The translations under genes were made by a program, and so were the position numbers. A stretch of 38,055 bases of DNA. It comes from a virus. This document shows positions 1 to 38,055 of this stretch, in pieces (within the stretch, counting starts at the first letter, position 1; every line of letters starts with the position of its first letter). A model generated the notes under the pieces. It searched no databases, was not told where the DNA came from, and saw nothing but the letters and a program-made list of their open reading frames with translations. The stretch is taken from the IMG/VR virus record IMGVR_UViG_3300046809_000267, positions 1 to 38,055 of that record. The stretch is one strand, 5' to 3'.

Positions 1-1
1 C

Positions 2-358
2 GGTCTGTACGGCAAGGACGAGACGATGACGTACATCCGCGACACGATTATGAAGGACGTGTCGTCTGAGTTCGAATTGGTCGCGTCGAACATTTGCGCC
101 GACGATCTCCCTGACGGCATCAAGAAGATCGCCGTCGCGAACGTGGACGTCGATATGTACGAAGCGACGCTCTCTGCCTTGCAGAAGGTTGCGCCGCTGA
201 TTGTGCGAGGCGGAATTATCATCGCCGAAGACCCGACATCGACGCCCGGTCTTTACGGCGCGTTGCTTGCGCTTGACGAATTCATGGCGTCACCTGCCGG
301 CGCGCCGTTCTACAAGATATTCAAGGGATCGCAATACTTTCTGATCAAGATGCAATAG
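2..358 (+). CDS. TylF/MycF-like O-methyltransferase, C-terminal part
   Basis: The open frame runs in from the window edge, so the true start is missing; the first visible internal ATG is at 26. The stretch VDVDMYEAT followed by a hydrophobic strand ending in GGIIIAEDP matches the C-terminal part of the TylF/MycF/CmcI family of SAM-dependent O-methyltransferases (usual form lDvDlYepT ... GGvviiDDY). About 119 residues remain. The substrate cannot be deduced. It ends 1 base before the convergent outer-membrane gene. Its position next to that gene and before the lysis genes suggests a moron or an accessory gene at the end of the late region. Confidence 0.7.
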   Translation, partial: GLYGKDETMTYIRDTIMKDVSSEFELVASNICADDLPDGIKKIAVANVDVDMYEATLSALQKVAPLIVRGGIIIAEDPTSTPGLYGALLALDEFMASPAGAPFYKIFKGSQYFLIKMQ

Positions 359-359
359 A

Positions 360-1196
360 TCAGAACGTGTAGTTTAGCGAAAGCATCCACTCGCCCTTAA
401 TACCCGCCGGCGTGTCCTTATCCTTGCTGTATCCGACCGGCGCATTGAGGTAGTTGAGCCGCGCCGAGAACGGCCCCTTGCTCACGGACGCGCCAACCAG
501 CAAGCCCACCTGAACATGCGGCTGGTGGCTGAGCGTCTCTTGCGTGCCAGTAGGACCGAAGCGCGCCGAATCGTTCATTGCAGTAGCTACGCTTGTCCAC
601 GTGGTTCGATAGAACGCCGGCCCGGCTTCGACGCCGAGCTGCCAGCCGCTGCCTAGATCCCAATACGGCTCGACGGTCAGTGCGATAGCTTGAATGCCGC
701 CAGTGCTGTCGAAGCGCCTGAAGTCGCCGCAATTGCCGTCGACGCAACTCTGCGTGGCAAGGTTGTAGCCGCCGCGTTGACCGACTGATGAGAAGTCCGC
801 CTCGTCCTGCGGATTCACGCTCGACCATTTCACCTTGCCGAAGTTGTAGTAGTCGAGGTGCGCGCGCACGCCGGGCACAAAGGAGCGCGGCGCTGCGGGT
901 ATCGCATTGAACACCAGTCCGACGCGACCGCCGTAACTGCCGTTCGGCGTGTCGTGCGAGAAGCCTTTGCTATAGAACATACCATCGCCGAGCTTAACGG
1001 CAGATGTTGCGCCCAGACCGGCTTCGATTTGAAACCACGACTGTTCAGCATGCGCGCTTTGGCATATAGCAGCGCATACCAGAACCGCGAGCACAACGGA
1101 TACTTTGATAGTATCCGTGGCGCACAAATTTTTTTTAGCCGCATCACCCCTGCGGCGGCCAATAGATGTCGGAATGACGTGGGCTTTGTTTTTCAT
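360..1196 (-). CDS. Outer-membrane beta-barrel protein (probable moron)
   Basis: 278 residues. A hydrophobic signal segment (about residues 31-49, ending QSAHA before EQSWF) is followed by alternating, glycine- and aromatic-rich strands and a terminal ...SLNYTF; a C-terminal Phe is typical of outer-membrane barrels folded by BAM. The start at 1196 has a good ribosome site (CGGAG, 8 bases upstream) and lies downstream of an operator-promoter at 1238-1266. The signal peptide is unusually long (about 50 residues) because codons 27-33 are made from a second copy of the phage operator. The gene points against its neighbours, as a moron would. The exact function is unknown; it might alter the surface of the host. 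Confidence 0.65.
   Translation of the reverse strand: MKNKAHVIPTSIGRRRGDAAKKNLCATDTIKVSVVLAVLVCAAICQSAHAEQSWFQIEAGLGATSAVKLGDGMFYSKGFSHDTPNGSYGGRVGLVFNAIPAAPRSFVPGVRAHLDYYNFGKVKWSSVNPQDEADFSSVGQRGGYNLATQSCVDGNCGDFRRFDSTGGIQAIALTVEPYWDLGSGWQLGVEAGPAFYRTTWTSVATAMNDSARFGPTGTQETLSHQPHVQVGLLVGASVSKGPFSARLNYLNAPVGYSKDKDTPAGIKGEWMLSLNYTF
1097..1125 (-). promoter_or_regulatory. Perfect operator inside the outer-membrane gene
   Basis: GGATAC-N7-GTATCC (1098-1116) is a perfect palindrome and extends one further base pair on each side. On the minus strand it sits between GTGCGC (1125-1120) and TATCCG (1102-1097) with 17 bases between them, preceded by an eight-base A tract. That is the same geometry as the other operator-promoters, but here it lies within the coding sequence, upstream of the signal-peptide core. 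Confidence 0.6.
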
Positions 1197-1237
1197 GGCG
1201 TTTGCTCCGTTCTGCGTTCGTTGTTATGACGATATGA

Positions 1238-1266
1238 AGGATACTAATACGGTATCGCAAACGCAA
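1238..1266 (-). promoter_or_regulatory. Operator-promoter of the outer-membrane gene
   Basis: Minus-strand TTGCGT (1266-1261), 17 bases, then TATCCT (1243-1238), with an AAAAAA tract just upstream of the -35. The operator GGATAC-N7-GTATCG (1239-1257) overlaps the spacer and -10, so a bound repressor would block polymerase. It lies about 40 bases upstream of the start codon at 1196. Confidence 0.65.
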
Positions 1267-1290
1267 GAAGTTTTTTGTATCGCAACCCCA

Positions 1291-1311
1291 AGCCGCTTAG
1301 TGCGGCTTTTT
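1291..1311 (+). terminator. Intrinsic terminator before the lysis genes
   Basis: AGCCGC-TTAGT-GCGGCT followed by TTTT. It lies only 13 bases upstream of the ATG at 1325, so it would stop plus-strand transcripts arriving from the left unless they were antiterminated. Confidence 0.7.
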
Positions 1312-1324
1312 CTTTGGAAGCCCG

Positions 1325-1588
1325 ATGGATTCACACATTGTCAACGAGTGGACGCTATCCGCCGCAACGGCTCTTGCTGGTCTGCTTTTCTGGGCGTATC
1401 GAAGCCTCAACAAGCGATGCAGCGAAAACGAAAGGGCGAATGCCGCTCTCGCGCTGCACGTCGCCGAGGAATACGTGTCGGTGAAGCGCTTCGAGGGCTA
1501 TACGACGCAGTTCAATGAGGCGGTGAAAACCATCTTCGAAAAGCTCGACGTGGTTCGAGACAAGATCGATCACAAGGCCGACAAATGA
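1325..1588 (+). CDS. Small membrane protein with coiled-coil tail, lysis region
   Basis: 87 residues: one N-terminal hydrophobic segment (about residues 10-26), then a charged helical region rich in Glu, Lys and Ala that could form a coiled coil. The ribosome site GGAAG precedes the ATG. Its stop overlaps the endolysin start (ATGA at 1585-1588), so the two are translationally coupled. Position and topology fit a holin-like or antiholin protein, or a lysis accessory protein; the sequence alone does not decide. Confidence 0.65.
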   Translation: MDSHIVNEWTLSAATALAGLLFWAYRSLNKRCSENERANAALALHVAEEYVSVKRFEGYTTQFNEAVKTIFEKLDVVRDKIDHKADK

Positions 1589-2235
1589 CCATCACGCCAG
1601 CACTGCTTCAGGTTGCTTGTGGTGCCAGCGCTGCCAATGCCGCCAAGTACGCGGCCCCCTTGCAAGCCGCATGCGATCGCTACTCGGTCAACACGCCGTT
1701 GCGCATCGCTGCGTTTCTCTCGCAAGTGGGCCACGAGAGCGCAGGTCTGTCGGCATCGCAGGAATCGTTCAACTACGGCGTACCGGGATTGATGGCGACG
1801 TGGCCGCGCAAGATGCCGTTCGCGCTGGCTAACACGCTCGGCCGTCAGCCGAACGAGCCGTTCGTGCCGGTCGCGCGCCAGCAGCGCATCGCGTCGATCG
1901 TGTACGCGAACCAGTATGGCAACGGCGACAGCATGACTGGCGACGGCTGGCGATACCGCGGCTCAGGTCTGATCCAGCTAACTTTTCACGACAACTTTGC
2001 CGCGTTCGGCCATGACATTTCGCTCGATCTGGTGACGGCGCCTGACAAGCTGCGCGCCGATCCCGCGCTGTGCGCGCTGTCGGCCGGCTGGTTTTGGGTC
2101 GAGCACGGCTGCAACACGCTCGCCGACGCTGGTGCGCTCGATTCGATCACGCGCCGGATCAATGGCCCCGCGATGAAAGGGAAGGGCGAGCGCGACGCCC
2201 TCTATGCGGCTGCCAAGCACGCGCTCGGCATCTGA
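1585..2235 (+). CDS. GH19 chitinase-like endolysin
   Basis: 216 residues, a single glycoside hydrolase family 19 domain that cleaves the glycan backbone of peptidoglycan during lysis. The hallmark VGHESAGL places the catalytic acid at Glu51 with a second Glu at 60; the family segment GDGWRYRGSGLIQLT follows at about residues 118-132. There is no signal peptide, so release would depend on a holin. It overlaps the upstream membrane-protein gene by 4 bases and is followed by a terminator. Confidence 0.93.
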   Translation: MTITPALLQVACGASAANAAKYAAPLQAACDRYSVNTPLRIAAFLSQVGHESAGLSASQESFNYGVPGLMATWPRKMPFALANTLGRQPNEPFVPVARQQRIASIVYANQYGNGDSMTGDGWRYRGSGLIQLTFHDNFAAFGHDISLDLVTAPDKLRADPALCALSAGWFWVEHGCNTLADAGALDSITRRINGPAMKGKGERDALYAAAKHALGI

Positions 2236-2278
2236 TCACCGGCGGCGCAGCCTCTTGCCGCCGGAATTGCTGTTCCAC

Positions 2279-2302
2279 AAGCCGCCTCCGGGCGGTTTTT
2301 TT
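2279..2302 (+). terminator. Intrinsic terminator after endolysin
   Basis: CCGCC-TCCG-GGCGG followed by seven T. It stands 10 bases upstream of the next ATG (2313), so the HNH gene has no room for its own promoter between the two. Confidence 0.8.
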
Positions 2303-2312
2303 ACGCCCGAAC

Positions 2313-2798
2313 ATGACCGACGTTACCCAGATCCACGAAGAGAAAGAGACGTTGACCGTCGCGGTCAACATCCCAGGCCACGAGCCGCGCAAGACGACGG
2401 CTCTATTCGAGCGCACGCGCAAGCAATTGATCGCGCGCGACGGCGGCCGGTGCTTCGTTTGCAACGCGACTGCGGAGCAAAGCGGCCATCCGCTCGAGGC
2501 GCATCACCATCCGATCGAGCGCTCGTTCGCCGAAATGATCGATTGGGACCGCTTCAAGCTCGACGCGCAAGCGGGCGTATGGGGCGCTGCAATCAAGGCG
2601 TTCGATTGGGACAACTTCACCGACTGGACGCAGTTTGTAGACGACATGACCGTCAACGGCATGTTGCTCTGTAAGAGTCATCATACGGTGAGAGATTCCG
2701 GAATTCACACTCTTCCGTTCCCGATCTTCATCGCGCAAAAGTACGGCAAGGAGGGCTACCAGTTCTCGGCCGCAGAAGTCATCCACCACGCAGCATAG
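2313..2798 (+). CDS. HNH-like nuclease in the lysis region
   Basis: 161 residues. A Cys-x2-Cys pair (C47, C50) lies ahead of a histidine cluster (LEAHHHPIE, residues 61-69), and a later LLCKSHH segment completes an HNH-like zinc and catalytic arrangement. The start at 2313 was chosen because the protein similarity-like segment begins there; no clear ribosome site is visible, since the terminator U-tract lies immediately upstream. It sits between endolysin and holin, an unusual place for an HNH protein. It could be a homing nuclease or a packaging or host-DNA nuclease. Confidence 0.65.
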   Translation: MTDVTQIHEEKETLTVAVNIPGHEPRKTTALFERTRKQLIARDGGRCFVCNATAEQSGHPLEAHHHPIERSFAEMIDWDRFKLDAQAGVWGAAIKAFDWDNFTDWTQFVDDMTVNGMLLCKSHHTVRDSGIHTLPFPIFIAQKYGKEGYQFSAAEVIHHAA

Positions 2799-2806
2799 GA
2801 GCATTC

Positions 2807-3010
2807 ATGGCTCAAAACTCAGCAGTTGTTACGGGTGGCGTCGCAATCTCGGCCACCACCCTCATGCCGGCAGTCGAGTGGGCGCTCGCCCTCGCGTTTC
2901 ATGTACCAGTCCCGGTAAGCGTGTCGGCCCTTGTCGCTGGCGTGCTCGCATCCGGCGCACATGCAGCGCTCAACTACATTGCGGCGCGCACCGCCGCCAA
3001 GCAAGCCTAA
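2807..3010 (+). CDS. Putative holin
   Basis: 67 residues with two hydrophobic segments (about 7-31 and 35-56) and a short charged C-terminus, matching a small class II-type holin that permeabilises the inner membrane and lets the endolysin out. The ribosome site TAGGAG precedes the ATG by 5 bases, and the gene follows the HNH gene by 8 bases. Assignment rests on size, topology and neighbourhood. Confidence 0.65.
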   Translation: MAQNSAVVTGGVAISATTLMPAVEWALALAFHVPVPVSVSALVAGVLASGAHAALNYIAARTAAKQA

Positions 3011-3064
3011 CTCCCGCGCAGTAACCATCCCCGCCGCGCTGCGGCACTCTCTGGACACAATCCC

Positions 3065-3517
3065 ATGAAGAAGATTTTCGCCGCTCTTGCGGCTGGCCTC
3101 GTCGCGCTCGCTCTCTCCGCATGCGCCGGCGCCCCGACGCTCACGTTCGCTCAGCAGGTAAGCATCGCATGCGGCGCTGCTAACGGCGAGATTGCCATCC
3201 TGAAGGGTGACGGCGTATTCACCGGCGGCGCAGAAAAGACGCTGACCGAGACCGTTCAGCCCGCAGTCGACAAGGTTTGCTCTGCCGGCGCGTCGGTCGC
3301 GAAACCGGACTTGCAGTCGGTCGTCAATGCGACGCTGCCGCTCGTCAAGTCGCTGGTGGACTCGTCGTCGCTGTCGCCTGACAAGATCAGGGCAGCGGAC
3401 GCAGCGATTGATACTGGCGTGCTGGCGTTCAACATTGCCATCAGCCTCGCTCCTGCTGTCACGGCCACGGCGCCGGTTGCAGCATCGACGCCGCTCGCTG
3501 GTGCGCCGCTGCAATGA
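3065..3517 (+). CDS. Lipoprotein of the lysis region
   Basis: 150 residues. The N-terminus MKKIFAALAAGLVALALSAC is a lipoprotein signal peptide with lipobox LSAC; Cys20 is the acylated residue. The rest is Ala/Val-rich and helical with no recognised catalytic motif. It could take the role of an outer-membrane spanin (Rz1) partner, but it is much longer than Rz1 and not proline-rich, so that role is uncertain. Its stop overlaps the DUF1353 start by 4 bases. Confidence 0.7.
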   Translation: MKKIFAALAAGLVALALSACAGAPTLTFAQQVSIACGAANGEIAILKGDGVFTGGAEKTLTETVQPAVDKVCSAGASVAKPDLQSVVNATLPLVKSLVDSSSLSPDKIRAADAAIDTGVLAFNIAISLAPAVTATAPVAASTPLAGAPLQ

Positions 3518-3903
3518 GCAAGTTCCTGACCGATCTGCGTGTCGAGCTTGTCAGCGACGCGACGAACAGCGGGCGAGGGACGTGGCGCCTGACTGCGCCG
3601 CTGATCTATGACTCGGACGTAGCGGGTCGCGTGTTTGTCGTGCCGACCGGCTTCGAGTCGGACTTTGCCTCGGTGCCTCGGCTGGCTATCGCGTTCGCGT
3701 TGTGCGGCGATAGCGCTCATGCTGCAAGCGTGGTGCATGACGCGATCTACTCCTATCATTGGGTCGATCGCGCAACCGCTGATGCAGTGCTTCGAGAAGC
3801 TGCGCTAGTCTCCGGTGTCCCGGCTTGGCGGGCCGCGCTTTTGTACTATGGGGTGCGGGTCGGCGGTGGTGGCTCCCACTGGAATGGCTCGATCTCGGTC
3901 TAG
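3514..3903 (+). CDS. DUF1353 family protein
   Basis: 129 residues. The pattern VPTGFESDFASVPRL ... VVHDAIYSYHWVDRATADAVLREA is characteristic of the DUF1353 family, found in many phage lysis and tail regions; its function is unknown. The conserved His-Asp (VVHDAIY) suggests a metal-binding or hydrolase-like site. The ATGA overlap with the lipoprotein gene points to coupled translation. The last 99 bases overlap an antisense gene. Confidence 0.8.
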   Translation: MSKFLTDLRVELVSDATNSGRGTWRLTAPLIYDSDVAGRVFVVPTGFESDFASVPRLAIAFALCGDSAHAASVVHDAIYSYHWVDRATADAVLREAALVSGVPAWRAALLYYGVRVGGGGSHWNGSISV

Positions 3904-4143
3904 CGCCTCTCGCACAGCCTCTGGCACGCCAGCATGGATCGGCAGACCGTTCGCCTCATAGCTAACCATCTCGCCGATCTGTTCAAGTGCTCTTTGCCCC
4001 TTGATCGCCTTGTCGCGCCAGTAGTCGTGCCGCTCCTGCAATTCTTCGAGCGAGCGCACGTACTCGACTCGAGCTTCGATCAACTGGTCGTTGACCAGCT
4101 CGCAGCGCGAACTGAGCGGACATTCATGCTCGGGCGGTTTCAT
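3805..4143 (-). CDS. Hypothetical protein, last gene of the ligase operon
   Basis: 112 residues from the ATG at 4143, chosen because GAGAGG stands 6 bases upstream; an alternative start two codons earlier exists at 4149. The N-terminal half is charged and helical (coiled-coil-like, about residues 15-55). The final third overlaps the DUF1353 gene tail-to-tail. No family is recognised. The overlapping C-terminus is of doubtful constraint. Confidence 0.5.
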   Translation of the reverse strand: MKPPEHECPLSSRCELVNDQLIEARVEYVRSLEELQERHDYWRDKAIKGQRALEQIGEMVSYEANGLPIHAGVPEAVREALDRDRAIPVGATTADPHPIVQKRGPPSRDTGD

Positions 4144-4170
4144 TATCAACCTCTCGCCATTGGCTGATTG

Positions 4171-4365
4171 TCATTCCTGCCTTGGAAACGCTTTGCGATC
4201 AAGAAACCAGATCGCAGCAAAGATTGCCGCCAAAACTGAAACCGCACCTGTCGCCAGTAGAAAAGCCGAATTGCTTAGGTCGAGAGCCTTGCCTATCGTG
4301 CCGAACACGGCAAGGGCTACAAAAAACCAAAATGCCCCGTACTGCCAGTCATCGCTCATCGTCAT
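4171..4365 (-). CDS. Small membrane protein
   Basis: 64 residues with two hydrophobic segments (about 10-25 and 35-55) and charged ends, so probably a two-pass inner-membrane protein. Two in-frame ATGs (4365 and 4359) share the GGGG ribosome site; the second has the better spacing. It lies between the ligase gene and the last gene of the operon. No function is recognised. Confidence 0.55.
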   Translation of the reverse strand: MTMSDDWQYGAFWFFVALAVFGTIGKALDLSNSAFLLATGAVSVLAAIFAAIWFLDRKAFPRQE

Positions 4366-4418
4366 AATCCCCCGCGCCTTAGCGCACTCAATCAGCCTGC
4401 CATCCGGCAGCGCGGCAG

Positions 4419-5048
4419 TTACTTCCTACCCCATCCCAAAGCAGCCGGTCTACCGTATCCGGCATACTTGACCTTCAGCCAATCCCTCGATCGACCCCGC
4501 TGATACGTTGAATCCAACCGCTTGGCGATCATCCCTTCTAGGCCCAAGTCTACGACGTGCTCAAAGACTAGCTTTCCTTCGTCCTCAATGCCGCTCGCAT
4601 AAATCAGCGTGCTCGTATTGTCGAACGATCTGCGAAGCTGCAGCTTGCGCTCGGTGAGCGGCAGTCCGCGAATGTCGGCGCCGTCGATGGACAGCGCGTC
4701 GAACACGTACAGCCGAGCCGGGTCAGACTTTGCCGCGGCGCGGACATTCTTTGGCGTTTTCGTGACCGCGCGTTGCCGGAGTCTGTCAAAGTCCGATCTC
4801 CCTGTGTCGTCGTCGACCGTCAGTTCCGCGTCCCAGACGAAATCACCCGGCACGCTTTCGACCGCTCGCACGACCTCGGGAAACGATCCGTTGAACACGT
4901 TGCCATTTCGGCTCCATAGCTTCACGTCCTCGCCGGCTTTGACGATCAGGCACCTGAACCCATCGTACTTCAGCTCGAAGAGCCAGTCAGGATCGGAGAA
5001 CGGTCGACCGTGGAGCGTGGCGAGCATCAAATCAGACGCATCAATCAC
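4419..5048 (-). CDS. ATP-dependent DNA ligase, LigD ligase-domain type
   Basis: About 209 residues from a GTG at 5048. FELKYDGFRCLI carries the KxDG motif whose Lys takes the AMP; LWSRNGN, a central VWDAELTV, LYVFDALSIDG, GLEGMIAKRLDS and WLKVKY follow in the order of adenylation-domain motifs I-V. It resembles the isolated ligase domain of bacterial LigD; the OB fold, the nuclease and the primase parts are absent or very short. The GTG overlaps the end of the preceding gene by 8 bases; an ATG at 5096 would add 16 residues, and the true start is uncertain. A role in sealing phage DNA or repairing breaks is inferred. Confidence 0.85.
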   Translation of the reverse strand: MIDASDLMLATLHGRPFSDPDWLFELKYDGFRCLIVKAGEDVKLWSRNGNVFNGSFPEVVRAVESVPGDFVWDAELTVDDDTGRSDFDRLRQRAVTKTPKNVRAAAKSDPARLYVFDALSIDGADIRGLPLTERKLQLRRSFDNTSTLIYASGIEDEGKLVFEHVVDLGLEGMIAKRLDSTYQRGRSRDWLKVKYAGYGRPAALGWGRK

Positions 5049-5229
5049 GGTAGCGAGACGTCCAAGCCCACGCCAGCGCAAGCTTCGCCCACGCATCGTC
5101 TTTCGGGCAGCCCGTCACGTCGCAGAAATGGTCGAAGTCCTCGGCGAGAGTATGTCCGTGCTCATTCCGTTTCTCGGGATCGGGCAGCACGACTTCTAGA
5201 ATCGCTTCAGGGTTGCGGTACTCGAACAT
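5041..5229 (-). CDS. Hypothetical acidic protein
   Basis: 62 residues. The start at 5229 is set by a near-perfect ribosome site (AAGGAGGTG). Acidic and rich in aromatic residues, with a single CDVTGC segment. No family recognised. It lies 4 bases after the Cys-rich gene and overlaps the ligase start, so it is expressed with them. Confidence 0.6.
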   Translation of the reverse strand: MFEYRNPEAILEVVLPDPEKRNEHGHTLAEDFDHFCDVTGCPKDDAWAKLALAWAWTSRYRD

Positions 5230-5233
5230 GGCG

Positions 5234-5446
5234 TCACCTCCTTGTTCGCTCACCAGCATGATTCGGACCTTCGTCGTCGGCGCCGATTGCACGAACCCAA
5301 TGCACGCAACCGCGCTTAGGCTGGGCCTGAACGTATGGCTTACCTTCGTGCATGCAGAGGATGACTGAGCCACCCGCGCGCCACTCCGCGAAGTGCTCAC
5401 AGCCAAGGCAGTGGCGATCGGTCTCCGGCGCATTGAACAGACCCAT
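5234..5446 (-). CDS. Small Cys-rich protein, first gene of the ligase operon
   Basis: 70 residues with HCLGCEHF ... LCMHEGK ... GCVHW, a spacing of Cys and His that suggests one zinc site. Function unknown. It is the first gene after the minus-strand promoter at 5478-5505. Confidence 0.6.
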   Translation of the reverse strand: MGLFNAPETDRHCLGCEHFAEWRAGGSVILCMHEGKPYVQAQPKRGCVHWVRAIGADDEGPNHAGERTRR

Positions 5447-5477
5447 TTCGACTGATTCCGATTATCGCTTCATAGCA

Positions 5478-5505
5478 ACGATACCACAGCGGGATTGCAA
5501 AGCAA
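5478..5505 (-). promoter_or_regulatory. Promoter of the ligase operon with operator half-site
   Basis: Minus-strand TTGCTT (5505-5500), 16 bases, TATCGT (5483-5478). The left half CGATAC (5479-5484) of the phage operator is kept, but the right half is not (GGATTG), so repression here may be weak or absent. The start codon at 5446 is about 30 bases downstream. Confidence 0.5.
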
Positions 5506-5525
5506 ATACTAATTCTGCGATGGTA

Positions 5526-5548
5526 TTGGTACACTCGGCATGTACCAA
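5526..5548. repeat. Inverted pair of TGTACCAA boxes (outer attP arm)
   Basis: TTGGTACA (5526-5533) and TGTACCAA (5541-5548) form a perfect inverted repeat with a 7-base spacer. The same heptamer recurs six times in the 420 bases before the integrase and is very probably the integrase (or Xis) arm-binding site. Confidence 0.6.
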
Positions 5549-5602
5549 GGCATTTCGGCTGAAATCCCTAGCCAGCAATGGTTTGAGGCGCATTTACTGT
5601 CG

Positions 5603-5620
5603 CCAACTGTACCAAGTTGG
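5603..5620. repeat. TGTACCA box in a palindrome (attP arm)
   Basis: CCAACT-GTACCA-AGTTGG: a TGTACCAA box (5608-5615) sits in the centre of 6-bp inverted arms. Probable additional arm site. Confidence 0.5.
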
Positions 5621-5713
5621 AAGCGAGAGAGATTGAGTGCGGAGCGATGCGCGCCCGGTGATCCGAGCGGCGTGAAAGAGGGTGCCTTTAAACTTCAGAG
5701 AGCAGATACAATT

Positions 5714-5736
5714 AAGCCGGCAACGGGTGCCGGCTT
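5714..5736. terminator. Strong hairpin within attP
   Basis: AAGCCGGC (5714-5721) and GCCGGCTT (5729-5736) around a 7-base loop: an 8-bp stem. There is no clean T run on either strand, so it may be a weak bidirectional terminator that insulates the integrase from the ligase operon, or a structural element of attP. Confidence 0.4.
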
Positions 5737-5765
5737 GCATGTTTTCCTGCTGGATTTGATGCGAC

Positions 5766-5784
5766 TGTACCAAATTTGTACCAA
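5766..5784. repeat. Paired arm-type sites, left of the attP core
   Basis: Two direct TGTACCAA boxes (5766-5773 and 5777-5784), 11 bp apart (one helical turn), preceded by GCGAC. The same GCGAC-plus-two-boxes arrangement recurs at 5924-5946 on the other side of the core. Confidence 0.65.
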
Positions 5785-5816
5785 TCGCCTTGTGAGCCTT
5801 ATTCTATAAGGCTGCT

Positions 5817-5834
5817 TGGTGCCCAGGAGAGGAC
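5817..5834. other. attP: attP core: tRNA 3'-end sequence
   Basis: TGGTGCCCAGGAGAGGAC is the reverse complement of a tRNA 3' end: CCA, discriminator A, acceptor strand CCTGGGC and T-stem strand CCTCT. Acceptor GCCCAGG/CCTGGGC fits bacterial tRNA-Leu. The rest of a tRNA is absent, since the sequence turns to non-tRNA after GGAC, so this is the phage copy and not attL or attR. The integrase starts 144 bases to the right. The host tRNA identity is inferred. Confidence 0.72.
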
Positions 5835-5884
5835 GCTAATCCGGTATCCGTTCGCCCCGAAACCCTGATGTAACCGTGATTTAC

Positions 5885-5913
5885 GGATACTGTCATGGTA
5901 TCATTTGGTCAAT
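5885..5913 (-). promoter_or_regulatory. Operator-promoter between attP and integrase
   Basis: Minus-strand TTGACC (5913-5908), 17 bases, TATCCG (5890-5885), the best -35 in the window. The operator GGATAC-N7-GTATCA (5886-5904) overlaps it. It would transcribe leftward through the attP core, or a repressor bound here could influence integrase expression or intasome assembly. A second, degenerate site (GGACGC-N7-GTATCC, 5831-5849) touches the edge of the core. Confidence 0.55.
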
Positions 5914-5927
5914 TTAAGAGTGCGACT

Positions 5928-5946
5928 GTACCAGAATATGTACCAG
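5928..5946. repeat. Paired arm-type sites, right of the attP core
   Basis: Two direct TGTACCA boxes (5928-5934 and 5940-5946), 12 bp apart, again preceded by GCGAC as in the left pair. Together with the left pair they flank the tRNA-derived core, as the P and P' arms do in lambda-type attP sites. Confidence 0.62.
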
Positions 5947-5977
5947 GTCGGTCGCCATACCAAAAGGAACCGAAAAC

Positions 5978-6988
5978 GTGGCGACATACCAGAAGCGCGG
6001 CGAGAGCTGGCGTGCGATAGTTCGCAAAGCTGGACACAAACCGATCAGCGCATCATTCAACACGAAACCGGAGGCGGTGACGTGGGCGACGGCGACAGAG
6101 GCAAAACTGAACGAAGGCGGTCAGGTGGTCGACGACAACACTGTCACGCTACCAACCGTTGCTAGGCTGCTGACCCGCTATGCGCTCGAGGTTAGCCCGA
6201 CAAAGCGGGGTGAGCGGTGGGAGGTGATGCGCCTTGAAATGCTGGCGCGCAACTTTCCAGTGTTCCAGAAGCCGCTTTCCCGGTTCTCGCCGCAAGACGT
6301 CGCCGACTGGCGCGATGATCGCTTGCGCGTCGTTTCTGCATCATCGGTCAATCGGGAGTTGAACCTGATCTCGGCTGTTTTCACGACTTCGATCAAAGAA
6401 TGGCGCATGCCGCTCAAGGAAAACCCAGTGCATCTGATCCGCCGGCCCAAGAGCGCGCGTCCGCGTAAGCGCCGGGTCGACAATACCGAAGTGCAGATCA
6501 TCTGCAACGCGCTCGGTTGGGATATGAAAGCCACGCCGGAAATCTCAAAGCATCTGATCGCATGGTCATTCGCATTTGCAGTTGAAACGGCCATGCGTCG
6601 CGGCGAGATCCTGGACATCCGGCATCGCGACGTGAACATCGCAGAGCGCTATATCCATCTGCCACAGACAAAGAATGACGACGCGCGCAATGTGCCGCTG
6701 TCGTCGCGCGCGGTTGATCTGCTGTCGTTGCTCGCAAAGGGAAAGCCCGACGATCATCTTGTCCCGGTGAATGCTGGATCGTTCGACACGCTCTTCCGCG
6801 AGGCGAAAAAAAAGGTCGGCTTGACCGACCTGCATTTCCACGACTCACGCCGCGAAGCCGCGACGCGCATGTCTAAGTTGCTGCCGAACGTTTTAGAACT
6901 GTCGGCGGTGACAGGACACAAGACCCTGAAGATGCTGCAAATCTACTATGAGCCGAAGGCGACGGACATCGCCGCCAAGCTCGGCTAA
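5978..6988 (+). CDS. int: Tyrosine recombinase integrase
   Basis: 336 residues, starting at a GTG preceded by AAAGGAACCG. An N-terminal SAM-like, DNA-binding region (about 55-150) precedes the catalytic domain, where the expected residues are all visible: Arg207 in AMRRGE, Lys232 in QTKND, His288-x-x-Arg291 in HDSRRE, His314 in GHKTL and the nucleophile Tyr323 in IYYEP. It catalyses recombination between attP just upstream and a tRNA attB. Its last 4 bases overlap the convergent excisionase-like gene. Confidence 0.95.
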   Translation: MATYQKRGESWRAIVRKAGHKPISASFNTKPEAVTWATATEAKLNEGGQVVDDNTVTLPTVARLLTRYALEVSPTKRGERWEVMRLEMLARNFPVFQKPLSRFSPQDVADWRDDRLRVVSASSVNRELNLISAVFTTSIKEWRMPLKENPVHLIRRPKSARPRKRRVDNTEVQIICNALGWDMKATPEISKHLIAWSFAFAVETAMRRGEILDIRHRDVNIAERYIHLPQTKNDDARNVPLSSRAVDLLSLLAKGKPDDHLVPVNAGSFDTLFREAKKKVGLTDLHFHDSRREAATRMSKLLPNVLELSAVTGHKTLKMLQIYYEPKATDIAAKLG

Positions 6989-7212
6989 ACCACGGTGGGC
7001 GTCCTGCGCGGGCGCCCACGTTGCGTGGGCGCTGCCTGCGTGCTCTGCGCTATCACCCAATCCCTCACCACAGACGGAACCCACCGCGGCCGGCCAAGAC
7101 CGGCGACGCGCGGCGGCAGGCTGGCTGGCTTCTTCGTGACCATCGTTGCCACAGATGCCGGGCTGTAGCCTAAAAACTTCGCCAGTTCCTTGTGCGTCCA
7201 GAGTTCTTCCAT
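6985..7212 (-). CDS. Excisionase-like helix-turn-helix protein
   Basis: 75 residues. ELWTHKELAKFLGYSPASVATMV forms a MerR/AlpA-type winged helix; the segment RVAGLGRPRWVPSVVRDWV is typical of the helix_turn_helix_17 family, in which the wing binds DNA. The tail is Arg-rich. Being the last gene of the early minus-strand region and convergent with the integrase, it is a good candidate for the directionality factor (Xis), though it could be a regulator. Confidence 0.65.
   Translation of the reverse strand: MEELWTHKELAKFLGYSPASVATMVTKKPASLPPRVAGLGRPRWVPSVVRDWVIAQSTQAAPTQRGRPRRTPTVV
6995..7032. repeat. Two mutually exclusive hairpins at the int/xis junction
   Basis: GTGGGCG (6995-7001) can pair with CGCCCAC (7013-7019). 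The same right strand, as GCGCCCACG (7012-7020), can instead pair with CGTGGGCGC (7024-7032) around a 3-base loop. Both are perfect, and only one can form at a time. No T run follows on either strand. Confidence 0.5.
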
Positions 7213-7223
7213 CGCCTTTCTCC

Positions 7224-7733
7224 CTATGCCGCAGCGCGCAGCGCGAATCTTTCTGTCGCCTGGCCGCGCTTGATTTGAACTGCCTTGCCAGCGTGAAGGC
7301 GTCGCGTATATTCAGCGCAGGCCCGCACATACTGACGCCTGCTAACGGTGTCGACCAGTTGCTCGAACAGTCCTATGCCGCCATTCATGGCTTGTAGCTC
7401 GTCGCCGGTCAGCACGAATCGGCCGATCTCCTGGAAGCGTTCGCATACCGCGATCATCGCGTTCTGCATGGCATACAGCGGCTCGAGCCCGACGTTACGG
7501 TTGCCGGCCGTCTCACACAGCACGATCGCAATGTTGCCGGTGACGACAAGCGTGTCCCATTCGTTCTTCGTGCCTGTGCCTCGGGATAGGGCGAGCGCGG
7601 CCATATGAACGCTTGTCAGCACCTCCAATTTTTCCTCGCCTTGCATCGGCTCGTCTGCGTTGAATAGCGTCGAGATGATGTCTTTGGGCGTCACTAACTT
7701 GCGGGCCTTGCGTGGCTTGCGGTTGCTTGGCAT
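7224..7733 (-). CDS. Hypothetical early protein
   Basis: 169 residues, mostly helical, with a basic N-terminus (SNRKPRKARK) and no recognised motif. The ATG at 7733 follows the stop of a tiny upstream frame by one base. It lies 11 bases upstream of the excisionase-like gene, so the two are probably cotranscribed. No function can be stated. Confidence 0.6.
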   Translation of the reverse strand: MPSNRKPRKARKLVTPKDIISTLFNADEPMQGEEKLEVLTSVHMAALALSRGTGTKNEWDTLVVTGNIAIVLCETAGNRNVGLEPLYAMQNAMIAVCERFQEIGRFVLTGDELQAMNGGIGLFEQLVDTVSRRQYVRACAEYTRRLHAGKAVQIKRGQATERFALRAAA

Positions 7734-7734
7734 A

Positions 7735-7794
7735 TCACACTTTCCAGTTTGCGCGGGTCAACTCGATGACCCGCTTTGCTGCTGCTTCAATCAC
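7735..7794 (-). CDS. Possible 19-residue coupled peptide
   Basis: The GTG at 7794 overlaps the stop of the preceding gene (GTGA) and encodes a 19-residue amphipathic peptide (VIEAAAKRVIELTRANWKV) ending one base before the next ATG. It exactly fills the only gap between two tightly packed genes, which favours a real coupled peptide, but a frame this short can arise by chance. Confidence 0.3.
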   Translation of the reverse strand: MIEAAAKRVIELTRANWKV

Positions 7795-8177
7795 TGCTGC
7801 TCTCCCGCTTTCTGTGACAGGGCGGCGCTGAGCTTTGCAACCTCATCCCGGTTCGCGTCGCGCCAGTCCTGCCAGCTTTCGTCGGTCAGTTTCCACTCGA
7901 TCCATTCCGGGTGGTCCGGCTTCGCCGGGAACGGTGGCACATATGACGCGTCGTTCGTAATAGACGCGCAGCGCTCGCACTGGCCGGCCGGCAGGTGCGC
8001 ATGGCAGAAGTACAGACCGCAACCATCTTCGCCGCCGTACGGCTCCTGATTCGCGCATACGTACGCGAGTCCGCGGTCGATCTTTGCATTGCACTCCGGG
8101 TGGTCGCACGTCGCTGGCACGCCGTATCCGATGTCGCGATTCCAGTTACTGTCGAATCCGATGCTCCAGCCCATCAC
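7791..8177 (-). CDS. Cys/His-rich hypothetical protein
   Basis: 128 residues. The segment CDHPECNAKI ... YVCANQ ... GCGLYFCHAHLPAGQCERC holds about eight Cys and three His in zinc-ribbon-like pairs (residues 24-70), followed by an acidic helical tail. Probably a small zinc protein that binds nucleic acid or protein; the target is unknown. The start overlaps the preceding stop (ATGA at 8174-8177). Confidence 0.65.
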   Translation of the reverse strand: MMGWSIGFDSNWNRDIGYGVPATCDHPECNAKIDRGLAYVCANQEPYGGEDGCGLYFCHAHLPAGQCERCASITNDASYVPPFPAKPDHPEWIEWKLTDESWQDWRDANRDEVAKLSAALSQKAGEQQ

Positions 8178-8791
8178 GCACCCCCTTGCTGTTGAGCCAT
8201 GACGTCAATTAAGCCATCGACAAGAGCATCGAATTCTTCTGGTGTCGGATTTCGGATGCCTAGAACGTATGCGCTCGTGCGCGCTGCTCGATAACGCTCC
8301 GCATCTCGCCCGTCTCCATTCTCAGGGGCGGCGGTAGGAGCGGTGTAGAGCGGCGTCCCAATCGGCACATCGGACGCTTTGAAGCAGGCCATCGTGAAGC
8401 CATCCGTACCCTGCATTGCGCCTGCTTGGCCCACCGCCTCTTTCCCTGCTGCCGCGAGTAGAGCGTCGCGCTCGGACTCAAGGGCGGTTAGGCGGGCGGC
8501 TTGCTGCTCGATCATGGCGATCAATTCGAGGATGGCAGCAGGACTGGCCGCACGGAAATACGCCTCTGCCGCCAAGTGTTCCGGTCCGATGCCGTAGAAC
8601 TGAACTCCGAGCGCGTGGCCATCGTAGTTGCAGAAATCGGCATTCAGTTCGACGCCTCCTTCGCCGCCGCATGTCGTGCATTCGATCCACCGACCATCGT
8701 TGTAATGATCGGCCGATTGCGCTGTATCGAGGTTTTGCGGCGTCGCGGCTTGTGCGGCATCTTTCAGCCGCTTAATCAGGTCTTCAACCAT
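8174..8791 (-). CDS. Ea22-like early accessory protein
   Basis: 205 residues. The order is an N-terminal helix, a small Cys pair (CTTCGGEGG), an SPAAILELIAMIE...LESERDALL helix typical of phage Ea22/ead proteins, then DAERYRAAR. This modular family is common in early regions of temperate phages and its function is unknown. It overlaps both neighbours (8 and 4 bases). Confidence 0.6.
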   Translation of the reverse strand: MVEDLIKRLKDAAQAATPQNLDTAQSADHYNDGRWIECTTCGGEGGVELNADFCNYDGHALGVQFYGIGPEHLAAEAYFRAASPAAILELIAMIEQQAARLTALESERDALLAAAGKEAVGQAGAMQGTDGFTMACFKASDVPIGTPLYTAPTAAPENGDGRDAERYRAARTSAYVLGIRNPTPEEFDALVDGLIDVMAQQQGGA

Positions 8792-9047
8792 TATTTGTCT
8801 CCTTGGCGAGTTCGCGGATCACTCGGATGCAATCGTCAGAATCCAGCATGTAGTCGTTGTCGCTCTGCCGGTCATCTTCGGCCTTGATCGCAGCACATGC
8901 TTCCTCAAGTGCCGCGCGGCGGGAGGCTTGCCAGGCTGCCACCATCAGATCTCGGACGCTCGATTCGCGATACTTGATGCGACCACAGTCGCCGGAGATC
9001 GGGTATTCCTTGTCGAACCAGACATCAAACTGTTCGGGCTCAGTCAT
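8784..9047 (-). CDS. Hypothetical early protein
   Basis: 87 residues from the ATG at 9047, which overlaps the preceding stop by 8 bases. Begins MTEPEQFDVWFDKEYP and contains a VRDLMVAAWQASRRAALEEA helix, a pattern seen in many small phage early proteins. Function unknown. Confidence 0.6.
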   Translation of the reverse strand: MTEPEQFDVWFDKEYPISGDCGRIKYRESSVRDLMVAAWQASRRAALEEACAAIKAEDDRQSDNDYMLDSDDCIRVIRELAKETNNG

Positions 9048-10167
9048 GGTCGGCTCCACTCGCAGATTGCGCAGCGAGGATGGCGATGGCCTCCCGAACA
9101 GTTCTGTCGTTTGGGCTTCCAGGCTCGTAACCGATTCGCTTCCGGTTTTCCTTGATGATCTGAACGCAGTCCGCAAGCAATTGCGTCAGCGCCACCTGTG
9201 TCTGCACTGGCTGCGTTGCCGTGGATTGCGGGGATGCGGCGCGGGCCGCGAGATTCTCGATGAACTGAAGGTAATCGTCATCTTCAGTGCATCCAGCGTC
9301 GCTCAATACCAAGCCGAGCTTTTCTTGCTCGCGGTTTAGGGTGCTGACGTAGTGCAATATTTGATCGCCCCAGCATTCAGTCGAGTTGTCATCAAGGCCG
9401 ACGAGCAGATATGAGTGTTCAGCGGCTTTCTGCCCCGCAGGCGAGTCCTCGCCAGCAATGCGCGGCATCCAGTAGAACAGCGCCTTCTGAAGCTCGCGGA
9501 TGATCTCCCGATTGTCCTGCTCAGCAGATTGCGAGAATCCGTTCCACGGGCGCGGACCTTTGAACCCGGATTCGTCAGGACCATCTTCGAATTCTGGTCC
9601 TTCGGATTCGGCACGTTCAAGAGCGCGCTTGAAAGAAAGGACGCGGCCGGTGTAGCCCTCACCAAGAAAGGCGTCCAACAATGGAAGGACGCGCCTCGCC
9701 TCCAGATTTCGGCCAGGACAATTCGCCTTCGGATCGGTAAGAGTCGAAATCAACTCACGCACATCTTGAAACATGGTTGCGTTTCGGGCGGCAATCATAA
9801 ATTCGGCAGCTTTTTCCTTCGCCTCCCGACGCTCGTCCTGCTCGGCAGATTGCGCCTCAAGATGTGCCTGATACGCTTCTGCGCCATCGAAATAAGGCGA
9901 TCCCGGCTGCGCGTACTGATATGGCTCACGCACCGGCTCCGCTGCCACCTTTTCGGCGGCGAGAGCGGCGCGGGCTTGCCATACTTCCCATTGATCTTGG
10001 ACGCTCTGGCGGCAGTAATCGCCGCGCCTCTCACAGCCCGGCTCATCGCGGCGATACAAGTAGTCTTCCCCTCGCATGCGCATCAAAGCCTCAAACGCTT
10101 CCCGCTCCCCAATCGCCCCATTTGCGGCGTCCTCACCGCTCGGCGAAGTGTGATTTGTCGTGTTCAT
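9040..10167 (-). CDS. Ea22-like modular early protein
   Basis: 375 residues, hydrophilic, built from helical blocks: an N-terminal GEREAFEALMRMRG ... YRQSVQDQWEVWQARAAL segment, an AEKVAAEP linker, repeated QSAEQD segments and a C-terminal QTQVALTQLL ... SASGADHD. The linker and both ends recur in the gene at 23718-24404, partly as identical DNA, so the two are paralogues or recombinants. Starts in an ATGA overlap. Confidence 0.6.
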   Translation of the reverse strand: MNTTNHTSPSGEDAANGAIGEREAFEALMRMRGEDYLYRRDEPGCERRGDYCRQSVQDQWEVWQARAALAAEKVAAEPVREPYQYAQPGSPYFDGAEAYQAHLEAQSAEQDERREAKEKAAEFMIAARNATMFQDVRELISTLTDPKANCPGRNLEARRVLPLLDAFLGEGYTGRVLSFKRALERAESEGPEFEDGPDESGFKGPRPWNGFSQSAEQDNREIIRELQKALFYWMPRIAGEDSPAGQKAAEHSYLLVGLDDNSTECWGDQILHYVSTLNREQEKLGLVLSDAGCTEDDDYLQFIENLAARAASPQSTATQPVQTQVALTQLLADCVQIIKENRKRIGYEPGSPNDRTVREAIAILAAQSASGADHD

Positions 10168-10742
10168 TTGCTGTCCTTTGCGCGGGCGGCGTCGATAGCG
10201 CGATTCACTGCGAGCGCGAATTCATCATCTGTCGGGGGCATGCCAACGCACCGCAGGCTCAGATACGATTCGCTGCTAGTTTCGACGACCTGGCACATCA
10301 GAACGCCCCAAAGCGCTTTCATTCGCTCCGTAGCATCAGTCACCGCCTCGTCTGCTTGCTCGGCGGCACGCAGGTCGCAAGGATCGTTGCAAGTGTCAGG
10401 ATCGCCGCAGCAATGCGGCACATCTGTCGTGAATGGTGCGCTATAGGCTGCTTGCTCGGCGCCACCGCACGATTGCGCGGGAGCGGTGGTGGCGACGTAG
10501 ACAGGCACCATTGGCGTATCAGTGCGGATGCTGACTTGCTTTGCGGTCAGCTCGTCAGCCGTCCAGTAATTGCCTGCGCCCACCCAACCGTATGGCTTTT
10601 GCAGCACAGCAGGATTGCTTGCAAGCAGGGCGCGGGCGAATGACAGTCCGCTGTAAGGGCCAATGCCGAACTTGGCAGCAAGCGCGATCTTTTCGTCGTC
10701 CGTCATAGCCTCTCCAGCGATCTTGGTAGTGGTGGTATTCAT
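10164..10742 (-). CDS. Hypothetical early protein
   Basis: 192 residues with a ribosome site AAGGAA ahead of the ATG. The centre has a Cys cluster (HCCGDPDTCNDPCDLRAAEQ, residues about 109-128), and the C-terminus ends EFALAVNRAIDAARAKDSK, a helix shared by several phage early proteins. A metal site is possible; function unknown. Confidence 0.55.
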   Translation of the reverse strand: MNTTTTKIAGEAMTDDEKIALAAKFGIGPYSGLSFARALLASNPAVLQKPYGWVGAGNYWTADELTAKQVSIRTDTPMVPVYVATTAPAQSCGGAEQAAYSAPFTTDVPHCCGDPDTCNDPCDLRAAEQADEAVTDATERMKALWGVLMCQVVETSSESYLSLRCVGMPPTDDEFALAVNRAIDAARAKDSK

Positions 10743-10763
10743 GTCGGGTTCCTTGCGGGTGGG

Positions 10764-11093
10764 TCAGGCGGCTCGATCGAGAGGCTTGCGCGTGATCGCT
10801 GGAATGCTGCCGATGCGAATGCTCACCTGGTCGTGGTTATCGCGCGCAAGGATGGCTGCGGTTGCCGCGATCAGGTTGTGCGTCAGTTGACTTGTCGGCG
10901 TGATAGAGCGCAGGTATGCGTCTGTTGCCTGAGCGAGCGCGCGGGCAAGTTGGTCTTGTTTCACCGTGCGGGTTCCGATGTGGCGCTTTGAGGCAGCCGC
11001 CCGGCGCGCAATGACTGAGCACGCGCTTACACGAGCGGCCATGATGGCGTTCGCTGGCGAGCGTAATAATGCTGAGAATTTCGTGTAGAGCAT
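10764..11093 (-). CDS. Hypothetical basic protein
   Basis: 109 residues with a strong ribosome site (AAAGGAACGG). Very basic and Ala-rich; the N-terminus FSALLRSPANAIMAARVSACSVIARRAA has the character of a hydrophobic, positively charged helix. No recognised family. The 120 bases upstream (11094-11216) hold only a CTTGGC-N5-GCCAAG hairpin (11187-11203) and short CTG-type repeats. Confidence 0.5.
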   Translation of the reverse strand: MLYTKFSALLRSPANAIMAARVSACSVIARRAAASKRHIGTRTVKQDQLARALAQATDAYLRSITPTSQLTHNLIAATAAILARDNHDQVSIRIGSIPAITRKPLDRAA

Positions 11094-11216
11094 GGTTTCC
11101 GTTCCTTTTTGTTGGTTATTGTCTTATCCGCTTATGGCTCTGCCGGGCGGGTACTGCTACTGCTACTGCGGTGCTATTCGCACTAGCTTGGCTCGCGGCC
11201 AAGATGGTAAGAACAG

Positions 11217-11402
11217 TCAGGCAAGTTCTTCAAATCCGAAATCGAAGCGCTCCATTGCCCAGTCGCGTACGTATTCGTGTTTCTGATCATCCGTGAGCGA
11301 TGCCCATTCGTCTCCATCGACTCCGAGATCTTCGAGCGTGAAAACTTCCGTGCGCTTGCTGTGGATGTTGGCGCCGTTGTCGCACCAGAATTTGATCTTC
11401 AT
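11217..11402 (-). CDS. Small acidic hypothetical protein
   Basis: 61 residues, ribosome site AAGGGGAAGG ahead of the ATG. The beta-like N-terminus MKIKFWCDNGANIHSKR and acidic C-terminus (DWAMERFDFGFEELA) resemble small phage proteins sometimes annotated as DUF-type early proteins. Function unknown. Confidence 0.6.
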   Translation of the reverse strand: MKIKFWCDNGANIHSKRTEVFTLEDLGVDGDEWASLTDDQKHEYVRDWAMERFDFGFEELA

Positions 11403-11446
11403 TTCCTTCCCCTTGTTGCCGCGGTGCTCTGCGGCGGTTTTGAGCT

Positions 11447-11722
11447 TTAGGCGGCGAAGCGAACCATGAAGCGATTCGACATCGGCGATTGGTAAGCCTC
11501 GCCACCCGTCCGCTGCGCCGCTGCTTCAGCTTGCTTGCGATTCGCAAACACGCGCGGCATATTGCCTTTGAACAGGTGGAGAACGCCGAAGCGGTTAGCC
11601 TTGATGTTCTCTTCCTTTGCCAGCTTGACCTGCTCGCGCTTGTACGCGTCGATCTGGGCGTCAATGTCGCCGCGCTTTGCCAGGGGCAGATTCAGAATTC
11701 CGTGGTCAAGTGCCTGGCTCAT
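11447..11722 (-). CDS. First gene of the 11.7-7.0 kb early operon
   Basis: 91 residues. A charged N-terminal helix (about residues 15-45, DAQIDAYKREQVKLAKEENI) precedes a beta-like C-terminal part. It is the first gene after the operator-promoter at 11755-11783, about 30 bases away. No family recognised. Confidence 0.6.
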   Translation of the reverse strand: MSQALDHGILNLPLAKRGDIDAQIDAYKREQVKLAKEENIKANRFGVLHLFKGNMPRVFANRKQAEAAAQRTGGEAYQSPMSNRFMVRFAA

Positions 11723-11754
11723 CTCGCTCTCAGTTCGTCGTTGCTATGTGCGTA

Positions 11755-11783
11755 ACGATACCGCAACAGTATCCGTTACGCAA
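11755..11783 (-). promoter_or_regulatory. Operator-promoter of the 11.7-7.0 kb operon
   Basis: Minus-strand TTGCGT (11783-11778), 17 bases, TATCGT (11760-11755). The operator CGATAC-N7-GTATCC (11756-11774) fills the spacer and covers the -10. It sits right behind the stop of the previous operon, whose last gene ends at 11787. Confidence 0.65.
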
Positions 11784-11786
11784 TAC

Positions 11787-12146
11787 CTAATTTCGTGCTT
11801 TCATGCAAAGTTCACGAAAGCGCCGCTGTTCCGCGTCGTATCCGGCCAGGTTGGCGTGCATCCATGCTGGCGATGCACTACGTTTTGTCTTGCGTTCGAT
11901 TGCCTCGCGTAACGCGTCGCCTTCGAGCAATGCATAGCGCACGCGTGATGTCGTCGCGTCGCGCCATACGATGCCCTTGGCGACGAGCGCATGCAGGGCA
12001 TCGCGCACGGCTGAGCGCGGGCTGTCATGGAGTAGGGCGCACACTTCGTCTTGCGTGTAGTGATACGCTGGGACCATTGCGCCGATCAGTTCTTCGTGAG
12101 CGACGGTTTCGGCTTGGCGTGAGCTGCTGATTGCGATGTTTTTCAT
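11787..12146 (-). CDS. Winged-helix-like DNA-binding protein
   Basis: 119 residues. Residues about 29-70 (YTQDEVCALLHDSPRSAVRDALHALVAKGIVWRD) read as a winged helix: a helix-turn-helix followed by a beta wing. Possibly an early regulator. Last gene of the 16.8-11.8 kb operon; its start overlaps the preceding stop by 4 bases. Confidence 0.55.
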   Translation of the reverse strand: MKNIAISSSRQAETVAHEELIGAMVPAYHYTQDEVCALLHDSPRSAVRDALHALVAKGIVWRDATTSRVRYALLEGDALREAIERKTKRSASPAWMHANLAGYDAEQRRFRELCMKARN

Positions 12147-12535
12147 TTGGAGCCTCGTGCGGCGTCGATGGCGGCGTCTGCGTCAATGTCATATGTCACA
12201 GCCCACCCACAATGGTTATGCGATTCATCAAGGATGCTGATGGCAACTCCAAGAGGTGCATCGCGTCGACCTTGGAGTGCCTCGTCGCGCAGCCAGCGAT
12301 AGCGCTCCGCATCCTCCCGCAGCGCTCGCACCTCGGCGATCAGTTCGCAAATGGCGGCAGGGTTGGCCGCGGCGATGAACGATGCGATTCCATCGCAGTT
12401 CGGATGCGAGGCCACCACGCGTGCGATCGCCTCGCTTTCGCAGGGAAATTCCTCGCATATGATGTCGCCTTCCGTACTCCACGGCAGCGAGCCTGCGTCG
12501 TTAGCCAGCGCTTCCAATGCGTCGATGTCGATCAT
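12143..12535 (-). CDS. Ea22-like early protein
   Basis: 130 residues. The AAANPAAICELIAEVRALREDAERYRWLRDEAL segment (about 57-89) is the hallmark of Ea22/ead-type phage proteins, and the C-terminus ends DIDADAAIDAARGSK. It shares this module with the 8174-8791 gene. Function unknown. Confidence 0.65.
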   Translation of the reverse strand: MIDIDALEALANDAGSLPWSTEGDIICEEFPCESEAIARVVASHPNCDGIASFIAAANPAAICELIAEVRALREDAERYRWLRDEALQGRRDAPLGVAISILDESHNHCGWAVTYDIDADAAIDAARGSK

Positions 12536-12753
12536 GATTTTCCTGCCAGTTCCGTGATAACGCGTTTGATGGTTTTCAGGCAGGTATCGTCAAAGCCGTC
12601 GAACTTTTCGACATCTGCGACAACGCCCATGAGTTCGAAGCGCTGGCCCCGCAACCGCTCACACTCAGCTTCAAGCGCCGCATAGTCGGAATGGCGCACG
12701 TATAAGCCATTGGGGCAGGGCGCCGAACTGGTGCCGAATCGTTGAACTGTCAT
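12532..12753 (-). CDS. Small hypothetical protein
   Basis: 73 residues from the ATG in the ATGA overlap at 12750-12753. It has a YAALEAECERLRGQRFELMG coiled-coil-like helix, then an acidic region. Typical small early phage protein; function unknown. Confidence 0.55.
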   Translation of the reverse strand: MTVQRFGTSSAPCPNGLYVRHSDYAALEAECERLRGQRFELMGVVADVEKFDGFDDTCLKTIKRVITELAGKS

Positions 12754-13196
12754 GTCGTCTCCATGTGTGGTTGTGTGATGCCCATCTTCATTGCGCGCGC
12801 CGGCTCCCATAGCTCATAGGCGCGATCCCATGCTGCGAACTTTTCCTCGCGCGACGCGCGCCCCTGATCGATCCACATGTGGCATGTGAAGCAGCCCGGC
12901 ACGGTGTATTGATGCGCCGCCTTCAATGCGCCGCCCTTGCCATGCCGTGACTGGTTGCTATGCGCTGGCACTACCGTCTCGACGTCGCCGCAGCACACGC
13001 CCGGCACGCGCAGATAGCACGCTTCACCGCGGCAGGCCTCCAGATACTTCGATCCCTCGGCGACGGTCGGCCGCTTCGGCGCGCGCTTCTTCATCGGCTT
13101 GCGCTCCAGTTCCTTCGTCGCGCTGCGAAAGCTGCTGAACGAGCCGCCGGGCTTGCGCTTGAATGCGCTCGGCTTGAGTGGAGTCGATCGCTTCAT
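12750..13196 (-). CDS. YbcO/DUF1364-family recombination protein
   Basis: 148 residues from the ATG at 13196. A basic N-terminus precedes YLEACRGEACYLRVPGVC, VVPAHSN, HGKGGALKA and VPGCFTCHMWIDQG, the Cys and His pattern of the DUF1364 (YbcO) family. These are HNH-like proteins found with Nin-region genes and thought to act on DNA junctions or ends. NinB- and RusA-type genes lie close by in the same operon. Confidence 0.8.
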   Translation of the reverse strand: MKRSTPLKPSAFKRKPGGSFSSFRSATKELERKPMKKRAPKRPTVAEGSKYLEACRGEACYLRVPGVCCGDVETVVPAHSNQSRHGKGGALKAAHQYTVPGCFTCHMWIDQGRASREEKFAAWDRAYELWEPARAMKMGITQPHMETT

Positions 13197-13588
13197 CGCG
13201 CCCCCGCCAGCAATCCGGCGAACGGATGCGCTCGGCCATCGCAAGCAGTCCTACGCGCCTTGTACACGCCAGCGTATTTGCGGTAATGACGAGCCGATGC
13301 CTGCTTGCGCGCATCGACCAGATCCGGCTGCGGCTTGTCGCGCTTGTCGCCGGCCCGGTACACCGCGCCCCACAATCCGCTCTTGCCGACCATGCGGTGC
13401 CAGTCGCAGATGTAGACCTGCTTCGGCGTCTCGGCGCGCAAGATTCGCAGATGCCGACGCACGCCAGTCTCGGCGATGCCGACGAGCGCTTCGAGTTCCT
13501 TGGCGGTCAGCGATTCCTGCTCCAGCAGTTCGAGGATCTTGTTGCGCGTGGCGTGGCGCACGCTGTTGGGGTTGAGTTTGCCGGTCAT
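13193..13588 (-). CDS. Winged-helix DNA-binding protein
   Basis: 131 residues. KILELLEQESLTAKELEALVGIAETGVRRHLRIL (about 18-51) is an ArsR/MarR-like helix-turn-helix; the C-terminal half is basic and tyrosine-rich. Probably binds DNA as an early regulator or recombination accessory. Both ends overlap neighbours by 4 bases. Confidence 0.6.
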   Translation of the reverse strand: MTGKLNPNSVRHATRNKILELLEQESLTAKELEALVGIAETGVRRHLRILRAETPKQVYICDWHRMVGKSGLWGAVYRAGDKRDKPQPDLVDARKQASARHYRKYAGVYKARRTACDGRAHPFAGLLAGAR

Positions 13589-14250
13589 GCTGCGATCCTT
13601 TGCGCGCGCAGGTGGGGCGCATTGGCGGCATACACTGCGTAAGCGAATCCGCGTGGCGTCGCGCTGCGAATGTTGCCGCGCTCGGCGCTCGGGGGCGCCT
13701 TGTGAATTCGATCGTCTGGCGCCCCAAGGGTGGGGTCAATGCACGGCGCAGGCATGATGAAATCCCCAATAGGCCAGATCTGCGTGTTCTTCGTGTAGTT
13801 GTCGTCCCTGCAAAACGCCGTGAAGTGGTGCGGGTGGAACGAGTATTTAGCCCTTCCGAACACGCGCGACAGTACACTTACAGGATTTTCCAATAGACCG
13901 GGCACGCCCAACATTTCCAGCACAGTTCGGCATTGCTCCGCTATAGCGACAGCTTTCGCCTGGAACATCGGGTCGATCGTTCGCTTGTGCTCAAACCAGC
14001 GCGCGCCAGAGACGGCCATGTCGGTGCAGGGCGGGAATGCTGCTCCGAACACGACGCGCTCAGTTCTCGATATGTGGCGAAGGATCGGCATCGCCTCCAG
14101 TACGGTGGCCTTGATGCGGAAGATGCGGCCATCATCTTCGGTGCGCTCGTGCTGCGGATCGACCATGACAACGCGATAGCCTGCATCAAGCCACGGCTGC
14201 GCCATGTTGAGCGTCAGATTGCAAAGGAGAATTACTGTTCCGCGGCTCAT
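13585..14250 (-). CDS. Cytosine-C5 DNA methyltransferase-like protein
   Basis: 221 residues. It contains FPPC (residues 72-75, the catalytic Cys loop of C5 methyltransferases) and LLENPVS (about 119-125, the ENV/ENP motif IV equivalent). It is about half the length of classical Dcm enzymes and belongs to the short phage type; a clear target-recognition domain is not visible. It could modify phage DNA against host restriction or act on DNA in another way. Activity is unproven. Confidence 0.65.
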   Translation of the reverse strand: MSRGTVILLCNLTLNMAQPWLDAGYRVVMVDPQHERTEDDGRIFRIKATVLEAMPILRHISRTERVVFGAAFPPCTDMAVSGARWFEHKRTIDPMFQAKAVAIAEQCRTVLEMLGVPGLLENPVSVLSRVFGRAKYSFHPHHFTAFCRDDNYTKNTQIWPIGDFIMPAPCIDPTLGAPDDRIHKAPPSAERGNIRSATPRGFAYAVYAANAPHLRAQRIAA

Positions 14251-14693
14251 GCTGCCAGCTCCTCAAATCCTGCCGGCGCGGGATCTTTCCACTTGACGTT
14301 GTGCTCGGCGCCCCAGGCATACAGGAATTCGATGAACTCGGATGCGTGGCGCTTGCTGAACTTTCGCGTTTGGACGCCAAGCTGCACGAAGCCGGTTCCG
14401 TCGAGATTGGGGATGATCGCGCCGACGCCTTGAACTGGATCGCCTTCGGCGGCTTTGATGCGCGCGAATGCGTCGACTAATAAGCGCTTCCATGTTTCGA
14501 GGTCGCGCATAGCGCCCATAAACGGAACCTGCGCGGCTACTTCCGCAAACATCGCGTGATACTTCGCTTGCTGATCGCTGGATTTCGTCGGCGCCTTGAT
14601 TTCGACGATGAATCCGTCTGGTGCCTGAATGCAAGCGCGGCTCGCTAACTGGCGGGCGGTAGGGTGCACGAGGCGGAACGATTGCTTATCCAT
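14247..14693 (-). CDS. NinB-family recombination protein
   Basis: 148 residues from the ATG at 14693. The pattern KSSDQQAKYHAMFAEVA ... WKRLLVDAFAR ... TRKFSKRHASEFIEFLYAWGAEHNV is diagnostic of NinB (lambda Orf), a single-strand DNA-binding partner of RecFOR-type recombination. The RusA gene directly upstream overlaps it by one base. Confidence 0.88.
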   Translation of the reverse strand: MDKQSFRLVHPTARQLASRACIQAPDGFIVEIKAPTKSSDQQAKYHAMFAEVAAQVPFMGAMRDLETWKRLLVDAFARIKAAEGDPVQGVGAIIPNLDGTGFVQLGVQTRKFSKRHASEFIEFLYAWGAEHNVKWKDPAPAGFEELAA

Positions 14694-15067
14694 CACGCCC
14701 CCATCACCATGACGCCGAGCCGGCCGCCCTTGACGATGTCGCCGCGGCATACCAGCAGCTCGTCAATTTGGCTGTCGTCGTCATAGACGCCGGCATGCGT
14801 CAGCGCATCGAGCGCCGCCTTCACACGGTTGTCAATATCGGCAATGCGTCGATCGCGCATGCTCACATGCAGCGCCACGCACAAACGGGCGGCACCGAAC
14901 TTGATCGCGTTACGCTCGGCGACGATCTCGGCTACACGCTGGCGGAAGTCTTTGCCTTCTGCGGTGATATACATTCCGCGCGGCGACTTGCGCCAGTAGC
15001 AATTTATCGATGGGGGAAGGGGGAGCGTCAGGAACTGCGCAACGCCGGATAATGGATGGTCTGTCAT
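14693..15067 (-). CDS. rusA: RusA-family Holliday junction resolvase
   Basis: 124 residues. LPLPPSINCYWR near the N-terminus, then RDRRIADIDNRVKAALDALTHAGVYDDDSQIDEL with its Asp residues, is the RusA fold and metal-binding signature. It would resolve four-way junctions made during phage recombination or replication, working with the NinB and YbcO neighbours. Confidence 0.92.
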   Translation of the reverse strand: MTDHPLSGVAQFLTLPLPPSINCYWRKSPRGMYITAEGKDFRQRVAEIVAERNAIKFGAARLCVALHVSMRDRRIADIDNRVKAALDALTHAGVYDDDSQIDELLVCRGDIVKGGRLGVMVMGA

Positions 15068-16026
15068 GCGATCTCCAGCATCAGACCGGGCTGGCGCAGA
15101 CGATCGCGCTGTAGCGGCTCATAGTCGCGATTCAGTTCGCAGCCAATGAATCCGCGGCCTAGTGATGACGCCACCTGTCCAGTCGTACCGCTCCCGAAGA
15201 ATGGATCAAGCACAATGTCGCCAACGCGTGCTCCGGCTAGAACACAAGGCTCAACGAGTGCTGTCGGGAAAACCGCGAAGTGCGCGCCCTTATATGGCTG
15301 CGTGTTGATGTTCCATACCGTGCGTCGGTTTCGATAGCCGCCGACGTCGCTCCATTGCTCATCGTTGCCGCGGGCTCCGTTCTCGTCCCGATAGGAGAGT
15401 CGGGCATCACGCTTAAAGCCGTTGCCAGATGCGTGATCGCTTACAGACGGCTCCTTGATGGCCTCGTGGTCATAGTGATAGCGCTCCGACTTCGCGAGCA
15501 AAAATATGGTTTCGTGACTTCTGGTAGGTCGGTCGGTAACGCTCTCCGGCATTGCATTTCCTTTCGACCAGATAACCTCCGATCGCAGGTTCCATCCATC
15601 AGTCCGCAGCGCGAACGCGAGCATCCATGGAATCCCCATCAAATCTTTAGGCTTGATTCCCTCGAGGTGCGGCCGTTTGCGCCTAACGGCCCACGACGGA
15701 ACAGATCCGTCCGGCGCGACGGTGTTTTTCCCGACGTTGCCGCCACCGCCCCATTTGTCCGTGCTGCAATAGCTGTCGCCGATGTTCAGCCAGAGCGTGC
15801 CGTCGTCGGCGAGCAGTTCGCGAACGCAGCGGAATACGTCTACCATCGCGGCGACATACTCGTCCGGTGTCGACTCAAGGCCAAGCTGCCCGTCGTGCCC
15901 GTAATCACGCAGACCATAGTAAGGCGGCGATGTAACGCACGTCTGCACCTTCACGCCGTCCGCGATCATTAAGCGCATCGTGTCGCGGCAGTCGCCGAAA
16001 TGACAGTTATTGATCCAATTTTTCAC
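15064..16026 (-). CDS. DNA methyltransferase, SPPY (beta) class
   Basis: 320 residues from a GTG at 16026 that overlaps the preceding stop (GTGA). TSPPYYGLRDYG (about 32-43) is the catalytic motif IV; VLDPFFGSGTTGQVASSLGR FIGCEL near the C-terminus is the SAM-binding motif I. That order (IV before I) is the beta class, and SPPY rather than DPPY favours N4-cytosine. No nuclease partner lies next to it, so it is an orphan, probably for anti-restriction. Confidence 0.9.
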   Translation of the reverse strand: MKNWINNCHFGDCRDTMRLMIADGVKVQTCVTSPPYYGLRDYGHDGQLGLESTPDEYVAAMVDVFRCVRELLADDGTLWLNIGDSYCSTDKWGGGGNVGKNTVAPDGSVPSWAVRRKRPHLEGIKPKDLMGIPWMLAFALRTDGWNLRSEVIWSKGNAMPESVTDRPTRSHETIFLLAKSERYHYDHEAIKEPSVSDHASGNGFKRDARLSYRDENGARGNDEQWSDVGGYRNRRTVWNINTQPYKGAHFAVFPTALVEPCVLAGARVGDIVLDPFFGSGTTGQVASSLGRGFIGCELNRDYEPLQRDRLRQPGLMLEIA

Positions 16027-16205
16027 GCTGGCTTCTCTGATTTGATGTATCGCCAAATTTCCGTTTTCGCCCGCTCGGCCGCCGCATCGCCGGCCGCCAG
16101 ACGCACGCGCTCGACAATTGCGCTGGCTTTCGCAAACTGGCCGCTTCGCCCGTCGCGCACTGCGGCGAGGAAGCGCGCTAAACAGTCGGCTTGCGTCAGC
16201 ACCAT
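16023..16205 (-). CDS. Small helical protein
   Basis: 60 residues, Ala/Arg-rich and helical, with ADCLARFLAAVRDGRSGQFAKASAIVERVRLAAGD. Coupled to the methyltransferase downstream (GTGA overlap) and overlapping the 37-residue frame upstream by 10 bases. Function unknown. Confidence 0.55.
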   Translation of the reverse strand: MVLTQADCLARFLAAVRDGRSGQFAKASAIVERVRLAAGDAAAERAKTEIWRYIKSEKPA

Positions 16206-16309
16206 GGAATAGCCGCGAATGAAACGGTGCGCAGGATGTACCAGCAGCCATGATCCACAGAGCCGTATTCGCTGTAGGCGTCGAACTTGATGCGGATCAT
16301 GGTGTGCAT
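16196..16309 (-). CDS. 37-residue protein between Gp157-like and methyltransferase genes
   Basis: ATG at 16309 with GAGCG upstream; the product starts MHTMIRIKFDAYSEYGS and has two Cys in a Trp/Tyr-rich second half. Start and stop fit the tight gene packing: 11 bases after the Gp157-like stop and a 10-base overlap with the next gene. No recognised family. Confidence 0.5.
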   Translation of the reverse strand: MHTMIRIKFDAYSEYGSVDHGCWYILRTVSFAAIPWC

Positions 16310-16320
16310 GGCGCGCTCGG

Positions 16321-16815
16321 TTAGACGCGAATTTCGAGCCGATCCTTGACGATCAGGCGTGCGCCGGCGATCTCTTGGCCTGCTTCGAGCGCTTTCTTGA
16401 TCTCGGTCTTGTTCGGCTCAGTCTTGACGCGCATGTATTGCTGCGGCACCGCGTCTGCATCGACAACTTCGACTGACTTGTCGCGGCCTTCGCGCAGGGC
16501 AATCGTCACCAGCGGGTTTTCGATGCGCAGGCGTTGCGCAGACTTCATGTTCTGTTGCAGGTAGCCCTCCAGGCGCTCGGCGCGAGCTTCCCACTTGCGC
16601 GCGCGCTCGACTATCTCTGCGGCTGCGTCGCGCATCATCTTTGCGTTAGCGGCAATCTCGCGCGAGATTAGGGCGCAGCCGACAGCCTTCTTGTCGAAGT
16701 CCTCGGCGCAGCCTTCAAGGGTGTCCTCGATGGTCGTATCGTCGAATCCTGCATCCATCAGGTCGTTTCGGATTGCCAGCAGCTCGCCGGTCAACTGGTA
16801 CAGTGGCGCGTTCAT
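16321..16815 (-). CDS. Siphovirus Gp157-family protein
   Basis: 164 residues from the ATG at 16815 (AAAGGAACCG upstream). It has DTIEDTLEG-like acidic helices, a long central helix (about residues 55-100) and the tail KTEPNKTEIKKALEAGQEIAGARLIVKDRLEIR, the signature of Gp157. The family accompanies single-strand annealing and recombination genes and has been linked to phage resistance; biochemistry is unclear. First gene of the 16.8-11.8 kb operon. Confidence 0.82.
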   Translation of the reverse strand: MNAPLYQLTGELLAIRNDLMDAGFDDTTIEDTLEGCAEDFDKKAVGCALISREIAANAKMMRDAAAEIVERARKWEARAERLEGYLQQNMKSAQRLRIENPLVTIALREGRDKSVEVVDADAVPQQYMRVKTEPNKTEIKKALEAGQEIAGARLIVKDRLEIRV

Positions 16816-16861
16816 TTCGGTTCCTTTTGATGTTTGTCTCGGCGGTATCGCTATGTATGTA

Positions 16862-16881
16862 AAGATACCATGACGGTATCC
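16862..16881 (-). promoter_or_regulatory. Operator-promoter of the 16.8-11.8 kb operon
   Basis: The operator AGATAC-N7-GTATCC (16863-16881) lies 48 bases upstream of the Gp157 start. On the minus strand TATCTT (16867-16862) can serve as the -10; the matching -35 is poor (AACCGC), but an AAAAAAATTT tract lies upstream as at the other sites. Confidence 0.5.
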
Positions 16882-16888
16882 GTAGCGG

Positions 16889-17131
16889 TTAAATTTTTTT
16901 GCGTCGAAGCCCGCGCCATTCGAAGCCGCCATGGCGCTCTGCTTCACTGCTTGGCCGGTGCTTGCACGACTCGGCGCCGTGTGGCGTCTGCGCCGTGTAT
17001 GACCAACGATTGCCGGTCCAGTAACTGAACAGGCGAAAGATGGTCTTGCCGTTCGGCTTGCGGCGCACTTCGTACACGCCGATGTGCCGCGGCTTTATGC
17101 TCTTGTCAAACCAGTCTGTGAACTCTTGCAT
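16889..17131 (-). CDS. Small basic hypothetical protein
   Basis: 80 residues from the ATG at 17131 with GGAG upstream. Rich in Trp, Tyr, Arg and Lys (DWFDKSIKPRHIGVYEVRRKPNGKTIFRLFSYWTGNRWS), suggesting a small beta-rich fold. Its stop codon lies within the A-rich start of the next operator-promoter. Function unknown. Confidence 0.6.
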   Translation of the reverse strand: MQEFTDWFDKSIKPRHIGVYEVRRKPNGKTIFRLFSYWTGNRWSYTAQTPHGAESCKHRPSSEAERHGGFEWRGLRRKKI

Positions 17132-17183
17132 GTGAGGTCTCCTGGCTGACGCCGGCGCGGGCCGGCGACGCGGTTTAGTGCGC

Positions 17184-17840
17184 TCAGAAGGGAATTTCGT
17201 CTGGCATCGTTTCAAAGCCGCCGAAGTTCTCGTCTTTGATATGGCCGCCGCTATTCGATGCCGTGGACTTCTTCAGCGGGCGATCCTTCAGCGCTGCGAC
17301 CAGCTGCGGCAGCTTCAGCGGCGTCGTCTTGCGGTCCAGAATCTCGGAGGCCGTCAGTTCCGTGTCGGCTTGGAACACTGCGTTGAGGCGCACGCTCCAG
17401 CCGGTTTCGCCAGTCGGTCGGCCGCCCTGGTCCTTCTTCTCGTATTCTTCCATTGCGAGCAGAATGCCAACACGCTTGTTCATCAGGCCCGGAAACTGGC
17501 TGAGGGTCTTGTTGACGTTGCCGCCTGCGTCCTTATCCCACACGACCGACTGAACCTGAGCGGGCTTGATGTCCTTGATACCAAGGCACGTCATGAGCGC
17601 CATCAGCGTTCCGTAGTCGCCCAGCTTCTCGCCGTCAGACTTGATGGTGTAGATGGAGAAGTTAGCCTTCTGGCCTTCGTCGGTTTCGAACGTGAAGGCA
17701 ATGCCGCGCGTGCCGCTTCGAGCGGTGATGTCCTCTGCGCGCGTGAACTTGCCGACGTACTTGCCTTTCTCGTCGATAAAGCTGGTGCGTTGCTCGGCCT
17801 TGCGTGCGGCTTGTGCGGATTCAGTATTGAGTGCGTACAT
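17184..17840 (-). CDS. Single-stranded DNA-binding protein with acidic tail
   Basis: 218 residues. The beta-rich N-terminal part (about 15-170) is compatible with an OB fold. After a glycine/lysine linker the protein ends ETMPDEIPF, close to the DDDIPF tip by which bacterial SSB recruits partners. It lies directly downstream of the Sak4-like ATPase, a pairing common in phage recombination modules. Assignment rests on tail and context more than on the core. Confidence 0.7.
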   Translation of the reverse strand: MYALNTESAQAARKAEQRTSFIDEKGKYVGKFTRAEDITARSGTRGIAFTFETDEGQKANFSIYTIKSDGEKLGDYGTLMALMTCLGIKDIKPAQVQSVVWDKDAGGNVNKTLSQFPGLMNKRVGILLAMEEYEKKDQGGRPTGETGWSVRLNAVFQADTELTASEILDRKTTPLKLPQLVAALKDRPLKKSTASNSGGHIKDENFGGFETMPDEIPF

Positions 17841-17916
17841 GTGTGCTCCAGTTGCTTCGTGTTAGGCCGTAGCCAGTGGGTGAAACGATCCGGCGCCGGA
17901 TGACGCCGGGCGATGG

Positions 17917-18564
17917 TTAAGCGGGTTGCGCGGTGTAGTAGTCGACGATCTGTCGGTCAACCTCTGCGAGGTCGTTTTCGATCTCGTCGCCGTCAAACAT
18001 CCCCATTGGCGACTTGCAGACGGTCTGTCCGTTGTTCTGCGTCATGAACATGTACTGGCGGTCGATCACGACCGTTTGCAACACGATCGTCACCATGCCC
18101 TCAATGCAGATGCGCTCGTCCAGCAGCCTGCCGATCGTGCGCGGCTTAGTTATTCCCGCGTCGTTCGTGTCGGTGTGACTCATCACGTACACGCGCACGT
18201 CGTCTGGCAGGGCGGCGGCGGCCATGAGGATGTCCCACACGTCGCGCGCGATGTCGGTGAACTTGTCGAAGCCGCGTTCGTTGCTTCGGCGCATGAACGA
18301 ATTGCTCATGCAGTATTGGAAATCATCCAGGATGATTACCTTGCGCTTGGTGCGCTGCATGTAGCTGACGATATGGCTCGCCGAGTCGCAGACGATCATG
18401 TTGCCGCCCGGGTTCTCTTTCGAGAGATACGACCAGCCCTTAGCGCGGAACGGCAAAGGCTTGCGCAAAGCCTGAATCAAAAGGGTCTGCGTCGGGTCCA
18501 AATTGCGCATCGAAGTGCTCTTTCCTGTCCCGCTGACACCCAAAACAAAAGTCACCGTTGCCAT
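17917..18564 (-). CDS. Sak4-like RecA-fold ATPase
   Basis: 215 residues. Walker A GVSGTGKS (9-16), Walker B VIILDDF (76-82), then a SHTDTND segment resembling the sensor region of phage AAA/RecA-like ATPases. Size and the SSB gene downstream fit Sak4-type single-strand annealing ATPases; a general phage nucleotide-binding protein is the alternative. A good ribosome site (AGGAG) fixes the start. The first 125 bases also encode another frame. Confidence 0.75.
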   Translation of the reverse strand: MATVTFVLGVSGTGKSTSMRNLDPTQTLLIQALRKPLPFRAKGWSYLSKENPGGNMIVCDSASHIVSYMQRTKRKVIILDDFQYCMSNSFMRRSNERGFDKFTDIARDVWDILMAAAALPDDVRVYVMSHTDTNDAGITKPRTIGRLLDERICIEGMVTIVLQTVVIDRQYMFMTQNNGQTVCKSPMGMFDGDEIENDLAEVDRQIVDYYTAQPA

Positions 18565-18664
18565 TTGCTTCTCCTGTGCGTTCAGTTCGCTCGTTCAGTT
18601 CAGTTTGCTGCTGTTCTTCCAATTCGGCTTGCCACTGCCAGCCGTCGTCGTCTGGCGCGTCCAT
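18440..18664 (-). CDS. Small acidic protein overlapping the ATPase gene out of frame
   Basis: 74 residues. The ATG at 18664 directly follows the preceding TAG, so translation can pass straight on. The first half is acidic and Gln/Glu-rich; CFGCQRDRKEHF follows. The last 125 bases lie inside the ATPase gene in another frame. The tight junction supports it; the long overlap counts against it. Confidence 0.42.
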   Translation of the reverse strand: MDAPDDDGWQWQAELEEQQQTELNERTERTGEANGNGDFCFGCQRDRKEHFDAQFGPDADPFDSGFAQAFAVPR

Positions 18665-18901
18665 CTAGCTCACCTTGCAATGCAAGAAATGGCGGGCGAT
18701 GTAGTGGGGCACATGGCCGCTGCCGATCGCTACGCGGGGCTGAACACCGCGACGAGCGAGATCGGCTTTTGCTGCACGCTGGCGCTGTTCCGTGCGCGCT
18801 TGCAGTGCTGCAAATTCGGCGTCGAGAATCTCGGCTTGCGAGAGGCGCACATTCGTCTGGACGTGGCGCAGATCATTCAGTGACTTGGCGATCAGTTGCA
18901 T
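18665..18901 (-). CDS. Small helical protein
   Basis: 78 residues from the ATG at 18901 with GGAG upstream. Helical and charged: SLNDLRHVQTNVRLSQAEILDAEFAALQARTEQRQRAAKADLARRG, probably a coiled coil; the C-terminus is His-rich (HVPHYIARHFLHC). Start overlaps the preceding stop by 10 bases. Function unknown. Confidence 0.55.
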   Translation of the reverse strand: MQLIAKSLNDLRHVQTNVRLSQAEILDAEFAALQARTEQRQRAAKADLARRGVQPRVAIGSGHVPHYIARHFLHCKVS

Positions 18902-19119
18902 ACCGGGCTCCGGGAGAAAGTAAGTACGATCATCACGGCGAGAGCCATTGCGCACGCGCCAGCAGAGAAAGCGAGAAACAGGTCGTTGACCTTGCATACG
19001 CTAGCTACTATGGTATCCGTCGCGTGCAAATTTTTTTCCGCGACGTCGGCCTGACGCGGGCGGAAAATCGCTGCGGAGCGTAATAATAACGCGGACTTCA
19101 GTTGCGATGCAGTGTTCAT
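18892..19119 (-). CDS. Small single-pass membrane protein
   Basis: 75 residues with one hydrophobic segment (about 46-66, DLFLAFSAGACAMALAVMIVLTF). Residues about 28-37 read EKNLHATDTI and are encoded by a degenerate copy of the phage operator cassette. The outer-membrane gene at 360-1196 has KKNLCATDTI at the same distance from its start. It follows the operator-promoter at 19173-19201. Confidence 0.5.
   Translation of the reverse strand: MNTASQLKSALLLRSAAIFRPRQADVAEKNLHATDTIVASVCKVNDLFLAFSAGACAMALAVMIVLTFSRSPVCN
19000..19018 (-). promoter_or_regulatory. Degenerate operator inside the small membrane-protein gene
   Basis: Right half GTATCC (19013-19018) is intact and flanked by the usual CG and an AAATTTTTTT tract (plus-strand view), but the left half is GCTAGC. 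It has the sequence context of the operator cassette without a convincing -10, and may be a decayed copy. Confidence 0.4.
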
Positions 19120-19172
19120 GGTGATTTCGTTCCGTTCGTGGTTTTGGTTTGTGTTTTGTCCTGCTGAGATGA

Positions 19173-19201
19173 AGGATACTAAAACGGTATCCGTTGCGCA
19201 A
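19173..19201 (-). promoter_or_regulatory. Operator-promoter of the 19.1-16.9 kb operon
   Basis: Minus-strand TTGCGC (19201-19196), 17 bases, TATCCT (19178-19173), with an A6 tract upstream. The operator GGATAC-N7-GTATCC (19174-19192) is a perfect palindrome. This is the clearest example of the repeated arrangement. Confidence 0.72.
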
Positions 19202-19231
19202 GTGTTTTTTGCGAGAAAAATGCGCGGGTGC

Positions 19232-19432
19232 CTACAAGCGCATCCACGTCTGATAGTCGGCTTCGCTCAGTCGATCGCCTGGAAGCGCTGCCTTTGCGTC
19301 TGGCTTGTGCGCGTCGCAATACTCGCGGCCTTCGTGCTGCCAATGGGCCTTCACGCGCGGGCCTAACTTTCGGCACACGCAGCAGTAGCGCCAGCCGCCG
19401 CGCTCGACCATTGCTTTCGTGATGCGATTCAT
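19232..19432 (-). CDS. Small zinc-ribbon-like protein
   Basis: 66 residues from the ATG overlapping the previous stop. RYCCVCRKLGPR and REYCDAHKPD give a C-x2-C ... C-x2-H arrangement that probably binds one zinc. Last gene of its operon; the next operator-promoter starts about 30 bases further on. Function unknown. Confidence 0.6.
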   Translation of the reverse strand: MNRITKAMVERGGWRYCCVCRKLGPRVKAHWQHEGREYCDAHKPDAKAALPGDRLSEADYQTWMRL

Positions 19433-19923
19433 GGCTGGCCCGCCTGTGAGCAAGCGAGCTGCCACAGCCGCGGATCGGCCTTGGTAATGGCGTCCAACAG
19501 AAGCCGCTTTTCTTCGAGATAGGTGACAGCGAACTTCGGATCATGCATAACGATGCTCGACGTGTTGCTGATTAGGTCGGCGCACTTGATCGTCTGTATC
19601 CAAGCAGGCGCCGCAGCCAGTCGGGCCCGTGACGCAGCCTTGCGCGCGGCGCGGTTCCCCGTTTCCAGGTCAGACAGCAGAATGACGCCGGCCGTCACGA
19701 TCTCGCCGAACTGCTCGCGCAAGGTTTCGGCAGACACGCCCTGATCTTCGATGCAATCGTGCAGCCACGCAACGGCTACCGCGTGATCGGTATCTAGCGC
19801 GACCGTCGCCACGATGCCCGCCACCTCGGCCAGATGGTCGACATACGGGTTGCCGGTGTACTTGCGCACCTGATCCTTGTGCGCTTCACGCGCAAACATC
19901 ATTGCTCTATATGCGAGGCTCAT
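19429..19923 (-). CDS. HD-domain hydrolase of the RSH/MESH1 type
   Basis: 164 residues from the ATG in the ATGA overlap. REAHKDQVRKYTGNPYVDHL (12-31), AWLHDCIED (52-60, the HDxxED motif) and KCADLISNTSSI carry the His and Asp ligands of an HD metal site. This arrangement matches the stand-alone (p)ppGpp hydrolase fold (SpoT HD, MESH1, HD_4). It may cleave alarmones or related nucleotides; no synthetase domain is present. Substrate is inferred. Confidence 0.82.
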   Translation of the reverse strand: MSLAYRAMMFAREAHKDQVRKYTGNPYVDHLAEVAGIVATVALDTDHAVAVAWLHDCIEDQGVSAETLREQFGEIVTAGVILLSDLETGNRAARKAASRARLAAAPAWIQTIKCADLISNTSSIVMHDPKFAVTYLEEKRLLLDAITKADPRLWQLACSQAGQP

Positions 19924-20207
19924 TGTTGCTCCATTTGCTCGTTGACCGTTTCCTGATAGGCCGCCCATCTGCGCCGCCCGCGTGCTGCCCGCCGCTTGTC
20001 GCCGGTCAACAGATTGGCGATGCGGCCCAGCGTCTTGTCGTAGTACTGATATAGCGCTATGCCTTCGTCACAGCAGCTCACCGCGACAGCCTGGTATCCA
20101 ACGCCAATGTCGACGTACTCGTATGGGTCGCGGCCACAGAATGCGCAGCCGTGATCGCACAGTCGCCATCCTTCAGGCTTCCATTGCTTCCAGCGTGGGC
20201 GCGTCAT
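19920..20207 (-). CDS. Hypothetical protein with Cys motif
   Basis: 95 residues. WRLCDHGCAFCGRDPYEYVD (about 14-33) contains three Cys and a His, a possible zinc knuckle; the C-terminus is basic (GDKRRAARGRRRW). Overlaps both neighbours by 4 bases. Function unknown. Confidence 0.55.
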   Translation of the reverse strand: MTRPRWKQWKPEGWRLCDHGCAFCGRDPYEYVDIGVGYQAVAVSCCDEGIALYQYYDKTLGRIANLLTGDKRRAARGRRRWAAYQETVNEQMEQQ

Positions 20208-20407
20208 GCTGGCTCCTTGTTCATCGCTTGCGCGAGCTGCGCGCGATCCACGCGCATGATTAGCGTCACATCTATGCCGAGAATGTCGGAAAAAACTTGC
20301 GCAAGTGCATTGCTGACGCTTTGCATCTGATCAATGTCAGGCGAATTGGTATGAACCAGAGCATGCACGGCCGCCGCGAGGTCGCGCTTGTTTGCTATGT
20401 CGCTCAT
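20204..20407 (-). CDS. Small helical protein
   Basis: 67 residues. The ATG at 20407 shares one base with the previous stop (TGATG). Helical throughout, with AAVHALVHTNSPDIDQMQSVSN and a VTLIMRVDRAQLAQAM end. No recognised family. Confidence 0.5.
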   Translation of the reverse strand: MSDIANKRDLAAAVHALVHTNSPDIDQMQSVSNALAQVFSDILGIDVTLIMRVDRAQLAQAMNKEPA

Positions 20408-20595
20408 CAATGCACTCCTGTCGCGTGAAACGTGCGATGCGTCTGGCCGGCGATCTGTACGGATGCTTGCAGGGCAGAGGCTGATTCGATGCAGCGTGCG
20501 GCAATGTCGTGCGATGCGCTGGCGTGCAGCGCGTCGGCGGCAGCTTTCAGCGCGTCAATTGCGTCGATGATCTTTTCGGGGCTGACTTGCATCAT
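20407..20595 (-). CDS. Small Ala/Ser-rich helical protein
   Basis: 62 residues; the ATG at 20595 overlaps the preceding stop (ATGA). Composed of Ala-rich helices (IIDAIDALKAAADALHASASHD). Function unknown. Confidence 0.5.
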   Translation of the reverse strand: MMQVSPEKIIDAIDALKAAADALHASASHDIAARCIESASALQASVQIAGQTHRTFHATGVH

Positions 20596-20861
20596 TCACC
20601 TCTCGCCCGGATCATGGCGTCGGCCATTGCATAGGCACTGTCAGCTATTGGGTTTTCTGCGTAATCGACGACACCGTTTGAATCCCCTGATGCCGCTATG
20701 AGGCCTTGCATCGCCTTAGCCGCGAAGTAGTCGCGCAGTGTCATGCCGCCAAACTGCCACGTGTCGTAGTCGTCTTGATGCCCGTATGCGCTCTCATTCG
20801 GCGCGCCCGCTTCGCGCGTGCTAACCGGAAATGCCGGGCCGCCGTCTTTGATCCCAATCAT
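20592..20861 (-). CDS. Phage early protein (DYFAAKAMQ type)
   Basis: 89 residues. GGPAFPVSTR ... GMTLRDYFAAKAMQGLIA ... ADSAYAMADAMIRARGE is a pattern found in many short early proteins of temperate phages and prophages. Function is not known. ATGA overlap with its upstream neighbour. Confidence 0.7.
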   Translation of the reverse strand: MIGIKDGGPAFPVSTREAGAPNESAYGHQDDYDTWQFGGMTLRDYFAAKAMQGLIAASGDSNGVVDYAENPIADSAYAMADAMIRARGE

Positions 20862-21175
20862 GATTGGCCCTCTGCTTTGGCGATTGCGGCATACCCCACA
20901 TCGGTCGCGTTATCGAGAGCACGAATGAGGTCGTCGAACCTTGCGTCGTCGCGCAATACATCACGTAGGACTATGAGCGCTTCATGTGCGGCTGAATTGG
21001 TGGCCTTCAGAGCCTCAAGCAGTTCCGGCGCGGCGGCGATCAGGCGGGCGTTGGCCTTCGCTTCATCAAAATTTGCACCAGACACTCTCGCAATTTTGAC
21101 GTCCATCATTGGCGCGGTCCCAACTTCAAGCCCTGACGCCCACCATTTCCCCGGCGTATGCTTGATCTCGCTCAT
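20858..21175 (-). CDS. Ead-type early protein (HTPGKW family)
   Basis: 105 residues. HTPGKWWASG at the N-terminus and KANARLIAAAPELLEAL in the centre define this widespread phage early family; function unknown. The next gene upstream belongs to the same family, so the pair is a tandem duplication or assembly of alleles. Confidence 0.72.
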   Translation of the reverse strand: MSEIKHTPGKWWASGLEVGTAPMMDVKIARVSGANFDEAKANARLIAAAPELLEALKATNSAAHEALIVLRDVLRDDARFDDLIRALDNATDVGYAAIAKAEGQS

Positions 21176-21471
21176 TGCTCGCCCCTTGCTTTAGCCAGAG
21201 CAGCGCGGGCACGCACGAAGCCGCCTTTACCGCCGATCCACGGCGTGTTGATGATTTCTTCGAGTGCTGCGTACAGGTCAGGAGCCGCGGCTATCAGCCT
21301 TGCATTTGCTTCGCGCTCTGTATCGCCTCCGCAACAAAATATGTCCGCTATTTCTTCGCCGCCATACACCTCCCCACGCGGGCGAATGAATGCGAGACTT
21401 GCTCGGGTATCTTCGTCGGGATGGTCAAAGCAGACTTCCCACGGACCTTTCGTTATTTGAATATCGCTCAT
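21172..21471 (-). CDS. Ead-type early protein, tandem paralogue
   Basis: 99 residues from the ATG sharing a base with the previous stop. ITKGPWEVCFDHPDEDT ... EREANARLIAAAPDLYAALEEI matches its downstream neighbour in layout. Same family, unknown function. Confidence 0.7.
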   Translation of the reverse strand: MSDIQITKGPWEVCFDHPDEDTRASLAFIRPRGEVYGGEEIADIFCCGGDTEREANARLIAAAPDLYAALEEIINTPWIGGKGGFVRARAALAKARGEQ

Positions 21472-21770
21472 CACTCACCTCCAGCCAGGCGGCGCTTAAC
21501 GATGACTTCCTTCGCATCGGTCAGCAGCGTGTGAATCGTATGCAGGTCGTCTTTGTTGCCACGCGCCAGAGCGCTCATGAACGACTCGCGTTGCGGGCCG
21601 GTCAGCTCGACCAGCAGTTCCATCAGGTCGTCGAACGTGACCTCGCTCTCGACCTGCTCGCGGCGATCTTCTGCGGCCAGTGCTGCGTTGTCGGCTGCTT
21701 CGAGATCCCGGTCGAACAGCCAATTGCCGTATGCTTGCGTGCGGGAAACTAACTGCGGTACGTGTGGCAT
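21471..21770 (-). CDS. First gene of the 21.8-19.2 kb operon
   Basis: 99 residues with ribosome site AAGGACGG. Acidic helices in the centre (EDRREQVESEVTFDDLMELLVELTGPQRESFMSALARGN) and a basic end. No recognised family. It follows the operator-promoter at 21826-21854 by about 50 bases. Confidence 0.6.
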   Translation of the reverse strand: MPHVPQLVSRTQAYGNWLFDRDLEAADNAALAAEDRREQVESEVTFDDLMELLVELTGPQRESFMSALARGNKDDLHTIHTLLTDAKEVIVKRRLAGGE

Positions 21771-21825
21771 GATTCCGTCCTTGTTATTTGGCTACGAATA
21801 CTGCGTTGGTGTGTCGATGAGTTGA

Positions 21826-21854
21826 ACGATACCAAAGTAGTATCCGTAGCGCAA
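21826..21854 (-). promoter_or_regulatory. Operator-promoter of the 21.8-19.2 kb operon
   Basis: Minus-strand TTGCGC (21854-21849), 17 bases, TATCGT (21831-21826). The operator CGATAC-N7-GTATCC (21827-21845) covers the spacer. It lies 8 bases beyond the stop of the previous operon. No A tract is present here. Confidence 0.66.
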
Positions 21855-21862
21855 GCGGAGAA

Positions 21863-22462
21863 TCACTGTTGCGTTTCTGCCTCACGCGGAACCCACGATC
21901 TGCGCTCGAACGCTGGCCGTAACTTCTCGTGCGCTGACTTGCGTAAATCCGCGATTGCTGGCGCCACCTTGGCCGCAGCGCGCGCGACTGTCTGCGGGTG
22001 GATGGCGCACTCGCGCGCAATGCGATTCAGGCTCCAGCAATAGCTTTCCCCAAACACGAACTCTCGCGCGACGAGCATGCGAACCATCGTGCGATTGCGG
22101 TGCGCTCCTTCGAGCAGGCATACAAGCCGCTCAACGCCCGCGTGACGCTCTCCGCGCTCTCCGCCATAGGTGGCATCCAGCAGGGCGCGCTGATCGAGCG
22201 AGAGGTGCGATTCAATGACGTCATGCACGTATTGCGCCTGTGCTTTCTTCTCGTGGACCGATAGCAGCAGGGCGGCGCCGTCAGGTCCGGTGTATTCCCC
22301 AATCTGCCCGATCTTGACGCCGGGCCGCGCGCGCCAGGTGTATGCGAAGGACAATGCCGCGTCCATCGAGCGAAACATCGGCGCGCGACTGTCGTCTTCC
22401 GGCTTAGGAGTGCGAAGGGTGAGCCGGCCAAGCGAGCTTTCGTGTGCGGTGCATACTTGCAT
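21863..22462 (-). CDS. Helix-turn-helix protein, possible late regulator
   Basis: 199 residues. The centre is a helical region (SLDQRALLDATYGG ... MVRMLVAREFVFGE), and residues about 145-170 (SLNRIARECAIHPQTVARAAAKV) read as a helix-turn-helix. The layout recalls phage antitermination or late-activator proteins, and it is the last gene of its operon, but no defining motif of a Q protein is visible. Function is therefore only suggested. Confidence 0.5.
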   Translation of the reverse strand: MQVCTAHESSLGRLTLRTPKPEDDSRAPMFRSMDAALSFAYTWRARPGVKIGQIGEYTGPDGAALLLSVHEKKAQAQYVHDVIESHLSLDQRALLDATYGGERGERHAGVERLVCLLEGAHRNRTMVRMLVAREFVFGESYCWSLNRIARECAIHPQTVARAAAKVAPAIADLRKSAHEKLRPAFERRSWVPREAETQQ

Positions 22463-22475
22463 AGCGGTTCCTTGG

Positions 22476-22772
22476 TCAGTGGAGCGGGGCGGAAAGCAGA
22501 TCGGGGGCGGCTTGGATTACCTTGACGGTTTTATTTGTGTGCGGGCATCGTTGCGTCCCTGGCTCGATGACGTGGCCCTCGGCGCGCAGCTCGGCAACTC
22601 TCGCGCAGACGCTAGACAGGCGTATGCCGGTCAGGTTCGCAATGTCGAGCCGGGATAACGCCGTCGCCGGGATCGTGCGCAACAGGGCGAGGATCTTGGC
22701 TTGCTGGTTGGCGACCGTGCCGTCGTCGCGCACAGATAAGTATGCGAGCAGGCTGGTTTGTCCGGTGATCAT
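22476..22772 (-). CDS. Winged-helix DNA-binding protein
   Basis: 98 residues. ALLRTIPATALSRLDIANLTGIRLSSVCARVAELRAEGHVIE (about 29-70) is a typical winged helix-turn-helix; the following CPHTNKTVKVI strand forms the wing. Probable early regulator. Ribosome site AAGGGGA. Confidence 0.65.
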   Translation of the reverse strand: MITGQTSLLAYLSVRDDGTVANQQAKILALLRTIPATALSRLDIANLTGIRLSSVCARVAELRAEGHVIEPGTQRCPHTNKTVKVIQAAPDLLSAPLH

Positions 22773-23014
22773 GACTTCCCCTTCGGCTCAAAGTGACGGC
22801 CGTTCTTGCCGCAGTTCCATGGCATGATGCTATCGCGCTGCCCCCGCGCCGATTCCAGCGTCTTGTATGTGTACGTTGGAGTGCCGTCTATCGGATCGAT
22901 GCCGATCTGTTTACGCCCGCGCTCGCACAGATACCAGAAGTCGTTGTAGTGCTTGCAGTCCTTGCATAGTTTGGTCGGCGCTTTTTCGGCCGGGAACCAT
23001 TCAGTTTTTTTCAT
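22769..23014 (-). CDS. Small Cys-rich protein
   Basis: 81 residues. KLCKDCKHYNDFWYLCERG and a later NCGKNGRHF give four Cys and two His that could bind one zinc, a pattern often seen in phage early proteins. Overlaps neighbours by 4 bases on both sides. Function unknown. Confidence 0.62.
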   Translation of the reverse strand: MKKTEWFPAEKAPTKLCKDCKHYNDFWYLCERGRKQIGIDPIDGTPTYTYKTLESARGQRDSIMPWNCGKNGRHFEPKGKS

Positions 23015-23385
23015 TGCCCAACCCCCATGCGAACAATCGCGTTGACAGCGTTCAGCAGCGTCGGATCAACTTTCGGGAACCGGCGGTTGTCGCGGCGGTA
23101 CTTTGCGTCGACCTCGGCTTCGGTCAGCTTCGGTCGTGGCGCTGGCGTCGGTCGCAGCGTGACGTTCTCGCCCTTGCCGATCACGTACCGGACAGCGCGG
23201 CGATAGCCGTTGTTGTCGATTGCGCGGAACTCCTGGTCGCGGCCCGGCACGCGCGCGCGGCGCAAGTATTCGTTGACCACCGATAACTCGCGCCCAATGC
23301 CCTCGGATATTTCCTGAGCAGTGCGCGGCTTGCCGTCAGCCATCAGATTTCGAATTAAGTCGGCAGTGAATACGCGTGTGGTCAT
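23011..23385 (-). CDS. Winged-helix DNA-binding protein
   Basis: 124 residues. FTADLIRNLMADGKPRTAQEISEGIGRELSVVNEYLRRARV (about 6-46) forms a helix-turn-helix of the winged type, followed by a wing strand and a basic, Pro-rich tail. Probable regulator of early or replication genes. Confidence 0.6.
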   Translation of the reverse strand: MTTRVFTADLIRNLMADGKPRTAQEISEGIGRELSVVNEYLRRARVPGRDQEFRAIDNNGYRRAVRYVIGKGENVTLRPTPAPRPKLTEAEVDAKYRRDNRRFPKVDPTLLNAVNAIVRMGVGQ

Positions 23386-23513
23386 GCTTGCTCCGCCATG
23401 CAGGAAAGATGGTGGGCGCCGTAGTAGAGGCGAAAGTGGCCGATTCCGAATGTGCCGAGCACGGCGAGCGCGAGCACGATTCCGCCGATGACAGAGAGAA
23501 TGGTTTTAGTCAC
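23382..23513 (-). CDS. 43-residue membrane protein
   Basis: GTG at 23513, overlapping the preceding stop (GTGA); its own stop overlaps the next ATG (ATGA). One hydrophobic segment (about 5-22, ILSVIGGIVLALAVLGTF) and a His/Tyr-rich C-terminus. The exact fit between the two neighbours strongly suggests a real gene. Role unknown. Confidence 0.6.
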   Translation of the reverse strand: MTKTILSVIGGIVLALAVLGTFGIGHFRLYYGAHHLSCMAEQA

Positions 23514-23725
23514 GCTGAATCTCCCAACAACTCGTATCCGCCGTGCTTTCCGTTAAAGCGTTCGCGTGACGCCCATGTTTTGCGGCCGAGCAATTTGCCG
23601 GTCATCGGATCGAAGTTTGAAATGCAGACCTTCTGCCGTTCGCCATCCAGTGCGACGACAACGACCGCCCGAGAAAAGCGGCTGTCGCGCTCTTTCCACT
23701 TCTGCCCGACCTTCACGTCAGTCAT
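23510..23725 (-). CDS. Small SH3-like early protein
   Basis: 71 residues. VKVGQKWKERDSRFSRAVVVVALDGERQKVCISN shows a beta-barrel-like run of strands seen in small phage DUF families. The ATG overlaps the preceding stop by 8 bases, as at 9040-9047. Function unknown. Confidence 0.6.
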   Translation of the reverse strand: MTDVKVGQKWKERDSRFSRAVVVVALDGERQKVCISNFDPMTGKLLGRKTWASRERFNGKHGGYELLGDSA

Positions 23726-24404
23726 GGTCGGCTCCGCTTGCTGGTTGCGAAGCGGTCAGGATCGAGCGAAGGTCCGTTGAGATAACAACGCTGCCCATCG
23801 ACTCCGCTAGATTCGCGGCTGCCCGCACTGCTGCCAATTGATCGAGGCTCAGCGTCAGCGCTACCTGTGTCTGTGCTGGCTGCAGGGCAGAAAAAACGAT
23901 GCGTTTGTGGGCATCCGCTCGCGCATAGTCAAGCGGAGTTACATCGCGCCACACGTGGCCGTTCTCGTTTCCCGTCTGATAGATCGGCTCCGCTGCCACC
24001 TTTTCGGCGGGGAGAGCGGCGCGTTTCGCATAGTCCATGCGGGCGAATATTGCGAAGTCGCCAAGGCGCTCAAGGTTGCGTTCGCGTTGAAGGCTCGTTT
24101 CGAACCCTGCCAGCTTGCCCCATTCGATGACTTGCTCGCGCGTTACAGCGTCTTTCCTCATCGCCCCATTTGGTGGGCCAGATTCCGAACCGGCGTCGGC
24201 AATAACTTCGCAATCCGCGATGCGATTCCTCAATTCCGCCATCGCCAGGCGAATTTCTGAGGCCGCCTGCATTTGATCGCATGCGTTTTCCAGCCATCGA
24301 GCCGTGCATTCCATCGAAAAAAGCACGCCGTCGAACGCGCGTTTTTCACGACTACTGTATGTTTGTACAGTACTCCGACCTAATGATGCCTCGTTAGTGT
24401 TCAT
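23718..24404 (-). CDS. Ea22-like early protein, paralogue of the 9.0-10.2 kb gene
   Basis: 228 residues. First gene after the 24.5 kb operator-promoter, with ribosome site AAAAGGAACTG. The AALPAEKVAAEP linker, the QTQVALTLSLDQL segment and the ASGADHD end recur in the gene at 9040-10167; two DNA blocks of 26 and 18 bases are identical. The middle is different, so it looks like a mosaic of exchangeable blocks. Confidence 0.62.
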   Translation of the reverse strand: MNTNEASLGRSTVQTYSSREKRAFDGVLFSMECTARWLENACDQMQAASEIRLAMAELRNRIADCEVIADAGSESGPPNGAMRKDAVTREQVIEWGKLAGFETSLQRERNLERLGDFAIFARMDYAKRAALPAEKVAAEPIYQTGNENGHVWRDVTPLDYARADAHKRIVFSALQPAQTQVALTLSLDQLAAVRAAANLAESMGSVVISTDLRSILTASQPASGADHD

Positions 24405-24476
24405 TCTCAGTTCCTTTTTTTATTTGTTCATATGAAAGATTTTTAGCCAATTTCGGACCTAAAAACCGATACCGTA

Positions 24477-24504
24477 AGTATAAACGGATACCACCACGGT
24501 ATCC
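24477..24504 (-). promoter_or_regulatory. Operator-promoter of the 24.4-21.9 kb operon
   Basis: A perfect operator GGATAC-N7-GTATCC (24486-24504). The minus-strand -10 is probably TATACT (24482-24477) just beyond it, with TGGATA 17 bases upstream inside the operator. A further half-site CGATAC (24467-24472) lies 19 bases from the main left half, so two dimers might bind side by side. The start codon at 24404 is about 70 bases away. Confidence 0.62.
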
Positions 24505-24525
24505 ATGAAATTCGCAAAAAATTGT

Positions 24526-25905
24526 TCAGTCCATTCCACGGCTGCGGCCTCGTGGGCGGTCGGGTTCGGATCGCTGCCCGAAGCCTTGGCCGTGGGCCAG
24601 ATCCTCGAAAAGCGTTCGCTCGCCGTGGAAAACCAGTCCGGTGATGCCCGTTTCGCCCTGGCGCTGCTTCGTGCAAATGACCTCGCAAATCCCCTTGTCT
24701 GGCGAATCGGGGTTGTACACCTCGTCGCGGTACAGGAACAGGATCGTGTCGGCGTCGGCTTCGATGTCGCCGGAATCCTTCAGGTCAGACGAGAGAGGGC
24801 GCTTGTTCGGGCGTTCCTCGCACTTGCGCGAGAGCTGCGAGAGCAGAATGACCGGGATGTCCAGTTCCTTCGCCAGGTTCTTCAGACCCTTCGTCAGTGC
24901 ACCGATTTGCAGGTCGCGGCGTTCTTCGCTGCCGGTTGCCATCAAGCCGAGATAGTCAACGACGAGCAGCGAAAGACCGTGCTTGCGCTTGACCGCGCGC
25001 GCCTTGCTGCGCACCTCGAGCAGCGTCAGATTCGGCTGGTCATCAAGGTACAGGTGCAGGTCTTTGATGGCTCCGGCCGTCTTGGTGATGTGCGACCAAT
25101 CGGGTTGTGTCAGGTTGGCAGGGTCGCGCAACTGCGCCATCGTCAGCCCGCTGATGGAGGAAACCAGTCGTTGTTGAAGCTGCACATTTTTCATTTCCAT
25201 CGACAGGAACAGGACCGGCATATCGCGCGCGACGTTCTTTGCGATGGTCAGCGAGAACGCGGTCTTTCCCATTGACGGACGCGCCGCAACGATAACCAGA
25301 TCGCCGCCATAGAAGCCACCGCCGAGCTTGCGGTCGAGGTCAGTCAGGCCCGTAGGAACGGGTTTGATCAGGCCGTCAATCTGCTGATCCATGTAGTTCA
25401 GGTAATCGACGAGCGACTGGCCGGCGTGAACTGGCTCCGACTTGACGATCGCTTCGCCGAGCTTTTCAAGCTTGGCTGATGCCTGGTCGATCAGGACGGC
25501 CGCGCTGTCAGGCGTTGCGCCGACAGAATCCTGAATCTCATGCGACAGCGCCAGCAGGCCGCGCTTCTGCGCGCGGTCGCGCACGATCTCAGCGTAACGC
25601 GAAATGTTCGCCGCGCTAGGCGTGTTCTGCGATAACGCATTCAGGTACGCAAGGCCGCCGGCATCGTTCGCGCGCCCCTTTGCTTGCAGGCGCTCGAACA
25701 CGGTCATCATGTCCGCGCCAACGCTTGCAGAGATCAGGTCGACGATCTCCGAGAAAATCAGCCGGTGATCAGCGCGGAAAAAGTGTTCGGCTCGCAGATC
25801 GCCGAGTCGGTCGATAGCGTCGTTGTCGATCAGCAGGGCGCCAATGACGCTTTGCTCAGACTCCACGCTTTGCGGAATTGCCCGCTGCATATCGTTCGCC
25901 GTCAT
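24526..25905 (-). CDS. DnaB-type replicative helicase
   Basis: 459 residues. The N-terminal domain (about 10-120) begins PQSVESEQSVIGALLID as in DnaB. The C-terminal RecA-like motor carries Walker A ARPSMGKT (208-215), Walker B LLVVDYLG (Asp317) and the later LSQLSRKCEERPNKRPLSSDLKDSG. It would unwind the phage replication fork, loaded by the product of the gene directly upstream, with which it overlaps by 4 bases. Confidence 0.95.
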   Translation of the reverse strand: MTANDMQRAIPQSVESEQSVIGALLIDNDAIDRLGDLRAEHFFRADHRLIFSEIVDLISASVGADMMTVFERLQAKGRANDAGGLAYLNALSQNTPSAANISRYAEIVRDRAQKRGLLALSHEIQDSVGATPDSAAVLIDQASAKLEKLGEAIVKSEPVHAGQSLVDYLNYMDQQIDGLIKPVPTGLTDLDRKLGGGFYGGDLVIVAARPSMGKTAFSLTIAKNVARDMPVLFLSMEMKNVQLQQRLVSSISGLTMAQLRDPANLTQPDWSHITKTAGAIKDLHLYLDDQPNLTLLEVRSKARAVKRKHGLSLLVVDYLGLMATGSEERRDLQIGALTKGLKNLAKELDIPVILLSQLSRKCEERPNKRPLSSDLKDSGDIEADADTILFLYRDEVYNPDSPDKGICEVICTKQRQGETGITGLVFHGERTLFEDLAHGQGFGQRSEPDRPRGRSRGMD

Positions 25906-26663
25906 GCTCTCTCCTCGTGTTCGCGTTTAACCTGTCTGCCGCGGGTTGTTAAGGCGCATTGCCCGTCGTCAGCGATGAACCACAACTTGAACCAGTTTTC
26001 GCGGACGGCATTGCGGAAGTGCGCGCGCCAGTCCTTCTGTTTTTTAGATTCGTCTGCAAACTTGCGCTTGAACTCGAGCCACGCATATCGGATGAAGTCG
26101 TCAGGCAGGCTTTGCTTGTGCGCGTAGTCGAAGATCGGGTCATCTTCAGCGATGGCGCGCTCGCCGTTTTCTTTGCAAGCTTTTAGCCAAGAGGCCAGAG
26201 AGAGAGAGGCGCGCGAAGCGCGGCGCTTCTCTGTTGTAGTCTCTGTATTCTCTGTACAGTGATGCGGTGGATTTTTCCGGTTCTGAACCGGTGCGATTTT
26301 CCGTTCTGATGCGGTGGATTTTTCCGCTTCGATGCGGACGCCGTGAGCGGCCAAAACCTCGTAATTGATCGCGTAGTAGTTCGTCTTGTCCCACGGGTTG
26401 TCGGACAGTTTTTCGATGTCTACCAAGCCATCGCCGCGCAGCTTTGCAATGATCTTTCGGATGGTCTCCGGCTTCCAGAATGGGAACTGCTTCGCCCATT
26501 CTTCATAGGTGTTGTAGACCCACTGACGATCATCGTGGGTGAATTTGCTGTGCGACAGCCAGTAGTGCATCTGTTGCAGGACGATTGCTTCCTGCAGGCC
26601 GATCGCACAGGCTAAAGTCGGGGAAACAACGAGCGGCGGCTCGTCAAATAACAGCGTGGCCAT
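25902..26663 (-). CDS. Replication initiator (lambda O/DnaD-like)
   Basis: 253 residues. The N-terminal domain (about 10-112) has VVSPTLACAIGLQEAIVLQQMHYWL and a winged helix (FPFWKPETIRKIIAKLRGDGLVDIEK) that should bind the origin. A low-complexity linker (about 110-150) encoded by repeats follows, then a helical C-terminal domain ending in a basic tail that would contact the helicase. Order and position before the DnaB-type gene match lambda O and P logic. Confidence 0.78.
   Translation of the reverse strand: MATLLFDEPPLVVSPTLACAIGLQEAIVLQQMHYWLSHSKFTHDDRQWVYNTYEEWAKQFPFWKPETIRKIIAKLRGDGLVDIEKLSDNPWDKTNYYAINYEVLAAHGVRIEAEKSTASERKIAPVQNRKNPPHHCTENTETTTEKRRASRASLSLASWLKACKENGERAIAEDDPIFDYAHKQSLPDDFIRYAWLEFKRKFADESKKQKDWRAHFRNAVRENWFKLWFIADDGQCALTTRGRQVKREHEERA
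26260..26340. repeat. Iterons, candidate replication origin
   Basis: Three tandem units of 23-24 bp start at 26264, 26288 and 26311; a fourth begins at 26334 and breaks off. Units 1 and 3 share a 20-bp identical block (26260-26279 and 26307-26326; core GCGGTGGATTTTTCCG). Unit 2 is a variant (CCGGTGCGATTTTCCG). They lie in the linker of the initiator gene, as the lambda iterons lie in gene O. Next to them (26228-26257) are three TCTCTGT repeats. Confidence 0.65.
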
Positions 26664-26666
26664 TCC

Positions 26667-26816
26667 TTACTTTCCCCGGATAGTCCGTTTGAGTGATTCG
26701 CAAAGCTTGTGTACTTGCGCCTGCTTTGCGGCCTTGGTCTTGAGGTGCGCGATATTTCTGGCCATAGCCATCTGAAGATCGGCAATGGCCCGCGCGGGTA
26801 CGCGGGCGTCGCTCAT
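26667..26816 (-). CDS. 49-residue basic protein
   Basis: The ATG at 26816 overlaps the preceding stop (ATGA), and the stop lies 3 bases before the initiator start. The product is helical and basic (LQMAMARNIAHLKTKAAKQA ... ESLKRTIRGK). Size and coupling support a real gene; function unknown. Confidence 0.6.
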   Translation of the reverse strand: MSDARVPARAIADLQMAMARNIAHLKTKAAKQAQVHKLCESLKRTIRGK

Positions 26817-27133
26817 TCGGTTTCCTGTTCGAAGTGTTCGAGCGGAACATCAGGCAGATTGGGGATCGGCTCGATCACGGCCGGCCCGCGCGCCTTGCCT
26901 ACGAGCTTCGGCATTTCGTGGCGCAAGCCGATCATGTCGATTACGGTCAGGTGCGGCTTGTTCGGTCCAACTAACTGCGCGCTCACTCGAGCGAATTCGA
27001 GCGCGCGTTTTTTGCCCACCACCTTGTGACCGTTGCGGATGTTGCTCCAGTAGATCGCGCCGATTCCGATCACGTCGAGCAACTGGTTGACGACCTTCGC
27101 CCCGTATGCATCGTGAAATTCTTGTGCGTTCAA
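26813..27133 (-). CDS. Cro-like regulator, first early gene
   Basis: 106 residues from a TTG at 27133, chosen for its ribosome site (AAGGAG, 7 bases upstream). Residues about 3-45 (AQEFHDAYGAKVVNQLLDVIGIGAIYWSNIRNGHKVVGKKRALEF) form a helix-turn-helix-like unit. It stands first in the leftward early operon and divergent from the repressor gene, the position of cro. It may compete for the GGATAC operators; that is inference. Confidence 0.62.
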   Translation of the reverse strand: MNAQEFHDAYGAKVVNQLLDVIGIGAIYWSNIRNGHKVVGKKRALEFARVSAQLVGPNKPHLTVIDMIGLRHEMPKLVGKARGPAVIEPIPNLPDVPLEHFEQETE

Positions 27134-27168
27134 GTTATGGCTCCTTTGCCGGGTTATAATTGCACTAC

Positions 27169-27198
27169 AGTATAGCATCGGATACCGTGACGGTTAGC
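27169..27198 (-). promoter_or_regulatory. Early leftward promoter with operator
   Basis: Minus strand has an extended -10, TGC-TATACT (27177-27169). Immediately upstream lies the operator GGATAC-N7-GTTAGC (27180-27198), whose left half is perfect and right half degenerate. It drives the cro-like gene 40 bases downstream. The imperfect site may give lower repressor affinity at the switch than at the other operons. Confidence 0.55.
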
Positions 27199-27231
27199 GA
27201 GTTACACGAAATTTTGGCGGGAGATAACCCT

Positions 27232-27351
27232 ATGAACTTATTGAACAATGATGCTTTTACGGTTGCACTAAGCGCAGGAAACCTTCAAGATTCGAAGAAC
27301 GGATGCCGCAATTTAATCGGGGTCGGCATCCGTCTAAGTGGCGTGCCTTGA
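27232..27351 (+). CDS. Possible 39-residue leader peptide before the repressor
   Basis: ATG with GGGAG 8 bases upstream; the product begins MNLLNNDAFTVALSAGNL. It ends 32 bases before the repressor start, and its second half is encoded by a perfect 9-bp inverted repeat. Could be a leader peptide or a chance frame. Confidence 0.35.
   Translation: MNLLNNDAFTVALSAGNLQDSKNGCRNLIGVGIRLSGVP
27300..27332 (+). promoter_or_regulatory. Stem-loop in the repressor leader
   Basis: CGGATGCCG (27300-27308) and CGGCATCCG (27324-27332) form a perfect 9-bp stem with a 15-base loop. It ends 51 bases before the repressor ATG. It could act on repressor mRNA, or be a DNA site. Confidence 0.45.
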
Positions 27352-27383
27352 CGCGCCCTATACGACTAAGGATTGGGAATCAC

Positions 27384-27821
27384 ATGGCTATCGAAACGAT
27401 CGACGCAGTGCGCGCACGAAACTTCCACCTGCTTTTCGAGCAGTTCAAGGAGGGGGTGAGAAGGGATGACCCGACCGCGCCGGATCGGGGAATGCTGAGG
27501 CGCTTTGCCGCTCATCTGGAAATGAACCCTGTCTACCTGTCGAACCTGAACACAGGTTCCAAGACGATCGGGTTGCGGACGGCGCGTGAGATCGAGGCCC
27601 GGCTGAAGCTGCCAGAAGGTTGGATGGACACCGACCACACCAACAACGAAGCGGAAATGAGCGATGACGACCTGGCGTTCCGCGATTCGGTGATGGCGAT
27701 GTACCGGCAGGCCCCAGAAGCATCGCGCGCGGCCGTTTTGCGGGTGCTCCAGGCGCTCGTTCTGGGTAAACCCATAGAGGACGTACTTTCTACCGACAAA
27801 TCGCGCAAGAAAGTGAATTAG
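27384..27821 (+). CDS. Probable lysogeny repressor (XRE-like helix-turn-helix)
   Basis: 145 residues from the ATG at 27384. GMLRRFAAHLEMNPVYLSNLNTGSKTIGLRTAREIEARLKLPEGWMD (about 35-81) is an XRE-type helix-turn-helix. The C-terminal part is short and helical; there is no S24/LexA-like self-cleavage domain, so induction would need another route. It is divergent from the cro-like gene and is the best candidate for the protein that reads the GGATAC-N7-GTATCC sites. A start further upstream would lack a ribosome site. Confidence 0.7.
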   Translation: MAIETIDAVRARNFHLLFEQFKEGVRRDDPTAPDRGMLRRFAAHLEMNPVYLSNLNTGSKTIGLRTAREIEARLKLPEGWMDTDHTNNEAEMSDDDLAFRDSVMAMYRQAPEASRAAVLRVLQALVLGKPIEDVLSTDKSRKKVN

Positions 27822-27885
27822 ACTCGCGCAAACATTTGCGGATTGTTGCAAACACTGAAAATGTAAAATATTGTATCGAAACTTG

Positions 27886-27913
27886 TTGCGCGACCGGGAA
27901 CGGTTCGGATACT
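27886..27913 (+). promoter_or_regulatory. Promoter with operator half-site
   Basis: TTGCGC (27886-27891), 16 bases, GATACT (27908-27913). The -10 coincides with an operator half-site GGATAC (27907-27912). It would transcribe the small gene at 27978. Confidence 0.5.
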
Positions 27914-27977
27914 CTTACATCACCGCGACGCCGTAGCGGGTAAAAAATACCGTGTTTGCAATTCAGAGGGGCTCCAA

Positions 27978-28172
27978 ATGACGAGTTTTGGCACTGCTGG
28001 CAGTACAGAGAACAAAAATGCTGCCGCTGGTGTACTGGCAGAGGGCTTATGCAGCGAAGACGGCGAATACCAGGTCGCCGCCGCTGCAGCTGCCATCCCC
28101 GCGCACATGCGTCGGGAGGTTCTGGCTCACTTGCGCGAGCTTATTTGCGCCGATACAACGCACACCGTTTAG
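27978..28172 (+). CDS. Small hypothetical protein downstream of the repressor
   Basis: 64 residues; the ribosome site AGAGGGG stands 6 bases before the ATG. A Gly/Ser/Ala-rich first half is followed by an Ala-rich helix (AAAAAIPAHMRREVLAHLRELICAD). No recognised family. It has its own promoter 65 bases upstream, so it may be expressed separately from the repressor. Confidence 0.55.
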   Translation: MTSFGTAGSTENKNAAAGVLAEGLCSEDGEYQVAAAAAAIPAHMRREVLAHLRELICADTTHTV

Positions 28173-28187
28173 GTATGCAAATAGCGC

Positions 28188-28216
28188 TTGCGATACTGTG
28201 AAGGTTTTGATACGAT
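28188..28216 (+). promoter_or_regulatory. Promoter before the hairpin-rich noncoding region
   Basis: TTGCGA (28188-28193), 17 bases, TACGAT (28211-28216), with GATAC half-sites at both hexamers. The next terminator lies about 100 bases downstream with no gene between, suggesting a small RNA. Confidence 0.45.
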
Positions 28217-28222
28217 TTATCT

Positions 28223-28329
28223 AACATGTCGTTTTTGCGTCCAGCTTTGATGATGTGTTCATGTTGGTTCCGTTCGTAGATCCCCAGATCTACTTTCCGC
28301 TCCCTTCCAAGGTCGAGCGGCTTTTTATT
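28223..28329 (+). ncRNA. Candidate small RNA
   Basis: The stretch between the promoter at 28188-28216 and the terminator at 28297-28329 would give an RNA of about 105 bases. It contains a perfect 7-bp hairpin GTAGATC-CCCA-GATCTAC (28276-28293) and no convincing coding frame. Its place after the repressor region invites comparison with phage antisense RNAs, but no family is recognised and expression is not shown. Confidence 0.4.
28297..28329 (+). terminator. Intrinsic terminator
   Basis: CCGCTC (28297-28302) and GAGCGG (28315-28320), with an inner CCTT/AAGG pairing in the loop, followed by CTTTTTATT. Confidence 0.75.
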
Positions 28330-28336
28330 CCTGCAA

Positions 28337-28367
28337 GCCGTCGCATGAGCAATCTGCGGCGGCTTTT
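28337..28367 (+). terminator. Second intrinsic terminator in tandem
   Basis: GCCGTCGC (28337-28344) pairs with GCGGCGGC (28356-28363, one G-U pair), followed by TTTT. It lies 8 bases after the first and backs it up. Confidence 0.65.
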
Positions 28368-28461
28368 GCATTTCTGAGCCGGGCCCTGGCGGTCTGTGGC
28401 ATCGACAAGCGCTTGTGCGATGTTGCGGTGGCGGTTCGATTCCGTTCTCGTCTGGCGCCAA

Positions 28462-28486
28462 ACAAAAAGCCAGCGCAAGGCTGGCT
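28462..28486 (-). terminator. Intrinsic terminator of the small minus-strand genes
   Basis: Read on the minus strand: AGCCAGC-CTTGC-GCTGGCT followed by TTTTG. It faces the two plus-strand terminators across about 95 bases and closes the minus-strand pair 28804-28547. A second hairpin, CTGCGGT-N5-ACCGCAG (28489-28507), lies just upstream of it. Confidence 0.7.
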
Positions 28487-28546
28487 CTCTGCGGTCTATA
28501 ACCGCAGCACAGGGTTCCGCTGACGGCGAGCCATCATGGCAGCCGC

Positions 28547-28639
28547 CTACGCGTTAGGGATCTGCTGTTCTCGCCGGTCGGTTGGTGGACTGTCGACCGG
28601 CTGACGTAATAAGCGGTTGGGCAGGTTGATCGTGTTCAT
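28547..28639 (-). CDS. Possible 30-residue peptide
   Basis: The ATG at 28639 is preceded by AAAAGGAACGG, the ribosome-site sequence shared by many genes of this phage. Product MNTINLPNRLLRQPVD..., hydrophilic. Its middle contains a perfect 8-bp inverted repeat (GCCGGTCG/CGACCGGC). Short, so support rests on the ribosome site and the terminator downstream. Confidence 0.4.
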   Translation of the reverse strand: MNTINLPNRLLRQPVDSPPTDRREQQIPNA

Positions 28640-28675
28640 GGCTTCCGTTCCTTTTGGTTGTGACTTCGTGGTGAT

Positions 28676-28804
28676 TCAGTTGCTGTCGGCGTCGCTATCG
28701 TCTGCGTCGTCGTCCAGCTCAGGCTCGCCATAGCTCTCGTCGCAGTAGCGAGCGGCAACCCGCGCAAGGTCGGATTCGCCTGCGGTGCTGAAAGCTGATT
28801 TCAT
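28676..28804 (-). CDS. 42-residue acidic protein
   Basis: The ATG at 28804 has GGAG 6 bases upstream. Begins MKSAFSTAGESDLARVAARY; the last third is nearly all Asp, Glu and Ser (residues about 29-42). Strongly acidic small phage proteins can mimic DNA, but no such role can be shown here. Confidence 0.5.
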   Translation of the reverse strand: MKSAFSTAGESDLARVAARYCDESYGEPELDDDADDSDADSN

Positions 28805-28939
28805 GGCGCACTCCTAATGATCCTGAGATACGTTGAAGAAGGCCCGCGGTGCTTCTGGTGCGCGCGACCGTTGAACGGCCTGCGCTGCTGCAATCCGCTC
28901 GACAAGCTGGATTAACTGTCAAGCCAGCATTTGATCGAA

Positions 28940-29060
28940 TGATGCCATAACGGTATCGGACAGTGTGAGAAGTTTTCGTTACAAGTTGTATTCGTGGATA
29001 CTGTTGCGCGCTTTGTGTTCGTTGGCGCACATTGCACGGATACCGGCACGGAATCGATAG
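28940..29060 (+). promoter_or_regulatory. Regulatory region with three operator-like sites before the rightward genes
   Basis: TGATGC-N7-GTATCG (28940-28958), half-site GGATAC (28996-29001) and GGATAC-N7-GAATCG (29038-29056). A plausible plus-strand promoter is TTGCAC (29032-29037), 17 bases, CGATAG (29055-29060), with the last operator filling the spacer. The start at 29079 follows closely. Upstream, a 32-residue frame at 28817-28915 with a C-x2-C pair has no ribosome site and is doubtful. Confidence 0.5.
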
Positions 29061-29078
29061 ACGTTTAACGGAGGCCGC

Positions 29079-29228
29079 ATGAAGTTAGCCGCTCACATGC
29101 TCTGCTGGCCGCTGCTAGGTCTGCTTTGGTTCTCAGCCACTGGCGCGGACATGCTGAGCGACGCGACCGATGCGCTCGACGGTGCGATCAGTCAACTACT
29201 GGATTACGCGGAGAGCGACGACGCATGA
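29079..29228 (+). CDS. 49-residue membrane or secreted protein
   Basis: The ATG has GGAGG 5 bases upstream. The hydrophobic N-terminus (MKLAAHMLCWPLLGLLWFSA) is a signal anchor or signal peptide, followed by an acidic tail. Its stop overlaps the next start (ATGA). Function unknown. Confidence 0.6.
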   Translation: MKLAAHMLCWPLLGLLWFSATGADMLSDATDALDGAISQLLDYAESDDA

Positions 29229-29473
29229 CGCTGACGCGAGAAAAGCCGGAATGGCAGCGTAGACACGAAGAGACGATCCGCATGCGCGCCGATATGCGTG
29301 GCCGTCACTACTTGCTCTGCACGCATATGGACGAGTTCAAGAGTGCCGTCGAGCAGATCCCGATGGATGAGAGGGCGCGCGCCGAATTGCTCAATCTCGC
29401 CACGGTCGTGATGCGTATGGCGGTCACCCACAACGGTGGCGCGCTCAGCACGAGCAAATTGGCAGCCTTCTGA
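29225..29473 (+). CDS. Hypothetical helical protein
   Basis: 82 residues from the ATG overlapping the preceding stop. Charged helices (WQRRHEETIRMRADMRGRHYLLCTHMDEFKSAVEQI). No recognised family. Part of the rightward small-gene operon. Confidence 0.6.
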   Translation: MTLTREKPEWQRRHEETIRMRADMRGRHYLLCTHMDEFKSAVEQIPMDERARAELLNLATVVMRMAVTHNGGALSTSKLAAF

Positions 29474-29484
29474 TCGGAGCCGAC

Positions 29485-29667
29485 ATGACGCTGACGCAAG
29501 CAATCGTCATCGCTCGCCGCGTAATGGCTGAGCACGGCGGCATCGAATTGACGACTGCCGACATGCGCCCGCATGCGATTCCGGTCAACCCCGACAACAC
29601 CGAGCAGGCGGAAAACGCCGAGGCGTTCAACACGCTGCAGCTTTTCACGTCACTGGATAGCGTATGA
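29485..29667 (+). CDS. Small hypothetical protein
   Basis: 60 residues, GGAG 6 bases upstream. The N-terminus MTLTQAIVIARRVMAEHGG is a helix; the tail is acidic. Function unknown. Coupled to the next gene by an ATGA overlap. Confidence 0.55.
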   Translation: MTLTQAIVIARRVMAEHGGIELTTADMRPHAIPVNPDNTEQAENAEAFNTLQLFTSLDSV

Positions 29668-29882
29668 GCGCTGGCGCCACTGATCCGCACGACGACATCG
29701 ACAAACTGTGCGACACGATCGCTGTGTTGATGCTCGCGCTGTGCGAGAACGAATTGCTGGAGCTGCCCGAAGATGCGGCCGACGCTGCGAACAAGCGTCT
29801 GCTATCGCTGCAAGGCGAGAGCCAGGTCGATGTCATTAAGGCTGGCGTCGAGGTGCTGATGCGCAGCCGGGTAGTGCACTGA
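29664..29882 (+). CDS. Small acidic helical protein
   Basis: 72 residues, acidic: DDIDKLCDTIAVLMLALCENELLELPEDAADAANKRL. No recognised family. ATGA overlap with the gene before. Confidence 0.55.
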   Translation: MSAGATDPHDDIDKLCDTIAVLMLALCENELLELPEDAADAANKRLLSLQGESQVDVIKAGVEVLMRSRVVH

Positions 29883-29899
29883 ACAACCAAGAGGCCCAA

Positions 29900-30070
29900 A
29901 TGGACAAGTTGCCGAATGCTGCGCTGATTGACGAAGAGACGGCGCGCACCGTAAAGGCTGTCAAGGTGGACGAGAACGCCAAGGGATTTGCCAAGGCGTT
30001 CGCGGATGCCGACGGGTTGGTTCGCTATCGGCGTCTTGATGCGCCGACTGAAGCGAGCATGACTCACTGA
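29900..30070 (+). CDS. 56-residue hypothetical protein
   Basis: ATG preceded by AGAGG; the product (MDKLPNAALIDEETARTVKA...) is charged and follows the previous gene by 17 bases. Codon use agrees with its neighbours. Function unknown. Confidence 0.55.
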   Translation: MDKLPNAALIDEETARTVKAVKVDENAKGFAKAFADADGLVRYRRLDAPTEASMTH

Positions 30071-30571
30071 ATTCCCTGTGTGGGAATAGCGCCGCACGAT
30101 GCTCCCCGCATCTGCGCGCAAGCAAAGGGACCGCTCAAGGCGAACCAGAACTCCGACTTTGGCGGATATGCCGAGCCGCGAGCGGGTCTCTACGTATTAC
30201 GCCGAAAGCATACGGGCTTCGTCCACCCCTGCGGCACAACGGACGACTTTCACGCATGGCGATTATTTAGACGGACGCTGGAGCCCGTCGAATATCCTCC
30301 AGGGCAGATAGCCGCCAGTCGTGAGAGTTCGCGCCAGATGAAAAACCAGTAGCGTGTGCCCGCCCATACCTTCGCGAAGGTCAACCGGTGACTACGTCTT
30401 AAGCTCTGGCGGCTCTCAACCTTTGCCGTGCCCGGCGCTCACGCGCGGCTTATCAACGGGCTCTTTCGCGCATGAGCGCTGCTCAGCAGTTGGCACTGTT
30501 GCCGTGTCCCGGCATATACGGAGCCGCGCTCATACGCAAATGATCGAATTCACCAACGAAAAGGAACGGCA
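30071..30571 (+). other. Gene-poor stretch of 501 bases
   Basis: No frame here is convincing. Two overlapping plus-strand frames (30080-30352 from a GTG; 30168-30311 from an ATG, 47 residues) look equally protein-like and neither has a good ribosome site. A 14-bp palindrome ACCTTCGCGAAGGT lies at 30368-30381, and ATGAGCGC (30472-30479) can pair with GCGCTCAT (30526-30533). A structured leader of the next gene is possible. Confidence 0.4.
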
Positions 30572-30844
30572 ATGCAAATCAACATGACGAAGAAAATCCC
30601 GGTGGAAGCCAAGACCCTGAAGGTGCATATCAAGGTGTGCGACCGATTTGGCGCTGATCTTGTCGACCAGCACGGCGAGACGATCCACCAGTTCGAAGAC
30701 TGCTACGTGCCCGACTTCATGCCGGGTCAGCACTATGGCGATTACCTGATTCTCGACATTGACCTCGACACTGGTCGCATCGTCAATTGGACGTCGCCGA
30801 GTGCAGAGGACATCGAGAACGCGATCAAGCCGCAAGACGACTGA
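30572..30844 (+). CDS. Hypothetical protein before the terminase genes
   Basis: 90 residues; the AAAAGGAACGG ribosome site precedes the ATG. A beta-rich fold is suggested by KTLKVHIKVCDRFGADLVDQ ... YVPDFMPGQHYGDYLILDIDLDTGRIVNW. Similar acidic proteins of about 90 residues occur in phage early and middle regions. Function unknown. Confidence 0.65.
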   Translation: MQINMTKKIPVEAKTLKVHIKVCDRFGADLVDQHGETIHQFEDCYVPDFMPGQHYGDYLILDIDLDTGRIVNWTSPSAEDIENAIKPQDD

Positions 30845-31203
30845 TGGCCTGAACGATTCCCCCGCGCTGCTCCCGGCTGATAGCTGTCAACCCTGCGAAC
30901 TCTCCGCGCAGGCGAGGCCGGTGAGCGCGCACCTACAACCGACTGCTTGCAGTCACGCGCCTGGCCGTGGAGTGGCGCGACGCATCACGAATAACCCCGG
31001 CAGGCCACGATAGGACGTAAGCCGTTCCTCCCTGACCTCGGTCAGTTTCTGCGGCGCTAGGCGTGGTCAACCCATACATGGAGTGCGAAATGGAAAGTGA
31101 CGCAAGCATAGAAGGTTGGGACGGCATAGGCGACTAGCCGATCGAGCGAAAACCGCTCAGCGCTCGCGCTCCTGAGCGCAAGAATTCACTCAAAGGAACA
31201 GCA
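30845..31203 (+). other. Noncoding stretch before the terminase genes
   Basis: 359 bases with no supported gene. Hairpins CTGAC-CTCG-GTCAG (31032-31045) and GCTCAG-N11-CTGAGC (near 31157-31180) are present. The position just upstream of the small terminase gene is where pac or cos sites often lie, but no cos-like feature can be proven from the sequence alone. Confidence 0.35.
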
Positions 31204-31971
31204 ATGGCGCTGACAGACAAGCAGCGCCGCTTCGTGGACGAATACCTCATTGACCTGAACGCCACGCAAGCGGCAATCAGGGCAGGGTATAGCGAAAAGA
31301 CCGCTCGATCCATCGCTGCTGAGAACCTTACTAAACCTGACGTAGCCGAATATCTGGCGAAACGTCGCGGTGAGATCGCTGGCAAGACGGCGATCACGCC
31401 TGAAGTCGTGCTTCAACGCTGGTGGGAACTGGCAAACGTAGACATCAACGAGATCGTCGAATACCGGCGCGACAACTGCCGCCACTGCTGGGGCGAGGAT
31501 CACGAATACCAGTGGACGCATGGCGAGTTTGAGAAGGCTCAACGCGACGCAGATAACGAAGGCAAGCCGGAGCCGTCATGTGCTGGCGGATTCGGATTCG
31601 TTGCGACTCGTGAGCCTAACCCTGAATGCCCGGAGTGTGCAGGCGAGGGCCGCGGCAAGGTGCACGTGCATGACACGCGCCGATTGAAGGGCGCCGCGCG
31701 CAGGCTGTATGCCGGTGTGCATCAAGGCAAGGATGGGCTTAAGGCGCTGATCGATGACCGCATGAAGGCGCTCGACAACGTGTCGCGCATCCTTGGCGTC
31801 TACAGCGACCGTCGAGACGATCCGATCAAGGCGCAGCAGGCCGAAAAACTCCGCATGGAGAATGAACTGCTACGCAAGGACATGGATGAAGACGAAGAAT
31901 CACCGCCGGAGTCGCGCAAGTTCGTGATCGAGGTCCGCGACGCAAGGAAGCGCGACGATGCCAAGTCTTAA
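31204..31971 (+). CDS. terS: Terminase small subunit
   Basis: 255 residues. ALTDKQRRFVDEYLIDLNATQAAIRAGYSEKTARSIAAENLTKPDVAEYL (2-51) is the classic terminase_2 DNA-binding N-terminus. The centre has Cys pairs (CRHCWG, and a later CPECAGEG) that may bind zinc, an extension beyond the shortest family members. The C-terminal part is charged and should contact the large subunit, whose gene starts within its last 14 bases. Ribosome site AAAGGAAC. Confidence 0.92.
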   Translation: MALTDKQRRFVDEYLIDLNATQAAIRAGYSEKTARSIAAENLTKPDVAEYLAKRRGEIAGKTAITPEVVLQRWWELANVDINEIVEYRRDNCRHCWGEDHEYQWTHGEFEKAQRDADNEGKPEPSCAGGFGFVATREPNPECPECAGEGRGKVHVHDTRRLKGAARRLYAGVHQGKDGLKALIDDRMKALDNVSRILGVYSDRRDDPIKAQQAEKLRMENELLRKDMDEDEESPPESRKFVIEVRDARKRDDAKS

Positions 31972-33232
31972 CGTACCGCAGGCTCAGTTTCTGTCGATGG
32001 AACACAAGTTCCGCGCTTACGTTGCTGGCTTCGGCTCGGGCAAGACGTGGGTCGGCTGTGGCGGCCTGATGCAGCACTTCTGGGAATATCCGCGCATCAA
32101 TGCAGGTTACTTTGCGCCGTCGTATCCGCAGATTCGCGACATTTTCTATCCGACCGTTGAGGAAGTCGCAGCCGATTGGGGCTTGAGCGTCAAGATCAAC
32201 GAGTCGAACAAGGAAGTGCACGTATTCGAGGGGCGCAAGTCCCGCGGCACGATCATCTGTCGCTCGATGGAGCGGCCGGATACGATCGTCGGCTTCAAGA
32301 TCGGCAAGGCGCTGTGCGACGAGCTGGACGTCATGAAGGCCGAGAAGGCGCAGCAGGCGTGGCGCAAGATCATCGCCCGTATGCGCTACAAGGTGGACAA
32401 CCTGAAGAACGGCGTCGATGTGACGACCACGCCGGAAGGCTTTCGGTTCGTGCACTCGCAGTTCGTCAAGCAATTGAGCGAAAAGCCGGCGCTTGGTGAC
32501 ATGTACGGGCTGATTCAGGCCAGCACATACGACAACGAAGCGAACCTGCCAGACGATTACATCGACTCGCTGTTCCAGTCGTATCCGCCGCAACTGATCG
32601 ACGCTTATTTGCGCGGCCAGTTCTGCAATCTGACGAGCGGCAGTGTTTATCCGAACTTTGATCGCAAGCTGAATCACAGCGACGCCGAGATAAAGCCGGG
32701 CGAGCCGTTGCATATTGGCATGGACTTCAACGTTTTGCGCATGGCTGCGGTTGCATACGTAGTTCGTGACGGCAACCCGATCGCTGTCGAGGAACTGGTT
32801 GATGTGCGCGATACGCCTGATATGGCGAGGTTGATCGGCGAGCGCTGGCGGGACAACGGCCATGCAATCACGATCTATCCCGATGCGAGCGGCCAAAACA
32901 CGAGCAGCAAGAAAGCTTCCGAGTCGGACATATCCATTCTGAAGCAGGCCAAGTTCACGATCAACGTTGGCAGCACGAACCCGGCTGTTAAAGACCGGGT
33001 GCTTTCGACGAACGCAATGCTGCTCAACGGGCAGGGCGAGCGCCGCATGAAGGTGAATACGCGGCGCTGCCCGAAGTTCACCGAAGGGCTTGAGCAACAA
33101 GCCTACGACGAGCGCGGCGAGCCGGACAAATCGAGTGGCGTGGATCACGTCAACGACGCCGGCACGTATCCGATCGTCCGCATGTATCCCATCGTGAAGC
33201 GTCAGACGACCGTCCGCCCGCTCCACATGTAA
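31958..33232 (+). CDS. terL: Terminase large subunit
   Basis: 424 residues. ATPase part: Walker A GFGSGKT (24-30), Walker B ALCDELD (Asp121, Glu122). Nuclease part: Asp256 in IGMDFNV, Asp309 in YPDAS, and the DHVNDAGTY segment near residue 396. It cuts and pumps DNA into the prohead at the portal. Short for the family but with all motifs. Confidence 0.94.
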   Translation: MPSLNVPQAQFLSMEHKFRAYVAGFGSGKTWVGCGGLMQHFWEYPRINAGYFAPSYPQIRDIFYPTVEEVAADWGLSVKINESNKEVHVFEGRKSRGTIICRSMERPDTIVGFKIGKALCDELDVMKAEKAQQAWRKIIARMRYKVDNLKNGVDVTTTPEGFRFVHSQFVKQLSEKPALGDMYGLIQASTYDNEANLPDDYIDSLFQSYPPQLIDAYLRGQFCNLTSGSVYPNFDRKLNHSDAEIKPGEPLHIGMDFNVLRMAAVAYVVRDGNPIAVEELVDVRDTPDMARLIGERWRDNGHAITIYPDASGQNTSSKKASESDISILKQAKFTINVGSTNPAVKDRVLSTNAMLLNGQGERRMKVNTRRCPKFTEGLEQQAYDERGEPDKSSGVDHVNDAGTYPIVRMYPIVKRQTTVRPLHM

Positions 33233-33244
33233 CCGAACACACAC

Positions 33245-34645
33245 ATGACGACAACAGTGCGCGACCAGTCCGCCGCAGTGGAAGCGATGGCCGAGAACTG
33301 GCCGATCGTCGACGCACTGCTCGGCGGCACGCCGGCCATGCGAAAGGCTGGCAAGACCTATTTACCGCAGTGGCCCGGCGAATCCGACGACGCATACAAG
33401 GCACGCAAGGATACGGCCACGCTGTTTCCTGCATTCCCTCGCACGGTCGAGGTGCTGGCCGGCAAGCCATTTAGCAAGCCTGTCACGCTGACCGACGATG
33501 TACCCGCGCGCATCAAGGATTGGTGCGATACGGACATCGACTTGCAGGGGCGCAATCTGCACGCGTTCGCTGCGAGCCTGTCAGAAGAAGCGCTGTCGCA
33601 CGGCATCACCGGCATTCTGGTCGATTACCCGAAGGCGACCGGCGTTCGCACCAAGGCCGAGGAAAACGCCGCGGGCATCCGGCCGTATTGGGTGCATATC
33701 CACGCTGGCAACATTCTCGGCTGGCGATCGAAGCGCATCAACGGCGCGGAAGTGTTCACGCAATTGCGGCTGCTCGAGCAGGTCATCGAGGACGACGGCG
33801 AGTTCGGCGAGAAGGCGATCGAACAGGTGCGCGTGCTCACGCCGGGCGCCTGGGCGACCTATCGCGAGTCGGAGAAGCCTGATCCGAAGACCAACAAGCC
33901 AGAATGGATCTTGCACGAAGAAGGCGTTACGACGCTCGACGTGATCCCGTTCGTGCCGATCTACGGCCGCCGCACAGGATTCATGACCGCGGTCCCGCCG
34001 CTGCTCGAACTGGCGCACATGAACGTCGAGCACTGGCAAAGCAAGAGCGACCAGCAGACGATTCTGCACGTCGCGCGCGTGCCTATTCTGTTCGGCAAGG
34101 GGCTGGACGGCCAACCGGTGATGGTCGGCGCTGGCTCGATGGTCTCGTCGGACAACGAACACGGCGATCTGAAGTACGTCGAGCACACCGGCGCGGCCAT
34201 CGAAGCAGGGCGGCTATCGCTGCTCGACCTTGAGGACCGCATGCGCCAGGTCGGCGCCGAACTGCTCGTCATCAAGCCGGGCAAGACGACCGTCGCGCAG
34301 ACCGTCGCCGAAAACGAAGCCGGCATGTGCGCGCTGCAGCGTCTGATCGAGGACGTTGAGGATGGCATCGACGCCGCGCTAGACCTGACAGCGAAATGGA
34401 TCAAGGAAGCGAAGGGCGGCAACGTCCAGATCTTCAAGGATTTCGGCGTTGCAACGCTGGCCGAGGCATCGATCGATCTGCTGCGCGACATGAACGTCGA
34501 TGGCACGTTCTCCGACGAATCGCTATTCAACGAAGCGAAGCGCCGCGGCTACATCAGCCCAGAAACGACGTGGGATGACGAGAAGAAGCGCATCGCACAG
34601 AACGTGCCGAAGGGCGAACTCGGCGCGGTCGGTATTACTGACTGA
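33245..34645 (+). CDS. Portal protein (DUF4055)
   Basis: 466 residues. The N-terminal ALLGGTPAMRKAGKTYLPQWPGESDDAYKARKDTATLFPAFPRTVEVLAGKPF is typical of the DUF4055 portal family. Further landmarks are ILVDYPKA, WILHEEGVTTLDVIPFVPIYG and AELLVIKPGKTTVAQTVAENE. It forms the dodecameric gate through which terminase packages DNA. No strong ribosome site; it follows the large terminase gene by 12 bases. A terminator follows it. Confidence 0.88.
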   Translation: MTTTVRDQSAAVEAMAENWPIVDALLGGTPAMRKAGKTYLPQWPGESDDAYKARKDTATLFPAFPRTVEVLAGKPFSKPVTLTDDVPARIKDWCDTDIDLQGRNLHAFAASLSEEALSHGITGILVDYPKATGVRTKAEENAAGIRPYWVHIHAGNILGWRSKRINGAEVFTQLRLLEQVIEDDGEFGEKAIEQVRVLTPGAWATYRESEKPDPKTNKPEWILHEEGVTTLDVIPFVPIYGRRTGFMTAVPPLLELAHMNVEHWQSKSDQQTILHVARVPILFGKGLDGQPVMVGAGSMVSSDNEHGDLKYVEHTGAAIEAGRLSLLDLEDRMRQVGAELLVIKPGKTTVAQTVAENEAGMCALQRLIEDVEDGIDAALDLTAKWIKEAKGGNVQIFKDFGVATLAEASIDLLRDMNVDGTFSDESLFNEAKRRGYISPETTWDDEKKRIAQNVPKGELGAVGITD

Positions 34646-34668
34646 CGCCACGAATACAAAGTCTACCG

Positions 34669-34700
34669 GCCGCACAGCTAACCCTGTGCGGCTTTTTTAT
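34669..34700 (+). terminator. Intrinsic terminator after the portal gene
   Basis: CCGCACAG (34670-34677), loop CTAACC, CTGTGCGG (34684-34691), extendable by one G-C pair, then CTTTTTT. One of the strongest terminators in the window, standing between portal and scaffold. Confidence 0.88.
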
Positions 34701-34708
34701 TGCCGGTT

Positions 34709-34769
34709 CCTCGGATGAGGGTCGGTGCAAATCACGGCCGGATGGCCTAACAGCTCGGGTTGGATGACC
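34709..34769 (+). promoter_or_regulatory. Three GGAT-loop hairpins in the scaffold leader
   Basis: CCTC-GGAT-GAGG (34709-34720), GGCC-GGAT-GGCC (34736-34747) and GGTT-GGAT-GACC (34758-34769, one G-U pair): three 4-bp stems, each with the same GGAT loop, 22-27 bases apart. The last ends one base before the ATG and holds the only ribosome-site-like bases. Such an array suggests binding of an RNA-binding protein (CsrA/RsmA type, or a phage coat protein). Confidence 0.55.
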
Positions 34770-34770
34770 T

Positions 34771-35526
34771 ATGAAACTCAAACTGAACGATGACGGATTC
34801 GCTGTAGTGCAAGACGGCAAGCCGGTGTATGTGCATGACGATGGCCGCGAAGTGGCCTTCGACGCTGTTGGCACTGTGCAAACCATCTCGCGCCTGAACG
34901 GCGAAGCAAAGACGCACCGCGAACGCGCTGAAGCGGCCGAAAAGGTTGCCAAGGCATTCGAAGGCATCACCGACGCCGAAGCCGCACGCAAGGCGCTCGC
35001 CACCGTTGCGAATCTCGACGCGAAGAAGCTCATCGACGCCGGCGAAGTGGACAAGATCCGCGCCGAAGCCATCAAGGCCGTCGAGGACAAGTACGCGCCG
35101 ATAGTCTCCGAACGCGATTCGCTGCAAAAGTCGCTGGTCGACGAAAAGGTCGGCGGCAGCTTTGCGCGCTCGAAGATGATCGCCGACAAGCTCGCGATTC
35201 CTGCCGATCTTGTGCAAGCGCGGTTCGGCGAAGCGTTCAAGGTCGAGGGCAACGATGTCGTCGCCTACGACAAGTCGGGCAACAAGCTGTTCAGCCGGAG
35301 CAATCCGGGTGAGGTAGCGAAGTTCGACGAAGCGCTCGAAATCCTCATCGATCAGTACCCGTATCGCGATTCGATCCTCAAGAGCACCGGCGCATCCGGC
35401 GGCGGCGCTCAAGGCGGATCGGGTGGCGGCTCTGGCGGCAAAACCATCACTCGCGCTGCTTACGACGCTCTGCCGCCTCATCAACAGGCGCAGACCGCTC
35501 GAAGCGGTGTGACGATCACTGATTAA
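34771..35526 (+). CDS. Scaffold-like protein
   Basis: 251 residues. Short beta N-terminus, a long charged helical central part (about 45-130, EAKTHRERAEAAEKVAKAFEGI ... VEDKYAPIVSERDSLQKSLV), then a Gly/Ser-rich linker (near 210-225) and a short tail. Composition and place between portal and coat fit a phage scaffolding protein. Its stop overlaps the stop of the convergent HNH gene. Confidence 0.75.
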   Translation: MKLKLNDDGFAVVQDGKPVYVHDDGREVAFDAVGTVQTISRLNGEAKTHRERAEAAEKVAKAFEGITDAEAARKALATVANLDAKKLIDAGEVDKIRAEAIKAVEDKYAPIVSERDSLQKSLVDEKVGGSFARSKMIADKLAIPADLVQARFGEAFKVEGNDVVAYDKSGNKLFSRSNPGEVAKFDEALEILIDQYPYRDSILKSTGASGGGAQGGSGGGSGGKTITRAAYDALPPHQQAQTARSGVTITD

Positions 35527-36122
35527 TCAAGCCACGCCCAGGCGCGACGATGCTTGATCTCAGAAATATGACTCTGATCGACGTCGAATCGCTTGGCGAT
35601 AGCTGCATTGGTCATGGTTCCTATAAGGCTCCGGATCTGCCTGACGTCAGCTTCGCTAAGTTTTGCCCGCCACTGCCTTTCTCCGCGATTGGTAGTGTTG
35701 TGGAGGATCTTGTCGGCGTGATTGATCGTCGGAGTTGCCCAGTACAGATGCCGCGGATTGGTGCAGGCTGACTTGCCTCGGCCGCATGAATGCGCGGCTT
35801 CGTGCTTGGGAGACGGCGGTTCACCGTGAGCGACGATGCACATCAATCGCGATGCGATCGTCAGCTTTGCGGTACCGGGGTAATGGGCTCTCCCGTATCC
35901 ATCTGCGCCAATAGAAAACGGCCACGTTAGGCATTCGTCGCCAGCGTATCCGGCGTTGGCTCGTATCCAGTCTATGGCTGGTGATGGCGTCTTTTTGACG
36001 GCAAACGGATCGCCGTGAGCTTTCCACCGCTGATAGTGCATTGAACACCATCCCTTCTTCCCGTTTGCGTCGCGGTGAGCGTTCCTTTCGCAGCCCGCAA
36101 CAGCGCAATCAGTGAATCGCAT
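35523..36122 (-). CDS. Free-standing HNH endonuclease, antisense in the head operon
   Basis: 199 residues from the ATG at 36122; longer starts up to 36251 would run through the coat-gene leader and are less likely. The C-terminal half has HEAAHSCGRGKSACTNPRHLYW, the HNH_3 zinc and catalytic pattern. KLSEADVRQIRSLIGTMTNAAIAKRFDVDQSHISEIKHRRAW at the end is a DNA-binding helix-turn-helix repeat. It is a probable homing endonuclease inserted between scaffold and coat genes. Lower-quality ribosome site (GAGG, 11 bases away). Confidence 0.82.
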   Translation of the reverse strand: MRFTDCAVAGCERNAHRDANGKKGWCSMHYQRWKAHGDPFAVKKTPSPAIDWIRANAGYAGDECLTWPFSIGADGYGRAHYPGTAKLTIASRLMCIVAHGEPPSPKHEAAHSCGRGKSACTNPRHLYWATPTINHADKILHNTTNRGERQWRAKLSEADVRQIRSLIGTMTNAAIAKRFDVDQSHISEIKHRRAWAWLD

Positions 36123-36152
36123 TTTGGCTTCTGCCTCTTTGCTAGTGGTAAT

Positions 36153-36177
36153 GGATAACACCTCACACATGTTATCC
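36153..36177. repeat. Inverted repeat upstream of the HNH gene
   Basis: GGATAACA (36153-36160) and TGTTATCC (36170-36177) with a 9-base spacer. It lies 31 bases upstream of the HNH start on the minus strand. It may be an operator or an mRNA hairpin that limits expression of the nuclease. Confidence 0.5.
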
Positions 36178-36206
36178 CTAATCGCATTCCTAATCAATTG
36201 CTGAAT

Positions 36207-36245
36207 CCTCGGATGAGGGTTGGCGCACCCGGGCCGGATGGCTCG
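36207..36245 (+). promoter_or_regulatory. Two GGAT-loop hairpins in the coat leader
   Basis: CCTC-GGAT-GAGG (36207-36218) is identical to the first hairpin of the scaffold leader, within a shared 15-base block. CGGGCC-GGAT-GGCTCG (36230-36245, 6 bp with one G-U) is the counterpart of the second. No third hairpin follows; the coat gene has a normal ribosome site further on. The loop of the second contains an in-frame ATG (36238). Confidence 0.55.
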
Positions 36246-36288
36246 ATTCACCTTACCTGAACAACTTTCGATTTATCTGGAGCCTGAT

Positions 36289-37419
36289 TTGGCCAATACT
36301 TTAACCGCTCTCATCCCCGACCTGTATGCATCGCTCGACGTTGTGTCGCGCGAACTGGTCGGTTTCATCCCGGCAGTCACGCTCGATCCTCAAGTCGCTC
36401 GTGCTGCGGTCGGTGAAAACGTTCGTTCGTTCGTCGCGCCGGCTTCGACTGCCGAAGACGTGACGCCGGGCCAATTGCCGCCCGATGACGGTGACCAGAA
36501 CATCGGGAACCAGGTGATCACGATCACCAAGTCGCGCATGGTCCCGTTCCGCTGGACCGGTGAAGAACAGAAGGGCGTGAATCACGGCCCTGGCTACACC
36601 GGCATCCGCGCGAACCAGATCGCGCAGGCAATGCGGACGCTGGTGAACGAAATGGAAACCGACGTCGGCACGCTGGTGTATCAGGCTTCGCGTGCGACGG
36701 GCACGGCTGGCAGCACGCCGTTCGCTTCGACGCTCGGCGATCCGGCGCAAGCGCGCAAGATCCTGTCGGATAACGGCGCTCCGCTGTCCGACATGCAACT
36801 GGTCATCGATACCACGGCCGGCGCGAACCTCCGCACCCTCGCTCAGTTGACGAAGGCCAACGAAGCCGGCACGACCGAACTTCGCGCACAAGGTACGCTG
36901 CTCGAACTCAGCGGCTTCATGGTTCGCGAATCGGCTGGCGTCCCGATCCACACGTCCGGCACTGGCGCAAGCTATGTGCTCAACGGCGCACACGCGAAGG
37001 GCGCAACGACCATCAACGTTCAGACAGGCACCGGCACGGTCGTCGCTGGTGATGTCGTGACGTTCAACGGCGACACGCGCAAATACGTCGTGACGTCGCC
37101 CCTCTCGGCTGGCTCGTTCACGATCGCCGCGCCTGGCCTGCAACAGGCGCTGCTGACCGGCGCTGCTGTGACCGTTGGCGCTGCCTACACCGGCAACGCA
37201 GCGTTCTCGCGCAACGCATTCGTGCTCGCAACTCGCCTGCCGGCGCTGCCGGAAGAAGGCGACATGGCCGATGACCGCACGACGATCGTCGACGAGCGCA
37301 GCGGCCTCGCGTTCGAGGTGGCGATGTACAAGCAATACCGCCGCGTTCGCTACGAAATCGCGATCGCGTGGGGTAAGCAGAACATCAAGCCGGAACACTC
37401 GGCCATTCTGCTCGGCTAA
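36289..37419 (+). CDS. Major coat protein, P22 coat-like
   Basis: 376 residues from a TTG at 36289, chosen for GGAG 6 bases upstream and for the family-typical beginning ANTLTALIPDLYASLDVVSRELVGFIPAV. The inserted domain (about 225-300) and the VDERSGLAFEVAMYKQYRRVRYEIAIAWGKQNIKPEHSAIL ending fit the HK97-fold coat of P22-like heads. In-frame starts at 36220 (TTG) and 36238 (ATG) would extend it by 23 or 17 residues but lack good ribosome sites. Confidence 0.9.
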   Translation: MANTLTALIPDLYASLDVVSRELVGFIPAVTLDPQVARAAVGENVRSFVAPASTAEDVTPGQLPPDDGDQNIGNQVITITKSRMVPFRWTGEEQKGVNHGPGYTGIRANQIAQAMRTLVNEMETDVGTLVYQASRATGTAGSTPFASTLGDPAQARKILSDNGAPLSDMQLVIDTTAGANLRTLAQLTKANEAGTTELRAQGTLLELSGFMVRESAGVPIHTSGTGASYVLNGAHAKGATTINVQTGTGTVVAGDVVTFNGDTRKYVVTSPLSAGSFTIAAPGLQQALLTGAAVTVGAAYTGNAAFSRNAFVLATRLPALPEEGDMADDRTTIVDERSGLAFEVAMYKQYRRVRYEIAIAWGKQNIKPEHSAILLG

Positions 37420-37430
37420 TTGCGCCGGGG

Positions 37431-37461
37431 CGGCCCGCTGAAGTACTGGCGGGCCGTTTTT
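37431..37461 (+). terminator. Intrinsic terminator after the coat gene
   Basis: CGGCCCGC (37431-37438) and GCGGGCCG (37449-37456) around a 10-base loop, followed by TTTTT. It lies 13 bases before the next start codon, which would reduce expression of later genes relative to coat. Confidence 0.85.
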
Positions 37462-37474
37462 CATTGGAGAAAGC

Positions 37475-37636
37475 ATGGCACGCCCCAAGAAAGAGGCAGA
37501 CACGCCGACGAATGACGGCGACATCGCATATGTCGAGATGAAGCGCGACGCGGAACTCTACCCCGAGCCGCACACCGCGCAAGTTCACCCCGACGAAGTT
37601 GAAAACTACCGCCCCGGCGGTTGGGAGATCGCATAA
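37475..37636 (+). CDS. 53-residue head-region protein
   Basis: The ATG has GGAGA 5 bases upstream. Begins MARPKKEADTPTNDGDIAYVEMKRDAELYPEPHTAQVHPDEVENY; such short proteins with an RPKKE start and a VHPDEVxxY motif lie directly after coat genes in many tailed phages and may be minor head components. Stop and next start are adjacent. Confidence 0.7.
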   Translation: MARPKKEADTPTNDGDIAYVEMKRDAELYPEPHTAQVHPDEVENYRPGGWEIA

Positions 37637-38032
37637 ATGCTGACCGCTCAGCAACAGGCCGACGTTCGGCGCTTTGCCGGTTATCCGATGCTGGGCGATA
37701 CGGTCACAGATGACTCGCGGGACTTCGCTTACGGCTGGGTTTCGCCGGGCGTCTGGCAGACGCTGACGCACCGGCTAGCGAGTATGCGACCGGAAGAAGA
37801 ATCCGTGCTCATCACCACTTACCTGACGCCGCTTTACACGCTGGAAACGGCGATTTACGGAGCTGGCGCGAATCTCGACACCGATCAGGCCGCGGTATGG
37901 ACGCGAAACAAGACGGAAGTCGCTGATCGGGCAAAGTTGTTCGACCAGTGGCGTCGCCGCATGTGCTATTTCATCGGCATTGCGCCTGGCCCGTCGCTCG
38001 GCAATGGCGGCTCGCAAGTGATTCGGGGCTGA
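37637..38032 (+). CDS. Head-completion/adaptor-like protein
   Basis: 131 residues starting immediately after the preceding stop. Helical, with ADVRRFAGYPMLGD at the N-terminus and LTPLYTLETAIYGAGANLDTDQAAVWTRNKTEVADRAKLFDQWRRRMCYFIG. Position and length match a head-tail adaptor, but no family motif is certain. Confidence 0.6.
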   Translation: MLTAQQQADVRRFAGYPMLGDTVTDDSRDFAYGWVSPGVWQTLTHRLASMRPEEESVLITTYLTPLYTLETAIYGAGANLDTDQAAVWTRNKTEVADRAKLFDQWRRRMCYFIGIAPGPSLGNGGSQVIRG

Positions 38033-38033
38033 T

Positions 38034-38055
38034 ATGGACGGCACGAAGGCACAGA
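38034..38055 (+). CDS. Start of the next late gene (cut by the window)
   Basis: The ATG at 38034 lies one base after the preceding stop, and the frame is open to the window edge (MDGTKAQ...). Only 7 codons are visible, so no function can be given. Confidence 0.4.

Follow-up and report, generated by a model that had tools for sequence, protein, structure and literature searches.

A dispersed 19-bp palindrome as the probable operator of a CI-like phage repressor

A 19-bp palindrome, GGATACYRTNAYRGTATCC, occurs in about 15 copies in the phage represented by a stretch of 38,055 nucleotides (the window), and most copies lie inside the start signals of separate gene blocks. We consider it likely, from sequence comparison, that one phage-encoded repressor shuts about 8–10 early transcription units, each at the promoter from which it starts. 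The initial annotation had read the repeat as a repressor operator punctuating the early region, and this reading is supported by the conservation of the sites in relatives, their overlap with promoters at about half of the positions, their intergenic location and an adjacent pair of genes for CI-like and Cro-like HTH proteins. The phage also encodes a tyrosine integrase and is therefore regarded as temperate.

The palindrome and its conservation

The motif was originally described as GGATAC-N7-GTATCC with a spacer of constant length. That constancy holds, and the spacer is itself structured (Y-R-T-N-A-Y-R), so the entire 19 bp is palindromic. Allowing up to three mismatches, the pattern matches 21 times in the window; 100 dinucleotide shuffles average 7.7 matches, with at most 16 in any one. 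The eight sites first listed as good are exactly those with zero or one mismatch (the one given as 5886 starts at 5885); they reach 23–26 bits with a matrix in the window and 21.4–25.1 bits when each is left out of the matrix, every one remaining in the window's top 8. None of 100 Markov simulations produced a site at 20 bits, and about one per genome is expected at 11 bits. The weaker matches at 28940 and 29038 proved to be real sites (18.8 and 15.9 bits), and those at 5831 and 27180, at about 12.5 bits each, recur at the same place in relatives, as do three sites absent from the earlier list (5479, 28160 and 28191). The match at 19000, a possible operator, scores only 3.4 bits; it lies inside a coding ORF, and its good half-site is invariant in 14 haplotypes.

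Extending the 19-bp matrix search from the window to its relatives showed that the dispersed set recurs. In each of two circularly complete relatives (53–54 kb), 16 sites reach 11 bits or more; about 14–15 of these are credible, and nearly all lie in the early/regulatory half. A few sites in coding or late genes of relatives (11–16 bits) are chance-like, and extra matrix matches inside genes of G003 (11585, 17043), G007 (46151) and G005 (5960) were set aside for the same reason. Comparison of orthologous sites found variation in 1 of 60 core columns and in 120 of 420 flank columns (Fisher p 3e-7); the ten core arm bases hardly change from one relative to another, and the flanks are variable. 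The promoter–operator pattern is present on about 50 contig stretches, which include two repressor clades with a common layout and different genes. In clade B the repressor is ~50% identical and the gene content is other, but the operators, of sequence CGATACCGTGACGGTATCG, still mark the junctions of operons, and at three sites TTGC precedes the operator by 9 bp. The CI-like repressor is conserved in operator-carrying relatives; no similar set of operators is present on contig G015, where the regulator shares only 34% identity and carries a C-terminus of S24-like type. A near DNA match was not found among annotated phages, and a GTDB scan for relatives returned only one, weak and partial. The phage is known from metagenome contigs only and apparently infects Gram-negative bacteria.

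Promoters and operon junctions

Several sites overlap a sigma-70-like promoter (TTG-N17-TATC) directed at downstream genes. Most were initially placed inside minus-strand TTGCGY-N17-TATCST promoters; the exact pattern is found at four sites, which makes "most" a slight overstatement. These four, all in minus-strand promoters, are the operators at 1239–1257 (TTGCGT-N17-TATCCT of gene 360–1196), 11756–11774 (TTGCGT-N17-TATCGT, 34 bp upstream of gene 11447–11722), 19174–19192 (12 of 12 arm bases; TTGCGC-N17-TATCCT, 55 bp upstream of ORF 18892–19119) and 21827–21845 (TTGCGC-N17-TATCGT, 57 bp upstream of gene 21471–21770). Looser promoters accompany the operator at 5885–5903 (minus-strand TTGACC-N17-TATCCG, 75 bp before the plus-strand integrase gene 5978–6988), the weaker one at 5479–5497 (minus-strand TTGCTT-N16-TATCGT, 46 bp upstream of ORF 5041–5433; 11.3 bits, 11–16 in relatives) and, on the plus strand, the one at 28940–28958 (TTGATC-N17-TATCGG, before the rightward genes from 29079 onward). 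Three sites deviate, being without canonical −35/−10 spacing: 1098–1116 (12 of 12 arm bases), inside ORF 360–1196 and downstream of the promoter/operator at 1239; 16863–16881, 48 bp upstream of the Gam/Gp157-like gene 16321–16815, with an A7TTT tract upstream and a poor −35 at 17 bp; and 24486–24504 (12 of 12), 82 bp upstream of gene 23718–24404, flanked on the minus strand by TTGCGA, 13 bp upstream, and by TATACT/TATAAT immediately downstream. A TTG exactly 9 bases before the operator is found at five of nine minus-strand sites and at none on the other strand (corrected p ~1e-5). The TATCST −10 elements are poor matches, and since they overlie the operator arm itself they cannot be called independently of it.

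The strong sites from 11.7 to 24.5 kb had been said to mark junctions between gene blocks, and all five are indeed intergenic (p ~2e-6), in a leftward block (7–27 kb) of which only 7.5% lies between genes; other gaps between genes in this region have no operator. The sites punctuate the early leftward operons, as proposed, and extend beyond them to the integrase/ligase region and the lysis-proximal region, to one rightward promoter and to a candidate small RNA. A weaker operator at 5831–5849 (12.5 bits; GGACACTTATCCGGTATCC in relatives) lies between the integrase and ligase blocks, and another at 29038–29056 is 23 bp before the plus-strand gene 29079–29228. The asymmetric operator at 27180–27198, followed downstream by TGCTATACT, lies over the promoter of the cro-like/replication operon; one of its arms reads GCTAAC and is kept in close relatives.

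Two further operators, 31 bp apart, occupy 28160–28178 (relatives' version GCACACCGTGACGGTATGC) and 28191–28209, the latter over a plus-strand promoter, TTGCGA-N17-TACGAT (TTGCGA-N17-TATCAT in clade B). This pair is a candidate for the control of a conserved candidate small RNA near the repressor gene (28222–28335, plus strand), for which a 5' hairpin, a hairpin with a C-rich loop and a terminator hairpin with a U run are predicted. No covariation is claimed for it, RNAalifold having misaligned the two clades; the only antisense match in the phage, 16 bases in the integrase mRNA, is not kept in G006 and G007 and is attributed to chance.

Candidate regulators and alternative readings

The CI-like repressor (27384–27821, plus strand, 145 aa) has an N-terminal HTH and is classed by PHROG as a transcriptional regulator. 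Its closest solved counterpart by profile and fold is SPC32H Rep (PDB 5d50; profile E 3e-6, Foldseek E 5.8e-4), to which its HTH is related, and it also matches the PaaR2 CI domain. An S24/LexA peptidase domain is absent (no Pfam hit); helices are predicted at low confidence for the C-terminus, where SPC32H Rep has a p53-like tetramerization domain. No match to the repressor was returned by tblastn (E 1e-3) from 50,697 phage records, so a sequence relation to P1 C1 is not apparent. The second protein (26813–27133, minus strand, 106 aa, TTG start) is Cro-like (YdaS-like), its best Foldseek match being a weak one to YdaS of CP-933P (E 0.26, probability 0.95). Its gene is the first of the replication operon and divergent from the repressor gene. 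The two HTHs align over 35 columns, recognition segments included (hhalign E 1.2e-6, probability 91), and both proteins are likely ligands of the operator. The divergent pair is retained in all clades examined and, with operator 27180 between the genes, has the lambda-type layout, also in clade B; operators are not confined to the equivalents of pL and pR, but stand at about 10 further places.

The Cro-like protein has an HTH that can be aligned, recognition segment included, with the repressor's, and its gene heads the replication operon; the sites might therefore serve this protein, or an early activator, and not the CI-like protein. We regard this as unlikely. Against an activator, the −35 to −10 spacer is 17 bp, as is usual where polymerase needs no help, and the −10 is covered by the site. 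MerR-type activated promoters have spacers of 19–20 bp, and activation of this type was rejected on geometry. Quite unlikely, too, is that the sites act mainly as roadblocks to elongating polymerase at operon boundaries, like the stoperators of mycobacteriophage L5. Site 1098 and half-site 19000, both inside coding sequence and 141–174 bp downstream of a promoter-linked operator, would suit such a role, as would 16863 with no good −35 at 17 bp; against it stand the palindromic form of the sites, the intergenic position of most of them and the fixed-offset TTG, which occurs only on the strand of the downstream gene.

The six-base arms and 7-base gap could form a hairpin in RNA, of the nut/boxB or terminator kind. 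This is highly improbable and was rejected on geometry: the gap is palindromic at the DNA level, which an RNA loop does not need, the stem so extended would leave a one-base loop, and the site is located before the point where transcription is predicted to start, with no U tract after it. Equally remote is a function in partition, replication or integration in place of transcription control; three sites flank the integrase gene, but the set is strung out along 28 kb, at junctions between operons and together with promoter elements, and the proteins scanned include no partition protein. At 24355 there is a perfect LexA-like box, conserved in 15 haplotypes; it was discarded, as it lies in coding sequence and near matches do not exceed those in shuffles.

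Proposed mechanism and known systems

In the preferred reading, the palindrome serves as operator for the lysogeny repressor that the phage itself encodes, the 27384–27821 protein. About 14–15 operators would be occupied in the prophage by dimers of this protein, or perhaps by tetramers such as those of SPC32H Rep. Most of these operators would cover the −35/−10 of a separate promoter, so that each early block would be shut at its own start: replication, recombination, small-gene blocks, ligase and the integrase region, together with the lysis-proximal gene, the rightward transcript and the candidate small RNA. One repressor would probably be enough to shut down the entire prophage in one step. 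The Cro-like protein probably reads the same operators and would lower these promoters later in the lytic cycle. The operators of the immunity region are the weakest of the set, which suggests graded derepression: as repressor activity fell, they would open first and the distal operons last. A doubtful extension, to which we give little credence, is that operator strength is graded by position (weak and degenerate, yet conserved, at the switch and the small RNA, strong at every distal operon) with a fixed order of release, and that a tetramer possibly bridges dispersed sites; falling repressor would then free the units in a fixed order, and the tetramer might compact the silent prophage.

In Streptomyces phage phiC31, whose host group is unrelated, the c repressor binds palindromic sites that are spread over the early promoters. 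The L5 stoperators had been offered as precedent, and L5/Bxb1 do share many dispersed repressor sites per genome, but these are asymmetric, 13–14 bp long, oriented with transcription and mostly off promoters (PMC6550527), whereas those described here are palindromes, most of them linked to promoters or lying between genes. P1 C1 and SPbeta MrpR, with operators linked to promoters or dispersed over lytic units, are closer: here, too, one conserved site occurs at many separate early-region locations (14–16 per genome), and most sites, though not all, lie in promoters of different units. In P1, one lysogeny repressor acts on several lytic transcription units through 22 dispersed operators (PMC8546580); these are asymmetric 17-mers, ATTGCTCTAATAAATTT, in a plasmid prophage with Coi, Lxc and c4 RNA, as opposed to a 19-bp palindrome in an integrase phage with a divergent CI-like/Cro-like pair. 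In SPbeta, SPBRE repeats lie in about 10 promoter regions of separate transcription units under one master repressor, MrpR (PMC10516654), a role for which the phage described here has a candidate; MrpR is built on a tyrosine-recombinase fold and its motif is 15 bp long, in contrast to an XRE-type HTH and a 19-bp palindrome. SPC32H Rep is reported to repress by means of one tetramer, and the accounts consulted do not describe many operators (PMC9638917, PMC9986798). SPC32H has a Rep/Ant pair, and no Ant homologue was identified among the phage genes checked, which cover part of the small genes. A literature search for further dispersed-operator phages found none.

The multi-promoter repressor design is already known from a few phages, among them P1 and SPbeta, and is probably met here in a new phage group. 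It would add a metagenome phage group to the few cases (P1, SPbeta, phiC31) in which a repressor silences many promoters instead of two. With about 50 contig stretches carrying the pattern and two repressor clades sharing a layout with different genes, the group would provide a natural data set on operator–repressor co-evolution, on how new early operons gain repression and on whether units are induced in an order dictated by the strength of their operators. A concrete new lead would be the conserved candidate small RNA that adjoins the repressor gene and is presumably under operator control.

A palindromic operator shared with relatives

Searches of annotated phages returned no near relative of the 38,055-base window, a single virus record. 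The palindrome GGATAC-N7-GTATCC is present where the initial annotation had placed it and occurs well above chance expectation. A matrix built from the eight strong sites revealed that the 7-base spacer is palindromic too, giving the full consensus GGATACYRTNAYRGTATCC. The strong sites score 21–25 bits when each is left out of the matrix in turn; in simulated sequence, 20 bits was never attained and 11 bits corresponded to about one match per genome.

Relatives were gathered by the repressor gene together with the promoter-operator pattern TTGCG-N3-CGGATAC-N7-GTATC, yielding ~70 related IMG/VR contig stretches. Two contigs, G003 (52.9 kb) and G007 (54.2 kb), are probably circularly complete; in both, the first 60 bases recur ~127 bases before the contig end. 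Extended to these relatives, as the initial annotation had proposed, the matrix search gave each of them 16 sites at or above 11 bits. G003 has all 16 in its early/regulatory half; one of those in G007 is a chance-like match in a late gene. Across six orthologous sites, only 1 of 60 columns varies in the core arms, compared with 120 of 420 in the flanks. Several sites that are weak in the window score higher in relatives; the counterpart of site 5831 is GGACACTTATCCGGTATCC and that of site 28160 is GCACACCGTGACGGTATGC.

A more diverged clade is represented by contigs G011, G012 and G014, in which the repressor is ~50% identical and the Cro-like protein 34–37% identical, with an unchanged divergent layout. 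Their operators retain the GATAC core, with a consensus near CGATACCGTGACGGTATCG, and sit again at operon junctions despite different genes; three of them have TTGC exactly 9 bp upstream. No comparable operators were found alongside L106, a more remote regulator whose C-terminus is longer and S24-like.

Operator placement on the gene map

Genes were called with a small purpose-written caller and assigned functions through Pfam and PHROGs. The resulting map includes DnaB (24526–25905), a DnaD-like loader (25902–26663), a Gam/Gp157-like protein (16321–16815), SSB (17184–17840), a Sak4-like protein (17917–18456), two methyltransferases, a ligase (4419–5027), an integrase (5978–6988) and an endolysin (1585–2235), with terminase, portal and capsid genes on the right side of the window. 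From 11.7 to 24.5 kb, the strong sites had been described as marking the junctions between gene blocks, and all five are indeed intergenic, each with leftward genes on both sides (p = 2e-6), the next start codon lying 34–82 bp downstream. The accompanying claim that most sites lie inside TTGCGY-N17-TATCST promoters was borne out in part: exact matches accompany 1239, 11756, 19174 and 21827, and only near versions occur at 5885 and 28940, the latter on the plus strand. At 1098, at 16863 and at the half-site 19000, the same A7TTT tract stops 12 bases short of the operator, and the −35 element at 17 bp is poor.

At 1098–1134 and 19000–19036, this A-tract/operator-like module is read in the same frame by two unrelated ORFs (360–1196 and 18892–19119), encoding K-N-L-x-x-T-D-T-[IV]-x-x-S shortly ahead of a hydrophobic segment; the same DNA at 16863 lies outside any annotated gene. 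Between the sites 1239, 11756, 16863 and 19174, the sequences flanking the operator on either side are more similar than in shuffled controls, a pattern that copying of promoter cassettes from operon to operon would leave. Separately, a perfect LexA-like palindrome, CTGT-N8-ACAG (24355–24370), is kept in 15 of 15 haplotypes inside the 5′ coding part of gene 23718–24404.

The regulators and a candidate small RNA

The CI-like repressor (27384–27821, plus strand; 145 residues) has an XRE-type HTH and is devoid of a peptidase. Among solved structures, its best relatives are SPC32H Rep (5d50), which binds DNA as a tetramer that an antirepressor takes apart (PMC9638917), and the PaaR2 CI domain. The fold of the divergent Cro-like protein (26813–27133, minus strand; 106 residues) most resembles, though weakly, that of YdaS from prophage CP-933P. 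Because the HTHs of the two proteins can be aligned over 35 columns, their sequences suggest, but do not prove, that they share operators.

Beside the repressor gene, operators 28160 and 28191, 31 bp apart, overlie a plus-strand promoter, TTGCGA-N17-TACGAT. The 110 bases that follow form three hairpins, one with a C-rich loop and the last a terminator with a final U run, defining a candidate small RNA at 28222–28335. This three-hairpin architecture, U run included, is common to both clades although the sequences have strongly diverged; Rfam gave zero matches within the window. A second terminator hairpin lies behind the small RNA (28336–28385), and different relatives carry other hairpins in its place.

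Proposed control of the early units

The principle of dispersed operators is already known: P1 carries 22 C1 operators at dispersed positions (PMC8546580), SPbeta has ~10 promoter-linked SPBRE sites (PMC10516654), and L5 has 20–30 stoperators, mostly non-promoter (PMC6550527). Relative to the collections searched, what appears new is the phage group itself, together with its operator, its pairing of regulators and its candidate small RNA. Most likely, the repressor acts as a shut-off of every early unit, exerted separately at the promoter of each. Within clade A, to which the window belongs, scores are 20–27 bits at the main distal sites and 7–21 bits in the immunity region (sites 27180, 28160, 28191, 28940 and 29038). 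If these scores reflect affinity, the candidate small RNA and the switch region would be the first to open, an order put forward as a hypothesis.

Follow-up and report, generated by a model that had tools for sequence, protein, structure and literature searches.

The window analysed here, the whole 38,055-nucleotide viral record IMGVR_UViG_3300046809_000267 of IMG/VR, carries in order the genes for the small and large terminase subunits, a portal protein, a scaffold protein, an HNH endonuclease and a P22-type coat protein (Table 1). The succession terminase, portal, scaffold and coat is that of phage P22, with the HNH gene inserted between scaffold and coat. On the strength of this synteny and of its match to the 'head scaffolding protein' family phrog_206 (E 2.7e-19), the DUF6651 product is predicted to be the scaffold. 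No mention of DUF6651 was found in the literature searched, of which coverage was incomplete, and a description in a subscription journal is possible. The longest open reading frame of the coat gene begins at a TTG at position 36220, inside one of the hairpin elements described below; the relatives indicate that the true start is a TTG further downstream.

Table 1. Features of the portal-scaffold-coat region of the window.
Feature	Position	Strand	Details
Portal gene	33245-34645		DUF4055/phrog_145
Intrinsic terminator at the end of the portal gene	34668-34699	+	34668-34693, then T run; directly upstream of the element
Core element, scaffold copy	34701-34749	+	outer stem, hairpin 1 and hairpin 2; cmsearch 41.0 bits
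Outer stem around hairpin 1	34701-34727	+	TGCCGG (34701-34706) with TCGGTG (34722-34727)
Hairpin 1	34708-34721	+	TCCTC(GGAT)GAGGG; loop 34713-34716
Hairpin 2	34736-34747	+	GGCC(GGAT)GGCC; loop 34740-34743
Hairpin 3	34757-34770	+	GGGTT(GGAT)GACCT; loop 34762-34765, likely the Shine-Dalgarno sequence
Scaffold gene	34771-35526	+	DUF6651, phrog_784/phrog_206; ATG at 34771
Scaffold helix motif	residues 43-50		NGEAKTHR; the scaffold is the proposed RNA ligand
HNH endonuclease ORF	35523-36251	-	part of a cassette that splits scaffold from coat; true start probably near 36122
Core element, coat copy	36199-36245	+	outer stem; loops GGAT 36211-36214 and 36236-36239; cmsearch 48.8 bits
Coat Shine-Dalgarno and start	36279-36291	+	GGAG 36279-36282; likely true start TTG 36289-36291
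Major coat gene	36289-37419	+	P22 coat family (PF11651, phrog_283)

An initial annotation made from the letters of the window had described three GGAT-loop hairpins ahead of the scaffold gene, directly behind a terminator, and had taken the constant loop on differing stems for the mark of a selected RNA structure. All three hairpins (34708-34770) and the terminator with its T run were indeed found, and the element proved to extend beyond that description, hairpin 1 being enclosed by an outer stem and a second element lying before the coat gene. The accompanying statement that the last hairpin covers the ribosome site fits the window, where its loop is the likely Shine-Dalgarno sequence, but does not hold as a general rule: hairpin 3 is confined to scaffold leaders and to only part of those, and many relatives either lack it or have a separate Shine-Dalgarno sequence downstream of it.

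When folded by itself, the window leader was no more stable than its shuffled versions (MFE z 0.39), so that the case for a selected structure rests on comparison with relatives. Leaders of scaffold homologues were gathered from IMG/VR, GTDB genomes and cultured phages, and 202 of the 236 distinct scaffold leaders carried at least two GGAW hairpins, as against 0.5% of random windows from the same loci and about 0.04% of shuffled sequences, these leader counts being drawn from related sequences that are not independent. The claim of a selected structure thus withstood a comparison in which homologous leaders could have turned out to lack the stems or the GGAT loops. GGAT was flanked by four paired bases at 78% of 392 distinct scaffold-leader sites, at 61% of sites in coat leaders and at 2.5% of sites elsewhere, in a test that put no requirement on pairing. 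The pair closing the loop was C-G, U-G or U-A and hardly ever had the reverse orientation. In the clade of the window the loop consensus is YGGAWR. A T run was present just upstream of hairpin 1 in 181 of 201 scaffold leaders, and the median distance from the end of the last hairpin to the scaffold start codon was 11 nt.

Both strands of 642 kb were searched with a covariance model built on the core (outer stem plus hairpins 1 and 2), which returned 116 matches, all of them on the sense strand and all in scaffold or coat leaders; in the window it detected no copy besides the two listed in Table 1. Two-sided, compensatory changes were observed at 13 of the 14 pairs of the core alignment, and at four of the five outer-stem pairs across the family. 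Their total amounted to 275 versus 79 after shuffling, and the covariation score reached 0.554 compared to 0.207 for shuffled and at most 0.131 for slid alignments, for an alignment that is itself fitted to the structure. Departures affecting a single member of a pair were G-T in 74 instances and A-C in 13, an excess indicating selection on the sense RNA.

The array was found in hundreds of tailed phages before the scaffold gene and often also before the coat gene, Escherichia coli phage HK639 included. No Rfam 15 family matched at the gathering threshold; relaxed settings gave a weak match resembling a trpB terminator, and a cmscan of 12 loci gave chance matches. The TwoAYGGAY RNA (RF01731) is similar in having two hairpins with YGGAY loops but differs in architecture and setting, and its model matched neither the window, HK639 nor Klebsiella phage 5 LV-2017, nor any of the 12 loci submitted to cmscan. 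When 399 genomes of the phylum were searched with the RNA model, only the known carrier was recovered, a result in which absence means little since few candidates were scored per genome. P22 was considered as a relative sharing this leader and was rejected, as only a 13-nt gap without such hairpins precedes its gene 8.

The presence of the second copy depended on the distance between scaffold and coat genes. Where this gap was shorter than 70 nt, a coat copy was present in none of 124 loci, versus 53 of 77 where it measured at least 70 nt, with several further copies recognisable by eye among the long gaps. Coat copies end a median of 41 nt upstream of the coat start, most of them at 31-73 nt, and 42 of 54 lie in a gap devoid of any terminator. 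The conserved hairpins are at or near the ribosome site for the scaffold gene and farther from it for the coat gene. This distance rule fits a control exerted on each independent translation start, and a close coat gene would presumably be served through translational coupling with the scaffold gene. A small open reading frame encoding a hydrophobic peptide (e.g. MKSTFSKLRVMALATVASVVALYPVATVAK...) was also seen between scaffold and coat in loci L064, L066, L068, L069, L107, L224, L240 and L251.

The HNH cassette provides a natural experiment in this respect. In two close relatives (L010 and L012) the coat gene is 99% identical to that of the window over 900 nt and the last stretch of the scaffold gene is identical, yet the two genes are joined by a 14-nt junction and the coat copy is absent. 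The corresponding junction of the window measures 762 nt and comprises the HNH gene, the hairpin element, a new Shine-Dalgarno sequence and recoded first codons of the coat gene. The same HNH gene occurs in three other loci (L013, L001 and L003), and L467 displays the same element and coat start as the window. Among 80 HK639-like loci the scaffold-coat gap is about 15-17 nt in all except L327, which carries an HNH gene 50% identical to that of the window at the same junction and, once again, a hairpin element before the coat gene. Since the insertion is accompanied by a coat copy and its absence by none, the cassette appears to bring the leader needed by the coat gene that it separates. Replacement of the 14-nt junction together with recoding of the first coat codons is as expected of homing with co-conversion. 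A mobile element would thus apparently carry a regulatory part made necessary by its own insertion.

We then considered which protein might read the loops. A pattern scan of IMG/VR, which made no use of the scaffold, yielded 120 matches, 114 of which adjoin a DUF6651 gene; four of the others lie at contig ends, one is a coat leader of the window type behind an HNH gene, and one is in L431. At this last site (L431, position 2749) a perfect element has no DUF6651 gene downstream, and the contig is possibly chimeric or rearranged. Coat families PF11651 and PF20036 replace one another, with phrog_212 in a sister clade, and the DUF6651-type scaffold is constant; since the element persists through these exchanges of coat family, the scaffold is favoured over the coat protein as ligand.

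The scaffold has a predicted long N-terminal helix (residues 32-62) bearing the near-invariant motif NxEAKx[HN]R. In four loci in which this motif is strongly altered, GGA hairpins are absent and other loops are found: GUGAU/GCGAU/GUGAA with NAESAERRRR (L088), AGCAA/AGUAA with TGENTAYKKR (L170), GAAA/GUAA/GAAA with GRDIQNYKTR (L410) and AAAU with TGELKTTR (L125). L387 is a counterexample, having a divergent helix motif and yet three GGA hairpins. This co-change of helix and loop, as read from a handful of loci and the one exception, is suggestive of the scaffold being the loop reader. Searches of the PDB by sequence and by fold returned no relative of the scaffold, and no RNA-binding fold can therefore be assigned to it.

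More distant scaffolds that belong to phrog_206 define a sister clade including Salmonella phage SSU5, E. coli phage PhiR41_1, Klebsiella pJN2-26, Nickievirus, Rhizobium phages and ANB28. Their leaders display two or three hairpins before the scaffold gene, spaced by similar steps and carrying 8-nt loops of the form RAGNRANN, where the background is 0.16 per leader-length. Such arrays were observed in L097, L535, L536, L539, L540, L550 and L555-L559, among phage-plasmids and other phages of 100-120 kb. Long near-perfect hairpins also occupy the scaffold-coat gap of some members of this clade (L557, 1761-1898; L558, 1761-1904; L540, 1758-1858).

The element most likely allows a head protein, probably the scaffold, to control the amount of head proteins, and autogenous control of the assembly genes, which the initial annotation had also raised, is the best reading of the locus. 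We infer binding of the leader by a protein, the identity of that protein with the scaffold and translational repression as the effect; the specific proposal that the scaffold represses translation of the scaffold and coat mRNA through this leader is, in our judgement, evenly poised. The element would then be an RNA leader acting in cis on the head operons of tailed phages, in which the same small loop is presented on short stems of free sequence, its core of about 45 nt consisting of two hairpins, of which the first is enclosed by an outer stem, with a third often placed on the scaffold ribosome site. Free scaffold, through its conserved N-terminal helix (NxEAKxHR), would be the most likely binder of the row of loops. 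Binding would turn down translation of the scaffold, and of the coat where the latter starts independently, so that head proteins would be synthesised in step with their consumption by assembly. The weak third stem would turn into a block once protein is bound to it, in the manner of the MS2 operator. The weakest point of this model is the coat copy, which lies too far off for protein binding to a hairpin to block the ribosome by itself: with the core a median of 41 nt upstream, either a larger, spreading assembly or an effect on another step such as mRNA decay would be called for.

The MS2/R17 coat operator is a short hairpin at a ribosome site, with an essential loop, at which translation is repressed on binding of a virion-assembly protein. 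By analogy, the same mode may operate in the phage head leader described here, which differs in belonging to a double-stranded DNA tailed phage, in having two or three hairpins with another loop, in its copies before two genes and in its putative ligand. Leaders of ribosomal-protein operons are likewise structured, and an assembly protein encoded by the operon exerts the feedback; here the genes are phage head genes, the tandem identical loops do not mimic rRNA and the ligand is again putative. Unassembled scaffold of P22 is reported to lower its own synthesis post-transcriptionally, and it is from this phenomenon that the sign of the regulation is borrowed by analogy. The P22 scaffold gene also lies between portal and coat, but its genes 8 and 5 abut and its scaffold is of another family. 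The balance of P22 scaffold and coat has been known for decades; we know of no RNA element identified for it.

A broader formulation, which we hold tentatively and rate somewhat below even, is that DUF6651-type scaffolds are sequence-specific RNA-binding repressors whose short basic N-terminal helix reads a small loop repeated every ~20-24 nt, that helix and loop change together, and that HNH cassettes carry a spare copy. With the same reserve, the loop classes GGAW, G(N)GAW, GNRA, AGYAA and RAGNRANN would follow lineage, and the spare copy would keep the coat gene controlled.

Among competing explanations, the same type of leader could respond to a phage protein other than the scaffold, either the portal or some RNA-binding protein not recognised as such. 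Portal family phrog_145 shows the same constancy as the scaffold and accompanies every element checked, the sister clade included, and a late-gene regulator encoded elsewhere in the genome might also serve as ligand. We nevertheless consider this unlikely, given that the helix motif of the scaffold itself changes where the loops change, notwithstanding the counterexample, and that feedback on scaffold and coat would suit the scaffold better than the low-copy portal. A slightly less favoured and also unlikely explanation is that the element acts positively or on RNA stability, recruiting a factor or the ribosome, or protecting a processed mRNA 5' end, and thereby raises head-protein synthesis. 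This would agree with the position of the element against a T run or terminator in most scaffold leaders and with that of most coat copies, at a distance from the start that leaves room for activation or stabilisation; however, 5' protection needs no constant loop, and the scarcity of terminators in the gaps that contain coat copies argues against a stability element.

Pairing of the loops with an antisense RNA is improbable. A kissing interaction of the constant loops with a complementary loop is conceivable, and CCATC occurs between coat element and coat start in 14 leaders versus 3.6 in shuffled sequences, but this represents only a quarter of coat leaders, no partner RNA was found, and an antisense partner would have to change with each loop class. 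The excess of downstream ATCC, which could pair with the GGAU loop, is weak (20 versus 11.8). Still less probable is an action on RNA polymerase as an antitermination RNA akin to HK022 put. Although the element is a structured RNA close to terminators in a late operon, it is transcribed after the adjacent terminator and so cannot act on it, and it is tied to scaffold and coat starts rather than to terminators, with no other copy in the window. For these reasons, and because most coat copies have no terminator in their gap, the earlier suggestion that the leader also works on transcription is weak.

The initial annotation had named CsrA/RsmA as a possible binder. Under this hypothesis, the host protein would bind the GGA loops and repress the head genes until late infection. 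The likeness is real: GGA occurs in short hairpin loops in the window and in most relatives, several per leader with one near the ribosome site, and recalls the CsrA SELEX consensus RUACARGGAUGU (PMC7652899). The gene for CsrA (PF02599) was, however, present in none of 60 Burkholderiaceae genomes and missing from 15 of 24 genomes carrying the element. The ANGGA or ACARGGAUG context is not conserved either: position -2 takes part in a stem pair at 97% of the sites in scaffold leaders, most of which have C, G or T there. The bases following GGA are constrained, and relatives have non-GGA loops (G(N)GAW, GNRA, AGYAA and RAGNRANN). Host absence and loop variety thus refute CsrA as a general mechanism; it may be incidental at most in CsrA-bearing hosts, and we find it barely credible as the explanation.

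The proposed autogenous control by the scaffold is accessible to experiment in laboratory strains, HK639 carrying a compact and strongly conserved element and SSU5 and PhiR41_1 the sister arrays. The element would enlarge the RNA catalogue by a family not yet listed, and pairs of loop and protein derived from it could be of use in synthetic biology. Prophages of the insect symbiont Candidatus Fukatsuia symbiotica (L138, L143, L144, L147 and L150), present in several copies, display decayed hairpins with GGAG loops.
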